A stretch of DNA of 56,818 nucleotides from the NCBI GenBank assembly GCA_944389225.1, contig CALXLP010000006.1:1-56818 (forward strand). Direction: 5' to 3'. Below the pieces are notes generated by a model, which saw only the letters and a list, made by a program, of their open reading frames with translations, did not search any database and was not told where the DNA came from. Below are positions 1 to 56,818 of this stretch, piece by piece (the first letter of the stretch is position 1; each line of letters begins with the position of its first letter). The stretch comes from an uncultured Clostridia bacterium. GTDB taxonomy: Bacteria; Bacillota; Clostridia; TANB77; CAG-508. The position numbers were made by a program, and so were the translations under genes.

Positions 1-191
1 ACAGTTGCTTTCTCTACAATTTCTTTTTCATTTGCTATTTCTGTTTCTTCTTTTGCTTGTCCTGCATTTCCTATGATTCCATTATCTCCTGTTATTGCAC
101 TTATTGTAATTCCTGCTAATATTAATAATATGATAATTGTAATCACTAACGCTAGTAATGTAATTCCTTGTTCCTTCTTCATCTTTTGCAT
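1..191 (-). CDS. Prepilin-like surface protein, N-terminal part (cut by window edge)
   Basis: The first 63 codons are visible. A lysine-rich leader ending in glycine is followed by ITLLALVITIIILLILAG, a class III (type IV prepilin) signal and hydrophobic helix. A prepilin peptidase would cut after the glycine. Position +5 of the mature helix is alanine, not the glutamate that true pilins use for assembly, so this may be an anchored pseudopilin-like protein. The ATG at 191 is preceded by AAAGGAG. The visible protein is almost identical to the N-termini of the genes ending at 1976 and 34447. The invertible-promoter candidate at 212-416 lies just upstream. The C-terminal domain, which would tell its function, is outside the window. 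Confidence 0.8.
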   Translation of the reverse strand, partial: MQKMKKEQGITLLALVITIIILLILAGITISAITGDNGIIGNAGQAKEETEIANEKEIVEKAT

Positions 192-211
192 GTTCTTTGC
201 TCCTTTCACTT

Positions 212-416
212 TTCATTAAGTCAGATACTTAATGAAAGATTTAAAGAAGCTACTTTTATGATTATTTATATATTTTCAGCCTATTTTTATCTTATCTTTT
301 TTCCCTTTTACATATTCATTTATTTTGATAAATATCTCTTAAAAACACTTGATTTTCTTTGCAATTATGATATAATTTTTTTAGTAAAAAATTCATTGAG
401 TATCTGACTCAATGAA
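212..416. other. Putative invertible promoter segment 1
   Basis: Two 25-bp sites, 212-236 and 392-416, are inverted copies of each other with two mismatches. Each is itself a dyad around a CAGAT/ATCTG core. Between them lies a sigma-A promoter pointing away from the prepilin-like gene at 1-191. Flipping the segment would aim the promoter at that gene. Inversion is inferred from this architecture and was not observed. Confidence 0.65.
349..376 (+). promoter_or_regulatory. Sigma-A promoter inside invertible segment 1 (OFF orientation)
   Basis: TTGATT (349-354), a 16-nt spacer and TATAAT (371-376). It reads rightward, away from the prepilin-like gene, and meets the hairpin at 392-416 within about 15 nt of the expected start point. 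Confidence 0.6.
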
Positions 417-427
417 TTTATTTTTTT
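392..427 (+). terminator. Terminator formed by the distal site of invertible segment 1
   Basis: TTCATTGAG pairs with CTCAATGAA around a 7-nt loop, followed by a T-rich tract. Read on the minus strand the same hairpin is followed by TTTTTT, so it could also stop transcription of the gene at 441-1976. Confidence 0.65.
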
Positions 428-440
428 CTTTTTGTATCGT

Positions 441-1976
441 TTATTCACATGTTAATCTTCCATCATTTCCTATCTTCCATAATTTCCATCCTTGTTCTAT
501 TAATTTATTATTCTGTATATATGTATTTAAACTAGTTATTACATCTTGAATATCTTCCATTTCAAATACTGTGATTTCTGTTTCTGCTTCATTACTTCCT
601 GTTACCTTTTCTATATTATTTAACATAAAGGAATTGGTTAATTCATATTTTTCTTGATTTTGCCAATATATAAGATCCATTCCACATATGCCTCCTGCAT
701 AAGAGGTAGATTGTATTTCTCCTGTATTCACACAGTTTTGTATAATCAATGTTTGTCGATTTAATCCTGTTATTCCACCTGCTCCACCAAAATACCATAT
801 ACTTCTATTTCCATCATATATAATGGTTCCACCATTTATACAATTTTTTATTTGCGTACTTTCTGTATTGTTACTGCCAGTATTTCCACATAATCCTCCC
901 ACACCATAATTTCCACTTGCGCTAGATTTTATTGTTCCTTCATTTATACAATTTAACATTTCTCCTGTAAATTGGTCTCCACAAAATCCACCAACTGCTG
1001 ATGTTGATTCTATATTTCCCAAGTTCACACAATCCCTTATGTTTAATTGACCTGTACACCTTCCTATTATTCCTGCCGCTACACCACCATATATCTTAAC
1101 ATCACTCATAATATTTTCAATTTGACTCTTTCCTCCTTGAGAAATAATTCCAGCATTATTACTTTGACTATGTATTTCTCCTTTTACTGTAATATTCTTG
1201 AAATTAGCATTATTTAAAGATAAGATGAGACCTGCATTGTCCTGTTTAGAAATATATAAATTACTGATTACATTTTCATCACCATCAAAATTACCTGAAA
1301 ATTGTTGTATTGGTTTAAATCCTTCTCCACTTTGTAATTCTTTTATTAAACTATCTGTATTTCCATCTTGATTCACATCGCCATAGCCTTTTGTTTCACT
1401 ATTTGCATATGATAATTCTGATTTAAAGTTTAAATTAGTACATAACTTTATATATGCATTCGTATATTGACTATAGTTTTTAGACCATTCCATTAAATCT
1501 TCTATACACCAAATCTCATATGGTTTTTCTTCACTTCCATCTAATGTGTTTCCATCTTTTCCAACAGTAATATCTCCTGGATATTTGTCTTCTATGATTT
1601 CAAAAGCTCCTTCTACATTTCCATCTTTATCTACTGTGTAATATCTGTTACTTTCATGAAATACAACTTCAAATTCATCCCCAGCATCTGATACTTCCGT
1701 TTTTTCTTCTCCTGTTTCCTTATCCAGTTGTTCTTGTAATTCACTTTCTTCGATATTTCCATATTTATTATTTCCCATTGCTTGTACAGTTGCTTTTTCT
1801 ATAATTTCTTTTTCATTTGCAATTACTGTTTCTTCTTTTGCTTGACCTGCATTTCCTATGATTCCATTATCTCCTGTAATAGCACTTATTGTGATTCCTG
1901 CTAGAATTAATAGTACAATAATTGTGATAACTAATGCTAATAGTGTAATTCCTTGTTCTTTCTTTATCTTTTGCAT
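441..1976 (-). CDS. Prepilin-like surface protein with GLUG-type repeats
   Basis: 511 aa. Residues 1-9 are a charged leader ending KKEQG, followed by the hydrophobic helix ITLLALVITIIVLLILAG, i.e. a class III prepilin signal without Glu at +5. A short linker (to about 165) is shared with the paralog at 32918-34447. The C-terminal half has repeated Gly-Gly-x-Cys-Gly and Gly-x-x-x-Gly segments (GGFCGD, GGLCGN, GGICGM), resembling the GLUG repeat of bacterial surface proteins and suggesting a beta-solenoid. It would be membrane-anchored and exposed, possibly adhesive; the function is inferred. The start has GGGAGAAG upstream. The candidate switch at 2006-2194 lies immediately upstream. Confidence 0.8.
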   Translation of the reverse strand: MQKIKKEQGITLLALVITIIVLLILAGITISAITGDNGIIGNAGQAKEETVIANEKEIIEKATVQAMGNNKYGNIEESELQEQLDKETGEEKTEVSDAGDEFEVVFHESNRYYTVDKDGNVEGAFEIIEDKYPGDITVGKDGNTLDGSEEKPYEIWCIEDLMEWSKNYSQYTNAYIKLCTNLNFKSELSYANSETKGYGDVNQDGNTDSLIKELQSGEGFKPIQQFSGNFDGDENVISNLYISKQDNAGLILSLNNANFKNITVKGEIHSQSNNAGIISQGGKSQIENIMSDVKIYGGVAAGIIGRCTGQLNIRDCVNLGNIESTSAVGGFCGDQFTGEMLNCINEGTIKSSASGNYGVGGLCGNTGSNNTESTQIKNCINGGTIIYDGNRSIWYFGGAGGITGLNRQTLIIQNCVNTGEIQSTSYAGGICGMDLIYWQNQEKYELTNSFMLNNIEKVTGSNEAETEITVFEMEDIQDVITSLNTYIQNNKLIEQGWKLWKIGNDGRLTCE

Positions 1977-2005
1977 TTTATCTTCTCCCTTCTATACTTT
2001 CTTTT

Positions 2006-2194
2006 AGTTAAGTACTCTAAGAAATATAGAAAGTTGGATTTTATGCATTATTTAGCCTTTTTACTGTCTTTGTTCTTTTTTATTTTCTATTTTCCAATTA
2101 ATAAATTTTGTCATTTTATTTTTCATTTTTTGTTGATATCTATTATATTTATTGGTATAATCAAGGTACAAAAAAAGTTCTAGAGTACTTAACT
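2006..2194. other. Putative invertible promoter segment 2
   Basis: The 14-bp block AGTTAAGTACTCTA at 2006-2019 is perfectly inverted at 2181-2194. The 5-nt core TAAGT is flanked by (T/G)AGT and ACTC. A strong promoter lies inside, pointing away from the gene at 441-1976. The gene-proximal outer half-site is degenerate, so it would not make a strong hairpin if the promoter faced the gene. Inversion is inferred. Confidence 0.65.
2133..2161 (+). promoter_or_regulatory. Sigma-A promoter inside invertible segment 2 (OFF orientation)
   Basis: TTGATA (2133-2138), a 17-nt spacer and TATAAT (2156-2161): a near-consensus promoter with no gene in front of it, only the terminator at 2176-2208. Confidence 0.7.
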
Positions 2195-2208
2195 CTAGGA
2201 CTTTTTTA
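2176..2208 (+). terminator. Terminator formed by the distal site of invertible segment 2
   Basis: CTAGAGT pairs with ACTCTAG and is followed by ACTTTTTT. It sits about 10 nt after the expected start of the promoter at 2133-2161, so that promoter would make only a very short RNA. Confidence 0.65.
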
Positions 2209-2220
2209 TTTGTTTCTTAG

Positions 2221-2640
2221 TTAAAATATCTTTGTAAATTGTGTTCCTATCCAAATCCAATAAATTCCTAATCCCACTAATGTTGCCAATACACTCATTA
2301 TTATATATACTTTTGTGCTGATTTTTCCTTTTCGTTTCATATATATATTAATCGGTAGTAATATTAACAAATATACAATTAAAAGAAACATTCCTATCAT
2401 TGCATTTAAACTTTCTTCACTTTCTGGTACATAATATGCACTTCCCTTAGGTTGATTTGAAAAGAACATATAAAATAATATAAAAAATATGGTATCCATA
2501 AATCCCATAAAACCATTAAATATAACAGACAATGTTGATATGATATATTTTTTTGGCTTTTCTTTAAATTTTATCAATCCAATTATTACACAAATCAATA
2601 TATAAATAATTAATCCTGCTAATATTTTTAATAATACCAT
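2221..2640 (-). CDS. Small membrane protein of unknown function
   Basis: 139 aa. Four hydrophobic segments are visible (about residues 4-24, 38-62, 79-98 and 112-132), so it is an integral membrane protein. A hydrophilic loop at about 63-78 contains PKGSAYYVPESEES. The start is supported by TTAGGAG upstream. No family motif is recognised. It lies downstream of fabI, separated by the terminator at 2682-2720, and is probably a separate unit. Confidence 0.6.
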   Translation of the reverse strand: MVLLKILAGLIIYILICVIIGLIKFKEKPKKYIISTLSVIFNGFMGFMDTIFFILFYMFFSNQPKGSAYYVPESEESLNAMIGMFLLIVYLLILLPINIYMKRKGKISTKVYIIMSVLATLVGLGIYWIWIGTQFTKIF

Positions 2641-2681
2641 TTCTTTTTCTCCTAAGTTTTTTCTTATTTTATCATAAAAGC

Positions 2682-2720
2682 AAAAATTACTCTATACCTT
2701 TTCGATATAAAGTAATTTTT
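2682..2720 (-). terminator. Terminator downstream of fabI
   Basis: AAAAATTACT pairs with AGTAATTTTT; the T-run follows on the minus strand, about 50 nt after the fabI stop. Confidence 0.6.
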
Positions 2721-2771
2721 CTATTAGAATCATCAAAATTATTAAATTCTCAAATAGTATTCATATATAGA

Positions 2772-3542
2772 TTATACACCAACAGTTGAGAAACCATTAT
2801 CTACATGAATAATTTCTCCAGTAATAGCACTTGACATATCACTAAATAAAAATGCTGTAGCATTTCCAACTTGATTGATAGTAACATTTTTATGTAATGG
2901 TGCTCTTTCTTCAACAATATCTAATATTGAACCAAAGTCTTTGATTCCTTTAGCTGATAATGTTTTGATTGGTCCTGCTGAAATTCCATTAATTCTATAT
3001 CCATCTTTTCCTAAATCTCTTGCTAAATATCTAATGCTTGCTTCTAATGCTGCTTTAGCAACTCCCATTACATTGTATCCTTCAATTGCTTTTTCTGATC
3101 CATAATATGTATATGCAACAATGCTTGCTCCTTCATTTAACATTTCTTTTTCTCTTGCCATTCTAACAATAGCAACTAATGAATAAGCACTTACATCTTG
3201 TGCATGTGCATAGCCATCTCTTGATGTTAAGATAAAATCATTTCTTAAATCTTCTGTGTTAGCATGTGCAATAGCATGTAATAATCCATCGATTTTTCCA
3301 TGATCTTTTTTAATTTCTTCTAAGCATTTATCTATATCTTCGTCTTTACTTACATCATTACATACATAAACACTTGCTCTTGGCATATCTTTTACTAAAT
3401 CTTTTACTTTATCTACACTATCTGCTGAACAAGTACAAATAACTTCTGCTCCTTGTTCATAAGCTGATTGTGTTGCTCCCCATGCAATACTCCATTTGTT
3501 TCTTACTCCCATAATTACTACTTTTTTACCTTCTAATAACAT
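2772..3542 (-). CDS. fabI: Enoyl-[acyl-carrier-protein] reductase (FabI)
   Basis: 256 aa, usual FabI length. It reduces trans-2-enoyl-ACP with NAD(P)H in the last step of each fatty-acid elongation cycle in the cytoplasm. Visible features are the variant nucleotide-binding segment GVRNKWSIAWG (12-22), Tyr146/Tyr156 and Lys163 in the Y-x6-K arrangement of FabI, and the NGISAGPIKTLSAKGI substrate loop. The ATG is preceded by TTAGGAGG. accA, accD and accC lie upstream on the same strand, forming a malonyl-CoA and fatty-acid block. A repeated hairpin element (3571-3660) occupies the gap to accA. Confidence 0.95.
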   Translation of the reverse strand: MLLEGKKVVIMGVRNKWSIAWGATQSAYEQGAEVICTCSADSVDKVKDLVKDMPRASVYVCNDVSKDEDIDKCLEEIKKDHGKIDGLLHAIAHANTEDLRNDFILTSRDGYAHAQDVSAYSLVAIVRMAREKEMLNEGASIVAYTYYGSEKAIEGYNVMGVAKAALEASIRYLARDLGKDGYRINGISAGPIKTLSAKGIKDFGSILDIVEERAPLHKNVTINQVGNATAFLFSDMSSAITGEIIHVDNGFSTVGV

Positions 3543-3570
3543 TTTAAATTCCTCCTAATTTATATTTTTA

Positions 3571-3660
3571 TTGTATAGAAAAATCAGCTTTTCTATGTTT
3601 ATCTTATATAAGTACAAGCTTTTTTCATATACAACAAGATTAATCTTTTTTATATGTTAT
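3571..3660. repeat. Dispersed hairpin element, copy A
   Basis: TTGTATAGAAAAA on the left is matched in inverted orientation by TTTTTTCATATACAA, followed by CAAGATTAATCTTTTTTATAT. The same order of parts recurs at 13371-13452 between spoIIIAA and spoIIIAB. It sits between fabI and accA. The role is unknown; it could be an RNA-processing or attenuation hairpin, or a miniature mobile element. Confidence 0.5.
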
Positions 3661-3663
3661 ATT

Positions 3664-4455
3664 TTAGCACATTGTTCTAAATTTTTCATATCTGTTTTCT
3701 ACTAATTCTTTTTTAGATAATGTGTTTAATTCTTTTAAACTTTTTTTAATGTATGATTTTAATTCTTTTAGAACCATTTCTATATCTTCTTGTGCACCAC
3801 CTTCTGGCTCTTTTATAATTTTGTCAATGATTCCAAAATCTTTTAAATCTTTAGCAGTAGACTTCATATCTTCTGCTGCTTCTTTTGCTTTACTTGAATC
3901 TTTATATAAGATACTAGCAAATCCTTCTGGTGATAAGATGGAATATACTGCATTTTCTAACATAGCAATTCTATCTCCCACAGCGATTGCCAATGCACCA
4001 CCACTAGAACCTTCTCCAATAACAATACAAATGATTGGTACTTCTAGTTTTGACATCTCAAATAGATTTCTAGCAATTGCTTCACCTTGACCTCTTTCTT
4101 CTGCTCCCATTCCAGGATATGCACCAGGTGTATCAATAAAGGTGATAATTGGTCTATTGAATTTCTCTGCTTGTTTCATTAATCGTAATGCTTTTCTATA
4201 TCCTTCTGGATTTGGCATTCCAAAATTTCTTTCCATATTTTCTTTTGCTTTTTTTCCTTTTTGTTCTCCTATTACGGTGACTGGCATACCATCAAATGTT
4301 GCAATTCCTCCAACAATTGCTTTATCATCTCCGAAATTTCTGTCACCATGTAATTCCATAAAATCATCAAATAGTCCATTGATATAATCTAATGCTTTTG
4401 GTCTATCCATTTTTCTTGCTAACATTACTCTATCCCATGCTGTTATTTTTGCCAT
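3664..4455 (-). CDS. accA: Acetyl-CoA carboxylase carboxyltransferase subunit alpha
   Basis: 263 aa, the short Firmicutes form. With AccD it moves the carboxyl group from carboxybiotin to acetyl-CoA, giving malonyl-CoA. Family motifs seen are [20 protein letters not shown] with [13 protein letters not shown], and the glycine-rich oxyanion loop [16 protein letters not shown]. It starts 16 bases after the accD stop with a GGAGGAAG ribosome site, so the two subunits are surely co-transcribed and probably coupled in translation. Confidence 0.95.
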
Positions 4456-4471
4456 GTTTCTTCCTCCTTTT

Positions 4472-5317
4472 TTATTTGTGTAGTCTGATTAATTTTGCAA
4501 TTGTTGATTTCATATCTTTTCTTTCTACTATTTTATCAATAAATCCATGTTCTAATAAAAATTCTGAACTTTGGAATCCTTCTGGTAATTTTTGATTAAT
4601 GGTCTGTTCTATAACCCTTGGTCCTGCAAATCCAATTAAGGCATGTGGTTCTGCTAAAATGATATCTCCTAAGCTTGCAAAACTTGCTGTTACACCACCT
4701 GTTGTTGGATCTGTTAAGACAGATATATATAATTGTCCTGCTTTATCTAATTTGGTAAGTGCACTTGATGTTTTCGCCATTTGCATTAAAGATATCATAC
4801 CTTCTTGCATTCTAGCACCACCTGATACACAGAATATAATTAATGGCAATTTCTTTTTAGCTGCTGTTTCAATTGCAAGTGTAATTCTTTCTCCTACTGC
4901 TGATCCCATACTTCCCATTAAAAAGTTTCCATCCATAACAGCCAAAACTGCTTTTTCTCCTTCTATTTCACATGTACCACATTTTACAGCTTCTTCTATT
5001 TTTGTTTTTTCTTTTAACATTTCTACTTTTTTCATATATCCTTTAAAATTCAATGGATCTTTTGTATGAATATCTCCACCAATTTCTTTAAAGGTTCCTT
5101 CATCTGCAATTTGTTTAATTCTTCTTCTTGATGATAATCTAAAATGTTTGCCACAGTTTGGACACACACTCAAATTTTGGTGTAAATCGTCTTTATAGAT
5201 AATTTCTTTACATTTATCACATTTTACCCATTTTCCAATCATCATATCTGAAGCTTTTTCATTCTTGACTCTCTTTTCTTCCTTTTCGTTTACCTTTTTT
5301 ACTTTGTCTATTACCAA
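4472..5317 (-). CDS. accD: Acetyl-CoA carboxylase carboxyltransferase subunit beta
   Basis: 281 aa. Partner of AccA in the carboxyltransferase. The N-terminus carries the typical zinc ribbon C33-x2-C36 ... C52-x2-C55. The crotonase-like domain follows, with [12 protein letters not shown] and the segment [12 protein letters not shown]. The start codon is TTG at 5317, chosen because AAGGAGGG lies 7 nt upstream and no better ATG fits. Its own promoter (5346-5374) lies in the gap to accC, preceded by a 16-bp element shared with the accC promoter. Confidence 0.95.
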
Positions 5318-5345
5318 GGTATTTCCCTCCTTTTATATCTTTGTT

Positions 5346-5374
5346 ATTATATATGTATTTTGAATTTATTTCAA
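5346..5374 (-). promoter_or_regulatory. accD promoter
   Basis: On the minus strand TTGAAA (5374-5369), a 17-nt spacer and TATAAT (5351-5346), about 30 nt before the accD start. Confidence 0.55.
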
Positions 5375-5390
5375 CTAGGATAAGTAGTCA
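5375..5390 (-). promoter_or_regulatory. Shared acc element (candidate operator), accD copy
   Basis: TGACTACTTATCCTAG on the minus strand, directly upstream of the -35 box. The accC promoter has the same block (14 of 16 bases) in the same place at 6932-6947. A common fatty-acid regulator is the likely reader; its identity is unknown and the block does not match the classical FapR palindrome. Confidence 0.5.
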
Positions 5391-5430
5391 ATTTTTTGTT
5401 AAAAGAGAATAAAATCAATAGATGAAATAA

Positions 5431-5457
5431 GAAATTAGCATTATAATTGCTAATTTC
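5431..5457. terminator. Hairpin between accC and accD
   Basis: GAAATTAGCA pairs with TGCTAATTTC about 10 nt after the accC stop, flanked by T-rich sequence on both strands. It probably ends or attenuates accC transcription ahead of the accD promoter. Confidence 0.45.
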
Positions 5458-5465
5458 TTTTTCTA

Positions 5466-6809
5466 TTACATATTAAATTCTTTTTTTATAAAAGATGTGT
5501 CATAATTGTTTGTTTTAAAGTTTTCATTTTTTAGTATTTTCAATAAAAAGTCTATATTGGTTGTAATTCCTTCTACAACAAATTCTGCCACTGCACTTTT
5601 CATTTTTGCGATAGATTCTTCTCTATTTTTTCCATGAACAATTAATTTTGCAAGCATAGAATCATATGTAGGTGGAACTGTATATCCACTATATATAGCA
5701 GTATCTACTCTTACACCATTTCCTCCTGGAATATGTAATCCTGTTATCGTTCCTGGACATGGCATAAAGTTTTTATCTGGATTTTCTGCATTAATTCTTA
5801 CTTCCATAGAATGTCCATTAAATTTAATATCTTCTTGTTTATATGTTAATTCTTCTCCACTTGCAATTTTGATTTGTTCTTTTATGATATCTACACCTGT
5901 TACCATTTCTGTTACAGGGTGTTCTACTTGTATTCTTGTATTCATTTCCATGAAATAGAAATCTTTATTTTTGTCAACTAAAAATTCAATGGTTCCTGCA
6001 TTAGAATAACCAATTTCTTTTACTGCCTTTACTGCTACTTCTCCCATTTTCTTTCTAGTTTCTTCATCTAGTATACCACTTGGTGTTTCTTCTAATACTT
6101 TTTGATTTCTTCTTTGTACTGAGCAATCTCTTTCTCCTAAATGGATACAGTTTCCGTGCTCATCTGCTAATATTTGAATTTCCACATGTCTTGGATTTTC
6201 TACAAATTTTTCTAAATAAAGGCTATCATCATTAAAAGATACTTTTGCTTCTTGTTTAACAATATCATATTCTTTTTCTAATTCTTCTTTAGAAAAGGCA
6301 ACTCTAATGCCTCTTCCTCCACCACCTGCTGATGCTTTTAACATAACAGGATATTTAATTTGTTCTGCTAAGTTGACTGCTTGTTCTTTTGAATAGATTA
6401 ATCCATCTGATCCAGGAACAACTGGAACTCCTGCTCTTTTCATCGTTTCTTTTGCTCTTGATTTATTTCCCAACAATTCGATTAGTTTATAGTCTGGTCC
6501 AATAAATTTGATTCCTGTTTCTTGACAAATTTTTGCAAAATTTGGATTTTCTGATAAGAATCCAAATCCTGGGTGAATACTATCTGCACCTGTTAAGCAT
6601 GCTGCTTCTAATATGGCTTTTACATTTAAATAACTTTTATTAGATGGTGCTGGTCCTACACAAATGGCTTCATCTGCTAATTGTACATGTAAGGCATTTT
6701 TATCTACTTCTGAATAAATGGCAACTGTTCTAATTCCCATTTCTCTACATGCTCTGATAATTCTAACTGCAATTTCTCCTCTATTGGCAATTAATACTTT
6801 TTTTAACAT
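5466..6809 (-). CDS. accC: Acetyl-CoA carboxylase, biotin carboxylase subunit
   Basis: 447 aa, full length. It carboxylates the biotin of BCCP using ATP and bicarbonate. Visible are the start MLKKVLIANRGEIA, the ATP-grasp glycine loop GGGGRG (162-167), the HLGERDCSVQRRNQK segment and the active-site stretch FMEMNTRIQVEHPVTE. AccB/BCCP and fabZ, its common neighbours, are not in the window: the next gene upstream is a prepilin-like gene. The promoter at 6902-6930 and a terminator-like leader hairpin at 6862-6890 precede it. The ribosome site is GGAGGAATT. Confidence 0.95.
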   Translation of the reverse strand: MLKKVLIANRGEIAVRIIRACREMGIRTVAIYSEVDKNALHVQLADEAICVGPAPSNKSYLNVKAILEAACLTGADSIHPGFGFLSENPNFAKICQETGIKFIGPDYKLIELLGNKSRAKETMKRAGVPVVPGSDGLIYSKEQAVNLAEQIKYPVMLKASAGGGGRGIRVAFSKEELEKEYDIVKQEAKVSFNDDSLYLEKFVENPRHVEIQILADEHGNCIHLGERDCSVQRRNQKVLEETPSGILDEETRKKMGEVAVKAVKEIGYSNAGTIEFLVDKNKDFYFMEMNTRIQVEHPVTEMVTGVDIIKEQIKIASGEELTYKQEDIKFNGHSMEVRINAENPDKNFMPCPGTITGLHIPGGNGVRVDTAIYSGYTVPPTYDSMLAKLIVHGKNREESIAKMKSAVAEFVVEGITTNIDFLLKILKNENFKTNNYDTSFIKKEFNM

Positions 6810-6861
6810 GAAAATTCCTCCTATGAAAGATAATTTATTTTTATATTTTCTATATTCTCTT

Positions 6862-6890
6862 AAAAAAAGACAGCTTACATACTGTCTTTT
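6862..6890 (-). terminator. Terminator-like hairpin in the accC leader
   Basis: On the minus strand AAAAGACAG pairs with CTGTCTTTT, then more T. It begins about 5 nt after the start point expected from the promoter at 6902-6930. It could stop read-through from the prepilin-like gene upstream or act as an accC attenuator. Confidence 0.5.
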
Positions 6891-6901
6891 ATACCTTATA
6901 T

Positions 6902-6930
6902 ATTATATATTTATTTTTTATTTTTTTCAA
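6902..6930 (-). promoter_or_regulatory. accC promoter
   Basis: TTGAAA (6930-6925), a 17-nt spacer and TATAAT (6907-6902) on the minus strand, the same architecture as the accD promoter. Confidence 0.5.
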
Positions 6931-6931
6931 G

Positions 6932-6947
6932 CTAGGATAGGTGGTCA
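6932..6947 (-). promoter_or_regulatory. Shared acc element (candidate operator), accC copy
   Basis: TGACCACCTATCCTAG on the minus strand, immediately upstream of the -35 box. It differs from the accD copy at only two positions (C for T at both). Confidence 0.5.
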
Positions 6948-6968
6948 GTAATTATCGATTACTTTCCT

Positions 6969-8051
6969 TTATTTCCAGTTTTCTGGAATTTCACTATAAT
7001 TTGTCAAATTCTCACATCCTGTATAACATGCATTTCCACTAATACCACTTCTTTCCCATAAAGGTATGGCATTTCCAGTCAAAGATGTACAGTTATAAAA
7101 TGCATTGTCTGCATTTTTAATATTAGGACAATTATCAAATAAATCAGATGGAATTCGTGTTAATGATGTACAATTATAAAACATAGCCCTAATATTTGTT
7201 AAATTACCAAAGCTATTTTCTTTTGGAGAAACAATTTCTGTTAAATTGGTACAATTAGAAAAATTAACATTAATCATTTTATTTTCTCCCCAATCTATTA
7301 TTTTTTGTAACGCTGGTGAATTAACTATTATTTGTGTAGCATATATCTTTATATTAAATATTTTATTTTTTTCTTCATATTTATGCATTACTGGTATAGG
7401 AGCCCCTATAACTGCTACAGATATATTATCATTGAAACTAGCTATTTTTTGTGATTTTCCAATTTCAGTCCCTTCTAATTTGCTATATGTTCCATCTCCC
7501 CAATCTATTATTCCATCCATAGAAATCGCTAATAAAACTGTTCCTTTATCTCCCACATTCACATCAATCTTAAAACCTTTTTCTACCTTTTCTCTTTCTT
7601 GTTCTGTTAAATCTGCCACCTCATAAGTAAAATTTTTCATATATTCTTCTTCAGTTTTAATCTCTAAATTTCCTGTTTCATAATTTGATGTAACATAATA
7701 TATATTCCCTGTATCTGAAAATGTTATCATATAGCTGTTATCTACTTTTTGAACAATTGTTTCTCCTTTACCAGCTACACTATCTAATTCTGTTTGTAAC
7801 CCTTGATAATCTTCTCCTACTGTTTCTGGTTCATAATATACTATTCCTAAAGCTGTTAAGGCTGTTTTTATCTGTTCCTCTTCTGTTGCCACAACATTAT
7901 CTTCTTTAGCATTTTGCGCTCTTGTTAATATTCCATTATTACCTGTTAATGTTGCAATTGTTACACCTGCCAATATTAATAATACAATAATTGTAATAAC
8001 TAAAGCTATTAGTGTAATTCCTTTGTTTTTTCTTGATTCTTTTGTTTTCAT
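6969..8051 (-). CDS. Prepilin-like surface protein with BspA-type leucine-rich segment
   Basis: 360 aa. The N-terminus has the class III signal RKNKG followed by ITLIALVITIIVLLILAG, again without Glu at +5. The middle carries IDWGDGTYSKLEG, a motif found in BspA-like (DUF285-type) surface proteins. The C-terminal third repeats a pattern N-C-x-x-L-T ... F-Y-N-C-T-S-L-T, typical of BspA leucine-rich repeats. It should be membrane-anchored and exposed, possibly binding host or matrix ligands (inferred). The start is preceded by GGGAGG. It differs from the other three prepilin-like genes after residue 45 but has the same upstream switch architecture. Confidence 0.8.
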   Translation of the reverse strand: MKTKESRKNKGITLIALVITIIVLLILAGVTIATLTGNNGILTRAQNAKEDNVVATEEEQIKTALTALGIVYYEPETVGEDYQGLQTELDSVAGKGETIVQKVDNSYMITFSDTGNIYYVTSNYETGNLEIKTEEEYMKNFTYEVADLTEQEREKVEKGFKIDVNVGDKGTVLLAISMDGIIDWGDGTYSKLEGTEIGKSQKIASFNDNISVAVIGAPIPVMHKYEEKNKIFNIKIYATQIIVNSPALQKIIDWGENKMINVNFSNCTNLTEIVSPKENSFGNLTNIRAMFYNCTSLTRIPSDLFDNCPNIKNADNAFYNCTSLTGNAIPLWERSGISGNACYTGCENLTNYSEIPENWK

Positions 8052-8085
8052 CTCTTCTTTTTCCTCCCTTTTAACTTTCTATTAT

Positions 8086-8272
8086 TTAGTTACTCTAAGA
8101 AATTTACATGTATATTAAAACCTGCTTATAAGTTATTTTTGTTAACATTCTTACTGTTAATTTCTTTCATATTCTCAAAAAATTTTTTATAAAAAAATAA
8201 ATTAAAATCCTATTGACAGCCCTGCAATTTATTGTTATCATAATTGTATGAAATCTTTCTTAGAGTAACTAA
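8086..8272. other. Putative invertible promoter segment 3
   Basis: The 17-bp block TTAGTTACTCTAAGAAA at 8086-8102 is perfectly inverted at 8256-8272; the core is TAGTT. Inside is a consensus -35 promoter directed away from the gene at 6969-8051. The distal copy is completed by ACTCTAAGA to form a terminator, the gene-proximal copy is not. Inversion is inferred. Confidence 0.7.
8213..8241 (+). promoter_or_regulatory. Sigma-A promoter inside invertible segment 3 (OFF orientation)
   Basis: Perfect -35 TTGACA (8213-8218), a 17-nt spacer and TATCAT (8236-8241). As oriented it drives only an RNA of about 40 nt ending at the hairpin 8258-8289. Confidence 0.65.
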
Positions 8273-8289
8273 CTCTAAGATTTTTTATT
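8258..8289 (+). terminator. Terminator formed by the distal site of invertible segment 3
   Basis: TCTTAGAGT pairs with ACTCTAAGA around AACTA, followed by TTTTTTATT. Confidence 0.75.
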
Positions 8290-8458
8290 AATATTATGTT
8301 TCTTACAAAAGTTCTATTTTTTTATTTATAAGTAAAGCAAAAACCATTTTTTCAACGCAATACTTCCATTTAAGTTTCCTATAAATACAGAGTAAATTAC
8401 TTATTTTTCAGATAGTTTTGATTTACAATTTAAATAAAATTAGCTTATTTTTATATAC

Positions 8459-8473
8459 TGACATTAAATGTCA
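8459..8473. promoter_or_regulatory. Candidate operator upstream of the XRE gene
   Basis: Perfect dyad TGACATT-A-AATGTCA, about 60 nt before the XRE start. It is a plausible self-regulation site for a Cro/CI-type repressor; that role is inferred from position only. Confidence 0.4.
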
Positions 8474-8532
8474 ATACAACAATTACTTCTTTTGTGTCAT
8501 AATTACTTTAAACATTAGTTTAGGGTGATGTT

Positions 8533-8739
8533 ATGATAAAAGAAAAAAGAAAGGCAAAAAAATATACACAAGAAAAAATGTCTGAAATACTAGGAATTAG
8601 TTTGAGACAATATATACGAATTGATAACGAAGAAGATTTACCCAGAAGAGATGTTTTAAAAAATCTGATTTTAGAATTAGAATTAACAGATGAAGAATTA
8701 GGTGAATACATAAGAATTATGGCAAATAAAATAGCTTAA
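8533..8739 (+). CDS. Small XRE (Cro/CI-like) DNA-binding protein
   Basis: 68 aa. Nearly the whole protein is a helix-turn-helix domain: TQEKMSEILGISLRQYIRID matches the XRE helix 2-turn-helix 3 pattern, and an acidic helix follows. The start is preceded by AGGGTGAT. It stands alone on the plus strand between a prepilin-like gene with its putative switch and the spoIIIA operon, and ends in a strong terminator. A role in controlling the neighbouring surface gene is possible but not shown. Confidence 0.75.
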   Translation: MIKEKRKAKKYTQEKMSEILGISLRQYIRIDNEEDLPRRDVLKNLILELELTDEELGEYIRIMANKIA

Positions 8740-8782
8740 GAATATTAAATTATATAATAAAATATTCTTAAGCTATTTTTTA
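8730..8782. terminator. Bidirectional terminator between the XRE gene and spoIIIAH
   Basis: A long stem pairs AATAGCTTAAGAATATT with AATATTCTTAAGCTATT, followed by TTTTTTATT on the plus strand. The stem overlaps the end of the XRE gene and serves convergent transcripts. Confidence 0.75.
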
Positions 8783-8844
8783 TTATATGATGAAAACTAG
8801 TTTTTTATCTTCGCTTACACATAAGTTTCTTCATATACATTATC

Positions 8845-9531
8845 TTATTTTGTTGATATATGTATATTTTCAATTTCTGCATTTAATTCTCTAGAAATAA
8901 TATTTTGTATTTGTGCTACTTCTTCTTGTTGTAATTGTTCTGCTCCAATAATCACACTAATGCTATCTCCATTTACAAAAATAATATTATTAGTAAATCC
9001 TTTTGTACTAATCAAATTCTCACATATCATGATACTATTTTTCGTATCATTAATTTTTTTAATTTCTTCTGTGGCACTTTGTTTTTGCGTTTCTAAGCTA
9101 TTACTACTATTTAATACCTTTTCATAACTTTCTATCATCTGTGAATACATAGTGTCTCTTTCTAGTTTTGATTTTGTAAAATATTCATCTGATGTTACTG
9201 TTGCACTTGTTTGTGCTACTGTATTAGCTGTACTATTTTCTGTTGTGTTATTGTCTTGTGTCATATTTGTATCAGCCATTGTATTTGTTGTATCTGCTGT
9301 TACATTTTCTTCTACTTCATTTTCACTAACTGCTTCACTATTTACTAATGTAGCATCTCCAATATCAGCAATTTGCATATCATCATTTGCTTCCATTTCC
9401 ATAGCTGTCTGTGTAGATACTTGCTCTGCTGTATTGGTAGTATAATTCAAATATCCAGCAGTCACTAACATTAAGGCAATAACATAAATAATTACTTGAT
9501 TTTTCTTCAATAAGCCTTTCATTATTTTCAT
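8845..9531 (-). CDS. spoIIIAH: Stage III sporulation protein AH
   Basis: 228 aa. SpoIIIAH is anchored in the mother-cell membrane around the forespore and pairs with SpoIIQ, forming the feeding-tube channel. The sequence has an N-terminal transmembrane segment (about 11-30), a Thr/Asn/Glu-rich linker (about 35-110) and a C-terminal domain with repeated alpha/beta pattern (SIMICENLISTKGF ... SVIIGAEQLQQEEVAQIQNI), as expected for the YscJ-like ring-building fold. It is the last gene of the operon. A hairpin and a dispersed repeat in the gap from spoIIIAG could tune its level. Confidence 0.85.
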   Translation of the reverse strand: MKIMKGLLKKNQVIIYVIALMLVTAGYLNYTTNTAEQVSTQTAMEMEANDDMQIADIGDATLVNSEAVSENEVEENVTADTTNTMADTNMTQDNNTTENSTANTVAQTSATVTSDEYFTKSKLERDTMYSQMIESYEKVLNSSNSLETQKQSATEEIKKINDTKNSIMICENLISTKGFTNNIIFVNGDSISVIIGAEQLQQEEVAQIQNIISRELNAEIENIHISTK

Positions 9532-9574
9532 ACTTTACCTTCCTTTCAATGTTTTTTTCTTGATTCATTGTTTA

Positions 9575-9600
9575 AACTCTTTTTTAAACAATTTTTATTT
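9575..9600. other. Hairpin in the spoIIIAG-AH gap
   Basis: ATTGTTTAAA pairs with TTTAAACAAT, followed by TTTTTATT on the plus strand. On the minus (operon) strand there is no T-run, so it may stabilise or separate the AG and AH parts of the message. Confidence 0.4.
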
Positions 9601-9610
9601 ATTCTATAAA

Positions 9611-9660
9611 AGTCCTGTCCCTTTTGGACGAAAAATGTCCATTTTGACACGTCCCTAATG
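9611..9660. repeat. Dispersed GGGACGTG hairpin repeat, copy 1
   Basis: Core pattern on this strand: CCTGTCCCTTTTGGAC, short spacer, GTCC, TTTGACACGTCCCTAATG. It covers the spoIIIAG stop codon: the TAG comes from the repeat's TTAGGGACGTG end on the minus strand. Related copies lie at 14575, 29081, 41803, 42109 and, degenerate, 38754. Confidence 0.65.
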
Positions 9661-10278
9661 TTCCATTTCAAAGACTTGTATTTTATGGGTTGGTAGTCCT
9701 GTTACTGCTTCTACTGCTTGGATGATACTTGTTTTTACTTCTGCATTTTCTGCTCCTTTTGCTGTGATAATTGCCCCTTCTATTTGTGGTTCTACTACTT
9801 TTTGTGTGATGACTGTTTTTTGTCCATCATTTTCTTCATATATGATTTCTTTTTGTGAATCGGTTTCTTCTATGGTTCTAGTTCCTCCTGATGTGTCTGT
9901 TTCTTCTGTATTACTGGTTTGTGTGTTTTCATTATACATAGGTATAATTTCACTTGATTCTGAGTAATTGATGAATACATTGACTTCTCCTACGCCTTGA
10001 ATTTTTGCTAATATTTCTTCTAATTTTATTTCCAATTCATTACTGGTATTACTCGATACTTCCAATGAAGATGTATTACTACTTGCTAATTGTTTTGAAG
10101 TATCATTTTGTGAATTTTTTTGGTTACCACTATCTCTATCTCCATTCCATATGATATTAATAATCACAACTGTGACAATTAATATGACAACAAAAAATAC
10201 CAAATTTTCTATTTTCTTTTTATTATTCTTATTTCCATCTTCTGGATTGATTAACCCTTTTAATTTATCTTTAAACAT
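9655..10278 (-). CDS. spoIIIAG: Stage III sporulation protein AG
   Basis: 207 aa. Ring-forming component of the mother cell-forespore channel. There is one transmembrane helix at about 27-45 (LVFFVVILIVTVVIINIIW), a disordered Ser/Asn-rich linker, and a C-terminal domain with LEEILAKIQGVGEVNVFINY and GAIITAKGAENAEVKTSIIQAVEAVTG (given here in parts: GAIITAKGAENAEVKTS, AVEAVTGLP), the signature region of SpoIIIAG. Its start overlaps the end of spoIIIAF by 19 bases. The stop codon is embedded in a dispersed repeat. Confidence 0.9.
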   Translation of the reverse strand: MFKDKLKGLINPEDGNKNNKKKIENLVFFVVILIVTVVIINIIWNGDRDSGNQKNSQNDTSKQLASSNTSSLEVSSNTSNELEIKLEEILAKIQGVGEVNVFINYSESSEIIPMYNENTQTSNTEETDTSGGTRTIEETDSQKEIIYEENDGQKTVITQKVVEPQIEGAIITAKGAENAEVKTSIIQAVEAVTGLPTHKIQVFEMEH

Positions 10279-10916
10279 GTTTCCTCAACTCCATATTCTT
10301 CTTTTAAGAACTTTTTTATCTTTTGAATATCACTATTATTTATATTTTGTTTACTCTCATCTTGTTCCTCATTTGTTTTTTTAATTTTTCCGACTGTAGT
10401 GTTTACTGGTTTTATCTTTTGAATTTCATTTACTAACTTATCTTCAATTGTTTCTGTTTGTCCTGTTTCATTTCCTTGTTGATTATTTTCTTGATTTTCA
10501 TTTTTTTCAACTGTTAAAACAATTTCTTCTATATAATTTTCTTCATTTTCATTTGATAATGTTGCATACACATTACAAGTCGTGACTTGATACCCTAAAT
10601 TCTCTATTTTTTTAGTGATATCTTTTTCTAATTCTTCTATATAGATTTCTTCTATTTGACTATTCACAGTGCTTTGTTCTTCATTTGCTTGATTGGTTGT
10701 ATAATTACCGATATATTCATTTAAATCATAAGAACTAACATCTAATATATCTTTATTTTTAACAAATGGTGATATGATATTAAAAATAATATATATACCA
10801 AATACCATTCTGACATATTTTTTTGTTTTATTATTGGGTAATAACATTTCTAAAATGGATATGACAATAATGGCCAATCCTAAACTTTTTGCCCAACTAC
10901 TTAAAAACTCTATCAT
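10260..10916 (-). CDS. spoIIIAF: Stage III sporulation protein AF
   Basis: 218 aa. Membrane protein of the SpoIIIA-SpoIIQ complex. The N-terminus has two hydrophobic helices (about 9-25 and 32-51) separated by LPNNKTKKYVRMVFG, a SpoIIIAF landmark. A hydrophilic ring-building-like domain follows with IEEIYIEELEKDITKKIENL. It ends with an acidic low-complexity tail. It lies 8 bases after spoIIIAE and overlaps spoIIIAG, so it is within a single operon. Confidence 0.85.
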   Translation of the reverse strand: MIEFLSSWAKSLGLAIIVISILEMLLPNNKTKKYVRMVFGIYIIFNIISPFVKNKDILDVSSYDLNEYIGNYTTNQANEEQSTVNSQIEEIYIEELEKDITKKIENLGYQVTTCNVYATLSNENEENYIEEIVLTVEKNENQENNQQGNETGQTETIEDKLVNEIQKIKPVNTTVGKIKKTNEEQDESKQNINNSDIQKIKKFLKEEYGVEETCLKIN

Positions 10917-10924
10917 AACTTCCC

Positions 10925-12076
10925 CTACCTATACATCATTCCTGTATTGGATATTTTAACAACTAAAGCTGTGCCAACAATTAGCATAACAGATACAGAA
11001 CATAAAATTGCTAGAAAAATTTTATACACATCTCCTATTTGATCTAATAAACTCGTAATATTTTTATCTGCTATTGGTTCACAGATTGCCGACATTAACT
11101 TATACGCTATTGTAAAAATTCCTAATTTTAAGATTGGTATAACACAAATTCCGATGGCAATAATGATTCCAATAATCCCTACTGCATTTTTTAAAATAAT
11201 GCCACATCCTAAAACAGTATCTACAGCATCACCTAAAATTTTTCCTACTACAGGTATTGCTGAACTAACAACTGCTTTTGTCGTTTTAGCAGTGATGCCA
11301 TCTACACTACTAGAAAGTGTCCCTTCTAAAGAAATGACTGCTACAAAAATGGTAAGAATAATACCAAAAAACCACACCACTCCTGATTTTAAGAATTTCG
11401 ATAATTTGTCTATTTGTACATTATCTGAAATTTTAGATATCACAATTAAGCTCGTAAAAACTAATACAATTGGAATAATGAGCGTTTGTATAATGTTTCC
11501 TATAAAATTAATTAAGAATAATATAATAGGCTCTAATACACCACTTGTTGTAATACTTCCTGTATATATCATGAGTGAAATAAGTAAAGGAATTAATATA
11601 TTCATAAACCCAATTAAATTATTACAGGTATCTTTTACAACTTGTACAATATCAGAAAAGTTCATCATAACAATCGTAACAATCAATATGTATTGAACAT
11701 AGTAAATCAGTTTTGAAATTGTATCATTTTCTAAACTTTCACTAACAGATTTTAGGACACTATGTATCACCACAATCGCTAATATACTTCCTAATGCGGT
11801 TAAACCATCTACTAATTCTCCTCCTAATACACTAATTATTTTTTTGAATAATGTTTGATTATCCACTTCTCCTTTTATGGCATTTTCAAGAATTTCATTT
11901 ATATCAATATCTTCAAAGAACTCACCGGAATACTCATCTGCTTGCTCGATAAATTCACTAATTCCAAATTCTTCTTGTTGCTCTTTTAATGTTTCTTCTT
12001 CATCGGCAATTACAGTTGGCATTGTGAAATATAAAAAGAGAAGAACAATTATCAAAATATATATAATTCTTTTCAT
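10925..12076 (-). CDS. spoIIIAE: Stage III sporulation protein AE
   Basis: 383 aa. Polytopic protein, proposed transporter-like core of the SpoIIIA complex. A signal peptide (about 1-24, ending near TVIADE) is followed by an acidic extracellular stretch and then at least six hydrophobic helices. Family landmarks are LTALGSILAIVVIHSVLKSV, AVVSSAIPVVGKILGDAVDT and GCGIILKNAVGIIGI. The length is close to the B. subtilis protein. The ribosome site GGAGG precedes the ATG at 12076. Confidence 0.92.
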   Translation of the reverse strand: MKRIIYILIIVLLFLYFTMPTVIADEEETLKEQQEEFGISEFIEQADEYSGEFFEDIDINEILENAIKGEVDNQTLFKKIISVLGGELVDGLTALGSILAIVVIHSVLKSVSESLENDTISKLIYYVQYILIVTIVMMNFSDIVQVVKDTCNNLIGFMNILIPLLISLMIYTGSITTSGVLEPIILFLINFIGNIIQTLIIPIVLVFTSLIVISKISDNVQIDKLSKFLKSGVVWFFGIILTIFVAVISLEGTLSSSVDGITAKTTKAVVSSAIPVVGKILGDAVDTVLGCGIILKNAVGIIGIIIAIGICVIPILKLGIFTIAYKLMSAICEPIADKNITSLLDQIGDVYKIFLAILCSVSVMLIVGTALVVKISNTGMMYR

Positions 12077-12120
12077 TTTGCCTCCTTATCTTTTGTAAAC
12101 TTTGTTGTTTTCCTTAGTAT

Positions 12121-12513
12121 TTAAGGCAAAATTTGCAATATAATTTCTAATAAACTAGATATAATCGGTATGGACATAGAAATGATGATGATTTTACTTC
12201 CTAACTCTATTTTACTAGCAATAGCACCTTCTCCAGAATCTCTACATATACTAACTGCAAATTCTGAAAGAAAGGCAATTCCTGTTATTTTAATTAGCAA
12301 AGATAAAAATTGACTATTGATATTGGCTTTTCCTGCAATTGATTGTATTAAATTTACAATTCCTGATAATTGATCTGTTAATAGAAGTAATATAAGTGCT
12401 CCTGTTAATAAACTGATATATATTGCAAATTCTGGTTTATATTGTTTTAACAATATGATGATAATCAATGCAATTAATCCAATTCCTATAATTCTAATAA
12501 TTTCCATAAACAT
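12121..12513 (-). CDS. spoIIIAD: Stage III sporulation protein AD
   Basis: 130 aa. Small membrane protein with four hydrophobic helices, consistent with SpoIIIAD. The end SELAVSICRDSGEGAIASK pattern is present here as FAVSICRDSGEGAIASKIE, a strong family signature. It starts 6 bases after spoIIIAC and is followed by spoIIIAE. It belongs to the forespore channel complex during engulfment; its exact role is not settled. Confidence 0.92.
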   Translation of the reverse strand: MFMEIIRIIGIGLIALIIIILLKQYKPEFAIYISLLTGALILLLLTDQLSGIVNLIQSIAGKANINSQFLSLLIKITGIAFLSEFAVSICRDSGEGAIASKIELGSKIIIISMSIPIISSLLEIILQILP

Positions 12514-12519
12514 ATCCTT

Positions 12520-12714
12520 TTACAAATTAAATATAGTTCTTACTGTGTCAAATAATCCGCTAATTTCTTTTATTACCATAGTTAGAACAATAATTAATCC
12601 TGCTAAAGTCGTCATCATTGCTTGGTCTTCTCTCCCTGCTCTTACTAGTACTTGATGTAAAACAGCAACTAATATACCAATCGCCGCTATTCTAAATAAC
12701 AAATTGATATCCAT
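12520..12714 (-). CDS. spoIIIAC: Stage III sporulation protein AC
   Basis: 64 aa, family-typical size. Two transmembrane helices (about 4-22 and 34-54) flank the conserved short loop VRAGREDQAMMTTLAG. It is part of the SpoIIIA complex in the outer forespore membrane. It precedes spoIIIAD with a 6-base gap and follows spoIIIAB with a gap of about 96 bases. Confidence 0.92.
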   Translation of the reverse strand: MDINLLFRIAAIGILVAVLHQVLVRAGREDQAMMTTLAGLIIVLTMVIKEISGLFDTVRTIFNL

Positions 12715-12810
12715 ATTTTATCTCATTCCTTTCTCAAGGCATTAAACTAGTCGAAAAAGAATTAAATACTTATAATTATTTTCAACCTTTCTCTTTTCCT
12801 TTTATTTTTC

Positions 12811-13329
12811 TTAAATTAAAATAATGACAATTGCTAATCCTATAGTGGTTCCAAGCTTTCGATACAATTTTTCATTTTTATCTTTTTCTTGCTGAGCTTC
12901 TTTGATTTGTTTTTCCAAAAAATTTTCTGTAATTTCTATTTGGCTAATTTGTCCTTCCACATCTGTTTGTCCTAACATTTTGGAAAGCATTAATAATACA
13001 TGTTTATCTTCATCAGTAAGATTTGTTTCACTTGTCTGTACTGCATTTTCCCAGGCTTCTCCCGCACTAAAATTTTGCATATTCTTTCTAGCTTCTTCAA
13101 ATATTTGTCCTATATTTTCTTTAGCATTACTTGCCATTTCTCTAAATATTTCTGGAATGGGTTCATATGTAAATCTAATTTTTGATTTAAAAACATTTAA
13201 AATATTTTTGATTTCTTCTAATTCTTCTAATCGATAGGAATATTTTTTAGCTATACATCTTCCAATAAAACTGGATGCAATAAATACTAATAACAGCATA
13301 AAACACTTAATTACTTGCATATCATACAC
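12811..13329 (-). CDS. spoIIIAB: Stage III sporulation protein AB
   Basis: 172 aa. The N-terminal helix (about 8-24), the following segment YSYRLEELEEIKNILNVFKS and the C-terminal hydrophobic helix (about 155-172) match SpoIIIAB, which resembles type II secretion GspF-like proteins. A charged helical middle part includes LLMLSKMLGQTDVEGQ. The gap from spoIIIAA is unusually long and carries the repeated hairpin element at 13371-13452. Confidence 0.9.
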   Translation of the reverse strand: MYDMQVIKCFMLLLVFIASSFIGRCIAKKYSYRLEELEEIKNILNVFKSKIRFTYEPIPEIFREMASNAKENIGQIFEEARKNMQNFSAGEAWENAVQTSETNLTDEDKHVLLMLSKMLGQTDVEGQISQIEITENFLEKQIKEAQQEKDKNEKLYRKLGTTIGLAIVIILI

Positions 13330-13370
13330 CTTGTCCTTTGCATTTATAAATAAAAATTTATGCTTTTCTT

Positions 13371-13452
13371 ATTGTATAGGAAAAACCGACTTTTATTTTG
13401 AACAAATTTAGATTTTTCCGTATACAACAAGATTAGGCTTTCTTATATAATA
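13371..13452. repeat. Dispersed hairpin element, copy B
   Basis: TTGTATAGGAAAAA is matched in inverted orientation by TTTTTCCGTATACAA, followed by CAAGATTAGGCTTTCTTATAT. It has the same part order as the copy at 3571-3660 (fabI-accA gap). A partial copy, TTTTTCGTATACAACAA, is at 43951-43967, and a tight relative is at 49417-49456. Confidence 0.55.
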
Positions 13453-13476
13453 TATTCACCTCTTTTTCTTTTAGAA

Positions 13477-14346
13477 CTATATAAAAATAATTTTCTCAAT
13501 GATTTTTTTATCAATTAATTTTTTGATATATGGATTACTATGTACATCTTCTATACTTTTTCCATGCATTGTAAATATACCTTTTACACCAGACAACATT
13601 GCTTCTTCAATAGCTTGTATATCTTCATTTCCTCCAATTTCATCACAAGCAATAATCTCTGGTGCCATAGTTCTAATTAATATCTTAATTCCTTTTGCTT
13701 TTGACACATTATCAATAATATCTGTTCGAATCCCAACATCATTTTGTGGAACTCCTCTATACATTGCTGCAATTTCTCCTCTTTCATCAACCACTCCACA
13801 AGTTTTTCCTTTGAAATTTATCCCATTTACTCCATTACTTAAATTTCTAATTAAATCCCTTAACATTGTCGTTTTTCCTTTTCCCGGTGGTGAAACAATT
13901 AATGTATTAAAAATTGTTTGATTTTTAATGTCAATAACTTGTCCGATAATGCGATTACTACAATTGGGAACTTCTCTAGCAATTCTAAAATTTAAACTGG
14001 TTATATATTTGATATTGATGATTTCTCCATTTTCTACAACTGCTGTTCCTGTTATTCCTACTCTATGTCCTCCTCTTATGGTAATATATCCTTCACACAA
14101 TTGCTTTTTATATGCATAAATAGAATTTTCACATAATCTTTCTACAATTTGTAATATTTCATTTTGTGTAATTTTATATTCCACAATTAATTCTTTATCT
14201 CTAAGTTTCAAAATTAGCGGTCTATCAATTCTAATTCTAATTTCTTGCAATTCATCTTTTATTTTATTATTGGAAATGATTGTATTATATAAAATATTGG
14301 ATAAATTCATTGGAAAAAACTTAACAATTTCTAAAAGCTTTTCCAT
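13477..14346 (-). CDS. spoIIIAA: Stage III sporulation protein AA (AAA ATPase)
   Basis: 289 aa. Secretion-ATPase-like motor of the SpoIIIA complex. The Walker A motif VSPPGKGKTTMLRDLIRNL is near 152-170; a Walker B-like segment MAPEIIACDEIGG and the ring motif GVKGIFTMHGKSIEDV follow. The N-terminal domain has LRIDRPLILK and the segment RGGHRVGITGTAV. The protein stops at IIEKIIFI, but one base later the next frame continues YSSKRKRGEYII to a stop at 13443, which looks like the missing tail. A single-base frameshift near 13470 is therefore possible. It is the first gene of the operon. Confidence 0.93.
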   Translation of the reverse strand: MEKLLEIVKFFPMNLSNILYNTIISNNKIKDELQEIRIRIDRPLILKLRDKELIVEYKITQNEILQIVERLCENSIYAYKKQLCEGYITIRGGHRVGITGTAVVENGEIINIKYITSLNFRIAREVPNCSNRIIGQVIDIKNQTIFNTLIVSPPGKGKTTMLRDLIRNLSNGVNGINFKGKTCGVVDERGEIAAMYRGVPQNDVGIRTDIIDNVSKAKGIKILIRTMAPEIIACDEIGGNEDIQAIEEAMLSGVKGIFTMHGKSIEDVHSNPYIKKLIDKKIIEKIIFI

Positions 14347-14493
14347 TTTTCACTCCTTTTATCATATAATTTCAGGATTTTATTTGTTTTACTTATACCC
14401 AATAATATATATATTCTGGAAAATTTGATTTATTACTATTTTTTAGGTGATATCTTTATTGGTTACTTACATGAACGTTTCTTTTATAAATAC

Positions 14494-14539
14494 AAAAAAA
14501 GTAAGACTTTACATTTTAATTTGTAAGTCTTACTTTTTT
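14494..14539. terminator. Terminator between the large unknown gene and spoIIIAA
   Basis: AAAAAGTAAGACTTTACA pairs with TGTAAGTCTTACTTTTT, with T-runs on both strands. It isolates the spoIIIA operon from the gene at 14619. Confidence 0.75.
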
Positions 14540-14574
14540 ATTTTTTCTAAATTCTATTTATTAAATTTATTATG

Positions 14575-14623
14575 AGTCCTGTCCCTTTTGGACAAAAAAT
14601 GTCCATTTTGACACGTCCCTAAC
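14575..14623. repeat. Dispersed GGGACGTG hairpin repeat, copy 2
   Basis: It is nearly identical to copy 1 at 9611-9660. The TAG stop of the gene ending at 14619 lies within its TTAGGGACGTG end. Confidence 0.65.
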
Positions 14624-16568
14624 GTTTATTAATAACTGCTCTATAAATTAGTCCTGTATTAATATCTTTTTCAAATTCTACCCTATATGCGTCATCTACA
14701 TTGATACTACTTTTTAACAGTGTAATATTTTGTTCATTAACTTCATATTCCTCTCCATCCATGTTGATTTCTTCTATTTTGTTATTTCCTTCTGTTTCAT
14801 TGTTATTTTGAATAGTTGTTAATAATCCTTTGACTGTTGCTCCTTTGGTATTTGTACTTTGATATAATTCAAATTTTGCATTAAATGCATTTACTGCTTG
14901 TTCATCGATTTCTGTGGTTGTTTGACTTGATACTAAAAATGCTGGTATTAGGTATTGAATTGGATTTTGATCTTCAGATACTCCCAATTCTTCCATTTGT
15001 ACTTGATTAACTTCTACCATTCTTTCTTGTATAGCATTCATTAAATTACTAACATATTCGTTGTCTTTATCATTTAGGATAACTGCATTATTTTCTGTTA
15101 AATCCTCTATTGTCACTCCATCTTTAAATTGTACATTGTTTGTTACACTATATTTATTTTGACTGGTTGTCTTTTCTGATGTATCATTTGAAGTTTCGTT
15201 TATTGTTGTTTCTTCTGGCTCTTCAACAATTTTCCCTGTGTTATCTATAACAAATCTGTCTCCCGTACTAACAAATGTAATATTAAATGTTGTATCAGTT
15301 TCTTTTTCTAAACGCATATCTGCATATATCTCATTTTCTCCTGATGATAATTCTTCTTCTACATTTGTATCGCTAATTTGTGTACTATCTTCTCCTGCTG
15401 CTATTTTATTTGCTTGAACAGTTGTTATTAATGACTCAATTGTTTCCCTCTCACTTGAAATATCTAATGTATCTTGTGAATTTTCTGTTCTTTCCTCTGC
15501 ATTAGTCTCTTCATACTTTCCTTCTAACGTTAGCTCATATGTTTCTGTTACGCTATCAGAAGCTAACCCAGCATATTTTGCTGTAAATACAGCATTTGTA
15601 TCTTGTTCATCCGCATTTAATGTTGCTGTGTAGGTTATATCTTGTCCATTTTTTTCTTTATTCATTACTAATGTAATTCCCGAACTTCCTACATCCATTC
15701 TACTAAGATTGCCTCCTGTAGCATATACAGTCATTTCAATATCATTATTTAATTCCCACTCATTAATACTTTCTATAACATCATCTATAGAATCTTCGTT
15801 TAATTGTGTATTAGTTCCTATCCCTTGTAATATTTCATTTAATTTATGTGTTGTATTGGCATCTGTCTTTAATACATTTAAAATTTGAATCAATGTATTC
15901 TTCAGTTCTTCACCTGTTAGTGTTAGTCTATATCCTGTTAAATCTCCTTCTGTTAATGTTGAAAACTTATTATCATCTAATGTATTTAATATATTATCAA
16001 AATAAGTTGTTTTCAAATTTTGTATTTCTTCATCAGAAAACTCTACATTTTGTAGTTTTAATATATTATTTATATCTTCTAGTCCAGATATTTCTTCATC
16101 ATTTCTAACAGCTACAAAACTACTTCCAATATATTGCGTTTGAATTCCTGTTACAGTATTTGTTTTTCTATATGTTAATGGAAAATTGACACTATCTGAA
16201 TAGTTGAGACTAATCTCTTTTTCTGATTTTGAATCATTCGGAACTTCTTTTCCTGAAAAAGTAATATTAAAATTATTGGCCAATTCTAAGTCGTCTTCCA
16301 TATTAGGAATGGATACATCAAATGTTATCTCTCCATTATTTTCATAGCTTGTACTACTCTTTTTTTGGAAATATTGCATTAACTGATTATCAATAAATCC
16401 ATCTTCACTTTGCACAATCTGTGAAGTATATTTGAAGAATAACTGTTTATTACTCTTAAACATATCTGTGAAAAAATATAAATATGCTACGACACCCACT
16501 AAAAGTAGGATAATAACTAACAAGATAATAACTGTTATTAACAAGCTTTTACTTTTCTTTTGTCCCAT
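14619..16568 (-). CDS. Large membrane-anchored extracytoplasmic protein, unknown
   Basis: About 649 aa. The start at 16568 (MGQKKSKS) is preferred over an upstream ATG because AATGGAGG sits 5 nt before it. A short basic N-terminus is followed by one transmembrane helix (about 8-32); the remaining roughly 610 residues are hydrophilic, rich in Asn, Thr and Glu, and predicted outside. No catalytic motif is seen. Similar Clostridia proteins are annotated only as domains of unknown function; I cannot name the family safely. A low-complexity acidic stretch (ETTINETSNDTSEKTTS) splits it near the middle. The stop codon lies in a dispersed repeat. Confidence 0.65.
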   Translation of the reverse strand: MGQKKSKSLLITVIILLVIILLLVGVVAYLYFFTDMFKSNKQLFFKYTSQIVQSEDGFIDNQLMQYFQKKSSTSYENNGEITFDVSIPNMEDDLELANNFNITFSGKEVPNDSKSEKEISLNYSDSVNFPLTYRKTNTVTGIQTQYIGSSFVAVRNDEEISGLEDINNILKLQNVEFSDEEIQNLKTTYFDNILNTLDDNKFSTLTEGDLTGYRLTLTGEELKNTLIQILNVLKTDANTTHKLNEILQGIGTNTQLNEDSIDDVIESINEWELNNDIEMTVYATGGNLSRMDVGSSGITLVMNKEKNGQDITYTATLNADEQDTNAVFTAKYAGLASDSVTETYELTLEGKYEETNAEERTENSQDTLDISSERETIESLITTVQANKIAAGEDSTQISDTNVEEELSSGENEIYADMRLEKETDTTFNITFVSTGDRFVIDNTGKIVEEPEETTINETSNDTSEKTTSQNKYSVTNNVQFKDGVTIEDLTENNAVILNDKDNEYVSNLMNAIQERMVEVNQVQMEELGVSEDQNPIQYLIPAFLVSSQTTTEIDEQAVNAFNAKFELYQSTNTKGATVKGLLTTIQNNNETEGNNKIEEINMDGEEYEVNEQNITLLKSSINVDDAYRVEFEKDINTGLIYRAVINKR

Positions 16569-16630
16569 AAAAACCTCCATTCGAGTCATATACTCTAATA
16601 AATTTTAAGTATGATATTTCTTATAATATA

Positions 16631-16670
16631 AATAGATAAATAACTGTATTCCTACTGTCATTTATCTATT
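16631..16670 (-). terminator. Terminator downstream of the YebC gene
   Basis: AATAGATAAAT pairs with ATTTATCTATT just after the yebC stop. Confidence 0.5.
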
Positions 16671-16675
16671 TTCCT

Positions 16676-17395
16676 TTATTCTTCCCAGTTATGATAAATA
16701 TTTGAAACATCATCTAAATCTTCTAGGTTTTCAATTAATCTTTCCATTTTTTCTGTTCCTTTTTCATCTAGCTTAACAGTGGTTGTTGGTACCATTTGAA
16801 CTTCTGCTTCTAAGAATTCTAACCCTGCTTCTTCTAGTTTTTCACGAACAGCCATAAAGTCTGCTGGATCTGTTGTAATTTCATATACTTCCTCTTCTGA
16901 TGAAAAATCTTCTGCTCCTGCTTCTAATGCTAACATCATTAAATCATCTTCACTCATTGATGTTGTTTCTTTTTCAATAACCATAACACCTTTTTTATTA
17001 AACATATATGATACACAACCAGTTGTTCCTAAGTTTCCTCCAGCTTTATCAAATACATGTCTAACATCTGCTGCTGTTCTATTTTTATTATCTGTTGAAG
17101 CTTCTACAATAACGGCTACTCCGTTTGGTCCATATCCTTCATATGTAATTTCTTCATAATTTTCATTACTTGTTGATGCTTTTCTAATTGCATTATTAAT
17201 TGTATCATTTGGCATATTGGCAGCCTTACATTTTGCAATAACATTCTTTAATTTTGAATTTCCTGCAGGATCTGGTCCACCTTCTTTTACAGCAATTAAT
17301 AATTCTCTTCCTAATTTTGTAAATATTTTTCCTCTTGCTGCATCTGCTTTTCCTTTTTTGGCTTGTATGTTGTGCCATTTACTGTGTCCTGACAT
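16676..17395 (-). CDS. YebC/PmpR family protein
   Basis: 239 aa from the ATG at 17395 ([18 protein letters not shown]), chosen because GGAGG lies 8 nt upstream; an earlier in-frame start is a longer artefact. [10 protein letters not shown] and the segment [14 protein letters not shown] are family hallmarks. Three alpha/beta domains are expected, and the C-terminus ends in an acidic [17 protein letters not shown]. These proteins are described as transcription regulators and, for some members, as factors acting on stalled ribosomes; which applies here is unknown. It has its own upstream gap and a terminator, so it is a single-gene unit. Confidence 0.92.
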
Positions 17396-17484
17396 TTTAA
17401 TTCCTCCTTTTTTATTCTTCAATATTTTATCATAGTTTTTCTATTTTGTGTAGTATTTTACAAATAAAAGTTGTTTTTATTTAA

Positions 17485-17527
17485 TAAAAAAGGAATATAT
17501 TCTACTTTAAATAGAACATATTCCTTT
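17485..17527 (-). terminator. Terminator at the end of the hydrolase cluster
   Basis: AAAGGAATAT pairs with ATATTCCTTT and TTCTA with TAGAA inside. The T-run lies on the minus strand, after the gene remnant at 17549-17788. Confidence 0.7.
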
Positions 17528-17548
17528 CCTCTTTGTCGTTATATAACT

Positions 17549-17788
17549 TTAAAGATTTAAATATTTATCAACAAGTTTCTCAAATTCCTCCGTTTCATTA
17601 AAATAGCTCTCATGCTTACTCACATCAAATGTTTTGACATTTTCTTGCATCAGCATTTCACATAACCCATTTATAAGTTCTGGGTTTTTTAAATTGTATG
17701 TATATAATTCTTTTCGTAATTCCTTTTCTTTTTGTGCAGATTCAAGAAACCTTTGAACTTCTGGCTTGGCTTCATATTCTGCCTTGAG
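17549..17788 (-). pseudogene. C-terminal remnant of an unidentified protein
   Basis: An open frame of about 79 codons runs from just after an in-frame TAG (17789-17791) to TAA at 17549. It reads KAEYEAKPEVQRFLES and ends FEKLVDKYLNL, with good charge pattern and codon use for this genome. There is no start codon or ribosome site, so it looks like the tail of a gene whose 5' part is lost. It sits 23 bases downstream of the PHP gene. The parent family is not recognised. Confidence 0.55.
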
Positions 17789-17811
17789 CTACATATGTCA
17801 ATATTTTTTAC

Positions 17812-18654
17812 TTACTTTAAATCTATAAAATTTAATTTTTCAATAATGTCTTTCCCTATAATTTCATTTGCTAATTCCACAAATTCATTAAATAACTCAA
17901 TTTGGCCTCTATGGTGAGTATCTATACCATACACCACATGAATGTCATATTCTGATGCAATCTTCCAAAATTCTTTACATGGATATGCTACTTTCTTTAA
18001 TTTTTTTCTTTGTTCTTCTATTGGTTTGTGATTCAATTTTCCATTTTCATAGTATGTTTCTGCAAATATATTATTTAAATTAATTTCTAATGGTACACCA
18101 TATTTTTCAGCAGCTTGACAAATAAGGTGTGCAACTTTTGCTTCAATTTCTCCAAATTCTTTTCTCTTTAACATATATAAATCAGGATGTGCAATAATAT
18201 CTGGAATTTCACATTTCATTGCTTGTTCTATATATTCTGCATATCTTAATAATTCTTTATCTGAAAAATCATCTTTTCCATGTATTTTTAAATTTTTATT
18301 ATCATCATAAGCAAAATGCTGTCCTAAAATCAATTTATCTGTTTCATCTTTTAACTCTTTTAAGTTTTCTTCTTCTCCTGGTAAATATTCCACTTCATAC
18401 CCACTTTGGATTTCAATTTGTCCAGCATATTTTTCTTTTAATGTTTGTATGCTCTCTAAATATTCTTTTCTTTGATTATATTTCATACGCATATGTTTTC
18501 TTTTATCTATTTTATTTTTTTCTGGACAATGGTCTGTAAAAGTCATTCTTTTAAATCCCATTTTGATGTATGCTTCTACATATTCTTCATCTGTCAAATC
18601 TAAATCTGCGTGTCCACATCTATATGTATGTGAATGATAATTAAATTCTTGCAT
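17812..18654 (-). CDS. PHP-domain phosphoesterase, histidinol-phosphatase-like
   Basis: 280 aa. It shows the PHP metal ligands: H7-S-H9, C-G-H15, T-D41-H42, a middle GHFA-like segment LILGQHFAYDD, IAHPDLYM and the terminal GIDTHHRGQ. The length fits HisK/HisJ-type histidinol phosphatases, but no his genes are nearby, so the substrate may be another small phosphate ester. It is first of a run of seven closely spaced hydrolase genes counted from the downstream end. The start is preceded by AAAGGAGGAAAAATC. Confidence 0.8.
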   Translation of the reverse strand: MQEFNYHSHTYRCGHADLDLTDEEYVEAYIKMGFKRMTFTDHCPEKNKIDKRKHMRMKYNQRKEYLESIQTLKEKYAGQIEIQSGYEVEYLPGEEENLKELKDETDKLILGQHFAYDDNKNLKIHGKDDFSDKELLRYAEYIEQAMKCEIPDIIAHPDLYMLKRKEFGEIEAKVAHLICQAAEKYGVPLEINLNNIFAETYYENGKLNHKPIEEQRKKLKKVAYPCKEFWKIASEYDIHVVYGIDTHHRGQIELFNEFVELANEIIGKDIIEKLNFIDLK

Positions 18655-18671
18655 GATTTTTCCTCCTTTTA

Positions 18672-19280
18672 CTATTCATTATCTAATATATCTGGGAACA
18701 ATGTGTATATATTAAATCCCAACATATTATCAAATCCTTTCTTTAATTTTTGTATTTCTTTAACAAAGTAGATTGTATTTTCAAATATCCCTCTTCTTAT
18801 CATAATATCAATTAGTCTTTTTTCTAATGTCACATTTACATTTGTACATATCATATCACATAAATTAATAATTCTTTCATAAATGGTATATTCATGTGTT
18901 TGTATAAAATTTGATAAATCCACATTTTCTTCTGGCAACCATCCTATTGTGCACATATAGTCATTATTTAAAAATGAATGTGTTAAACAAACATTAGCAT
19001 ATTCATCAGCATACCCTTCTTGTTTTATATATTGATAACCATTTTGTGGATGTTCTAAAAATCCACCTATTCCTTTTCCAATATCATGAATATATCCTAA
19101 CGTTTTTGCTTTTTCTACATCTAATCCTAGTTTTTCTGCTATTTTACCTGCAGAATTTCCTACACATATAGAATGATCTATCCAATTTGTATCCTCCGTT
19201 TTTCTCCTAAATTCTTCTAACATTTGTAATGCTTTTTCTGTTGTTAATTCCACTTTTTTCACTCCTTCGAATTTATCCAT
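18672..19280 (-). CDS. HD-domain phosphohydrolase
   Basis: 202 aa. H36 (IDHSICVGNSAGKIAEKLGL), the pair H65-D66 (GYIHDIGKG) and later NLCDMIC give the H...HD...D set of the HD superfamily. The segment around HPQNGYQYIKQEGY is usual in small HD proteins acting on nucleotides or phosphorylated small molecules. Its start overlaps the end of the HIT-like gene by 8 bases, so the two are translationally coupled. The substrate is unknown. Confidence 0.8.
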   Translation of the reverse strand: MDKFEGVKKVELTTEKALQMLEEFRRKTEDTNWIDHSICVGNSAGKIAEKLGLDVEKAKTLGYIHDIGKGIGGFLEHPQNGYQYIKQEGYADEYANVCLTHSFLNNDYMCTIGWLPEENVDLSNFIQTHEYTIYERIINLCDMICTNVNVTLEKRLIDIMIRRGIFENTIYFVKEIQKLKKGFDNMLGFNIYTLFPDILDNE

Positions 19281-19758
19281 TGTTCCAATTTATTATATTA
19301 TATTTTTCGCTTTTTTCCAATATTTGAATCTGTTTTTGTATTTCTTGTATATCTTCATCATTAAATGGTTTAAATGTATCATAAAATCCTGTATCTTTAT
19401 ATGGAAATACTAAAGCTTGTCCAAATGGTTGTGTTCTGGAATCTCTAGTTCTTCCATACAAATGTATATGAAAAACTGGTTTTGTTCCTTCTACATATGC
19501 CCAATTTCCATTTTCTTGATAATTGATTCTTTCTATATGAACTCCTCTATTTCTCATCCCTATTATCATTGCTTCACTAACTAACATGGTTAGTCTCATC
19601 ACTTCAATAGCTTCTTTTGGACTCAAATCCAATCTACTTGCAAAATATTTTTCCTTTGCTCTTATCCAAATATGACCTCCATCTCCCCTTGGAATATGTG
19701 GCACTTTCGGTACACAAGCCATAAATGTTTCTGTTTCATATATGATAATATCATTCAT
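19273..19758 (-). CDS. HIT-like family protein with altered triad
   Basis: 161 aa. The segment KPVFHIHLYGRTRDSR resembles the histidine triad H-x-H-x-H of nucleotide hydrolases and transferases, with H97 and H99 kept and tyrosine at 101. N-terminal strands with HIPRGDGGHIWIRA and a long helix follow the fold. It probably acts on a nucleotide or similar small phosphate compound, in line with neighbours. The loss of the last His means catalysis should not be assumed. Confidence 0.65.
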   Translation of the reverse strand: MNDIIIYETETFMACVPKVPHIPRGDGGHIWIRAKEKYFASRLDLSPKEAIEVMRLTMLVSEAMIIGMRNRGVHIERINYQENGNWAYVEGTKPVFHIHLYGRTRDSRTQPFGQALVFPYKDTGFYDTFKPFNDEDIQEIQKQIQILEKSEKYNIINWNNG

Positions 19759-19784
19759 AATATTTCTCCTTTACATTTCATACA

Positions 19785-20303
19785 TTATCCTTCATTGGCC
19801 AATATTTTCTTTTTCTTCATATAAATATCATTTTTAAATACTGCATATATTCCAACTAATAGTAAAGTTAATTCTCCTAATACCATAAACCAACTTTGAT
19901 AATAGGTATAATAAATTCCATATGTTATTCCTGTTGTTATTCCTGATATTCTGACCAATTTCATATTTGACTGCCACAAACAATATGTTCTGATGATAGA
20001 ACCAATTGTTGGCAACAAAGATATTGTACCATCCCATGTAAACATACAATTTACAATAATAATACTTTCAAAAAAGAATAAAATAACAATATACACTATT
20101 TTATTAATTTTATTTTTATTGATAAATATAAATGTTCTAATAAAATTTATAAGACTTAACACTGCTCCTGTATATGCTGTTATGATAAAATCATAAATTG
20201 CTTCTAAAAGACAACTTAATGATTGTACAAATAACGATTTTTTTCTTTCTTTTATACAAATGCTAATGACTAGTGTGAAAACTGCTAATATACTAAATAT
20301 CAT
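19785..20303 (-). CDS. YgjV-family membrane protein
   Basis: 172 aa with about five hydrophobic helices. The pattern ICIKERKKSLFVQSLSCLLE, LINFIRTFIFINKNK and TIGSIIRTYCLWQSN matches the uncharacterised inner-membrane YgjV family. It lies between hydrolase genes with gaps of 26 and 14 bases and is co-transcribed. Its function is unknown; it might move a nucleoside-like substrate, but nothing in the sequence proves it. Confidence 0.7.
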   Translation of the reverse strand: MIFSILAVFTLVISICIKERKKSLFVQSLSCLLEAIYDFIITAYTGAVLSLINFIRTFIFINKNKINKIVYIVILFFFESIIIVNCMFTWDGTISLLPTIGSIIRTYCLWQSNMKLVRISGITTGITYGIYYTYYQSWFMVLGELTLLLVGIYAVFKNDIYMKKKKILANEG

Positions 20304-20317
20304 TTTTCTTCCCTCTT

Positions 20318-21751
20318 TTATTGTTTCAATTTTTTAAATAAATCTTCATATATTTTATCTGCATTTAAATACATTACCATATGAATTTTTCTATCATTTT
20401 CATGAAAATGATAACTTAAATCTTCGTTAATATCTGGACAACTAATTTCTTTTTCTTCAAACCATTCTCTATTAACTAAATAAGCTATAACACTAATATC
20501 CCAAATTACTCTTCTTGTTCGAATTCCCAATACTTCATTATTATAAAATCCTCTACATAAATAATTACATAGTTCATTTTTTCCTTTTAAATATTGTTCT
20601 AATTCAAAGATTGATGTTTTTAAATTAGAGGCCACACCTTTGCAAGGTATGATTGTTAATTTGACTTTTGATGTAAATATGTCTTTTACAGCTTGTACAT
20701 CTTGTCTAAAATTAAATTCACAATTATTTTCACATACAGGACTATTTCCTCCAAGCCAAATAATTTCAATCTTGTCCATAATTTCTGGTGCTTTTTTTAT
20801 AGCTAATGCAACATTGGTAATCGCTCCAATTGCCATAATATATGTTTGCTCATTTCTATTTGCTATTTCAATCATTTTTTCTACTGCTTCATTTGTTTCA
20901 TTATATCCATTTTCTAAATAATCTGTTGCTCCTTTAAATACTTTTCCTTCTGTATTAAAATTAAGCCATTTTGCTATTTTTAGTACTTCCTGATAACTCT
21001 TTTCTAGTCCCTCTTCTATGCTAATATCATTATCCCAATGATATGGTGCAATGGTAATCGCCTCTATATGAAATCTATCTTGAGATTTTATCATATAACT
21101 GACTGCAAATTGATCATCCCACGTGTTATATGTGTCTGTGTCTAGAATTACATTTATCTTTTCTACTTTATCTTCTTTTTTATATAATGGATTCAACTTT
21201 TCATATATTTCGTTCCAATTCTTAACTCTCTCAAATCTAGTTTCTTGCTTATTATATCTTGTCGTCATTTGTAAACATTTCACACCATGATTTTCAATAT
21301 CTTCACAATGTTTACTGGAATCTTCAATCATCATATCGATATGATTTGCCCTACATACTTCACCTTTTCCATGTCTGTTGGTAAGTATCAATTTATCATA
21401 ATAAATCTCATATTTTGCTAGCCAATCTTTTGTCATTTCTAATGGATTTACATATTCTCCATTATCTCTTGCAGAAATGATATATATATCATTTCCATCT
21501 TGTTTTAATTTGTCAATGACTCTTTTTGCATTTTCCAATGGTTTTAAGTTTGTAGCAATTCTTTGTATATTGGTATGATAAAATTCATCACTTTCTTCTT
21601 GTGACCAATCAAACATGTCTATGGTTATATATACTGGATTTTCATTTATAATCCCTGTATTTCTTAGTTGTTTATCATATTTTAAATATTCTTTTAGTAA
21701 GTCATCATCAAAATTGGATATGCAATTATCTATATCGATTCCTATTCTCAT
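20318..21751 (-). CDS. Fusion of 5'-deoxynucleotidase-like HAD and nucleoside hydrolase
   Basis: 477 aa with two catalytic parts. Residues 1-190 resemble the NT5C group of the HAD superfamily: D5-I-D7-N at the start, IISARDN as motif II and HIDMMIEDS as the acidic motif. Residues 198-477 are an inosine-uridine nucleoside hydrolase: D204-T-D206-T with W-D-D (211-213) is the Ca2+ site, and MAIGAITNVALAI and ISVIAYLV fit the family. One chain could dephosphorylate a nucleotide and then cleave the nucleoside to base and ribose. The ribosome site is weak. Neighbours are other phosphohydrolases. Confidence 0.8.
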   Translation of the reverse strand: MRIGIDIDNCISNFDDDLLKEYLKYDKQLRNTGIINENPVYITIDMFDWSQEESDEFYHTNIQRIATNLKPLENAKRVIDKLKQDGNDIYIISARDNGEYVNPLEMTKDWLAKYEIYYDKLILTNRHGKGEVCRANHIDMMIEDSSKHCEDIENHGVKCLQMTTRYNKQETRFERVKNWNEIYEKLNPLYKKEDKVEKINVILDTDTYNTWDDQFAVSYMIKSQDRFHIEAITIAPYHWDNDISIEEGLEKSYQEVLKIAKWLNFNTEGKVFKGATDYLENGYNETNEAVEKMIEIANRNEQTYIMAIGAITNVALAIKKAPEIMDKIEIIWLGGNSPVCENNCEFNFRQDVQAVKDIFTSKVKLTIIPCKGVASNLKTSIFELEQYLKGKNELCNYLCRGFYNNEVLGIRTRRVIWDISVIAYLVNREWFEEKEISCPDINEDLSYHFHENDRKIHMVMYLNADKIYEDLFKKLKQ

Positions 21752-21778
21752 ATGTTTTCCCTTCTATTATTATATGTT

Positions 21779-22336
21779 TTAATTTTTTATCTCAAATGTT
21801 CGTATTTCACAATTATTCAAATTTAAATCTTCTAATATTCCTTCTTCATTTGCTCCATTAAAATATCCATTAATGGCTCTTGTTACTCCACCATGTGTAA
21901 CAATTAAAATATTTTTTTCTGTATACGCTTCTTTTAACTCATCTATTAAATTCCATACTCTATTACATAAATCCTGTATGGTTTCTACACCTTTATATTC
22001 TTTATTCAGACTATAATTATTTAGTATCTCTGAATACCAATTCTCATCTTGAATTTCTTCTCTTGTTTTCCCTTCAAATTCTCCAAATCCTCTTTCTTCT
22101 AGTGCTTCTTTGAATATAATAGGTACATTTTTTGCTTCATTAATAATTTCTGCTGTTTTTCTAGCTCTCTTCAATGTAGAAGATACAATCATGTCTATTG
22201 GATAATCTTTTAAAATATTCTTTACTTCTTTTGCTTGTTCAATTCCTTTTTCGTTTAATTCAATATCTGTCTTTCCTTGAATTCTTCCTTCCTTATTCCA
22301 ATTGGTTTGTCCATGTCTAATGATATAAAACTTCAT
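21779..22336 (-). CDS. Histidine phosphatase family protein
   Basis: 185 aa. R7-H8-G-Q-T opens the protein (IIRHGQTNWNKEGRIQGKTD), Glu near 82 in EALEERGFGEFEGKTREE and the second His in IVTHGGVTRA complete the phosphohistidine active site. The short length fits a broad phosphatase (cobalamin-phosphate or phosphoglycerate-mutase type). There are no cob genes nearby, so the substrate stays open. It is in the same transcription unit as the fusion protein, 27 bases upstream of it. Confidence 0.85.
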   Translation of the reverse strand: MKFYIIRHGQTNWNKEGRIQGKTDIELNEKGIEQAKEVKNILKDYPIDMIVSSTLKRARKTAEIINEAKNVPIIFKEALEERGFGEFEGKTREEIQDENWYSEILNNYSLNKEYKGVETIQDLCNRVWNLIDELKEAYTEKNILIVTHGGVTRAINGYFNGANEEGILEDLNLNNCEIRTFEIKN

Positions 22337-22356
22337 ATAAATTTCCTTCCTTTATT

Positions 22357-23008
22357 TTAATTCATTTCTTTTAATAATGGAATCACATCTGATAAAGATT
22401 CTAATTTTGCATATACAAGATTTTCTATTTCTTTTGAAGGTTCTTCTAAATCTGGTATCATAATAGGTTTCATTCCTGCTCTATATATAGATAAAACACC
22501 ATTGGCTGTATCTTCAACGCCTATACATTCTTCTTTAGATAAATTTAATTGTTCTATACATTTTGAATAGATCTCCGGGTCTGGTTTTCCGCTTAGTTAC
22601 TATATCTCCTCCCATTATTATATCAAAGTAATCAACTACTCCAACCTTTTTCAAATATTTCTTTATCACTTCTAAATTAGAAGAACTTGCCACTGCCATT
22701 TTATAATCATTATTTTTTAGGAAATCTAATAATTCTAATAGTCCTTTTTTTGGTTCTATCGGATTATTTTCAAAATATTTTTCAACATATTTCTCTCTTG
22801 TTTTCAACAATTTTTCAACATCTAAGCCTTCAAACTTATTACCTAATATTTCTTTTAAACGTTTATTGTTTGTTCCTCTTATTTGTGTTAATGTTTGATC
22901 GTCTATTTTTACATTTAAATCTTCTCCTGCATGTTTTAATCCTCCTTCTTTTATATGTTCTGTATCTAACATTGTTCCATCCATATCAAATATCACTGCT
23001 TTTATCAT
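22357..23008 (-). pseudogene. HAD-family phosphatase (beta-phosphoglucomutase type), frameshifted
   Basis: The first 140 codons give a normal HAD protein: FDMDGTMLDTE at the start, VASSSNLEVIKKYLKK in motif II, then IIMGGDIV. At a run of four T (22585-22588, plus strand) the frame breaks. Removing one base restores K-P-D-P-E-I-Y, the usual motif III, and continues through GVEDTANGVLS to a stop at 22357 (about 216 aa). Either the gene is inactive, or the run is slippery, or the assembly has an indel. It is the first gene of the hydrolase run. Confidence 0.75.
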
Positions 23009-23142
23009 CGTAATTACACTCCTTCATTTTTTATATAAATTCCTTTGCTAATCTTATTTTAACAATATTGTAATAAAAATTGCAATATTGGATTGCAGAA
23101 ATACCTTTTATTCTTTATTTTTCTGTTTTAAACTTTTTTTAT

Positions 23143-23748
23143 TTATATTATAAAATAAGAATTTGTTTCTCTATTTTCAAGAATGTCATCTGCAAAAAAG
23201 GCATATTTAAATCTAATTCTATTATCCCAGATAATGTTTTCAATCTCACATTTTCCTAAAACATTTAATATATCAAACGTAAATGTATTCGGTATTCTTA
23301 ATACCAAATTATGTGTTATATTCTCTTTTGCTTTATAAAACATTTCCTTTATACTTGGTTGTGTCATTTCTAAATTCATCACATGCTCTTTTTTGTTACT
23401 TCCCGCACTCCAATCTGGGTCTAATATTGCAACTTCTGCTTGTATATTTTGTAAAAGATTTTCATCTAAAACATTTCCTTGTATAAATTCTGTTCTATTT
23501 TGAACTCCATATAATTGTGCATTTTTCTTTGCTGATACAATTCTTTCTTCATCCATATCAATTCCATAAACATAATCTAGTTTTTTAGCTAATTGAATAA
23601 CCGTCATTCCCAATGCACAACATAATTCTACACCTGTTTTATACTCACTCAATCTTTTAGCCAAATGTTTACTTATGACTTCTGGACAACTCATATAGAT
23701 TCCATCTGCATCCCCATATATTTCTTTAGAGAATTTATTTTCATTCAT
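23143..23748 (-). CDS. Class I SAM-dependent methyltransferase, TGS1-like
   Basis: 201 aa. The SAM site is GVELCCALGMTVIQLAKKL, with acidic motif II YGIDMDEERI and motif IV ILDPDWSAG. The DPDW tetrad resembles the DPPW of the TGS1 (RNA cap guanine-N2) methyltransferase family, whose bacterial members methylate unknown substrates. Nucleic acid N-methylation is possible. Its start lacks a strong ribosome site (AAAGGGAGCATAAA). It is separated from the hydrolase cluster by 134 bases. Confidence 0.75.
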   Translation of the reverse strand: MNENKFSKEIYGDADGIYMSCPEVISKHLAKRLSEYKTGVELCCALGMTVIQLAKKLDYVYGIDMDEERIVSAKKNAQLYGVQNRTEFIQGNVLDENLLQNIQAEVAILDPDWSAGSNKKEHVMNLEMTQPSIKEMFYKAKENITHNLVLRIPNTFTFDILNVLGKCEIENIIWDNRIRFKYAFFADDILENRETNSYFII

Positions 23749-23930
23749 TTTATGCTCCCTTTTATATCTTAATGTATTTCTTCTTAATAATAATCATATT
23801 TTCCAATAATTATTTTTTTCATCATACCATAAAGTCTAAAAAAAATAAAGTTTCAAAATAAATCGATTGTTTTGGAAACTTCATTATAATTTTTTTCATT
23901 ATTAAAAATTTATATGTATATAATAGAAAC

Positions 23931-23961
23931 GGATGTCTTTGGCAAAATGCCTCTGACATCC
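23931..23961 (-). terminator. Terminator of the orphan gene at 23988-24431
   Basis: GGATGTC pairs with GACATCC and GGCA with TGCC inside. It lies 27 nt after the gene's stop codon. Confidence 0.6.
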
Positions 23962-23987
23962 TTGTTCCTATTGATAGAAGTGTTTTC

Positions 23988-24431
23988 CTACAGGCCAAAA
24001 TATAAGGCGCTGAAAAGTTCCTCAACCATTCCTTCGAACTCTTGTCCTACGAAATCATTCACTCCTGCCGTTGTGACGGTTTTTACCAGTTCTATGATAT
24101 GGTTTTTTTCCTCCTCTTTCCATTGCTTTCCCTGGACAGCTTTTTTCAAGGTTACATCTCCTTTGATGATAACCTCGTTAATGCAGGCTCTCGCCAACAT
24201 TATCTCCGCAATCTCTGCAGCACGCTCCTGGCATTTTTTCAGGCCTATTTCCAACTCCACTCCATATTGATCAAGAACATCGTTCTTAATCGGAGTAGTG
24301 ACTTCTTTCACTAGCCTTTTCTTCATCTCTTTCGAGAAAACCAGGCTTCTAGCCTTTGTTGTTATTTCTGGATACCGCTTAATAACATCTCCTATATCCA
24401 GAAAATCGATTGTCATCATTTCAACTCCCAT
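23988..24431 (-). CDS. Orphan protein, unknown, higher-GC gene
   Basis: 147 aa. A soluble, strongly helical protein, with lysine/glutamate-rich segments and no transmembrane region. No family is recognised. The base composition is clearly richer in G+C (about 45% by eye) than its neighbours, and the codons differ (GCC, GGC, CTC and GTG used freely), pointing to recent transfer. The ATG at 24431 is preceded by AGGAGGT, 8 nt upstream, an excellent site, and a stand-alone terminator follows. The same combination is seen in genes at 37592 and 43454. Confidence 0.6.
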   Translation of the reverse strand: MGVEMMTIDFLDIGDVIKRYPEITTKARSLVFSKEMKKRLVKEVTTPIKNDVLDQYGVELEIGLKKCQERAAEIAEIMLARACINEVIIKGDVTLKKAVQGKQWKEEEKNHIIELVKTVTTAGVNDFVGQEFEGMVEELFSALYFGL

Positions 24432-24505
24432 CTTCTTTACCTCCTGATAATAAATTTTTATTGGGTCTATATTTATTATACCATTTTTTGAAATATTATG
24501 TCAAT

Positions 24506-25288
24506 TTATCCTAATGCCACATCTAATATCATCATAATCACAAAACCAACTGCTACACCAATTGTTCCAATATTTGAATGCTCTCCTTCTTGTGATTCGG
24601 GAATCAATTCTTCTACAACAACATAAATCATTGCTCCTGCCGCAAAAGCTAATAAATATGGTAATATTGGTACAATTGTATTCGTTAATAATATGGTTAT
24701 GATAGCTGCAACTGGCTCAACAATTCCGGACAATGTTCCATACATAAACGCTTTTAACTTAGACACCCCTTGGGTTCTTAATGGCATAGATATAATAGCA
24801 CCTTCTGGAAAGTTTTGGATTGCTATGCCAATTGCTAAACTAATTGCACCCGCTAGACTAATTCCTACATTTCCTATCATAGCTCCCGCTAATGTCACTC
24901 CCATAGCCATCCCTTCTGGGATATTATGAAGTGTTACAGCAAAAACAAGCATAGTCGATTCTTTTATTTTCGCTTTAATTCCTTCTGGTTTATCTGTATG
25001 TAAATGTAAATGTGGTATGATACTATCTAAAATCAATAAAAAACCAATTCCTAATAGAAATCCAATAACTGCTGGTAACCATGAAATTTCATGTTGTTCT
25101 ATTGCCATTTCCATAGATGGCATGAGTAATGACCAAATAGATGCTGCCATCATGACACCTGCTGCAAAACCAATTAATAATTTTTCTACTGTTTTATGAA
25201 TAGATTTTTTCATAAAAAATACCATTGCAGAACCTAAAAGTGTTCCTAAAAATGGTATAACTAATATCATAATCATATCTATATTCAT
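24506..25288 (-). CDS. ZIP-family metal transporter
   Basis: 260 aa with about eight hydrophobic helices. The diagnostic HNIPEGMAMGV segment (metal site of helix IV) and QNFPEGAIISMP of helix V are present, and a short His-rich loop PHLHLHTD precedes them. It imports divalent metals such as zinc, iron or manganese; the selectivity cannot be read from sequence. The start is preceded by GGGAGAAATAT. It stands alone between terminators. Confidence 0.9.
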   Translation of the reverse strand: MNIDMIMILVIPFLGTLLGSAMVFFMKKSIHKTVEKLLIGFAAGVMMAASIWSLLMPSMEMAIEQHEISWLPAVIGFLLGIGFLLILDSIIPHLHLHTDKPEGIKAKIKESTMLVFAVTLHNIPEGMAMGVTLAGAMIGNVGISLAGAISLAIGIAIQNFPEGAIISMPLRTQGVSKLKAFMYGTLSGIVEPVAAIITILLTNTIVPILPYLLAFAAGAMIYVVVEELIPESQEGEHSNIGTIGVAVGFVIMMILDVALG

Positions 25289-25374
25289 ATATTTCTCCCT
25301 TCTTCTGTATATTTTATCATAGTTGTATCATATTTTTATCAATTTGTATAGCCTATATTTTTTCTTATTCAACA

Positions 25375-25417
25375 AAAAAATGTACATAAAATTAACAAAA
25401 TTTTATGTACATTTTTT
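25375..25417 (-). terminator. Terminator downstream of the AIM24 gene
   Basis: AAATGTACATAAAATT pairs with AATTTTATGTACATTT; T-runs lie on both sides. Confidence 0.75.
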
Positions 25418-25444
25418 ACCCCTTTTATTTTATATTATTTTTCT

Positions 25445-26245
25445 TTATTGTTTAGGTCTATATGTCATAATATTACTTACAGCTTCTGGTCTAACTGGTG
25501 ACATTAAAATTTTTCCTGTTCCTCTGTATACATTAACAAATCCTTCTCCTGCAACAGCTGAACCTAATAAACTTCTTGTAGATTTCTCTACTGTAAAATC
25601 TAATGAATCAGACCATGCAATTGCCATATTTCCATCAATTTTTATTTGGTCATTTTGTAATTCTATTTCAATTAATTCTTCTCTTGGAACTGGACTTTCT
25701 AGAACTGCAATTCCTTGTCCTGATAATTTTAAATTAAATAATCCTTCCCCACCTAATACAGCTGAAGATAAATTACTTCTCATAACGACATTTGTATTCA
25801 AACTTGCTTCACAAGCTAGGAATAATCCATCTTCTAAAACCATACTACCGTTCCAAGCACCAACATCTTCTAGTAAAATATAGTTGTATGTTGGTTCTAA
25901 TGCCAATAATCCTGTACCATGATATTTAGGTTTTACTGTTGATTCACTTGTTACACTTCCCTTTATTGCTTTTCCTAAGAAATCTCCAACGCCTTTTACA
26001 TTTGTTTTTGACTCTATATTTCCAGCCATCCATTGCATTGCTCCGGCACTTGTCACATATTCATCTCCTTGTAATTGAATCACAACTTGTCTTCTTCTAA
26101 CATTCATCTTTGCTGCAAAATATTCTGACATTGCTGTCAATTTATTAACACTGACATCTCTTTGAAATTCAACAACTGAAATATTTCCCTTTCTTTCTAT
26201 AATTTTTACATCATCATTATCAAATAGGTTCTTAACTGAAATCAT
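25445..26245 (-). CDS. AIM24-family protein
   Basis: 266 aa. Glycine-spaced beta pattern with segments VTSAGAMQWMAGNIE, LLEDVGAWNGSMVLEDGLFLACE and GEGFVNVYRGTGKILMSPV, as in the AIM24/TIGR00266 family. Bacterial members are widespread and uncharacterised; yeast AIM24 acts in mitochondrial inner-membrane organisation. No membrane helix is seen here, so it is likely cytoplasmic. GGAGGTATTTTT lies ahead of the ATG. Confidence 0.85.
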   Translation of the reverse strand: MISVKNLFDNDDVKIIERKGNISVVEFQRDVSVNKLTAMSEYFAAKMNVRRRQVVIQLQGDEYVTSAGAMQWMAGNIESKTNVKGVGDFLGKAIKGSVTSESTVKPKYHGTGLLALEPTYNYILLEDVGAWNGSMVLEDGLFLACEASLNTNVVMRSNLSSAVLGGEGLFNLKLSGQGIAVLESPVPREELIEIELQNDQIKIDGNMAIAWSDSLDFTVEKSTRSLLGSAVAGEGFVNVYRGTGKILMSPVRPEAVSNIMTYRPKQ

Positions 26246-26413
26246 AAAAATACCTCCTTCTATTTTTTCAAACTCATTATATACAAAACTTCTATATTTT
26301 TACAATATATTATAAAATTTTTTTATATTTTTTTATCAATTTGTTTTATTTCTATTTTCTTGTGGTATAATGATAAATGAATTTTAACAAAAGAAAGGGA
26401 GATGATTGTACTC

Positions 26414-29026
26414 ATGTCAAATACTAAGGAAGAAGTAAACGTATCAAAACTCTATGGCCAAGAGTGTTTACTATCCAAAAAAGATTTTATCAAGAAATAC
26501 AAGATTAAAGAAGAAACCGGTCTAAGTTCTCAAGAAGCTGAATACAAATTAAAACAATTAGGCCCCAATATCATTAGACAAGCCAAACCAAAAAGATGGT
26601 ATCATTACTTTTTTGAAAGTTTGTTTACACCTTTTAATTTAATTTTATTAGGAATTACTCTACTTTTGTGCTATACAGATGTTATCTTACCAGAAACACC
26701 TAGTTATGCCAATATTATTGTTATTGCTATTTTAGTTGCTGCTAGTACTTTATTAGACTTTGTTGAAATATATCGTTCTAATAAAGCAGCCGGTAAATTA
26801 AAAGAATTGGTTGCAACTACTTGTCATGTTTTAAGAGATGGTAAAGAATTGCAAATTCCTATAAAAGATGTAACTCTTGGTGATATCGTTATTCTTACTG
26901 CTGGTAGTATGATTCCAGCTGATTTAAGAATTATAGAAGCAACTGATTTATATGTTGGACAATCTTCTTTAACTGGAGAATCTGAGGCCGTAAAAAAATT
27001 AGTTGAAACAGAAGTAAATCCTGAAGATTTAGATAGTATCGCTGATTTAGACACTATTTGTTTTATGGGAACCACTGTCATTTCTGGTAGTGCAAAAGGA
27101 GTTGTTATTAAAACAGCCGATTCTACTTATTTTGGAAAAATTGCACATACAATAACCTCTGGTAAACCAAAAACAGCTTTCCAAAAAGGAATCGAAAGTA
27201 TTAGTAAATTATTAATCCGTTTTATGCTAATTATCATTCCTGTTGTCTTTATCCTTAATTTCTCAAAGCATAGTATTGTAACAGCATTTACTTTTGCAGT
27301 AGCGATTTCTATTGCTATTACACCTTTACTACTTCCTGTTATTTTATCTTCTTGTTTATCAAAAGGTGCTGTCAAAATGTCTAAGAAAAAGACAATTGTA
27401 AAAAAACTAGATGCTATTCAAAATTTTGGTGCTATGAATATTTTATGTACAGATAAAACAGGAACATTAACAGAAGATAAGATTGTTCTAGAAAAATATT
27501 TAGATATAAAAGGTGATGAAGATCTTGGTGTTTTAAAATATGCTTATTTAAATGCAAGTCTTCAAACTGGTTTAAGAAGTAATATTGATGAAGCTGTTAT
27601 TAATCGTGGTAAAGAATATAATATGCCAGAATTAACTAGTAAGTATATAAAAATAGATGAAATACCTTTTGATTTTTCTCGTAGACGTTTATCTATCGCC
27701 GTAAAAAATGAAGAAGGTAAAGATGAATTAATTACAAAAGGTGCCGTAGAAGAAATTTTAAATATTTCTACTTCTGTAGAATATAGAGGTGTGGTTTCCC
27801 CTCTAACTAAAGAAATTAAAGAAAATATACAAAGAATTAGTAAAAACTTAAATAAAGAAGGTTTAAGAGTCATTGCTGTTTGTAAAAAATATAGTAATGA
27901 ACCTGGTTATGATTTTGAAGTAAAAGATGAAAAAAATATGATATTAATTGGCTTTATTGGTTTCTTAGATCCACCTAAGGAAAGTGCCAAAGAAGCTGTT
28001 GCAAGAATGAATAAAGCTGGCATTCGTGTTATTGTTTTAACGGGTGATAATGCAGAAGTTACAAAATGTATCTGTGATAAAGTAAATATCAAGTCTAAAC
28101 ATATCATCTTAGGAAGTGAATTAGATAAGTTATCTGATATAGCTGTTCAGAGATTAATTAAGAAAAATAACATTTTTGCCAAATTATCTCCTATCCAAAA
28201 AGCAAGAATTGTAAGGCTTTTGAAAGAGCAAGGAAATGTTGTAGGATATATGGGAGATGGAATTAATGATAGTCCTTCCCTAACCAATTCAGATGTTGGT
28301 ATTTCAGTAGATACTGCTGTTGACATTGCAAAAGAATCAGCTGATATTATCTTACTAGAAAAAGATTTAAATGTTTTATTAGATGGTGTAACAGAAGGAA
28401 GAAAAACATTTGCAAACTTAATGAAATATATTAAGATGGCAACAAGCTTTAACTTTGGAGAAGTGTTATCTGTTATTGTAGCAAGTATTGCTTTACCATT
28501 TTTACCAGAAACACCTATCCAATTATTAGTAGAAGGTTTATTATATGATTTTGGACAAATGACACTTCCTTTTGATGATGTAGATGCAGAAATCGTTCGT
28601 AAACCTAAAAAATTAGATATCAAGAGTTTAAAACATTTTATGCTATTTATGGGACCAGTTAGTTCTGTTTTTGACTTAATTGTATTTGCTTCTTTATGGT
28701 TTATCTTTGGCGTTAGAGAAGCCGCGCTTTTCCAAACAATTTGGTTCTCTTATAGTATCGTTTCAAACTTAATTGGTATGCATATTATTAGAACTGCAAA
28801 AATACCTTTTATACAAAGTAATGCAAATAAAATGGTATATTTCTCTTCTATCTTGTTAATTTTAGTAGGACTTATCGTACCATTTACACCTTTAGGAAGT
28901 TTCATTGGATTAGTCCCAATGGCTGCCGAAGATATTGTGTTAATCTTTGTTGTAACCTTCCTATACTGTATTTTAGCTATGTTTGCGAAAAAGGTTTACA
29001 TCAAAAAATATGGTGAATGGATTTAA
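26414..29026 (+). CDS. mgtA: Magnesium-translocating P-type ATPase
   Basis: 870 aa. It imports Mg2+ at the cost of ATP. P-type landmarks in order: SLTGESEAV (actuator), CTDKTGTLTED with the phosphorylated Asp, and GDGINDSPSL in the hinge. The N-terminal LSSQEAEYKLKQLGPN and the C-terminal helices fit the MgtA/MgtB subgroup. The start at 26414 (MSNTKEE) is preferred because AGGGAG lies 11 nt upstream; an ATG 12 bases earlier abuts it. A TATAAT is at 26366-26371. The leader is too short for an M-box riboswitch. Confidence 0.92.
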   Translation: MSNTKEEVNVSKLYGQECLLSKKDFIKKYKIKEETGLSSQEAEYKLKQLGPNIIRQAKPKRWYHYFFESLFTPFNLILLGITLLLCYTDVILPETPSYANIIVIAILVAASTLLDFVEIYRSNKAAGKLKELVATTCHVLRDGKELQIPIKDVTLGDIVILTAGSMIPADLRIIEATDLYVGQSSLTGESEAVKKLVETEVNPEDLDSIADLDTICFMGTTVISGSAKGVVIKTADSTYFGKIAHTITSGKPKTAFQKGIESISKLLIRFMLIIIPVVFILNFSKHSIVTAFTFAVAISIAITPLLLPVILSSCLSKGAVKMSKKKTIVKKLDAIQNFGAMNILCTDKTGTLTEDKIVLEKYLDIKGDEDLGVLKYAYLNASLQTGLRSNIDEAVINRGKEYNMPELTSKYIKIDEIPFDFSRRRLSIAVKNEEGKDELITKGAVEEILNISTSVEYRGVVSPLTKEIKENIQRISKNLNKEGLRVIAVCKKYSNEPGYDFEVKDEKNMILIGFIGFLDPPKESAKEAVARMNKAGIRVIVLTGDNAEVTKCICDKVNIKSKHIILGSELDKLSDIAVQRLIKKNNIFAKLSPIQKARIVRLLKEQGNVVGYMGDGINDSPSLTNSDVGISVDTAVDIAKESADIILLEKDLNVLLDGVTEGRKTFANLMKYIKMATSFNFGEVLSVIVASIALPFLPETPIQLLVEGLLYDFGQMTLPFDDVDAEIVRKPKKLDIKSLKHFMLFMGPVSSVFDLIVFASLWFIFGVREAALFQTIWFSYSIVSNLIGMHIIRTAKIPFIQSNANKMVYFSSILLILVGLIVPFTPLGSFIGLVPMAAEDIVLIFVVTFLYCILAMFAKKVYIKKYGEWI

Positions 29027-29038
29027 TGAAAATGTATC

Positions 29039-29076
29039 AAAATGGACAGAGCTTATTTCAAGTTCTGTCCATTTTT
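29039..29076 (+). terminator. Terminator of mgtA
   Basis: AAATGGACAGA pairs with TCTGTCCATTT, followed by TTTT, 12 nt after the mgtA stop. Confidence 0.7.
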
Positions 29077-29080
29077 ACTA

Positions 29081-29112
29081 TTTTTGTCCATTTTGACACG
29101 TCACCAACGTCC
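29081..29112. repeat. Dispersed GGGACGTG repeat, copy 3 (short, degenerate)
   Basis: TTTTTGTCCATTTTGACACG followed by TCACCAACGTCC, a shortened relative of the copies at 9611 and 14575, between mgtA and the phosphodiesterase gene. Confidence 0.5.
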
Positions 29113-29120
29113 ATTTATTT

Positions 29121-29663
29121 TTACTCTTTATATCTATATTCTTCTATCACATTTCCATCAACATCTTTTATGACAATATCTTTTTCTTCTATCATTGCAT
29201 AACTATGTGGTGTATTTTCTTTTGGTAATGAGATAGAACCTGGATTTACAAATAATTGATTATCATATTTTTTAATAAAACATGTATGGAAATGTCCGTA
29301 AAACATAATATCAAAATCTTCTGGTGGCAAATTATCTATATTGTATTTATGTCCATGTGTAAAAAACATATTTTTTCCATTAATTTTTTCTAATATATGT
29401 TCTTTTATATCAAATTCAGAAACCATTTGATCTACTTCTGCATCACAGTTTCCTCTTACAACTTCTAGTTTATCTTTTACACTATTTAATACTTTTGTTA
29501 CTTTCATTGGATCATATCCATCTGTTAATGGATTTCTAGGTCCATGATAATATAAATCTCCTAATACAACTATTTTTTCTGGTTTTTCTTTTTTAATAAT
29601 TTCTTTTAATTTGTCAGCATATACACCTGACCCATGAATATCTGATACAACCAATACTCTCAT
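29121..29663 (-). CDS. YfcE/MJ0936-type metallophosphodiesterase
   Basis: 180 aa from the ATG at 29663 (MRVLVVSDIHGS), which has AAAGGA 9 nt upstream. The metallophosphoesterase ligands appear in order: SDIHGS, LGDLYYHGPRN, RGNCD, FTHGHKYN and YGHFHTC. The size and motifs match the YfcE family of Mn2+-dependent phosphodiesterases active on model substrates and possibly 2',3'-cyclic nucleotides. Convergent with mgtA. The real substrate is not known. Confidence 0.88.
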   Translation of the reverse strand: MRVLVVSDIHGSGVYADKLKEIIKKEKPEKIVVLGDLYYHGPRNPLTDGYDPMKVTKVLNSVKDKLEVVRGNCDAEVDQMVSEFDIKEHILEKINGKNMFFTHGHKYNIDNLPPEDFDIMFYGHFHTCFIKKYDNQLFVNPGSISLPKENTPHSYAMIEEKDIVIKDVDGNVIEEYRYKE

Positions 29664-29791
29664 AAAACTCATTCCTTTCTTCCTTAGCTAGTTTTTGTAT
29701 TTTTTAATTATGATATATTGTAAGATATATTATTATAAAATTCAACCCCTATATAGAAAAAAATGGCATCATTTTTTGATACCACTTCTTT

Positions 29792-30304
29792 CTATTCCAT
29801 CAACTTTTTGATATCTTCATCTTGTTTTAACTTGTTTGATATAAAATGATATGCTTGCTTATTTTGTTTCACAGCAATTTCCGCCAACTCTTTATCATCA
29901 ATCAATCGTTTACTAGCATATTTGATAATAATCCCCTTATTTTCTACTGCTGCTTTTACTACTTCTTTATCATCCCTTAATTCTTCTGATGCATAATATA
30001 ATGCTTGCCCATAATGTTTACAACATTCTAACATAATCTCCTTGTCTCCTGCTAATTCCTCTGATGCATAACAAATGGTCCAAGGTGCTGTTTTAGTAGC
30101 TAATTGTAACACTTCTTTATCTCCTTTTAACCTTGTACTTGCAAATTCTAAGGCTTCTCCATCTTGTTTTAAAGCTTCCATAACCACTTCTTTGTCATCT
30201 TGTAATTCTTCTGATGCCAATTCTAGGTTTTTTCCACTTTCTTTTACTGCTTGTAGGATTATTTCTTTGTTATTACTATTTTTTTGTATTTCTTCTATTT
30301 CCAT
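29792..30304 (-). CDS. DUF4116-like repeat protein
   Basis: 170 aa from the ATG at 30304, which has GAAAGGGA 8 nt upstream. The protein is built from about six repeats of roughly 24 residues with the pattern ASEELxxDKEVVxxAxxxxGxAL (for example LASEELQDDKEVVMEALK, YASEELRDDKEVVKAAV). This matches DUF4116-type repeats, which form helical solenoids with unknown partners. No catalytic residues are visible. It is not part of an obvious operon. Confidence 0.8.
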   Translation of the reverse strand: MEIEEIQKNSNNKEIILQAVKESGKNLELASEELQDDKEVVMEALKQDGEALEFASTRLKGDKEVLQLATKTAPWTICYASEELAGDKEIMLECCKHYGQALYYASEELRDDKEVVKAAVENKGIIIKYASKRLIDDKELAEIAVKQNKQAYHFISNKLKQDEDIKKLME

Positions 30305-30695
30305 TTTATCAGTCCCTTTCTTCAATCATATACATTATATCACATTTCATTACTAATTCTATATAGATAAATCAATTATTTTAGAATATCTTATCATTAA
30401 AAGATTGTCCAAGAAAAAAAGCTTACATCTGAAATTGCGTGGAGCCTTAAACATGGCTCTTAATGCCTTTGAGAAAAAGAACTTCCGTTACTCATTTGTA
30501 TTTTTGTATTGGCATTTAAAACAGCGTTTTTTAGGGTATTTTTATTAGCTGATGTTGCATCCCCAAATACATACGAAATGAAAATCGCACGAGATTTAAT
30601 CGACTTCTGGTATTCATCGTATAAAAAATCTTCAGCACCATGAGTAATTTTTACTCTAATGGGCTTCAGTATTCGTACTGGAGCCCATTTAAATA
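30305..30695. other. Gene-free stretch with GC-richer unidentified sequence
   Basis: The core (about 30405-30690) is less AT-rich than the flanks. Both strands show short open frames: a minus frame of about 75 codons ending at 30460 (contains VKITHGAEDFLYDEYQKS) and a plus frame of about 56 codons ending in SSYKKSSAP near 30643. Neither has a ribosome site. At 30659-30688 TGGGCTTCAGTA pairs with TACTGGAGCCCA. This could be a decayed mobile-element piece or a structured RNA; I cannot tell. Confidence 0.4.
30659..30688. terminator. Hairpin downstream of the UMPH-1-like gene
   Basis: TGGGCTTCAGTA pairs with TACTGGAGCCCA (two G-T or mismatched positions) around a 4-6 nt loop, just after the stop of the gene at 30696. 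The following T-run is poor on both strands, so termination is uncertain. Confidence 0.4.
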
Positions 30696-31493
30696 TTATA
30701 TATACCTTTCTATATCATAAAAATTATTTTCTTCTGTTAACACAATGTCAAAGTTCTTTTTATACACTTCCAAATTTTCTGTAACATTCTTATTTAAAAA
30801 CCCTATTTTTAAAGATTTATTTTCTGGATATTCTCCCATCATATGAATATCTTCAACTAAATCCCCAATCACAATTCTATATTCCTTTTCCTTTATTCTT
30901 TCTTCTACTTTTAAATCTCCTAATTTATCTATATTTTTATTTAATGTATGAATAATATTATCAGAAAATTTTATCATATCTCCATTTTCGTCAAACTTTA
31001 TAAAATTACCAATAATTGTTATGTTGTTATAATAACAATTGTTTTCTTTTAAAAATTGTTCTATTACATTTCCAATACCTGCTGAAAAGATAATTACTGG
31101 TATTTGATTTTCATATAATTTAGAAAGAAAATCTTTTGCTCCTTCTCTTAATTTTAGATAACTATTACTAACGCAATTTTTTAGTTTTTTCCTTGTAAGA
31201 TGATATGTATAATATAAATTCATAGAATTTGTATACCATTCTAACATATATTTTTCTTTTTCTTTCATATCTATCGTATAATCTAATTCTATTGGTCCAT
31301 ATTTTTCATAAAGCTTATTTAAATCATTAGCTATTTCCTGCCCCATTGCCTTTTTATTGGCACTAGTTGCCCAAGAGTCTTCACTATCACTTGATGTAAT
31401 TGTCTTATCATAATCCATGAAAACACATATATTATCTTTATTCATTTTTTCTTTTAGTTCTCTTATTTTGGCTTCATTATTTAGATATATCAT
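30696..31493 (-). CDS. UMPH-1-like pyrimidine 5'-nucleotidase (HAD superfamily)
   Basis: 265 aa. HAD motif I is FMDYDKTITSSDSEDSW (D27, D29), followed by LREGAKDFLSKLYENQIPVI and motif II FSAGIGNVIEQFL. Motif IV is VIGDLVEDIHM. This order matches UMPH-1/NT5C3 nucleotidases, best known from eukaryotes, which convert UMP and CMP to nucleosides. It is uncommon among bacteria, so horizontal origin is possible. It is 26 bases downstream of the Rpn gene and probably co-transcribed. Confidence 0.8.
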   Translation of the reverse strand: MIYLNNEAKIRELKEKMNKDNICVFMDYDKTITSSDSEDSWATSANKKAMGQEIANDLNKLYEKYGPIELDYTIDMKEKEKYMLEWYTNSMNLYYTYHLTRKKLKNCVSNSYLKLREGAKDFLSKLYENQIPVIIFSAGIGNVIEQFLKENNCYYNNITIIGNFIKFDENGDMIKFSDNIIHTLNKNIDKLGDLKVEERIKEKEYRIVIGDLVEDIHMMGEYPENKSLKIGFLNKNVTENLEVYKKNFDIVLTEENNFYDIERYI

Positions 31494-31519
31494 AAATTTT
31501 CTCCTTATAAATAATACTA

Positions 31520-32416
31520 TTATAATAAATTAATCTGTTCTTCTGTTAAATTTGTTATTTTTTTTATTAATTCTATATCTAATCCTTCTTCTTTCATTTT
31601 TTTTGCTATTTTCTTTTTTTCTTCCGTCTTTCCTTCAGCTTTTCCTTCTTCCATTCCCTTTCTTCTTGCCTCATTTATTTCTGTATTATATGTTAATCTA
31701 CTTCTTTCTCTGATTTCATATAACTCTCTTTCATATTCATCTGCACTCATTTGTGTTAATTGTTCTACTGCTTCTTTAATTTCTTCATTTTCATTTTTAT
31801 ATTCTTCCATCATTTTTTCATCGCCCCCAATTACATATAACCATTTTTCTAGCAAATCTGCCACTTTTGGTTTCTTTTTCTTAAACTTTGGTAATTCAAT
31901 AATATAGTATTTTACCATGTCTGTTAAATATTCTTCCTCTTTTTCATATCCTATATTAACATATCTAATTTCTTCTGTTTTCTCATACTTTAACATGGCT
32001 AAACTTAAATATGCATTTCGTTTTACAACATTATCATTTATAATACATATAACAATTGTATCTTTTGCTTTTTTATATTCTTCTGATACTTTTATTTCTC
32101 CTGCTATTAATTTTGCATTATATACCACTAATCTTCTTTCTATGGCCGTTGTATTCCCCACTTGTAATTTAATATCTATCATTGTGTTATTATTTATTTC
32201 TGCTTTGATATCTAAGATACTTAATTTCTCCTCTATTGCTTCTTTAGGTATTTCTGGATTTTTTATTTCTATCTTTTGTATATCAATTTTTAATATTGCC
32301 TCTAATAAACTTTTTAGAATTTTTTCATTGCCACCTTTTCCAAATATCCTTTTAAATACATAATCATTTGATAATGGTAACATATTTACTTCTTTTATTT
32401 TATTTAAGTTGCTCAT
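31520..32416 (-). CDS. Rpn-family PD-(D/E)XK nuclease / transposase-like protein
   Basis: 298 aa from the ATG at 32416 (MSNLNKIKE), which has AAAGGAG 7 nt upstream. The N-terminus LPLSNDYVFKRIFG is the family signature; LDIKAEIN followed by MIDIKLQVG gives the D...(D/E)xK nuclease core. A lysine-glutamate coil (RRKGMEEGKAEGKTEE) near the C-terminus is usual. Rpn proteins promote recA-independent recombination in E. coli. A possible promoter (TTGACA 32626-32621, TTATAA 32602-32597 on the minus strand, 18-nt gap) lies upstream. Mobile-element relics often carry this gene. Confidence 0.85.
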   Translation of the reverse strand: MSNLNKIKEVNMLPLSNDYVFKRIFGKGGNEKILKSLLEAILKIDIQKIEIKNPEIPKEAIEEKLSILDIKAEINNNTMIDIKLQVGNTTAIERRLVVYNAKLIAGEIKVSEEYKKAKDTIVICIINDNVVKRNAYLSLAMLKYEKTEEIRYVNIGYEKEEEYLTDMVKYYIIELPKFKKKKPKVADLLEKWLYVIGGDEKMMEEYKNENEEIKEAVEQLTQMSADEYERELYEIRERSRLTYNTEINEARRKGMEEGKAEGKTEEKKKIAKKMKEEGLDIELIKKITNLTEEQINLL

Positions 32417-32917
32417 GTTTTTTTCTCCTTTCATTCTATCAAATTAATTTCTTTTATTCAATAAATCTATTTGAATTTATTAAATGCATTTAGAGCTTTT
32501 TGTTCATATTTTATTTATTTCTTTTTATACATGAAAAATTTATCTTTATCTTTTCTTCTCATAAACTCTATTTGTATTTATAGAAAATTTGGTTTTTTAT
32601 AACATCATAATTAAGCTAAATGTCAAATTATTGATATACAAAATATTAAAACTTCTATAATGGATTTTTAAATGAAATATAAATCTAGATATAAAAATAA
32701 TTTAAAATTAATTTTTAACACAGAATACATAAATGAACTTTTTAAAATGTTTGAATAAAATATTTTATTTTTATAAATATACTCGTTATTTAAGAGCAAA
32801 CTATAAAATTTAACTTGAATATAAATATATTTTAATAAAGGCTTACAAATAAAAAATCTCTAATTGCATTTCCATTATTTTACAATACAATTAGAGATTT
32901 TTCAATATTTTATTTTC
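32417..32917. other. Gene-free AT-rich stretch between rpn and prepilin-like gene
   Basis: About 500 bases of very AT-rich sequence. The only signals are the possible rpn promoter (32597-32626) and the terminator at 32851-32902. No frame looks coding. Confidence 0.5.
32851..32902 (-). terminator. Terminator of the prepilin-like gene at 32918-34447
   Basis: AAAAATCTCTAATTG pairs with CAATTAGAGATTTTT across a 21-nt loop, starting 16 nt after the stop codon. Confidence 0.7.
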
Positions 32918-34447
32918 TTATTTTTCAAATGTTGGTAATCCATTAGCATCTAATTTCCAATTATATAGTGTTACTCCTTTATCTTTATAATCATTTTTAT
33001 GTGCTTCTACATATGCATTTAATTTATCTATTATGCTTTTATCTCCTTTAGAAAATGCTATAGAATTTTCATTTGCTACCACGTTCTCATTTATTATAGT
33101 ATCTAAATAATAACAACTATCTAAATTTACGGTTGCTCCTCCCCATACACAATAGAAATTATAACTACTTCCACTTGGTTTTGAGATTGTTCCTAAGCTG
33201 CATGTATTTATAATATTTCTAGTTCCAGTATTATATGCTCCTCCAATTATTCCACTTGTTCTGCTCTTTCCTATTATTTCCCCTAAATTATAACAATTTA
33301 CTATAATCGTATTTCCATTAATATCATCAAAATTAATAATTCCTCCAACACTATCTCCTTGAAGATTTGCTAAATTACAACAATTTATGATTTCTACATT
33401 TCCCCATACTGAGCCGACAATTCCTCCTAAAGAACTACTACTGTTTATATTTCCAGAAATACATAAATTATACAATTTACTTCCAGAAGCTACTCCTGTT
33501 ATTCCACCGCCTCCTTGACACTCATAATATACATTTACTAAACTTAAATTTTTTAAAGTAGCCGTATATATTGTGTTAAATAGTCCTCCTCCATTTTTTG
33601 TATTCTCATATAAATTCTGAATTTCATGATTTTGTCCATCAAATATTCCTGCAAACATTAAATTTCCTGAACCTGTATTTTCACTAATGGGTACAAATCC
33701 AACTCCATTTCTATCTGTTAATAATTCTCTTAAATTTTGTGTACTATTTTCGTCTATCACATATGCTTCTTCCTCTTCATCATAACGCCATCCAATAGAT
33801 AAATCCGCGTATGATACTGTTGAATTAAAGTTTAAGTTCTTTGTTAGTATAAAATTTTTACCTGAAAATGTATTTCTTACCGCTTCTTTTATTTCTCCAT
33901 TTTCTATATAATTCCCTTTTCCTCTTGATATATTAGACAGTACCACTAAATCTTCTATACATGAAATTTCATATGGTTTTTCTTCACTTCCATCCAATGT
34001 TTCTCCATTTTCTCCTATCGTAAAATCTCCTGGATTTTCATCTTTATTAATCGTATATTCTCCTTCTACATTTCCATCTTTGTCAACTATATAATATCGA
34101 TTACTATCAATAAATATAACCTCAATTCCATCTCCTATATCTGTTGCTTCTGTTTTTCCTTCTCCTGTTTCTTTATCTAACTCACTTTGTAATTCATTTT
34201 CTTCTATATTTCCATATTTGTTATTTCCCATTGCTTGTACAGTTGCTTTCTCTACAATTTCTTTTTCATTGGCTATTTCTGTTTCTTCTTTTGCTCTACC
34301 TGCATTTCCAATAATTCCATTATCCCCTGTTATCGCACTTATGGTAATTCCTGCTAAGATTAATAACACGATAATAGTGATAACTAATGCCAATAATGTA
34401 ATTCCTTCTTGATTTTTTATTTTACTTTTTTGTATATGTTTTTTCAT
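32918..34447 (-). CDS. Prepilin-like surface protein with glycine-rich solenoid domain
   Basis: 509 aa. Leader IKNQEG then ITLLALVITIIVLLILAG, a class III signal lacking Glu at +5. Residues 10-165 closely follow the paralog at 441-1976, including YYIVDKDGNVEGEY and TLDGSEEKPYEI; the rest diverges. The C-terminal half has many short Gly- and Asn-rich strands (GGGITGVASGSKLYN, SLGGIVGSVWGN), GLUG-like. It should be membrane-anchored and exposed. Conserved N-half and variable C-half suggests duplication followed by recombination of outer domains. Upstream lies the putative switch at 34506-34697. Confidence 0.8.
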   Translation of the reverse strand: MKKHIQKSKIKNQEGITLLALVITIIVLLILAGITISAITGDNGIIGNAGRAKEETEIANEKEIVEKATVQAMGNNKYGNIEENELQSELDKETGEGKTEATDIGDGIEVIFIDSNRYYIVDKDGNVEGEYTINKDENPGDFTIGENGETLDGSEEKPYEISCIEDLVVLSNISRGKGNYIENGEIKEAVRNTFSGKNFILTKNLNFNSTVSYADLSIGWRYDEEEEAYVIDENSTQNLRELLTDRNGVGFVPISENTGSGNLMFAGIFDGQNHEIQNLYENTKNGGGLFNTIYTATLKNLSLVNVYYECQGGGGITGVASGSKLYNLCISGNINSSSSLGGIVGSVWGNVEIINCCNLANLQGDSVGGIINFDDINGNTIIVNCYNLGEIIGKSRTSGIIGGAYNTGTRNIINTCSLGTISKPSGSSYNFYCVWGGATVNLDSCYYLDTIINENVVANENSIAFSKGDKSIIDKLNAYVEAHKNDYKDKGVTLYNWKLDANGLPTFEK

Positions 34448-34505
34448 TTTTTATACCTCTTTTCTACATTTTCTTTTGTTTTTAAACTATTTTTTATTTT
34501 CTTTT

Positions 34506-34697
34506 AGTTTCTTACTCTAAGAAATTGATAATATCTTTCTAACTATTGTTATTGATAGATTTATAGGTATAAACTATAGTAAAAAAGTCTTTCATTTTTT
34601 ATAAAAATTTATCGTTAATTTAAAGAAAATTTTTATTGACATATCCTTACTTTATTGATATGATTTGTATACAAAAGGATTCTTAGAGTAAGAAACT
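34506..34697. other. Putative invertible promoter segment 4
   Basis: The 18-bp block AGTTTCTTACTCTAAGAA at 34506-34523 is perfectly inverted at 34680-34697; the core is TTCTT. The promoter inside points away from the prepilin-like gene at 32918-34447 and into a terminator, as in the other three segments. Inversion is inferred. Confidence 0.7.
34636..34664 (+). promoter_or_regulatory. Sigma-A promoter inside invertible segment 4 (OFF orientation)
   Basis: TTGACA (34636-34641), a 17-nt spacer and TATGAT (34659-34664). It reads rightward and runs into the hairpin 34680-34711 within about 10-15 nt of the start point. Confidence 0.65.
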
Positions 34698-34711
34698 CTA
34701 GGGATTTTTTT
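34680..34711 (+). terminator. Terminator formed by the distal site of invertible segment 4
   Basis: CTTAGAGT pairs with ACTCTAGG around AAGAA, followed by GATTTTTTT. Confidence 0.65.
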
Positions 34712-34740
34712 GTTTTATTATCAAAATTTTATATGATATA

Positions 34741-34769
34741 TTGTAATTTTATTTTAATCTTGTTATAAT
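34741..34769 (+). promoter_or_regulatory. Promoter of the gene at 34803
   Basis: TTGTAA (34741-34746), a 17-nt spacer and TATAAT (34764-34769), lying outside the invertible segment, past its terminator. Confidence 0.6.
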
Positions 34770-34802
34770 GTGGTTACATAATATAGAAAGGAGATGATCA
34801 TT

Positions 34803-35096
34803 ATGTCTGATGCACAACTTCAAGCCATAAAAGATGTTATAAAAATGACACCTAGGTTAAATTTAGAATGTTTAACCTCTATCAAAGTTTTAATGGAAAA
34901 AGCAATTGATTCAGAGCTTTTAAGATTAGAACCAACTGTTCTTTTGGATAACATGGATATCACTGAAAAAGTAATGTATTTAGACTATTTGAACGAAAAT
35001 CAAAAAACAAAAGAAAATGAAGAAGAAAACGCAATATCTTTTGAAGAAATCCTAAAAAGAGAGGGGTTGACATTTGATGACTTGAATCATATATGA
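34803..35096 (+). CDS. Small acidic protein, unknown
   Basis: 97 aa from the ATG at 34803 (MSDAQLQAIKDV), with GGAG 9 nt upstream; an ATG at 34794 overlaps that site. Soluble and mostly helical, with an acidic C-terminal tail (NEEENAISFEEILKREGLTF). No family is recognised. It has its own promoter and faces away from the prepilin-like gene across segment 4. A hairpin CCTCTAATAGAGG about 40 nt after the stop may end the transcript. Confidence 0.55.
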   Translation: MSDAQLQAIKDVIKMTPRLNLECLTSIKVLMEKAIDSELLRLEPTVLLDNMDITEKVMYLDYLNENQKTKENEEENAISFEEILKREGLTFDDLNHI

Positions 35097-35382
35097 ATTA
35101 AATCAAAATAATCTTATTATTCTTATAACCAAAGCCTCTAATAGAGGTCAAATCTATAAATAATTATTTCTTATTTTTAGTTTTATTTTTCAAAATTTAT
35201 ATTAATATTTTATATGATTTTACATCTTATTCATTATATATGTAATTAATCTTAATTTTTATTTTTTATCCTTTTTATTTCCTTTTGATTTATATTTCTT
35301 AAAAAAACTCGTAGAACTTTATCTTTTTTCTTTGTTGTGCTATAATGCAAATATAAATTTTATAGAGATAGGAGCATGACAA

Positions 35383-36699
35383 ATGAAAAACTTTTTTATT
35401 GTACTTGCAATGAAACTATTAAATATTGTACTAAAACTATTTGGAAAACATGGTGGTAATTTTTTAGGAAAAATCGCTTTTGATTGGAATCCAGAAATTT
35501 TTAAGTATTTTAAAGTGAACTGCCCTGTTATTGCTGTTACAGCAACAAACGGAAAAACTATGACCAATAATGCGATTGGATATGTTTTTCAAACTGCCGG
35601 AAAGAAAGTCATTAGTAACAAAGAAGGAAATAATATGGAAACTGGCATTCTTTCTACTTTATTAAAAACATGTAGCTTAACAGGAAAAATCAAAGCTGAT
35701 TATTTGGTTTTTGAAGTAGATGAAGGATATGTACCAGTTGTATTTAAAGATTTTCGACTAGATACTTTAGTTATCTTAGATTTCTTTAGAGACCAATTAG
35801 ATAGAAATGGTGAAGTAGAATCCTTAATTTTGAAAATCAATGATTTTCTAAAAACATATACTGGAAATTTAGTTTTAAATAATGATGATCCAAATGTTGC
35901 CAGATTAGGAATGGCAAATCCGAATAATGAAAACATCTATTATTTCCATGTTGATAGATATCCATATGCAACAGATAACATGAAAGAAGCTGGAGAAGGA
36001 AAATTTTGTCCATTTTGTAAGACACGTTTGGAATATGAATATTATCAATATTCTCATATTGGAAAGTTTACTTGTCCTAATTGTGGATATGGTGATAATG
36101 AAATTTATAAAGAAACAAAAAATATTAATTTAAATGATATGACTTTTGAAGTGGATGATATTTTGTATAAAATTAAATCAAATAGTATTTATATTATCTA
36201 TAATTTTACAGCCGTTATTTCTTGTTGTTCTTTATATGATATTGATACCAAATATATACAAGAAGCTTTGTCTAATTTTGAATTGAATAATGGTAGATTA
36301 GAAAAATTAGTCATTAAAGACGCTCCTACGATTATAAACTTAGCTAAAAATCCAACTGGTGCCAATGTCAGTTTACGATTGTTAAATGAAGATGATGAAG
36401 AAAAAGAATTATTATTTGTTTTGAATGATAATAAAGCAGATGGATTTGATGTTTCTTGGATTTGGGATATTAATTTTGATAATTTAAATAATGTGAAAAG
36501 AATTGTAACTGCTGGAACAAGAGGTTATGACATTGCCATTAGAATAAAAACATCCGGATTTGATGCAAATAAAATAGAAGCATATTTAGACCTAGAACAA
36601 GCAGTAAAGGCTTTATATACCAACACAACAAAAAAATATGTTATTGCAAATTATACTTCTTTACAACCTACTAGAACAGAAATTTTAAAATTAAAATAA
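35383..36699 (+). CDS. murT: Lipid II isoglutaminyl synthase subunit MurT
   Basis: 438 aa. MurT is the Mur-ligase-like subunit that activates the D-Glu of lipid II for amidation. Visible: P-loop ATNGKT (54-59), the central Mur ligase domain with VLNNDDPNVARLG, a zinc ribbon insertion C209-x2-C212 ... C231-x2-C234 characteristic of MurT, and a C-terminal domain with TAGTRGYDIAIR. A TATAAT at 35341-35346 is the likely -10 box. It ends 11 bases before gatD. The amidated cell wall is typical of Gram-positives. Confidence 0.95.
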   Translation: MKNFFIVLAMKLLNIVLKLFGKHGGNFLGKIAFDWNPEIFKYFKVNCPVIAVTATNGKTMTNNAIGYVFQTAGKKVISNKEGNNMETGILSTLLKTCSLTGKIKADYLVFEVDEGYVPVVFKDFRLDTLVILDFFRDQLDRNGEVESLILKINDFLKTYTGNLVLNNDDPNVARLGMANPNNENIYYFHVDRYPYATDNMKEAGEGKFCPFCKTRLEYEYYQYSHIGKFTCPNCGYGDNEIYKETKNINLNDMTFEVDDILYKIKSNSIYIIYNFTAVISCCSLYDIDTKYIQEALSNFELNNGRLEKLVIKDAPTIINLAKNPTGANVSLRLLNEDDEEKELLFVLNDNKADGFDVSWIWDINFDNLNNVKRIVTAGTRGYDIAIRIKTSGFDANKIEAYLDLEQAVKALYTNTTKKYVIANYTSLQPTRTEILKLK

Positions 36700-36710
36700 G
36701 GAGATCAATC

Positions 36711-37451
36711 ATGAAAGAATTAAAAATACTATACCTATACCCTGATATGTTAGAATTATATGGTGACTATGGAAATATACAAGTATTAAAATATAGACTT
36801 GAAAAACGAGGATTTAACTGTATTGTTGATAGATACTCTATTGGTGATGAAAAACCAGATTTTAAAAGTTATGATATCATCTTTGCAGGTGGAGGAGCTG
36901 ATAATGAACAAAGTATTTTATCTGAAGATTTGATAAAATACAAGGATGACATTAAAGAAGCTGAAAATGAAGGTGTATTCTTTTTATTAATTTGTGGTGC
37001 TTATCAATTATTTGGTAAATATTATAAAGGTGTTGAAGGAAATATCATTCCTGGTTTAGAAATATTTCCATATTATACAGAAGCTATCGCAGATAGAAAA
37101 AAGAGATGCATTGGAAATATTGTTCTTAATGTCAATTTAAATGGTAAAGATTCAAAAGTTATTGGATTTGAAAATCATGGTGGACAAACTTATGACATTC
37201 CTACACCTTTTGGAAAAGTTTTATTTGGAAATGGAAATAAATTTGGTGATACAGAAGAAGGGTTTTTTAAAGAAAATGTTATCGCTACTTATTTACATGG
37301 ACCTCTTCTTTCCAAAAATCCAGAAGTCACAGATTATATTATAAAGCGTTGTTTAGATAGAAAATATCAGGAAGATATTACATTAGAACCTTTAAATGAC
37401 GAATTTGAAAATTTATGTAGAAAACAATTATTAGATAGATTTTTAAATTAA
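36711..37451 (+). CDS. gatD: Lipid II isoglutaminyl synthase, glutaminase subunit GatD
   Basis: 246 aa. A class I glutamine amidotransferase that supplies ammonia to MurT. Nucleophile C95 lies in FFLLICGAYQLFG, and the catalytic His is in VIATYLHGPLLSKNPE. GFENHGGQTY is the family-specific stretch. The ribosome site AAGGAGA precedes the ATG, 11 bases after the murT stop: a two-gene operon ended by a terminator. Confidence 0.95.
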   Translation: MKELKILYLYPDMLELYGDYGNIQVLKYRLEKRGFNCIVDRYSIGDEKPDFKSYDIIFAGGGADNEQSILSEDLIKYKDDIKEAENEGVFFLLICGAYQLFGKYYKGVEGNIIPGLEIFPYYTEAIADRKKRCIGNIVLNVNLNGKDSKVIGFENHGGQTYDIPTPFGKVLFGNGNKFGDTEEGFFKENVIATYLHGPLLSKNPEVTDYIIKRCLDRKYQEDITLEPLNDEFENLCRKQLLDRFLN

Positions 37452-37490
37452 AAAAGGGATTTTGGGGACGGACTCATTTTTCCCTTTTTA
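37450..37490 (+). terminator. Terminator of murT-gatD
   Basis: AAAAAGGGA pairs with TCCCTTTTT, directly after the gatD stop. Confidence 0.7.
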
Positions 37491-37522
37491 TATATAATAA
37501 GAATCTTGCTATTTAAGACAAT

Positions 37523-37576
37523 AAAATCCCGGGCGAAATCATCTGATACTACCAAACGATTTGCCCGGGATTTTTG
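37523..37576 (-). terminator. Strong GC-rich terminator of the orphan gene at 37592-37942
   Basis: AAATCCCGGGC pairs with GCCCGGGATTT, with T-runs on both strands, 15 nt after the stop codon. Such GC content is exceptional in this window. Confidence 0.75.
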
Positions 37577-37591
37577 TTTGGGTAAATGAAC

Positions 37592-37942
37592 TTATTCCTT
37601 AGGAATCATCTCATATACTTTTGACGCTTGGATTTCTGTGCTTAATCTGTCAATTATCCTTTTTTCTGCATCTAGCATATAATACGCTCTGGCTTTTGAA
37701 TTGCAATGTTCTTTCAATATTGCTTTTGTTAGCTCTCTTATAGCTTTAAGAGTAGCTGATATTTCATCATGTTCATCCTTAACAAGTTCTTTTTGTACAA
37801 ACTCTTCATATGTGCTAGATGCCTTTAAGCTTTCTTTCATCCGATTCAAAAAATTATATGAATCTAAAAGCTCATTGCCAAGACCTTCTTGCTGCCTGAT
37901 TGCTTCCGTAATAAAATCATCCAATACTAATTCTTCACCCAT
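37592..37942 (-). CDS. Orphan helical protein, unknown, higher-GC gene
   Basis: 116 aa. A soluble, all-helical, highly charged protein (for example DEHDEISATLKAIRELTKA), probably coiled-coil in part; no transmembrane part and no known motif. Base composition is less AT-rich than the neighbours, and the terminator behind it is GC-rich, so it looks acquired. The ATG is preceded by AGGAGGAAAAC. No co-transcribed partner is seen. It resembles the genes at 23988 and 43454 only in composition and setting, not in sequence. Confidence 0.6.
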   Translation of the reverse strand: MGEELVLDDFITEAIRQQEGLGNELLDSYNFLNRMKESLKASSTYEEFVQKELVKDEHDEISATLKAIRELTKAILKEHCNSKARAYYMLDAEKRIIDRLSTEIQASKVYEMIPKE

Positions 37943-38139
37943 TTTGTTTTCCTCCTACTTATTATTAGTATTTCTTAATGTCACGAGTCTTTGCGTCTTA
38001 AATAAATATTAGGAATATTCTACAAATGACTCTGTAATATTATACTCTGTTTTTATTGATTTTTCAACCTTTCTTTCCTCTACCTGTATTTTCTCAGCAA
38101 TTTTCAAAAAATGAATTTCTTTTGTTTTTATATAAATAT

Positions 38140-38182
38140 AAAAGTAGTTACATTCATTTCATTGAAACATAACTACTTTTTA
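38140..38182 (-). terminator. Terminator downstream of nrdG
   Basis: AAAAGTAGTTA pairs with TAACTACTTTT with T-runs at both ends, about 20 nt after the nrdG stop. Confidence 0.7.
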
Positions 38183-38199
38183 TAACTATTTAAAACAAT

Positions 38200-38721
38200 T
38201 TATAATTTAAACTCTACTGGTTTATGCTCTTTTAAACTTTCTTGAACATCTAATATTCTTTGATTTGAAGAACCTCTAAATCTAAGACTTAAATCCTTTT
38301 TATCTTCTTCAAACTTACCATCTACCATAACATCTATATATTTCAAAAGCTCTTTTGTTGTTTCATTATTAGGAGCCATTTTTCCGACAACATCTTTTTC
38401 AAAATCAAAGCCTGTATAACACCATATATTTTTGTTAGGAAATTTTTCTTTTACTTTTTTAACTAATGGTAATAATCCTTCTTGATTTTGTTTTTCTAAA
38501 GGCTCTCCTCCTAAAAGAGATAGTCCTGAAATATAGTCATGGTCTAAATAGTTAATTACTTGGTCTATTTGTTCATCTGTAAATTTATTACCATAATTAA
38601 AATCCCATGCACATTCATTAAAACAACCTTTACAATGATGATTACATCCACTGACAAATACGGATACTCTAACCCCTTCTCCGTTTGCTACATCTACTCT
38701 TTTTATATCTGCATAATTCAT
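38200..38721 (-). CDS. nrdG: Anaerobic ribonucleotide reductase activating protein
   Basis: 173 aa. Radical SAM enzyme that installs the glycyl radical on NrdD. C26-x3-C30-x2-C33 (SGCNHHCKGCFNECAWDF) is the 4Fe-4S motif; LSLLGGEPLEKQNQEG follows, then IWCYTGFDFE. Length is normal. It lies 78 bases behind nrdD, with a hairpin (38754-38790) in the gap. Anaerobic metabolism is implied. Confidence 0.95.
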   Translation of the reverse strand: MNYADIKRVDVANGEGVRVSVFVSGCNHHCKGCFNECAWDFNYGNKFTDEQIDQVINYLDHDYISGLSLLGGEPLEKQNQEGLLPLVKKVKEKFPNKNIWCYTGFDFEKDVVGKMAPNNETTKELLKYIDVMVDGKFEEDKKDLSLRFRGSSNQRILDVQESLKEHKPVEFKL

Positions 38722-38753
38722 ATTCTATCCCTCTTTTCTCCCTTTAGGTAAAT

Positions 38754-38790
38754 TTTGGAACGTTTTGGCATATATCCCTAACGTTCCAAA
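38754..38790. repeat. Hairpin in the nrdD-nrdG gap (degenerate GGGACGTG-type repeat)
   Basis: TTTGGAACGTT pairs with AACGTTCCAAA. The inner TTTTGGCATATATCCCTAACG resembles the TTTGGCACGTCCCTAATG end of the dispersed repeat. It could set the nrdD to nrdG ratio. Confidence 0.45.
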
Positions 38791-38799
38791 TTTCTTGTT

Positions 38800-40926
38800 C
38801 TACAAGTGTAATACTCTTTGTTTAATTTCTTTTGTTTTTCCTGCATTCCAGAAGTTTTCTCCTAGATATCCACAAGTTCTTCTAACAACCGTCATTTTTG
38901 AATGATCTTTATTTCCACAATTTGGGCATTCCCATTCGTTATCTTTATTCAAGATAATTTCTCCATCAAATCCACAAACATGGCAATAATCTGATTTTGT
39001 ATTAAATTCAGCATATTGAATATTATCATAGATAAATTTAACCGCTGTTTCTAATGCATCAATATTCTTTTGCATATTTGGTATTTCAATATATGAAATA
39101 GCTCCACCTGAAGATATTTTTTGGAATTCACTTTCAAATGAAAGTTTAGCAAATGCATCAATTTTTTCTCTTACATCTACATGGTATGAATTTGTATAAT
39201 ATCCTTTATCTGTTACATCTTTGATTGTACCAAATTTTTCTTTATCAATTCTAGCAAATTTGTAACATAAGCTTTCTGCTGGTGTTCCATATAGTGCAAA
39301 TCCAATATTTGTTTCTTTTTTCCATCTATCTACAGTTTCTCTTAAATGTTTCATAACTCTAATTGCAAAATCATGTCCTTCTGGAGTTGTATGTGATACA
39401 CCTTTCATAACTTTTGTCATTTCATATATACCAATATATCCTAATGAAATTGTTGAATATCCACCATATAATAATTTGTCTATCTTTTCACCTTTTGCTA
39501 ATCTTGCAATAGCACCATATTGCCAGTGAATTGGGCTGATATCAGAATGTGTTCCAAGTAATGCATAATGTCTACACATTAAAGCTTCTTTACATAGTTC
39601 TAGTCTCTCATCTAATAGTTTCCAGAATTTATCTTCATCACCATCTGCAACAATTGCAACTTGTGGTAAGTTAATACTTACAACACCTTGATTAAATCTT
39701 CCCTCAAATTTATAGTTTCCATTTTCATCTTTCCAAGGTGATAAGAAACTTCTACATCCCATTGGGCTAAATACATTACCTTCATAGTTTTCTCTCATTT
39801 TCTTAGCTGAGATATAATCTGGGTACATTCTCTTTGCTGAACATTTAACAGCTAGTTTTGTTAAATAATCATATTCTCCACCTTTTAGGCAGTTACATTC
39901 ATCTAATACATATACTAGTTTTGGGAATGCTGGTGTTACATATACGCCTGCTTCATTTTTTATACCTTGATATCTTTGTCTTAGTACTTCTTCAATAATC
40001 ATTGCATTTTCTTTAATGTATGGATCTCCCTCTTCTAGATGTAAGAATAAAGTTACAAAAGGAGATTGTCCATTCGTTGTCATTAATGTATTGATTTGAT
40101 ATTGAATTGTTTGTACACCTGCTTTTAATTCTGCTTTTAATCTATCTTGTACTAAATCTTCTATTATTTTATCAGATAATTTTCCTTTATATTTTTTCTC
40201 TATTTCTGATTTAAATTTATTATAGCTCTTTCTTAAATATTTTCCTAAATGTTTTAAGTCTACTGATTGTCCACCATATTGGTTACTTGCAACTGCTGCA
40301 ATAATTTGTGTTGTAACTGTACATGCTACTTGGAAACTCTTTGGACTTTCTATCATTTTTCCGTTCATAACTGTTCCATTATCTAACATATCTGCTATGT
40401 TAATTAAACAACAGTTGAAAATTGGTTGTACAAAGTAATCCGCATCGTGGAAATGTAAAACTCCGTCAGCATCTGCTTTTGCAATCTTTTCTGGTAATAA
40501 TAATCTTCTTGTTAAGTCTCTTGATACTTCACCTGCAATATAATCTCTTTGTGTTGAAGCAAGTAAAGTATTCTTATTTGAGTTTTCTTCTGCTAGTTCT
40601 TTATTTTCATTTCTGATTAATCCTAATATAGTTTCATCAGTTGTATTTTGTTTTCTTACCAAAGCTCTTGTATATCTATATACAATATATTTTTTAGCTA
40701 ATTCATATTTTTCAATTTCCATTAATTTTTCTTCGATGATATCTTGGATATCTTCAACTAACATTCTCTTTTTATTTAATTCTTCTATATATTGAATAAT
40801 ACCTTTTATATCTTCCTTATTTGCTCTTTCTTTTGGTTTTACCTCCTGATTTGCTTTTTCGATTGCTGTTTGAATCTTTGCTCTATCATAGTCTACAGCT
40901 CTTCCATCCCTTTTAATAACTTTCAT
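38800..40926 (-). CDS. nrdD: Anaerobic ribonucleoside-triphosphate reductase
   Basis: 708 aa, full length. It reduces ribonucleoside triphosphates to dNTPs. An ATP-cone lies at about 1-90 (MKVIKRDGRAVDYDRAKIQ), the catalytic barrel follows, and the C-terminus has the zinc site C-x2-C ... C-x2-C (YCHVCGFDG, ECPNCGNKD) and the glycyl-radical loop RRTCGYLGENFW. Ribosome site GGAGGAAA. A TATAAT box at 40964-40959 has a GTTGCAAAAGCAAC operator centred about 41 nt before the expected start, the usual place for a Crp/Fnr activator. Confidence 0.97.
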   Translation of the reverse strand: MKVIKRDGRAVDYDRAKIQTAIEKANQEVKPKERANKEDIKGIIQYIEELNKKRMLVEDIQDIIEEKLMEIEKYELAKKYIVYRYTRALVRKQNTTDETILGLIRNENKELAEENSNKNTLLASTQRDYIAGEVSRDLTRRLLLPEKIAKADADGVLHFHDADYFVQPIFNCCLINIADMLDNGTVMNGKMIESPKSFQVACTVTTQIIAAVASNQYGGQSVDLKHLGKYLRKSYNKFKSEIEKKYKGKLSDKIIEDLVQDRLKAELKAGVQTIQYQINTLMTTNGQSPFVTLFLHLEEGDPYIKENAMIIEEVLRQRYQGIKNEAGVYVTPAFPKLVYVLDECNCLKGGEYDYLTKLAVKCSAKRMYPDYISAKKMRENYEGNVFSPMGCRSFLSPWKDENGNYKFEGRFNQGVVSINLPQVAIVADGDEDKFWKLLDERLELCKEALMCRHYALLGTHSDISPIHWQYGAIARLAKGEKIDKLLYGGYSTISLGYIGIYEMTKVMKGVSHTTPEGHDFAIRVMKHLRETVDRWKKETNIGFALYGTPAESLCYKFARIDKEKFGTIKDVTDKGYYTNSYHVDVREKIDAFAKLSFESEFQKISSGGAISYIEIPNMQKNIDALETAVKFIYDNIQYAEFNTKSDYCHVCGFDGEIILNKDNEWECPNCGNKDHSKMTVVRRTCGYLGENFWNAGKTKEIKQRVLHL

Positions 40927-40958
40927 TTCACATTTCCTCCTTCGATTAGTATGTTTAC

Positions 40959-40999
40959 ATTATACCTCTAGAATTTTTATTTTCCGTTGCAAAAGCAAC
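40959..40999 (-). promoter_or_regulatory. nrdD promoter with class II-type Crp/Fnr site
   Basis: On the minus strand: dyad GTTGC-TTTT-GCAAC (40999-40986), 21 nt, then TATAAT (40964-40959). There is no good -35 box. The dyad's centre falls at about -41, the standard position for class II activation. Confidence 0.6.
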
Positions 41000-41108
41000 A
41001 CATTATGAAAAAAAACTTTTTCCAGTTCTTAATCTCTTTCACCTCTAAGCATTTTTCTTTTATTACAAATATGTTACAAAAATATTACAAAATTATTTTT
41101 ACTGTTTT

Positions 41109-41138
41109 GTTGCTTTTGCAACTTTTTTAATATATAAT
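41109..41138 (+). promoter_or_regulatory. crp/fnr promoter overlapped by a Crp/Fnr-type dyad
   Basis: TTGCTT (41110-41115), a 17-nt spacer and TATAAT (41133-41138). The dyad GTTGC-TTTT-GCAAC (41109-41122) covers the -35 box, so binding should block the promoter: negative autoregulation. Confidence 0.6.
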
Positions 41139-41167
41139 GCTTATGTAATTTTAAAGGAGGAAAAAGC

Positions 41168-41800
41168 GTGAATACCAACTTTGACATAGAAAACTTTATT
41201 CTTGACTTTTCAAATTCTTGTCAAAAAAAGCAAAAAAAAGTCTTTAGCAAAAATGAAGTTGTTACAACTTATATAAAAAACAGAAATCAATTATGTATAT
41301 TACTAGATGGAAATGCCGATTTGGTACGTTATGACTTAAATGGTAATCGAACAATTGTAGAACATTTTTCAAAAAATGCTCTTTTTGGTGAAGTATTTTA
41401 TACGATTACGACCAATAACGAATTGTTAGTTGAAGCAAAATCAAATTGTACGGTTCTTTTCTATAGCTATGATGACATTTTTCATAAATGTAGAAACAAT
41501 TGTAAATTTCACCAAACCTTATCTGAAAATTTACCACAATTGATTTTAAATAAAGTAACAGATTTAAATATGAGAATTGAATTATTAACCAAAAGATCTA
41601 CTAGAGATAAATTACTTGGCTATTTTTCTTTACTCTCTACTAGAAAACTAAGTACTTCTTTTGAACTACCATTTTCTCTTACTGATTTAGCAGATTACTT
41701 AAGTGTTGATAGAAGTGCTATGATGAGAGAACTAAAACTATTAAAAGAAGATGGCTTTATTGAAAAAAACGGAAATCGAATTACTTTGTTATATAAATAG
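41168..41800 (+). CDS. Crp/Fnr-family transcription regulator
   Basis: 210 aa, GTG start with AAAGGAGG upstream. The N-terminal cyclic-nucleotide-binding-like beta barrel (about 25-120) shows LCILLDGNADLVRYD and FGEVFYT, and the C-terminal winged helix has SLTDLADYLSVDRSAMMREL. Cys residues occur at CRNNC near 111-115, but there is no Fnr-type N-terminal cysteine cluster. It is divergent from nrdD and shares the gap with two identical-type dyads, so regulation of nrdDG is very likely. The effector is unknown. The stop abuts the large nested palindrome. Confidence 0.88.
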   Translation: MNTNFDIENFILDFSNSCQKKQKKVFSKNEVVTTYIKNRNQLCILLDGNADLVRYDLNGNRTIVEHFSKNALFGEVFYTITTNNELLVEAKSNCTVLFYSYDDIFHKCRNNCKFHQTLSENLPQLILNKVTDLNMRIELLTKRSTRDKLLGYFSLLSTRKLSTSFELPFSLTDLADYLSVDRSAMMRELKLLKEDGFIEKNGNRITLLYK

Positions 41801-41802
41801 GG

Positions 41803-41854
41803 ACATTAGGGACGTGCCAAATCGGACTATTTTGGTCCAAAAGGGACAGGCCTA
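41803..41854. repeat. Dispersed GGGACGTG hairpin repeat, left outer palindrome arm
   Basis: It is a perfect 52-bp inverted match to 42109-42160, and a family member of 9611 and 14575 (TTAGGGACGTG ... GGGACAGG). It directly follows the crp/fnr stop codon. Confidence 0.7.
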
Positions 41855-41882
41855 CAAACTAATAATATATAATTAAACATTA

Positions 41883-42068
41883 AAACACCATATATTAATA
41901 AATTTATGAAATGACGAATGTGAATGAAATCATATTAGAAAATTTTAAGGTATCTAATAGGAAAATCTCAAATTTTATTTTGAGAGGTGCCTGTTAGATA
42001 CCTTTAGATTTTCTTTATGATGTAATGTTAGCCGAGAAATTTCATAAATTTATTAATATATGGTGTTT
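41883..42068. repeat. Inner 30-bp inverted repeats with central hairpin
   Basis: Perfect 30-bp arms at 41883-41912 and 42039-42068 begin ACACCATATATT. The space between them also folds back (GGTATCTAATAGG against CCTGTTAGATACC; CTCAAA against TTTGAG). No coding frame lies inside. Confidence 0.7.
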
Positions 42069-42108
42069 GGGTAAACAATTTTTCTAAATTATTTGTAATT
42101 TTTTAATA

Positions 42109-42160
42109 GGCCTGTCCCTTTTGGACCAAAATAGTCCGATTTGGCACGTCCCTAATGTTC
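42109..42160. repeat. Dispersed GGGACGTG hairpin repeat, right outer palindrome arm
   Basis: It is a perfect inverted copy of 41803-41854 and includes the galE stop codon (TAG, 42154-42152). Confidence 0.7.
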
Positions 42161-43159
42161 ACTTTTTTGAATATAATTCCATGAATCTAAACACATATCT
42201 TCTAGTGTTTTTTCTGCTGTCCATCCTAATTCTTCTTTTGCTTTTTGAGGGTCTGCATAACAAGTTGCTATATCTCCTTCTCTTCTTGCTGTAATTTTAT
42301 ATGGTACTTTTTTTCCTGTTGCTTTTTCAAATGCTTTTACCATATCTAATACACTATATCCTTTTCCTGTTCCTAAATTATAGATATATAATCCTTCTTT
42401 TTCTTTCTCTATTTTTTCTAATGCTTTTACATGTCCTTTTGCTAAATCTACAACATGAATATAATCTCTAACCCCTGTTCCATCTGGTGTATCATAATCA
42501 TTTCCAAATACAGATAGTTCTGGTAAAGTTCCTGCTGCAACACGTACAATATATGGCATTAAGTTATTTGGAATTCCTTGTGGTTCTTCTCCAATTAGTC
42601 CGCTTTCATGTGCTCCTACTGGATTGAAATATCTTAATATACATATATTCCATGTATTATCTGAATGATAGATATCTTTTAAAATTTGTTCAATAAATAA
42701 TTTACTTGTACCATATGGATTTGTTGTTCCTCCAGTTTTACATTCTTCTGTTATTGGTATTATTTCTGGATCTCCATATACAGTTGCTGATGAACTAAAT
42801 ATAAATGTTTTACAATTATATTTTCTCATCGTATCTAATACAACTAATGCTCCTGAAATATTATTTGTATAATATTCAATTGGTTTTTGAACAGATTCTC
42901 CTACAGCTTTAAATCCTGCAAAATTGATAACTGCTTCTATGTCATTTTCTTCAAAAACTTTTTCTAGTTTTTCTCTATCCATGTAATTCATTTCATAAAA
43001 TTTAAAATCTTTTCCTGTTATTTTCTTAATTGCATCTAATACACTTGGTTTGCTATTAGAAAAATCATCTATAATAACAATTTCTTTTCCTGCATTTAAT
43101 AATTCTACTGCTGTATGACTTCCAATAAATCCAGCTCCTCCTGGTAATAATATTGCCAT
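42152..43159 (-). CDS. galE: UDP-glucose 4-epimerase
   Basis: 335 aa. It interconverts UDP-glucose and UDP-galactose, feeding glycan synthesis. NAD site [15 protein letters not shown], the active-site Ser in FSSSATVYG and the Y-x3-K pair in [12 protein letters not shown] are seen, followed by [12 protein letters not shown]. The ribosome site AAAGGAAT precedes the ATG. It is convergent with crp/fnr across the nested palindrome, and its stop codon is inside the outer repeat arm. Neighbours do not suggest a specific sugar pathway. Confidence 0.95.
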
Positions 43160-43324
43160 AAAATCATTCCTTTCTTTTTTTATTATGCCTATATTATATT
43201 ACTAGTTTCAAAAAAGTACAAGTCTATATTTTAAAATATTAATTTAAAATATCTGAATATCTAATTTTAAAAATTTGTTATGAATTTTTATTTCTTTACC
43301 CTTTTAACTACATACTCTCTGCTC

Positions 43325-43353
43325 TTTACAAATTTATGTAAATCTGATATAAT
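43325..43353 (+). promoter_or_regulatory. Promoter of the orphan gene at 43454
   Basis: TTTACA (43325-43330), a 17-nt spacer and TATAAT (43348-43353). A leader of about 90 nt follows with two short hairpins, AGCAAAATTGCT and ATCACCTCTTTTGGTGAT. Confidence 0.55.
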
Positions 43354-43453
43354 ATTGAAGGATTAAGCAAAATTGCTTGATGCAGAAAATCCATCACCTC
43401 TTTTGGTGATTTCAATATAGATGTAACATTTAAAAAACACAGGGAGAAAAAAA

Positions 43454-43861
43454 ATGGAAAAAAAAAGAGAAAAAATTTCTTTAGACACTTTTTGTAAGGT
43501 AGTAGGTGCCATTGTAATAATCATTGGTATCTTATCAGTAGTAATAGTGATTGCCGAGCTCTTCGCCCCTCCGGCTACAAGAGTACGGGATTCAGCATTT
43601 ATAGAGGAAACTCTTGAAATGGCTGATGACAATACCCATTCAGAGGAAAAGGCCATGCTTGCTGATTTTGTTAAAAATCAGTATGATTGTGCCCCAGAAA
43701 AAGTGGTGTTTTATGTCCATGCACCACATGATGCAATGGACTTTGATGTCGAAATCTATTATAAAGATTCCGGCACATGGTTCCATTGCTTAGTAAATGG
43801 GTCATCGCCAAAATTCTCTAAGGAGCTGTACAATCGGCTTTCCTACTTAGCAACTCAGTAA
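43454..43861 (+). CDS. Orphan single-span membrane protein, unknown, higher-GC gene
   Basis: 135 aa. A basic N-terminus is followed by one hydrophobic helix (about 14-36, VVGAIVIIIGILSVVIVIAEL) given here only in part: VVGAIVIIIGILSVVIV. The C-terminal 95 residues are soluble and probably outside (C-type anchored protein), with YKDSGTWFHCLVNG near the end. Composition is richer in G+C than the surroundings, with codons like GAG, GGC and CTG. It has its own promoter, a leader with hairpins, an AGGGAG site and a strong terminator. No family is recognised. Confidence 0.6.
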   Translation: MEKKREKISLDTFCKVVGAIVIIIGILSVVIVIAELFAPPATRVRDSAFIEETLEMADDNTHSEEKAMLADFVKNQYDCAPEKVVFYVHAPHDAMDFDVEIYYKDSGTWFHCLVNGSSPKFSKELYNRLSYLATQ

Positions 43862-43865
43862 ACTC

Positions 43866-43906
43866 ATCCCATCTCCAACTGCAATGCAGAAGGAGATGGG
43901 TTTTTC
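43866..43906 (+). terminator. Terminator of the orphan gene at 43454
   Basis: CCCATCTCC pairs with GGAGATGGG, followed by TTTTT. Confidence 0.8.
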
Positions 43907-43973
43907 CTATTATATGAAAGATTTAACTTTTATCTCAGTGACATATAAAATTTTTCGTATACAACAACTATTA

Positions 43974-44024
43974 AAAAATGAATCTAACTTATTAACCATT
44001 TCTCTAATAAGTTAGATTCATTTT
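43974..44024. terminator. Terminator downstream of cysS
   Basis: AAATGAATCTAACTTATT pairs with AATAAGTTAGATTCATTT. It ends the leftward cysS transcript just past its stop. Confidence 0.7.
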
Positions 44025-44030
44025 CCTTAC

Positions 44031-45428
44031 TTAAAGTTCACTAATTTCCATTCCGTCTTTTGTATCTTTTACTTCATATCCTTTTTCCTTGATTAAATCT
44101 CTTAATCTATCTGACTCTGCCCAATTTTTTTCTTGTCTTGCCTGTTTTCTTTCTTCTACAAGTTGTAAGACATCTTCTGGAATTTCTATTTCCTTATTTG
44201 TTTCTTCTTTATCAATGTTAATTCCTAATACTGTGTCAAATTTTAATAATAATTCTGCAATCTCTGGTGCTTTTTTAGGATATTTGATTACTTCCCATAC
44301 AAAACTCATAGCCAAAGGCATATTCATATCATCATTAATGGCTTTATGGAATTCATTTTCTAATCTTTCTAATTCTTTTTTATCTTCTTCAGTTAAAGTA
44401 TCTGTTCCATTTTTATTTGCTTGATAACCATTTCTTAATCTTTCTAATGATTTTGAAGATGCTTCTATTCCTTCCCATGTAAAGTTTAATTTATTTCTAT
44501 AACTAGATGTATAGCATAATAATTTATATACCAATGGGTCATATCCTTTTTCTTTAATATCTTTTAATAAATAAACATTTCCTAAGCTTTTTGACATTTT
44601 TCCACCATTGATTAATAAATATTCTCCATGTATCCAATAGTTAGCTGGTATTTTTCCACATACACCTTTACTTTGTGCAATTTCATTTTCATGATGTGTC
44701 GGTATTAAATCAATTCCTCCTGTATGAATATCAAATTGTTCTCCTAAATGTTTTCTTGACATAGCAGAACATTCAATATGCCATCCTGGATAACTTGGTC
44801 CCCATGGGCTATCCCATTTCATCAAGTGATTTTCTGGAGCCTTTATCCATAATGCAAAATCATATGGATTTTTCTTTTCAGGATCCACATCTACTCTTGC
44901 TCCTGCTTTTTGCTCTTCTACATTTACATTGGATAAAACTGGATATTTGTCTAATTTTGAAACATCAAAATAGATAGCAGTTGATGTTTCATATGCATAT
45001 CCTTTTTCTACAAGTTCTTCCACATATTCTAGCATTTCTGGAATATAATCTGTTGCTTTACAAATAATTTCAGGTATTTCAATATTTAAATCTTTTAAGT
45101 CGTCAAAAAATAACTTGGTATAATGTTCCGCTATTTCTAATGGCGTTTTATGTTCTTCTCTAGCTGATTTAATCATCTTGTCTTCTCCTTCATCTCCATC
45201 AGAAACCAAATGTCCTACATCTGTTATATTCATAACATGCTTAATTTTATATCCATTATATTTTAACATTCTTCTTAAAACATCTTGAAATATATTTGTC
45301 CTCATATTTCCAATTGTTGCATCTTTATATACAGTTGGTCCACATGAATATATTCTTACTTCCTTTTCATTGATTGGTTTAAATAAGTCTTTTTCTTTTG
45401 TTAAAGTATTATATAGATATATATCCAT
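44031..45428 (-). CDS. cysS: Cysteinyl-tRNA synthetase
   Basis: 465 aa, full length. It charges tRNA-Cys. The zinc ligand C29 (SCGPTVYKDATIGN), the KMSKS loop (GGKMSKSLGN) and the zinc segment WHIECSAMS with HHENE are present. The class I HIGH-like motif, normally H-I-G-N in CysRS, reads T-I-G-N (residues 38-41) here. The ACA codon is clear. No T-box leader fits the 120-base gap upstream. The start is preceded by AAAGGGAT. Confidence 0.95.
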   Translation of the reverse strand: MDIYLYNTLTKEKDLFKPINEKEVRIYSCGPTVYKDATIGNMRTNIFQDVLRRMLKYNGYKIKHVMNITDVGHLVSDGDEGEDKMIKSAREEHKTPLEIAEHYTKLFFDDLKDLNIEIPEIICKATDYIPEMLEYVEELVEKGYAYETSTAIYFDVSKLDKYPVLSNVNVEEQKAGARVDVDPEKKNPYDFALWIKAPENHLMKWDSPWGPSYPGWHIECSAMSRKHLGEQFDIHTGGIDLIPTHHENEIAQSKGVCGKIPANYWIHGEYLLINGGKMSKSLGNVYLLKDIKEKGYDPLVYKLLCYTSSYRNKLNFTWEGIEASSKSLERLRNGYQANKNGTDTLTEEDKKELERLENEFHKAINDDMNMPLAMSFVWEVIKYPKKAPEIAELLLKFDTVLGINIDKEETNKEIEIPEDVLQLVEERKQARQEKNWAESDRLRDLIKEKGYEVKDTKDGMEISEL

Positions 45429-45498
45429 TATTTCATCATCCCTTTCTTGTAGAATATGTATTATCTAAATTCAAATTTATCATTATGTATTTTGTTTT

Positions 45499-45533
45499 AA
45501 ATTGAGATGTGAAAAAATTCACATCTCAATTTT
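45499..45533. terminator. Terminator downstream of the PBP gene
   Basis: AAATTGAGATGTGAA pairs with TTCACATCTCAATTT with a 4-nt loop, about 20 nt after the PBP stop. Confidence 0.65.
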
Positions 45534-45550
45534 ATCTTTGTGCTTTCTAA

Positions 45551-48202
45551 TTACTCCACTACGTTTTCTGTTGGTGGTACTGTATTTCCTCCATCTCCTG
45601 TATCACCGCCATCACTTGGAGGGTTTCCTCCTCCACTTGGTGGGTCTATTGTGTTTCCTGTTCCGCTTGATGTATTTCCACCACCTGTTGAGTTTGTTGT
45701 ATTTGTCGTATTTGTAGTTGGTTCCGTTGGTTTAGGTTCTTCTTCTTTTGGTTCTGTATGTAATGTACAGGTTCCATTAATTCTAGTTCCTGATGAACTT
45801 GATCCATTAACTGGTGTCCATAATCCCAATTGTTCTTTTGGTAAAACTGCACCATAATAATTTTGTCTAACTTCACAGTATTGTGAACAATATTCTGTTG
45901 CTACTAAACCTGATTCAGAACAAATTGTTTGACTTCCATGTCCTTCACATTGTTCTGGTAGATTGTCTTGTGTAAAGATTTCTGTATATGTATTTGTACA
46001 TCCTGTTGTTGCTAGACAACCTGTTGTTCTACATACAGTTTCTTCCACAATTCCACTTGGTCTTGTAAACGTTGCATTTGCTAAATCTTTATGAATTGCT
46101 GTCATTACACTATCCCAAATAACACCTGCTGGGTTATTTCCTGAATAAACAACTGTTTCTGGTTGGTCATATCCATACCAACATGCTGCTGCATAATATG
46201 GTGTAAATCCACAAAGCCATCTATCATAATCATCATCTGTTGTTCCTGTTTTGGCTGCTACGTCCATTCCACTAATTGCACAATAAGTCGCTGTACCAAC
46301 AGAAGATTTAACGGTTTCTTGTAAAATAGACTTAACAATATAGGCATTTTGTTCTGATATCACTCTAGTTTGTTCTTGCTTTGGTGTTAATACTGTATTA
46401 CCACTAGAATCAACTACTTTTGTATAGAATGTTGGCGTAATATATACACCATCATTTGCAATAGATGCATACGCTCCTGCCATTTCTAGTGGTGTTGCAC
46501 CATTGGTTGTTCCTCCTAAAGCTAAAGATAAATCCGCATCTTCATCTGCATTAATATGACTAAGTCCCATTTTATTTAAATACTCTATAGATTTACTTGG
46601 TGATAATTCTCTCATAATTTTTACTGCTGGAACATTTAAAGATTTAGCAATAAAATATCTGATATTTACTGACTCATTACTATATTTTCCATTTTGATTT
46701 TTTGGAATATATTTTCCTCCGAAATCTGTTTCTTGATCCATATACGCTGTTGCTGCTGTTATAACTTTTTCTTGTAATCCTGGTGCAATAACAGCTATTG
46801 GTTTAATAGAAGATCCTGTTTGTCTAACACTTTGTGTTGCTCTATTTAATCCTCTACTTTCTGTTTTTTCTCCTAAGCCTCCAACTGTTCCTACTACATT
46901 TCCAGTTTTATAGTCAATCACTACCATTGCTGCTTGAGAATGATCATTTAATTTTGCTCCAGTTTCTTTATTGGTAGCTCTTCCTGCAACAATATATCTA
47001 TCTTTTGCAAATTCTTCTTCCATTTGTGTTTGAATATTGGTATCTACTGTTGAATAAATGGTAAGTCCACTACTATATACATAGTTTTCTGCTAACTGTT
47101 GAGACCATCCTTTTTCTTCCATAACTTGATCAATGACTTGATCTAATACAGCTTCTGTATGATATGAATATGAAGATGTGGTTGCAATTGCTCCTTTTTG
47201 GAAGTTCAATCCTGCATCTACTTCTGCAATTGCTGCATCATATTCTTCTTGACTATTAATATATCCTAATTCATTCATTTTATTTAAAGCTACTTTTGTT
47301 TGATTTTTAATTAATTCTGTATTATCCTTTGTTTCATCAAATGGATTATATCTACTTGGAGAACTATTAATTCCTGCCATATATGCACATTCTGCTAATG
47401 TTAAATCTTTTGCACTTTTATTGAAATAATATTCTGCACCTAATTCAACGCCATGTAAATTTCCTTCTCCACCAACATATAATATGTTTAAATATAGCTC
47501 TAAAATTTGATCTTTAGATATCATTCTTTCTACCTGATATGCTTTTGCCCATTCTCTTACTTTTCTCATAATACCTGCTATACCAGATCTTTCATCATCT
47601 TGTGTTAAATTTTTTACCAATTGTTGTGTAATGGTACTTCCTCCATAAGAACTATTTCCTAATAAAGTTTGTAATATAGCTCCTGCTGTTCTTTTTAAAT
47701 CCACACCATTATGTTGATAAAATCTTTCATCTTCCATGGCCACATACGCTTTTGGCAAATAATCTGCCATATCTTCCAATGAAATAATTTTTCTTTTTTC
47801 ATCTCCACTTAGTTCAGCAACAACTGCTCCATTTTGATCTACGATAACAGAGTTCGCTGCACCAATGGTTAATTCTTCCTTGGTAATTTCAAAGTCATCA
47901 CCAAACAGTCCAAAAAATACACCAGCTACAACACCTGCTCCAATGACACATAATAATAAGAATATTAATATAAAGATTCTAATTGCCATCATTAATTTTG
48001 GATGTCTTGCTGAAAATTTTCCTTCTTTATTTTTTGATTTTTTTCCTTTACCTTTTCTATTGGTATTTTGTGTTGGTACTCTTTTGGTTGCTCTCATATC
48101 TCTTTTGTTTGTTGTATTGGGTCTTCTTCTTTTTTTTGCACTTCTCATATTATATTTTCTCGTTTTATCTTCATCACTACTTCTTCTATTACTACTTGGC
48201 AT
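45551..48202 (-). CDS. Class A penicillin-binding protein (PBP1A-type)
   Basis: 883 aa. A bifunctional peptidoglycan glycosyltransferase and transpeptidase. A very basic cytoplasmic N-terminus (1-65) precedes one membrane helix (about 72-99). GT51 motifs: E157 in AMEDERFYQH and GGSTITQQ (187-194). Transpeptidase: S464-x2-K467 (TGSSIKP), S521-L-N523 and K651-T-G (AAKTGTTDDD). A cysteine-rich piece (about 735-800) and a Thr/Gly/Pro-rich tail follow. The ATG has GGAGGTAAACAT ahead. Confidence 0.95.
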   Translation of the reverse strand: MPSSNRRSSDEDKTRKYNMRSAKKRRRPNTTNKRDMRATKRVPTQNTNRKGKGKKSKNKEGKFSARHPKLMMAIRIFILIFLLLCVIGAGVVAGVFFGLFGDDFEITKEELTIGAANSVIVDQNGAVVAELSGDEKRKIISLEDMADYLPKAYVAMEDERFYQHNGVDLKRTAGAILQTLLGNSSYGGSTITQQLVKNLTQDDERSGIAGIMRKVREWAKAYQVERMISKDQILELYLNILYVGGEGNLHGVELGAEYYFNKSAKDLTLAECAYMAGINSSPSRYNPFDETKDNTELIKNQTKVALNKMNELGYINSQEEYDAAIAEVDAGLNFQKGAIATTSSYSYHTEAVLDQVIDQVMEEKGWSQQLAENYVYSSGLTIYSTVDTNIQTQMEEEFAKDRYIVAGRATNKETGAKLNDHSQAAMVVIDYKTGNVVGTVGGLGEKTESRGLNRATQSVRQTGSSIKPIAVIAPGLQEKVITAATAYMDQETDFGGKYIPKNQNGKYSNESVNIRYFIAKSLNVPAVKIMRELSPSKSIEYLNKMGLSHINADEDADLSLALGGTTNGATPLEMAGAYASIANDGVYITPTFYTKVVDSSGNTVLTPKQEQTRVISEQNAYIVKSILQETVKSSVGTATYCAISGMDVAAKTGTTDDDYDRWLCGFTPYYAAACWYGYDQPETVVYSGNNPAGVIWDSVMTAIHKDLANATFTRPSGIVEETVCRTTGCLATTGCTNTYTEIFTQDNLPEQCEGHGSQTICSESGLVATEYCSQYCEVRQNYYGAVLPKEQLGLWTPVNGSSSSGTRINGTCTLHTEPKEEEPKPTEPTTNTTNTTNSTGGGNTSSGTGNTIDPPSGGGNPPSDGGDTGDGGNTVPPTENVVE

Positions 48203-48408
48203 ATGTTTACCTCCTTGCCAGTTTGTACAAATTTCGTTTTATATTTTTGTTTTCATTACTTATTTAAGTTATAGAAAATCGATATCTACATTATATTATA
48301 TTTTATAAAAAAAGGAAAGTATTTGCTAAAATTTTTAAGATTTTCACAAATGTCTCATAATTTCTTCAAATTATGAATATAAAATATGTTATTTTCAATA
48401 TATAAAGA

Positions 48409-49239
48409 TTATATTTTTGTTTTTATTCCTTTTAAATATTGAATAGTTACATTGTCTCTTTTTATCCTTCTCAAAGTTTCTTCTATTGGCTGATTTTTAT
48501 ATTGTGTTGCTTCATAAACATCTTTTGCTTCAAACTGTTCTAAATGTGGATTTGTTTTCCAATCAATCTCATAATCATTAATATTTAATCCATTAAATCT
48601 TTTATTTTTTATCTTCACATTCCCTTTAAAGTTAATAATTGTGGCTGTACTATTGATTGTATATCGATTTATCAGTTCTGTCGGGAAATCTAAATTTAAT
48701 ATAATATTCGTTTTTGATAAAATTTTTCTTTTGTTATTTCCTACATTAATAAAAATTCCTTGTTCTTCTGAAATTTTTTCTTCGATATTTTTAAAACGAT
48801 CAATATGATTGGTAACAATTTTCACATATTTATATTTCATAACTAATTTTTCAATTGCATAAATTGCTAATTCTGAAATGTCATTTACTAAAACTCCGAT
48901 TTTTATTTCCTCTTCTTTTATTTTTAACTTTTTTATGACATATTCTAAAACATCAAATAATAGCATTTGAAACAGCCATCTTCCATTGACAATTTCGTAG
49001 TTATATGAATATAAATAATTAACATAGTTTTCTTGTTGTTTTACTTGTTTGCTTAGTACCAACTTCTTACTATTGGTTTTATCCAAAATAGTCTTTGTTT
49101 TGATAGCTAATTTATATGCTGTTTTTTCGTCTAAACTTGTCTTCGTAATTGGTAACATAATCATATCATTTTCTAATTTTACAATATGTAACCATTCTGC
49201 AATTTTACTAGGCTTGTCAGTTTCTTTTATATAATACAT
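48409..49239 (-). CDS. Unknown protein, possible Rossmann-type fold
   Basis: 276 aa, no signal or membrane segment. Several buried strand-like stretches appear in regular spacing (IGVLVNDISELAIYAIEKL, VKIVTNHIDRF, GIFINVGN, NIILNLDFP), suggesting an alpha/beta nucleotide-binding domain in the middle. No catalytic motif is recognised. The start is supported by GAGGTGATTTT. It stands between pbp and truB, with gene-free gaps of about 200 bases on both sides. Confidence 0.55.
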   Translation of the reverse strand: MYYIKETDKPSKIAEWLHIVKLENDMIMLPITKTSLDEKTAYKLAIKTKTILDKTNSKKLVLSKQVKQQENYVNYLYSYNYEIVNGRWLFQMLLFDVLEYVIKKLKIKEEEIKIGVLVNDISELAIYAIEKLVMKYKYVKIVTNHIDRFKNIEEKISEEQGIFINVGNNKRKILSKTNIILNLDFPTELINRYTINSTATIINFKGNVKIKNKRFNGLNINDYEIDWKTNPHLEQFEAKDVYEATQYKNQPIEETLRRIKRDNVTIQYLKGIKTKI

Positions 49240-49344
49240 AAAATCACCTCATATACTTTTCTCTTTTTAAGTATATTAAGGTGATTTTGTTTATAGAACA
49301 ATAGTGGGCTTTTTTGAACATTTTATCTGTTTATAACCTTTTAA

Positions 49345-49416
49345 AGTCCGCGTCATTGTTCGGCGCCAAATTTTACATTAGTAAAATTTGTGTGCAATCG
49401 TTAGAGCGAATCGACA
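49345..49416. other. GC-richer structured intergenic stretch
   Basis: It contains GGCGCC, an AAATTTTACATTAGTAAAATTT hairpin cut as AAATTTTAC / GTAAAATTT, and CGATTCGCTCTAACGATTG on the minus strand. No coding frame. It is notably richer in G+C than its flanks. It may be a structured RNA, a repeat or a decayed element; I cannot assign it. Confidence 0.35.
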
Positions 49417-49456
49417 TTCTTGTATAGGAAAAACTCGAGTTTTTCCTATGCAAGAA
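49417..49456 (-). terminator. Perfect-stem hairpin after truB (relative of the dispersed element)
   Basis: TTCTTGTATAGGAAAAA pairs with TTTTTCCTATGCAAGAA (one mismatch) around CTCGAG. The last truB codons run into its right arm. It resembles the TTGTATAGGAAAAA end of the elements at 3571 and 13371. Confidence 0.6.
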
Positions 49457-50306
49457 CAATGTCTCTTTTCAATAGTTTATCTTTTACCACACCAATTCCT
49501 ATAAATTGTTGATTACTATATATTTTATAAATTCCATCTTTTAAATTAAAACTTAGTTTTACACCATTTAAGAATAGTTGTAATTTCTTTTCATTTAAGT
49601 CTATATTTTTTAAATCTTTAAATAAATTTTCAACTGTTATAATATGTTCTTCGACATTTTCTTCATTTAAATCTTCTAGTGGAATAGATTGATCAATAGT
49701 AAAAGTTCCTACTCTTGTTCTTTGTAATTCTTTCATATATCCTATTGTTCCCATTTTTTCTGCAATATCTTCACATAGACTTCTAATATATGTTCCTTTT
49801 GAGCAACTCACTTCAAATTGAAATTCAAGATTTGCTTTATCTATTTTTAATAATTGTATATCATATATCGTTATTTTTCTTGGCTGAATTTCTACTTGTT
49901 GTCCTTTTCTTGCATATTCATATAGCTTTTTTCCATTTACTTTAATAGCAGAATAGATAGGTGGTATTTGTTCTTGTTCTCCTAGAAAACTTTCTAAAAC
50001 TATTTTTACATTGTTTTCATCTAAAATTTTCTCATCTACAACCTCTTGTTGTAAAATATCGCCTTCTTCATCTCCTGTACTTTTCTTTATTCCTAGTTTT
50101 AAAACCACTGTATATGTTTTATCATGATTCATTAAATACTTAGAACACAATGTTCCTTTTCCAATCAACAATGGTAATACTCCTATTGCTAATGGATCTA
50201 ATGTTCCAGTATGTCCTACTTTTTCTCCTGTTATTTTTTTTACTTTTGCTACAATATCATGTGATGTATATCCTTTTGATTTATTAATAATTACTATTCC
50301 ATTCAT
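49446..50306 (-). CDS. truB: tRNA pseudouridine-55 synthase
   Basis: 286 aa. It isomerises U55 in the tRNA T-loop. The catalytic Asp37 lies in GHTGTLDPLAIGVLPL, and the C-terminal region has CSKGTYIRSLCEDIAEKMG. The N-terminus MNGIVIINKSKGYTSHD is typical. It starts about 105 bases after nrnA, past the terminator-like hairpin at 50380-50412, so it may have its own promoter. The stop overlaps the hairpin at 49417-49456. Confidence 0.95.
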   Translation of the reverse strand: MNGIVIINKSKGYTSHDIVAKVKKITGEKVGHTGTLDPLAIGVLPLLIGKGTLCSKYLMNHDKTYTVVLKLGIKKSTGDEEGDILQQEVVDEKILDENNVKIVLESFLGEQEQIPPIYSAIKVNGKKLYEYARKGQQVEIQPRKITIYDIQLLKIDKANLEFQFEVSCSKGTYIRSLCEDIAEKMGTIGYMKELQRTRVGTFTIDQSIPLEDLNEENVEEHIITVENLFKDLKNIDLNEKKLQLFLNGVKLSFNLKDGIYKIYSNQQFIGIGVVKDKLLKRDIVLA

Positions 50307-50379
50307 ATTTGACCTCTTTTTACATAGTTAACTCTTTATTTATGATATGCTTTAAAGTTCACTTTTTCATTATATATGC

Positions 50380-50412
50380 AAAAAGAAGATAAGTCAAACC
50401 TATCCTCTTCTT
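50380..50412 (-). terminator. Terminator-like hairpin between nrnA and truB
   Basis: AAGAAGAGGATA pairs with TATCTTCTT on the minus strand (G-T and one bulge), then TTTTT. It directly follows the nrnA stop. Confidence 0.5.
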
Positions 50413-51364
50413 AGATTACCTTTTTTATTTCTTTTACTAACTTTTCTTTTACTTGTTCAACAGTTCCTGCTACAGTTGCACCTGCTGCTCTTGGGTGTCC
50501 TCCACCTCCGAAAATATAGCAAATATCAGAAACATTAATATTTGAACCATTTCCTGTTCTCATAGAAACTTTATATACATTTTCTTCTTTTTCACGTATA
50601 AATACAGAAACCTTAACCCCTTCTATGCTTCTTGCATTTTCAACAATTCCTTCATGGTCTCCTGGCTCTGCATGTACATCTTCCTCATCTTGTTTATTAA
50701 TATATGTAAATGCAATTTTGTCATCTTCTAAAAGTTCTAATCGATTCATTGCTCTTCTTAATAATTCAAAGTTAGATTTTCTTCTAGTTTCTAATACTCT
50801 TTGATAAATATCAGATATGTTTACACCTTTTCTTAGTAATTCTGCTGTAAATTCAAATGTTTCTGCTGTAACGCTAGAATATTTAAATCCACCTGTATCT
50901 GTAATAATTCCTGTCACAATACAACTTCCAATTTCTGCATCAATGTTAATATCAAAATATTCAAACATACCTGCTAAAATTTCACAACAAGCAGGAGATA
51001 CTGGATTTACAAAATTCAAATCCCCATACATCATATTAGAACTATGATGATCAATGACAATTGTTTTTTTCGCTTTTTCAAAATATTCTCTTCCAACTAG
51101 TCTTTTTAAATCTGCACAATCCAATGAAATTGCTAAATCATATGTTTCTACATCTGAAGTTGTTTTTACATCATTGGCTCCTGGTAAAAAATCAAATGTT
51201 CTTGGAAATTCTCTTACAATCACATCTACTTTTTTTCCCATTTGCTTTAAAGCCAAATTCATGGATAGCACACTTCCAATAGCATCTCCATCTGGTGATT
51301 CATGTGCCATTACCACAATGTTTTCTGCTTGTTTCATTTCTACTAAAATATCATCTAATGTCAT
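50411..51364 (-). CDS. nrnA: DHH-family phosphoesterase NrnA
   Basis: 317 aa. NrnA hydrolyses nano-RNA (2-5 nt) and, in Bacillus, pAp. Motifs: MAHESPDGDAIGSV, ISLDCADLKRL, the DHH core VIDHHSSNMMYGD, and the DHHA1 domain with FGGGGHPRAAGATV. It follows rbfA, as in many Firmicutes ribosome operons. The gap from rbfA holds two hairpins (51391-51445, 51465-51481). Confidence 0.92.
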   Translation of the reverse strand: MTLDDILVEMKQAENIVVMAHESPDGDAIGSVLSMNLALKQMGKKVDVIVREFPRTFDFLPGANDVKTTSDVETYDLAISLDCADLKRLVGREYFEKAKKTIVIDHHSSNMMYGDLNFVNPVSPACCEILAGMFEYFDINIDAEIGSCIVTGIITDTGGFKYSSVTAETFEFTAELLRKGVNISDIYQRVLETRRKSNFELLRRAMNRLELLEDDKIAFTYINKQDEEDVHAEPGDHEGIVENARSIEGVKVSVFIREKEENVYKVSMRTGNGSNINVSDICYIFGGGGHPRAAGATVAGTVEQVKEKLVKEIKKVI

Positions 51365-51390
51365 TTTTTTATTCCCTTTCTTCTAATGAC

Positions 51391-51481
51391 AGGGGACACA
51401 CCTTACCCTTTTGGTCATTTCCACTTTAGCTAAGGAATGTCCCCTCCCCTCATAATTTACTGTTAGCCTTTGCTAAAGGCT
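51391..51481. repeat. Hairpins in the rbfA-nrnA gap
   Basis: AGGGGACA pairs with TGTCCCCT across 51391-51445, and AGCCTT pairs with AAGGCT at 51465-51481. The first is loosely like the GGGACA parts of the dispersed repeat. No T-run follows on the minus strand. Confidence 0.4.
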
Positions 51482-51491
51482 CCCTCTCTTT

Positions 51492-51860
51492 TTACTCTTG
51501 CTCTTCTTTTTTAGGCATGATTTCTTTTAGAATAGAATCAATTTTTGCTCCATATTCAATAGAATCATCTAATTCAAAGATTAATTCTGGTGTATTTCTT
51601 AAATTTACTCTTTTTGCTAATTCACTTCTAATATATCCTGATGATTTTTTTAGTCCTGCCAATGTATCTTTTATATTTTTTGAATTTAAAATACTAACAT
51701 ACACTTTGGCAAATTTCAAGTCATTGGTTACTTTTACTTTTGTAACACTAATCATTCCTGTTACATTTGGATTTTTTAATTCATATCCAATAATTTGACT
51801 AAGTTCTTTTTTATATTCTTCATCAATTCTCCCTAATCTTGGGTTGTTTTTTCCTTGCAT
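51492..51860 (-). CDS. rbfA: Ribosome-binding factor A
   Basis: 122 aa. A 30S maturation factor, with a KH-like fold. Motifs seen are RLGRIDEEYKKELSQII, VTKVKVTNDLKFAKVYVSIL and the C-terminal RNTPELIFELDDSIEYG. It lies 51 bases after infB in the same operon. Confidence 0.95.
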   Translation of the reverse strand: MQGKNNPRLGRIDEEYKKELSQIIGYELKNPNVTGMISVTKVKVTNDLKFAKVYVSILNSKNIKDTLAGLKKSSGYIRSELAKRVNLRNTPELIFELDDSIEYGAKIDSILKEIMPKKEEQE

Positions 51861-51911
51861 ATATACTCTCCTTTGTTTTAGAAAAAAGGGATTTTCTCCC
51901 TTCTTCCCAAA

Positions 51912-54803
51912 TTATCTTTTTATTTCTTCCATAACATAAACCTCAATGATGTCTCCTTCTTTGATGTCATTATAGTTTTCAATTTGCATTCCGCATTCAA
52001 AACCTTTTGTTACTTCTTTTACATCATCTTTAAATCTCTTCAAAGTTGCTAAATGTCCGTCATGGATAACAATATTATCACGAATAACTCTTACGCCTGC
52101 ATTTCTCTCTACTTTTCCATTTAATACATAAGCACCTGCAACAGTTCCTACATTTGAAATTTTGAAGATTTGTCTTACTTCTACATTTCCGATTACTTTT
52201 TCTTCATATTTTGGTGCTAGCATTCCTTTCATAGCTGCTTCTACATCTTCAATTACTTGATAAATAACAGAATATTGTTTGATTTCTACTTCTTCTTTTT
52301 CTGCCATTTCTTTTGCTGTATGGTCAGGTCTTACATTAAATGCAATGATAATTGCATTTGATACTTTTGCAAGTGTGACATCTGATTGGTTAACTGCTCC
52401 TGCTGCACTATGGATAACTTTTACTCTAACTTCTTCATTTTGTAATTTTTCTAATGATTGTTTTACCGCTTCCACAGAACCTTGTACATCTGCTTTTACA
52501 ATTAAGTTTAATACTTTTAGTTTTCCTTCTTCCATTTGGCTAAATAGATTATCTAAAGTTACTTTTGTCGCACTATTAATTGCTTTTTCTCTTGCTTGAC
52601 GTTTTCTTCTTTCTATTAAATGTTTTGCCATTTTTTCATTTTTAACTTCATAGAAAGTATCTCCAGCTTCTGGTACATCTGTTAATCCCATGATTTCAAC
52701 CGGTGTTGAAGGACCTGCTGATTTTACTTTTTTACCTTTATCATTTACCATGGCTCTAATTCTTCCGATTGATGAACCAACCACAATGGTATCTCCAACA
52801 TCTAATGTACCTCTTTGTACTAGCATTGTTGCAATCGCACCTTTTGACTTGTCTAGTCTAGCTTCTATAACTGCTCCTTTTGCTTGTTTATGTGGATTTG
52901 CTTTTAATTCTAATACATCTGCTTCTAATAATACCATTTCTAATAATTGGTCTATATTTTGATGTTTCTTAGCAGAGATTGGAACATAAATTGTATCTCC
53001 ACCCCATTCTTCTGGTACCAATTCATATGCCATTAATTCTTGTTTTACTTTATCAATATTGGCATCTGGTAAATCAATTTTGTTAATCGCAACAATAATT
53101 GGAATTCCTGCTGATTTTGCATGGTTGATGGCTTCAACTGTTTGAGGCATAACACCATCATTTGCAGCAACTACTAAGATAGCAATATCTGTAATTTGTG
53201 CACCTCTCGCACGCATTGCTGTAAATGCTTCATGTCCTGGTGTATCTAAGAAAGTGATTTCTCTATCATTAATTTTTACCATGTATGCACCAATTGCTTG
53301 TGTAATTCCTCCTGCTTCTCCTTCAATCACATTTGTTTTTCTGATGGCATCTAAAAGAGATGTTTTACCATGGTCTACATGTCCCATAACAACAACAACT
53401 GGTGGTCTTGGTACTAAATCTTCTTCTCTATCTTCAGATTCGTCAAATAAGATATCTTCTTCTGTCACAGTTTCTTTCTTTGTTGCTGTAATACCAAATT
53501 CTTGAGCAATTAAATATGCTGTATCAAAATCGATTTCTTGATTGATGGTAGCCATAACACCAAATCCTAATAATTTTTTAATAACTTCTGCTGTTGTTTT
53601 TTTCATTTCTGCAGCTAAATCTTTTACAGTAATGGTTTCTGGAATTTCTATATCTGTTAATTTAAAGATTTTTTGTTTTGTTCTTTCTTCTTGATTTTGG
53701 TTTTTCTTTTTCTTTCCTCTTCTTCCTCTTTCTGTTGTTAAATCATAATAATCTAACATACCACCATCTTGATCATCAAACATATTTGATAATTGATTTG
53801 CTGTTTTTAATGTTTTTAGTTTTCCTTCATCAAAGTTACCATTGTTAGAATTTCTTCTATTTTTTGACTTTTTATTGTTTTTATTTTCATCAAATCGATT
53901 ATTATTTTTTTGTTTATCAATATTTTTATTATATTCTCTTACATTTTCTTTTTCTACAACTTCTGTTGCCATAATATTTTTAATATTTTTCTCAATACCT
54001 TTTTCATCTAATGGTCTTTTTCCATATCGATCATTATTGGCATTTCGATTATTAAATTTATTATTTCTATTATTGAAGTTATTATTGTTATTATTGTTGA
54101 AATTATTTCTTCTTTGATTATTATAATTATTATTGTTTCTATTTTGATAATGATTATTCATATTATTGTTATTTACTCTTACATTTCTTGTCTCTGTTTT
54201 CATACCTTTATTTTCTTCAACCTTTTCTGGAACTTTGTTAGATTTTTCTTCTTGAACAGTTTTTACTTCTGGTTTTGTCTTTACTTCCTCTTTAACAACT
54301 GTTTCACTTTTTACTTCTGTTTTTTCTTCTTTTTTTACTTCTTCCTTCTTTGGTTCTTGTTTATTCAATCCAAACAATTCACTAACTGTCATTGGTTTAT
54401 TTGGTTTATTTCTATAAACAATGTTATAATCTTTATTTGCTTTTCTCTCAACAAAACCAATATTGCTATTTCTTTTTTCTTCTTTTTTTACTACTTCTTT
54501 ATTTTTTTCAGATTCATCCTGTGCAATAATGACTTCTCTTCTGATAATAACAGGTGTTTCTTTTTTATTCTCTTTCTTAGCTTCTTTTTTTGTTTCTTTG
54601 CTTTCTGCATTTTTCTTTGTTCCTGTTATTTTCTTCATAATTGCTTCTTCTATTCTTTTGGCTTCATCTTCTTCTACACCACTTAAATGACTTTTGGCTT
54701 CAATATTTAATTTGTTAGCAATATCTAATACCTCTTTACTTGTTAAATTTAATTTTTTTGCTATTTCATGTATTTTTATCTTACCCAAGAGCTTCACCCC
54801 CAT
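51912..54803 (-). CDS. infB: Translation initiation factor IF-2
   Basis: 963 aa. It delivers initiator tRNA to the 30S ribosome and hydrolyses GTP. An IF-2N helix ([17 protein letters not shown]) opens it, then a long Lys/Glu- and Asn-rich linker (about 55-345), a second N2 domain ([19 protein letters not shown]), the G domain with [15 protein letters not shown] and [10 protein letters not shown], and the C domains. The ATG at 54803 overlaps ylxQ; a TTG at 54788 (GKIKIHEIA) with GGGGGTG ahead is an equally good start. The Asn repeats cause the low-complexity look. Confidence 0.97.
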
Positions 54804-55102
54804 TGTTTATTTTTTCTATTTCTTTAGATAAATTTATATCTTGTATACCAAGTATTGCTTTATTTTTCTTTCCTATTGCTTTACTTAATGTTTCTATATC
54901 TGCTATTTGTATAATTGGTATATGAAATTGTTCACATATTTTTTTAAATTTATCTTTTGTTCTGTCTGATGAATCCTCTGCTAGAATCACTAACTTTACC
55001 AATCTCTTTTTTATACTATTTTCTACGCTATCTGCGCCAAAAGATATTTTTCCGTGCTTTTGCAGATAATCCAATTAAACCTAATATTTTCTTATTTACC
55101 AA
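54781..55102 (-). pseudogene. ylxQ: L7Ae-like RNA-binding protein YlxQ, probable frameshift
   Basis: The longest clean frame (54781-55074) encodes GKISFGADSVENSIKK and the rest of an L7Ae/L30e-like domain but lacks the family N-terminus. Upstream in another frame the sequence reads NKKILGLIGLSAKA, the expected start, from a TTG at 55102. Deleting one base near 55054 joins them as SAKAGKISFGAD. So there is one extra base, either a real mutation or an assembly error. The start overlaps ylxR's end and the stop overlaps infB. Ribosomal RNA-type binding is expected. Confidence 0.75.
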
Positions 55103-55352
55103 GAATGACACCTCTTAAACTTTCATAAATTTCATCTGATATATTTATATCTAACACTCTTTCTAATCTTTTTGACTTGATTACTTTTTCTAGGCATTTT
55201 ATATTATCACAAATATATGCCCCTCTGCCTTCCATCTTACCTGTTCTGTCTACATGTATCTCATTTTCTTTATTTTTCACAATTCTGATTAATTGATTTT
55301 TATCTTTTTTTTCATTACATCCCATACAAGTTCTTTGTGGTATCTTTTTCAC
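55092..55352 (-). CDS. ylxR: YlxR family RNA-binding protein (RnpM)
   Basis: 86 aa. The family signature RTCMGCNEKKDKNQLIRI is at 8-25, and the loop GRGAYICDNIKCLEKV follows. In B. subtilis YlxR (RnpM) binds RNase P RNA and also affects gene expression; here the same role is inferred. It lies 38 bases after nusA in the conserved nusA-ylxR-ylxQ-infB order. Confidence 0.92.
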   Translation of the reverse strand: MKKIPQRTCMGCNEKKDKNQLIRIVKNKENEIHVDRTGKMEGRGAYICDNIKCLEKVIKSKRLERVLDINISDEIYESLRGVILGK

Positions 55353-55390
55353 ATAAAAACCCCCTTTTATTGTATGTTCCTGAATTCTAT

Positions 55391-56551
55391 TTATTCTTCA
55401 TTTTCTGCTTCTTGTTGATTTTCTTCTGTTGGTTCTTCATTTTGTGTTTCAGCTTCTTCTTGTGCTTTCATTAACATTTCTCTAAATTGTGTTTCTGATT
55501 TAATATCAATTTTCCAATTTGTTAATTTAGCAGCTAATCTTGCATTTTGTCCTGATTTTCCAATAGCAAGTGATAATTGGTCATCTGGAACAATAACTTG
55601 TGCAAATTTTTCATCTTCTTTTATATCAACTGCTAATATTTGTGCTGGTAGTAATGCTGAAGATATATAAATTGATGGATCTTCATTCCATTCAATAACA
55701 TCTATTTTTTCACCATTTAATTCATTGATAACATTTTGGATTCTAACACCTTTTTGTCCTACACAAGAACCAACTGGATCAATGTTTGGATCTGGAGAAT
55801 ATACAGCTACTTTACTTCTATATCCTGGATCTCTTGATACACTCTTAATTTCAATAACACCTTCATAAATTTCAGGTATTTCAAATTCTAATAATTTTCT
55901 TACAAAGTCTGGATGACTTCTAGATACGATAACTTGTGGTGCTCCTTTTGCTCCTCTTTCTACATCTAGTACATATCCTTTTATTTTATCATTTACTCTA
56001 TAAGTTTCTGTTGGTACTTGTTCTTTTGTTGGCATAATTCCTTCTAGTCTTCCTAAATCCATTACCACAATATTTTTATCTGCTTTTTGGATAATTCCTG
56101 AAACAATTTCACCTTTTCTATCATTAAATTCTGTGTAAATGATTTCTCTTTCTGCTTCTCTTAATTTTTGAATGATAACTTGTTTTGCTGTTTGTGCTGC
56201 AATTCTTCCAAAGTTTCTTGGAACAATTTCTACTTCTACTGTATCTCCGATATTGACATCTTTATTAATTTTTTTAGCATCTTCTAAACTAATTTCTAAT
56301 GCACTGTCATTTGCATGTTCCATAACTTCTTTTATAGAATATACATGTGTTGCACCAGTTTGTGGATCCATTACTACTTTTACATTATCTAATGCATCAA
56401 AGTTTCTTTTGTATGCTGTTAGTAATGCTGTTTCAATGGATTCTAATAAATATTCTTTTTTGATTCCTTTCTCTTTTTCTAATTCTTCTAAAGCTAATAT
56501 TAATTCTTTATTATCGATTGCTGGCTCTTTTGCTTTGCTTTTGCTTTTCAT
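55391..56551 (-). CDS. nusA: Transcription termination/antitermination protein NusA
   Basis: 386 aa from the ATG at 56551 (MKSKSKAKEP), preferred because GGAAGGAAAG lies directly upstream; a 24-residue longer start has no ribosome site. N-terminal RNA polymerase-binding domain (KKEYLLESIETALLTAYKRNF cut here as SIETALLTAYKRNF), S1 domain (IVSGIIQKADKNIVVMDLG), KH1 with DPVGSCVGQKGVRIQ and KH2 with LSLAIGKSGQNARLAAKL. An acidic Glu-rich tail ends it. It is second in the rimP-nusA operon. Confidence 0.95.
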   Translation of the reverse strand: MKSKSKAKEPAIDNKELILALEELEKEKGIKKEYLLESIETALLTAYKRNFDALDNVKVVMDPQTGATHVYSIKEVMEHANDSALEISLEDAKKINKDVNIGDTVEVEIVPRNFGRIAAQTAKQVIIQKLREAEREIIYTEFNDRKGEIVSGIIQKADKNIVVMDLGRLEGIMPTKEQVPTETYRVNDKIKGYVLDVERGAKGAPQVIVSRSHPDFVRKLLEFEIPEIYEGVIEIKSVSRDPGYRSKVAVYSPDPNIDPVGSCVGQKGVRIQNVINELNGEKIDVIEWNEDPSIYISSALLPAQILAVDIKEDEKFAQVIVPDDQLSLAIGKSGQNARLAAKLTNWKIDIKSETQFREMLMKAQEEAETQNEEPTEENQQEAENEE

Positions 56552-56613
56552 TTTCTTTCCTTCCTTTCTTCTTTTCAATCCAGATTGGAAACGAATTAAA
56601 TTTCCATCCTTTT

Positions 56614-56818
56614 TCAATCCCAATGATATACAGTTTTGATTTGTGCTATATTCTTTCTTTCAATGTTTATATCATCTTCCAATAGGATATATTCTTCATT
56701 AAAATCTTTTAATATTCCTTGATATTCTTTATTTCCTAATGCATCTTTTTTAAATAACTTTATAGCAATTTCTTTTCCTTTATTTTGTTCTAAGTGTTTA
56801 TCTTTTCTTAACACTCTT
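56614..56818 (-). CDS. rimP: Ribosome maturation factor RimP, C-terminal part (cut by window edge)
   Basis: Only the last 67 codons are visible. VLRKDKHLEQNKGKEIAIKL and the Sm-like strand pattern FKKDALGNKEYQGILKDF match the RimP C-terminal domain. It acts in 30S subunit assembly and sits directly upstream of nusA, as in most bacteria. The 5' part lies beyond the window. Confidence 0.9.
   Translation of the reverse strand, partial: RVLRKDKHLEQNKGKEIAIKLFKKDALGNKEYQGILKDFNEEYILLEDDINIERKNIAQIKTVYHWD

Follow-up and report, generated by a model that had tools for sequence, protein, structure and literature searches.

The genome of this uncultured gut bacterium very probably carries about 22 invertible promoters that form one regulon, each placed before its own prepilin-like surface gene; a single tyrosine recombinase would act on sites with matched cores, and the gene-distal site would serve as the OFF terminator. 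The window (the whole stretch of DNA that was analysed, 56,818 nt) contains four such cassettes, each preceding its own prepilin-like gene (Table 1). We envisage that the recombinase reads the conserved 10-bp arms of the sites and that the 5-nt core between them is the strand-exchange region, where a match would be required, so that recombination would stay within each locus. When a locus is OFF, as most are, transcription from its promoter would head away from the gene and run into an intrinsic terminator, the hairpin of the distal site; inversion would split this hairpin, of which the half with the U tract is outside the segment, and would turn the promoter toward the gene.

Table 1. Positions in the window of the four promoter-inversion cassettes and their genes
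Feature	Position	Strand	Remarks
Locus 1 prepilin-like gene	1..209	-	truncated where the window (and contig) begins; possible start codons, ATG at 191 and GTG at 209
Locus 1 gene-proximal recombination site, TTCATTAAGT-CAGAT-ACTTAATGAA	212..236		core at 222
Locus 1 promoter, TTGATT-16-TATAAT	349..376	+	directed away from gene
Locus 1 gene-distal site, TTCATTGAGT-ATCTG-ACTCAATGAA	392..416		core at 402; terminator-like hairpin on the + strand, together with the T tract after it
Locus 2 prepilin-like gene	441..1976	-	511 aa
Locus 2 gene-proximal site, core TAAGT	1999..2023		core at 2009
Locus 2 promoter, TTGATA-17-TATAAT	2133..2161	+	directed away from gene
Locus 2 gene-distal site, core ACTTA	2177..2201		core at 2187; terminator-like hairpin, -18.1 kcal/mol
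Locus 3 prepilin-like gene	6969..8051	-	360 aa
Locus 3 gene-proximal site, core TAGTT	8077..8101		core at 8087
Locus 3 promoter, TTGACA-17-TATCAT	8213..8241	+	directed away from gene
Locus 3 gene-distal site, core AACTA	8257..8281		core at 8267; terminator-like hairpin
Locus 4 prepilin-like gene	32918..34447	-	509 aa
Locus 4 gene-proximal site, core TTCTT	34499..34523		core at 34509
Locus 4 promoter, TTGACA-17-TATGAT	34636..34664	+	directed away from gene
Locus 4 gene-distal site, core AAGAA	34680..34704		core at 34690; terminator-like hairpin

An earlier, sequence-only reading of the window had named four paired sites with the cores CAGAT, TAAGT, TAGTT and TTCTT, and all of them are present. 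Its length of 190-205 bp for the segments holds if the arms are included, but measured between the outer edges of the two cores the span is 183-186 bp. It had also placed a GAGT-N5-ACTC type sequence at both sites of each pair; this is correct for the gene-distal sites, whereas the proximal ones deviate, that of locus 1 being a palindrome with AAGT/ACTT rather than GAGT/ACTC, and those of loci 2-4 retaining the inner arm ACTCTAAGAA with an outer arm that is not its mirror image (ending in TTAGT, TTATT and TTAGT, respectively). The pattern occurs five times in the window (0.24 expected; five reached in 0 of 100 shuffles); four of these are the distal sites of loci 1-4, and the fifth (C6:16583) has no same-core partner and is taken as a chance match. 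Each segment has a sigma-A-like promoter near its distal site that is directed away from the gene, as had been proposed.

Looking beyond the window, as that reading had suggested, one rule finds 20 complete promoter-inversion cassettes in the genome, each preceding a prepilin-like gene; a search from palindromic seeds finds 19 complete pairs, 19 of 19 before such a gene, and the C1 and C46 loci are additional. The site consensus consists of common arms around a variable 5-nt core, TTCTTAGAGT-N5-ACTCTAAGAA, and AGAGTN5ACTC gives 48 strand-hits in the whole genome versus 5 for a reversed control pattern. Spacing is near-fixed, with a median of 184.5 bp between paired sites. When pairs are defined by their arms, with no core match required, the cores are identical (5/5) in 61 of 63 pairs from five genomes (16 more palindromic seeds have no arm partner), and the proposal of shared arms with pair-specific cores is thereby supported. 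One of the two exceptions, L042 4849/5047, is a mis-pairing whose true partner lies at 5012; in the other, L235, the palindrome lies 87 bp from where its contig begins, and a true partner is not seen. With a matching five-letter tag in each site pair, one enzyme could work the switches separately. Lone palindromes at C20:3588, C2:93459 and C18:3243 lack a same-core partner, none was seen by eye for C60:5322, and all four are taken as chance occurrences. Paired palindromes might also be operators of a dimeric repressor that loops DNA with no inversion, which two-fold symmetric sites at this spacing around a promoter would suit, but such a repressor gives no reason for a locus-specific 5-nt centre matched between partners, leaves the ON alleles, inverted locus pairs and arm-boundary contig ends described below unexplained, and does not account for a site set that co-varies with a recombinase; we consider it very unlikely.

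All 18 cores of this genome's arm-defined pairs differ. Selection for unique cores is unsupported by this (0 equal pairs among the 18 versus 2.1 expected), and the C1 and C13 loci add two repeats, TAGTT being found at C6 and C1 and CAGAT at C6 and C13; core diversity is about that expected of random cores. The independent switching without cross-locus rearrangement that had been foreseen thus fits the mostly locus-specific cores, but not the two that are reused.

An extended -10 is found in 83 of 85 typed promoters. A scan of whole segments places the promoter 23-27 nt from the core in 18 of 19 loci, C5 being the exception; the multi-genome scan was restricted to 19-31 nt from the core, so the spacing it gives is partly built in. 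On the OFF path a terminator-like hairpin and U tract are found in 49 of 52 loci (two of the three failures are due to a flank cut by a contig end), versus 1 of 52 on the simulated ON path. Judged by this geometry, the distal recombination site is also the predicted OFF-state terminator, and promoter and terminator placement together lead us to infer that promoter orientation would control expression. This second role of the distal site is absent from the sequence-only reading. Could the sites be only bidirectional terminators with away-pointing promoters, their cores matched through duplication of ready-made cassettes? The distal site is a good terminator and many cassettes are plainly paralogous, but duplicates would have kept the parent's core, and the arm-defined cores of this genome all differ; moreover the proximal site, with no terminator on the tested path, still has a core and inner arm, and inverted paralogues exist, so that we give this explanation almost no credence.

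Invertible promoters predict that both orientations occur. Orientation was called from promoter direction and the N-terminal motif; among 100 unique loci 79 are OFF and 6 ON, and the 15 that remained untyped were dropped, leaving 85. In 4 of 6 ON loci versus 8 of 79 OFF loci the prepilin frame ends no more than 60 aa from the motif (p 0.003), the ON orientation thus occurring in 4 of 12 loci with broken genes versus 2 of 73 with intact ones, so only two ON loci would express a long protein. Flanks in one orientation with the segment in the other are seen in 9 of 284 comparable locus pairs, which are not independent of one another. In addition, five genomes have between them eight contig ends that lie 6-11 bases inside an inner arm, where chance would give roughly 0.003-0.006 per genome (computed for four genomes). 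Three of the eight lie exactly at the divergence point of the orthologous arms, both arms of the orthologue being known, and for the five other fitting ends the second arm is deduced; the G007:C95 end keeps 6 arm bases, and the single same-core locus compared with it (in G025, orthology not established) shares 10. Some other contig breaks at sites depart from what inversion predicts (G000:C41 and C18/C90; G021:C21/C39 and C19/C53), hairpins or strain variation thus being further causes of breakage. The 77-bp overlap of C18 and C90 was rejected as an inversion signature, since by eye the shared bases run 11 nt beyond the core where the flanks differ. The contig-end signatures suggest mixed orientation within the populations of G000, G027, G058 and G021. 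As in an inverton, the promoter lies within an inverted-repeat-bounded segment adjoining the gene it would regulate, and both orientations are found between loci, paralogues and species and, indirectly through contig ends, within one population. The earlier idea of invertible promoters is supported by the ON alleles, the inverted locus pairs and the arm-boundary contig ends, and ON alleles would presumably be transcribed.

The likely inverting enzyme is a tyrosine recombinase encoded on contig C18, and the search for a recombinase that the sequence-only reading had proposed thus has a candidate. Copies at least 84% identical are present in 5 of 55 genomes, and strict sites occur in those five and in 1 of the 50 others (Fisher p 1.7e-6, kinship ignored). 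The single strict site in G019 sits among four palindromes and forms no pair. Two genomes with 84-85% identical recombinases, G057 and G060, have no excess of AGAGTN5ACTC over the control (4 versus 2 and 3 versus 3, respectively) and at least one core-matched pair each. G021 has a 54% identical recombinase and a different arm set (28 sites versus 0 in its own control) whose sites have matched cores and lie before prepilin-like genes; in the alternative-arm scan the reversed control pattern gave nine matches in G013 and one each in G023 and G025. This co-occurrence supports the proposal of one recombinase, which would itself catalyse the inversion. That inversion is real but the work of a housekeeping recombinase like XerC/XerD, or of a different integrase in this genome, is unlikely; open-frame tyrosine recombinases are indeed present on C39 (296 aa), C15 (340 aa) and C42 (417 aa), but the presence of the C18 enzyme tracks the sites in the 55 genomes (a comparison that covered the C18 recombinase alone) and its divergent relative accompanies different arms. 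The recombinase falls below the NCBIfam cut-offs for XerA (110.7 bits versus 220), XerC (85.3 versus 335) and XerD (70.3 versus 330). An intact copy in G007 matches PF00589 (Phage_integrase) over positions 2-170 of 172 (E 1.9e-33), a complete catalytic domain; in the window's genome the frame is interrupted, and the match falls into two parts read in different frames.

Of 14 species, 11 have a recombinase frame that is interrupted at a poly-T tract. This tract (T9-T11) lies in the coding sequence, and the frame downstream is 0, +1 and +2 in 3, 8 and 3 of the 14, respectively, so that here, as in slipped-strand contingency loci, a coding homopolymer is followed by a frame that differs between genomes. 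Past the break, dN/dS in the distal part of the gene is about 0.023, even between out-of-frame copies, which indicates purifying selection and translation in frame often enough for selection to act. These features suggest that the recombinase is gated by slippage; no link between its frame and the share of ON loci is resolved with so few ON loci (6 of 85). The broken frames and the 79 OFF loci among 85 could instead mean that a formerly invertible system is now mostly frozen OFF and its recombinase a pseudogene, but the selection on the distal part, the suggestion of mixed populations in four broken-frame genomes and the persistence of core identity make such a relic quite improbable. A two-tier form of phase variation is conceivable, and we put it forward tentatively as something short of our expectation: poly-T slippage in the catalytic domain might gate a master recombinase, a frame change letting about 22 core-barcoded pilin switches flip independently and then closing, which would store the pattern, while arms (enzyme specificity) and cores (locus address) would evolve separately.

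A pair or half-pair of sites accompanies 22 of the 26 strong prepilin N-termini in the genome; at the other four (C7, C8, C9 and C80) no sites were found in upstream DNA read by eye. The prepilin motif GITLIALVITIIVLLILAG has Ala at the position of the Glu5 of classical pilins. Pfam N_methyl has no match in the locus 2 and 4 proteins, and the locus 3 protein matches it below the cut-off (E 0.0021, 18.0 bits versus 21.2), as it does LRR_5 (E 6e-5, below the curated cut-off). An AlphaFold model of the locus 2 protein from a two-sequence alignment (mean pLDDT 52.3, only the middle beta-rich part mostly >70) was not used. The genome encodes type IV pilus machinery (T2SSF, two T2SSE and A24_N_bact on C9, Peptidase_A24 on C1), through which the prepilin-like products would presumably pass.

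The system would unite several known ideas in one compact design, in which a single enzyme serves many switches, each addressable on its own, and a recombination site doubles as OFF terminator. Its relatives, with two versions of the enzyme, two sets of arms and many cores, amount to a natural experiment on recombinase specificity that should be useful for studies of tyrosine-recombinase recognition and for orthogonal inversion memories, and, should slippage indeed gate the recombinase, the system would be a hierarchical stochastic switch in gut bacteria. Our searches of open-licence PMC papers gave no description of this combination, which does not imply its absence from print.

Among solved structures, the recombinase has its best sequence match in the 'Int protein' of PDB 6en0 / 6emz (E 2.6e-22, residues 142-310), which we take to be Tn1549 Int; that enzyme is a conjugative-transposon integrase and, unlike the recombinase here, is not known to go with invertible promoters. 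In Mycoplasma penetrans the paralogous P35/Mpl surface lipoproteins each have their own small invertible promoter and are switched individually, and to our knowledge the repeats are common to its loci; we know of no terminator role of the site or frame-broken recombinase there. The two systems share a paralogous surface family, small per-gene invertible promoters, a tyrosine recombinase and individual switching, and they differ in phylum, in gene family and in the locus-specific core found here. A published account (PMC9187656) mentions multiple surface lipoproteins together with a tyrosine recombinase and a promoter region that is invertible. The Mpi system of Bacteroides fragilis has at least thirteen invertible promoter regions (PMC5903667). 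It is similar in that a single master recombinase serves many scattered invertible promoters of surface structures; Mpi is a serine recombinase, whereas a tyrosine recombinase and locus-specific cores are found here. Clostridioides difficile RecV has seven sites in strain R20291 whose repeats are mostly unrelated, and at cwpV, where most DNA is OFF, only the OFF orientation has a predicted terminator at the repeat junction, and the promoter is upstream of the invertible segment (PMC5903667, PMC7446863, PMC2784873). RecV, like the enzyme proposed here, is a clostridial tyrosine recombinase working several loci, and cwpV likewise has a terminator tied to a predominant OFF orientation; the present system differs in that the promoter is inside the segment, the site itself forms the predicted terminator hairpin, and the loci, about 22 of them, have arms in common but not cores.

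Each of the four window loci has a minus-strand prepilin-like gene preceded by a segment that holds a strong sigma-A-like promoter directed away from the gene and is bounded by inverted sites sharing a 5-nt core, as the sequence-only reading had described for all four. The palindrome GAGT-N5-ACTC is present five times in the window against 0.24 expected, and in the 1.72-Mb assembly of this genome (G000; 109 contigs, of which the window is one; 86.6% complete) AGAGTN5ACTC has 48 strand-hits, compared with 5 for a reversed control pattern. A genome-wide search for more such pairs, suggested in the same reading, yielded 19 complete pairs, each with the same core in both sites, all grown from palindromic seeds and all standing 5' of a prepilin-like ORF. 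Querying the genome with the prepilin N-terminus returned 31 matches. Of these, 26 are strong (E 2e-13 or better), and a pair or half-pair accompanies 22 of the 26. Seven strong matches lie beyond the 19 pairs; for those on contigs C46, C1 and C13 see the table, and no pair was seen in the upstream DNA of those on C7, C8, C9 and C80. An extra distal site lies at the end of contig C64.

When sites in G000 and four relatives were paired on the inner arm only, with no requirement on the core, the cores were identical at 5/5 positions in 61 of 63 pairs; the two unequal pairs are apparent mis-pairings, and for 16 palindromic seeds no partner arm was found. In 56 of the 61 matched pairs a T occupies the core position adjoining the inner arm, so effectively four core bases vary, and the diversity of cores fits random drift. 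The earlier claim that the core differs between loci holds among the 19 pairs, no two of which are alike, but TAGTT recurs at C1 and CAGAT at C13, and cores in G000 are therefore mostly, not strictly, private to one locus.

Features discussed (G, genome; C, contig; L, extracted locus; ON, promoter pointing at the gene)
Feature	Location	Position	Remark
Tyrosine recombinase gene	G000:C18	1908-2841	split over two frames
Frame-broken recombinase, 54% identical	L099 (G021:C53)	near 2170	no homopolymer
Type IV pilus-like gene cluster	L333 (G000:C9:34500-44500)	1596-8617	T2SSF, two T2SSE, A24_N_bact gene, N_methyl prepilin
Site pair	G000:C46		AAGT/ACTT arms; found by eye
Site pair	G000:C1		ON orientation
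Single site	G000:C13		contig begins within segment
Fifth GAGT-N5-ACTC palindrome	window	16583-16595	start of 656-aa ORF; no partner
14-mer of fifth palindrome, second occurrence	G025:C3	5492
Nested inverted repeats	window	41803-42158	72-nt arms 90% complementary; inner arms of 30 and 36 nt
ON loci besides C1	L324 (G021); L291, L294 (G061); L312, L313 (G055)
Mutually inverted locus pairs	L294 with five others; L083/L213; L313/L200; L312/L240; L323/L327
Contig ends inside an inner arm	G000:C64; G007:C61, C95; G021:C103; G027:C30, C38, C41; G058:C40

Orientation could be assigned to 85 of 100 unique loci: 79 are OFF (promoter pointing away from the gene) and 6 are ON; an extended -10 is found in 83 and a 17-bp promoter spacing in 82 of these 85. 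In the OFF geometry read from the sequence, the transcription path reaches the distal site almost immediately, and in 49 of 52 loci this site and its flank make up a terminator-like hairpin followed by a U tract; on the simulated ON path such a structure is present in 1 of 52. The T tract of this hairpin stands outside the invertible segment, so inversion would part the hairpin, carrying the promoter and one half towards the gene and leaving the remainder behind. The loci on C46 (L085) and C13 (L086) have, by eye, an additional terminator-like hairpin within the segment, adjoining the gene-proximal site, which could stop read-through into the gene while OFF.

Several lines of evidence bear on inversion itself. 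At C1 the promoter is directed at the gene and the two complementary halves of the terminator are found one at each end of the segment. Orientation agrees in 275 of the 284 locus pairs whose flanks and segments could be aligned, and is inverted in nine, including two paralogues in G021 that both have the core TAAAT. Eight contig ends in five genomes break off 6, 10 or 11 bases inside an inner arm, the second arm being inferred for five of them. Both flanks of the CTAGT locus in G027 terminate at ACTCTAAGAA, exactly the base at which the inner arms of its complete orthologue (C11 of G000) part; G058:C40 begins 11 bases within the arm and the arms of its orthologue, C31, part after base 11; and the orthologous G027:C30 and G000:C64 have the same end base. 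Ending where the arms diverge is how an assembly graph behaves when reads hold both orientations. In G027:C27 and G021:C14 the final 77 and 99 bases, respectively, start where the two outer arms begin to agree, which fits the same graph if 77 and 99 are, as we assume, assembly k values. At G007:C95 the sole same-core locus compared disagrees with the inversion prediction, and some further contig breaks near sites differ in form from the eight.

Of the six ON loci, C1 and L324 alone have a prepilin frame that is long; at the remaining four the frame ends 12–32 amino acids after the motif start. Short frames occur in 4/6 ON and 8/79 OFF loci (p 0.003), and 4/12 remnant loci are ON against 2/73 others, although these are small numbers examined post hoc. 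One simple interpretation is that the enzyme acts in both directions and selection holds intact genes mostly OFF. Truncated prepilin remnants that retain invertons (L196, L236, L285, L291, L294, L312, L313 and L321) include four of the six ON loci. Similar remnant endings recur across genomes, for example ILAD[SP]HIFLNIPQ in G061 and G021 and VLNA[SF]AWS in G007 and G061, and LFSYDEKIKCSNSK is present twice in G055.

A recombinase search, also proposed in the sequence-only reading, found a tyrosine recombinase gene that co-occurs with the sites; it sits behind a prepilin gene with its own inverton, and of 14 loci of this recombinase that were inspected just 5 have a prepilin gene nearby. Copies at 84% identity or more are found in 5 of 55 related genomes, and the same five carry the strict site TTAGAGTN5ACTCTAA, which one other genome has as a single site (p 1.7e-6, kinship ignored). 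Seven of nine further genomes with a 73–93% copy have a clear excess of AGAGTN5ACTC (20–53 against 4–6 for the control), with no clear excess in G057 (4 against 2) and G060 (3 against 3); in G064, whose copy is 41% identical, the counts are 5 and 2. The relatives picked up through a recombinase copy of at least 73% identity bear the titles uncultured Clostridia, Clostridium sp. or Eubacteriales. The G021 recombinase is 54% identical, and the arms in that genome are TTTAAGT-N5-ACTTAAA, with 28 such sites against 0 in the control; nine other genomes searched have none, except for one site in G027. The G021 sites have matched cores, promoters mostly pointing away and prepilin-like genes. A 54% recombinase goes with a different arm set, so arm sequence follows the enzyme version. 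The small genome G012 has five recombinase homologues of ~50% identity (L100, L112, L114–L116) with open frames of 312–318 aa, and their short flanks yielded no core-matched pairs.

The recombinase coding sequence of 14 species contains a T9–T11 tract, which separates the first catalytic Arg region from the HxxR-Tyr part. The frame after the tract is 0 in three, +1 in eight and +2 in three. No run of eight or more T occurs on the sense strand of the 44.6 kb of listed window ORFs, which have five A8 tracts. By a simple Nei-Gojobori calculation (mean dS ~1.1), dN/dS after the tract is ~0.023, and the same in 55 pairs with both copies out of frame, so the gene is in use. The G021 recombinase is broken at nearly the same codon. 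Any one of reversible DNA slippage, transcriptional slippage and programmed frameshifting would make the recombinase scarce and intermittent. A T9 could arise from Phe-Phe-Leu codon bias when the genome is AT-rich; taken alone, the tract is therefore weaker evidence than the frames and selection.

Among the switched proteins the N-terminus is nearly constant and the bodies differ; four that were scanned gave one LRR_5 match below cut-off and one GLUG match. It is likely that different cells display different prepilin-like proteins as a surface repertoire, and that few are shown at a time if the assemblies represent majorities. The type IV pilus-like genes are clustered on C9, where no inverton is visible in the DNA upstream of the N_methyl prepilin, and C1 has one Peptidase_A24 match. 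The nested repeats in the window, which look like a MITE-type palindromic element, stand between a Crp-like regulator and a GDP-mannose 4,6-dehydratase-like gene.

B. fragilis, C. difficile and M. penetrans are already known to have families of invertible promoters governed by a single recombinase. As far as the literature searched goes, four features are new: locus-specific cores with shared arms on such a scale, natural change of arm specificity along with the enzyme, a slippage-prone recombinase frame, and a recombination site serving as OFF terminator for an internal promoter. For C. difficile cwpV a similar terminator has been proposed at the repeat junction, with the promoter outside the segment (PMC2784873); here the promoter is internal.
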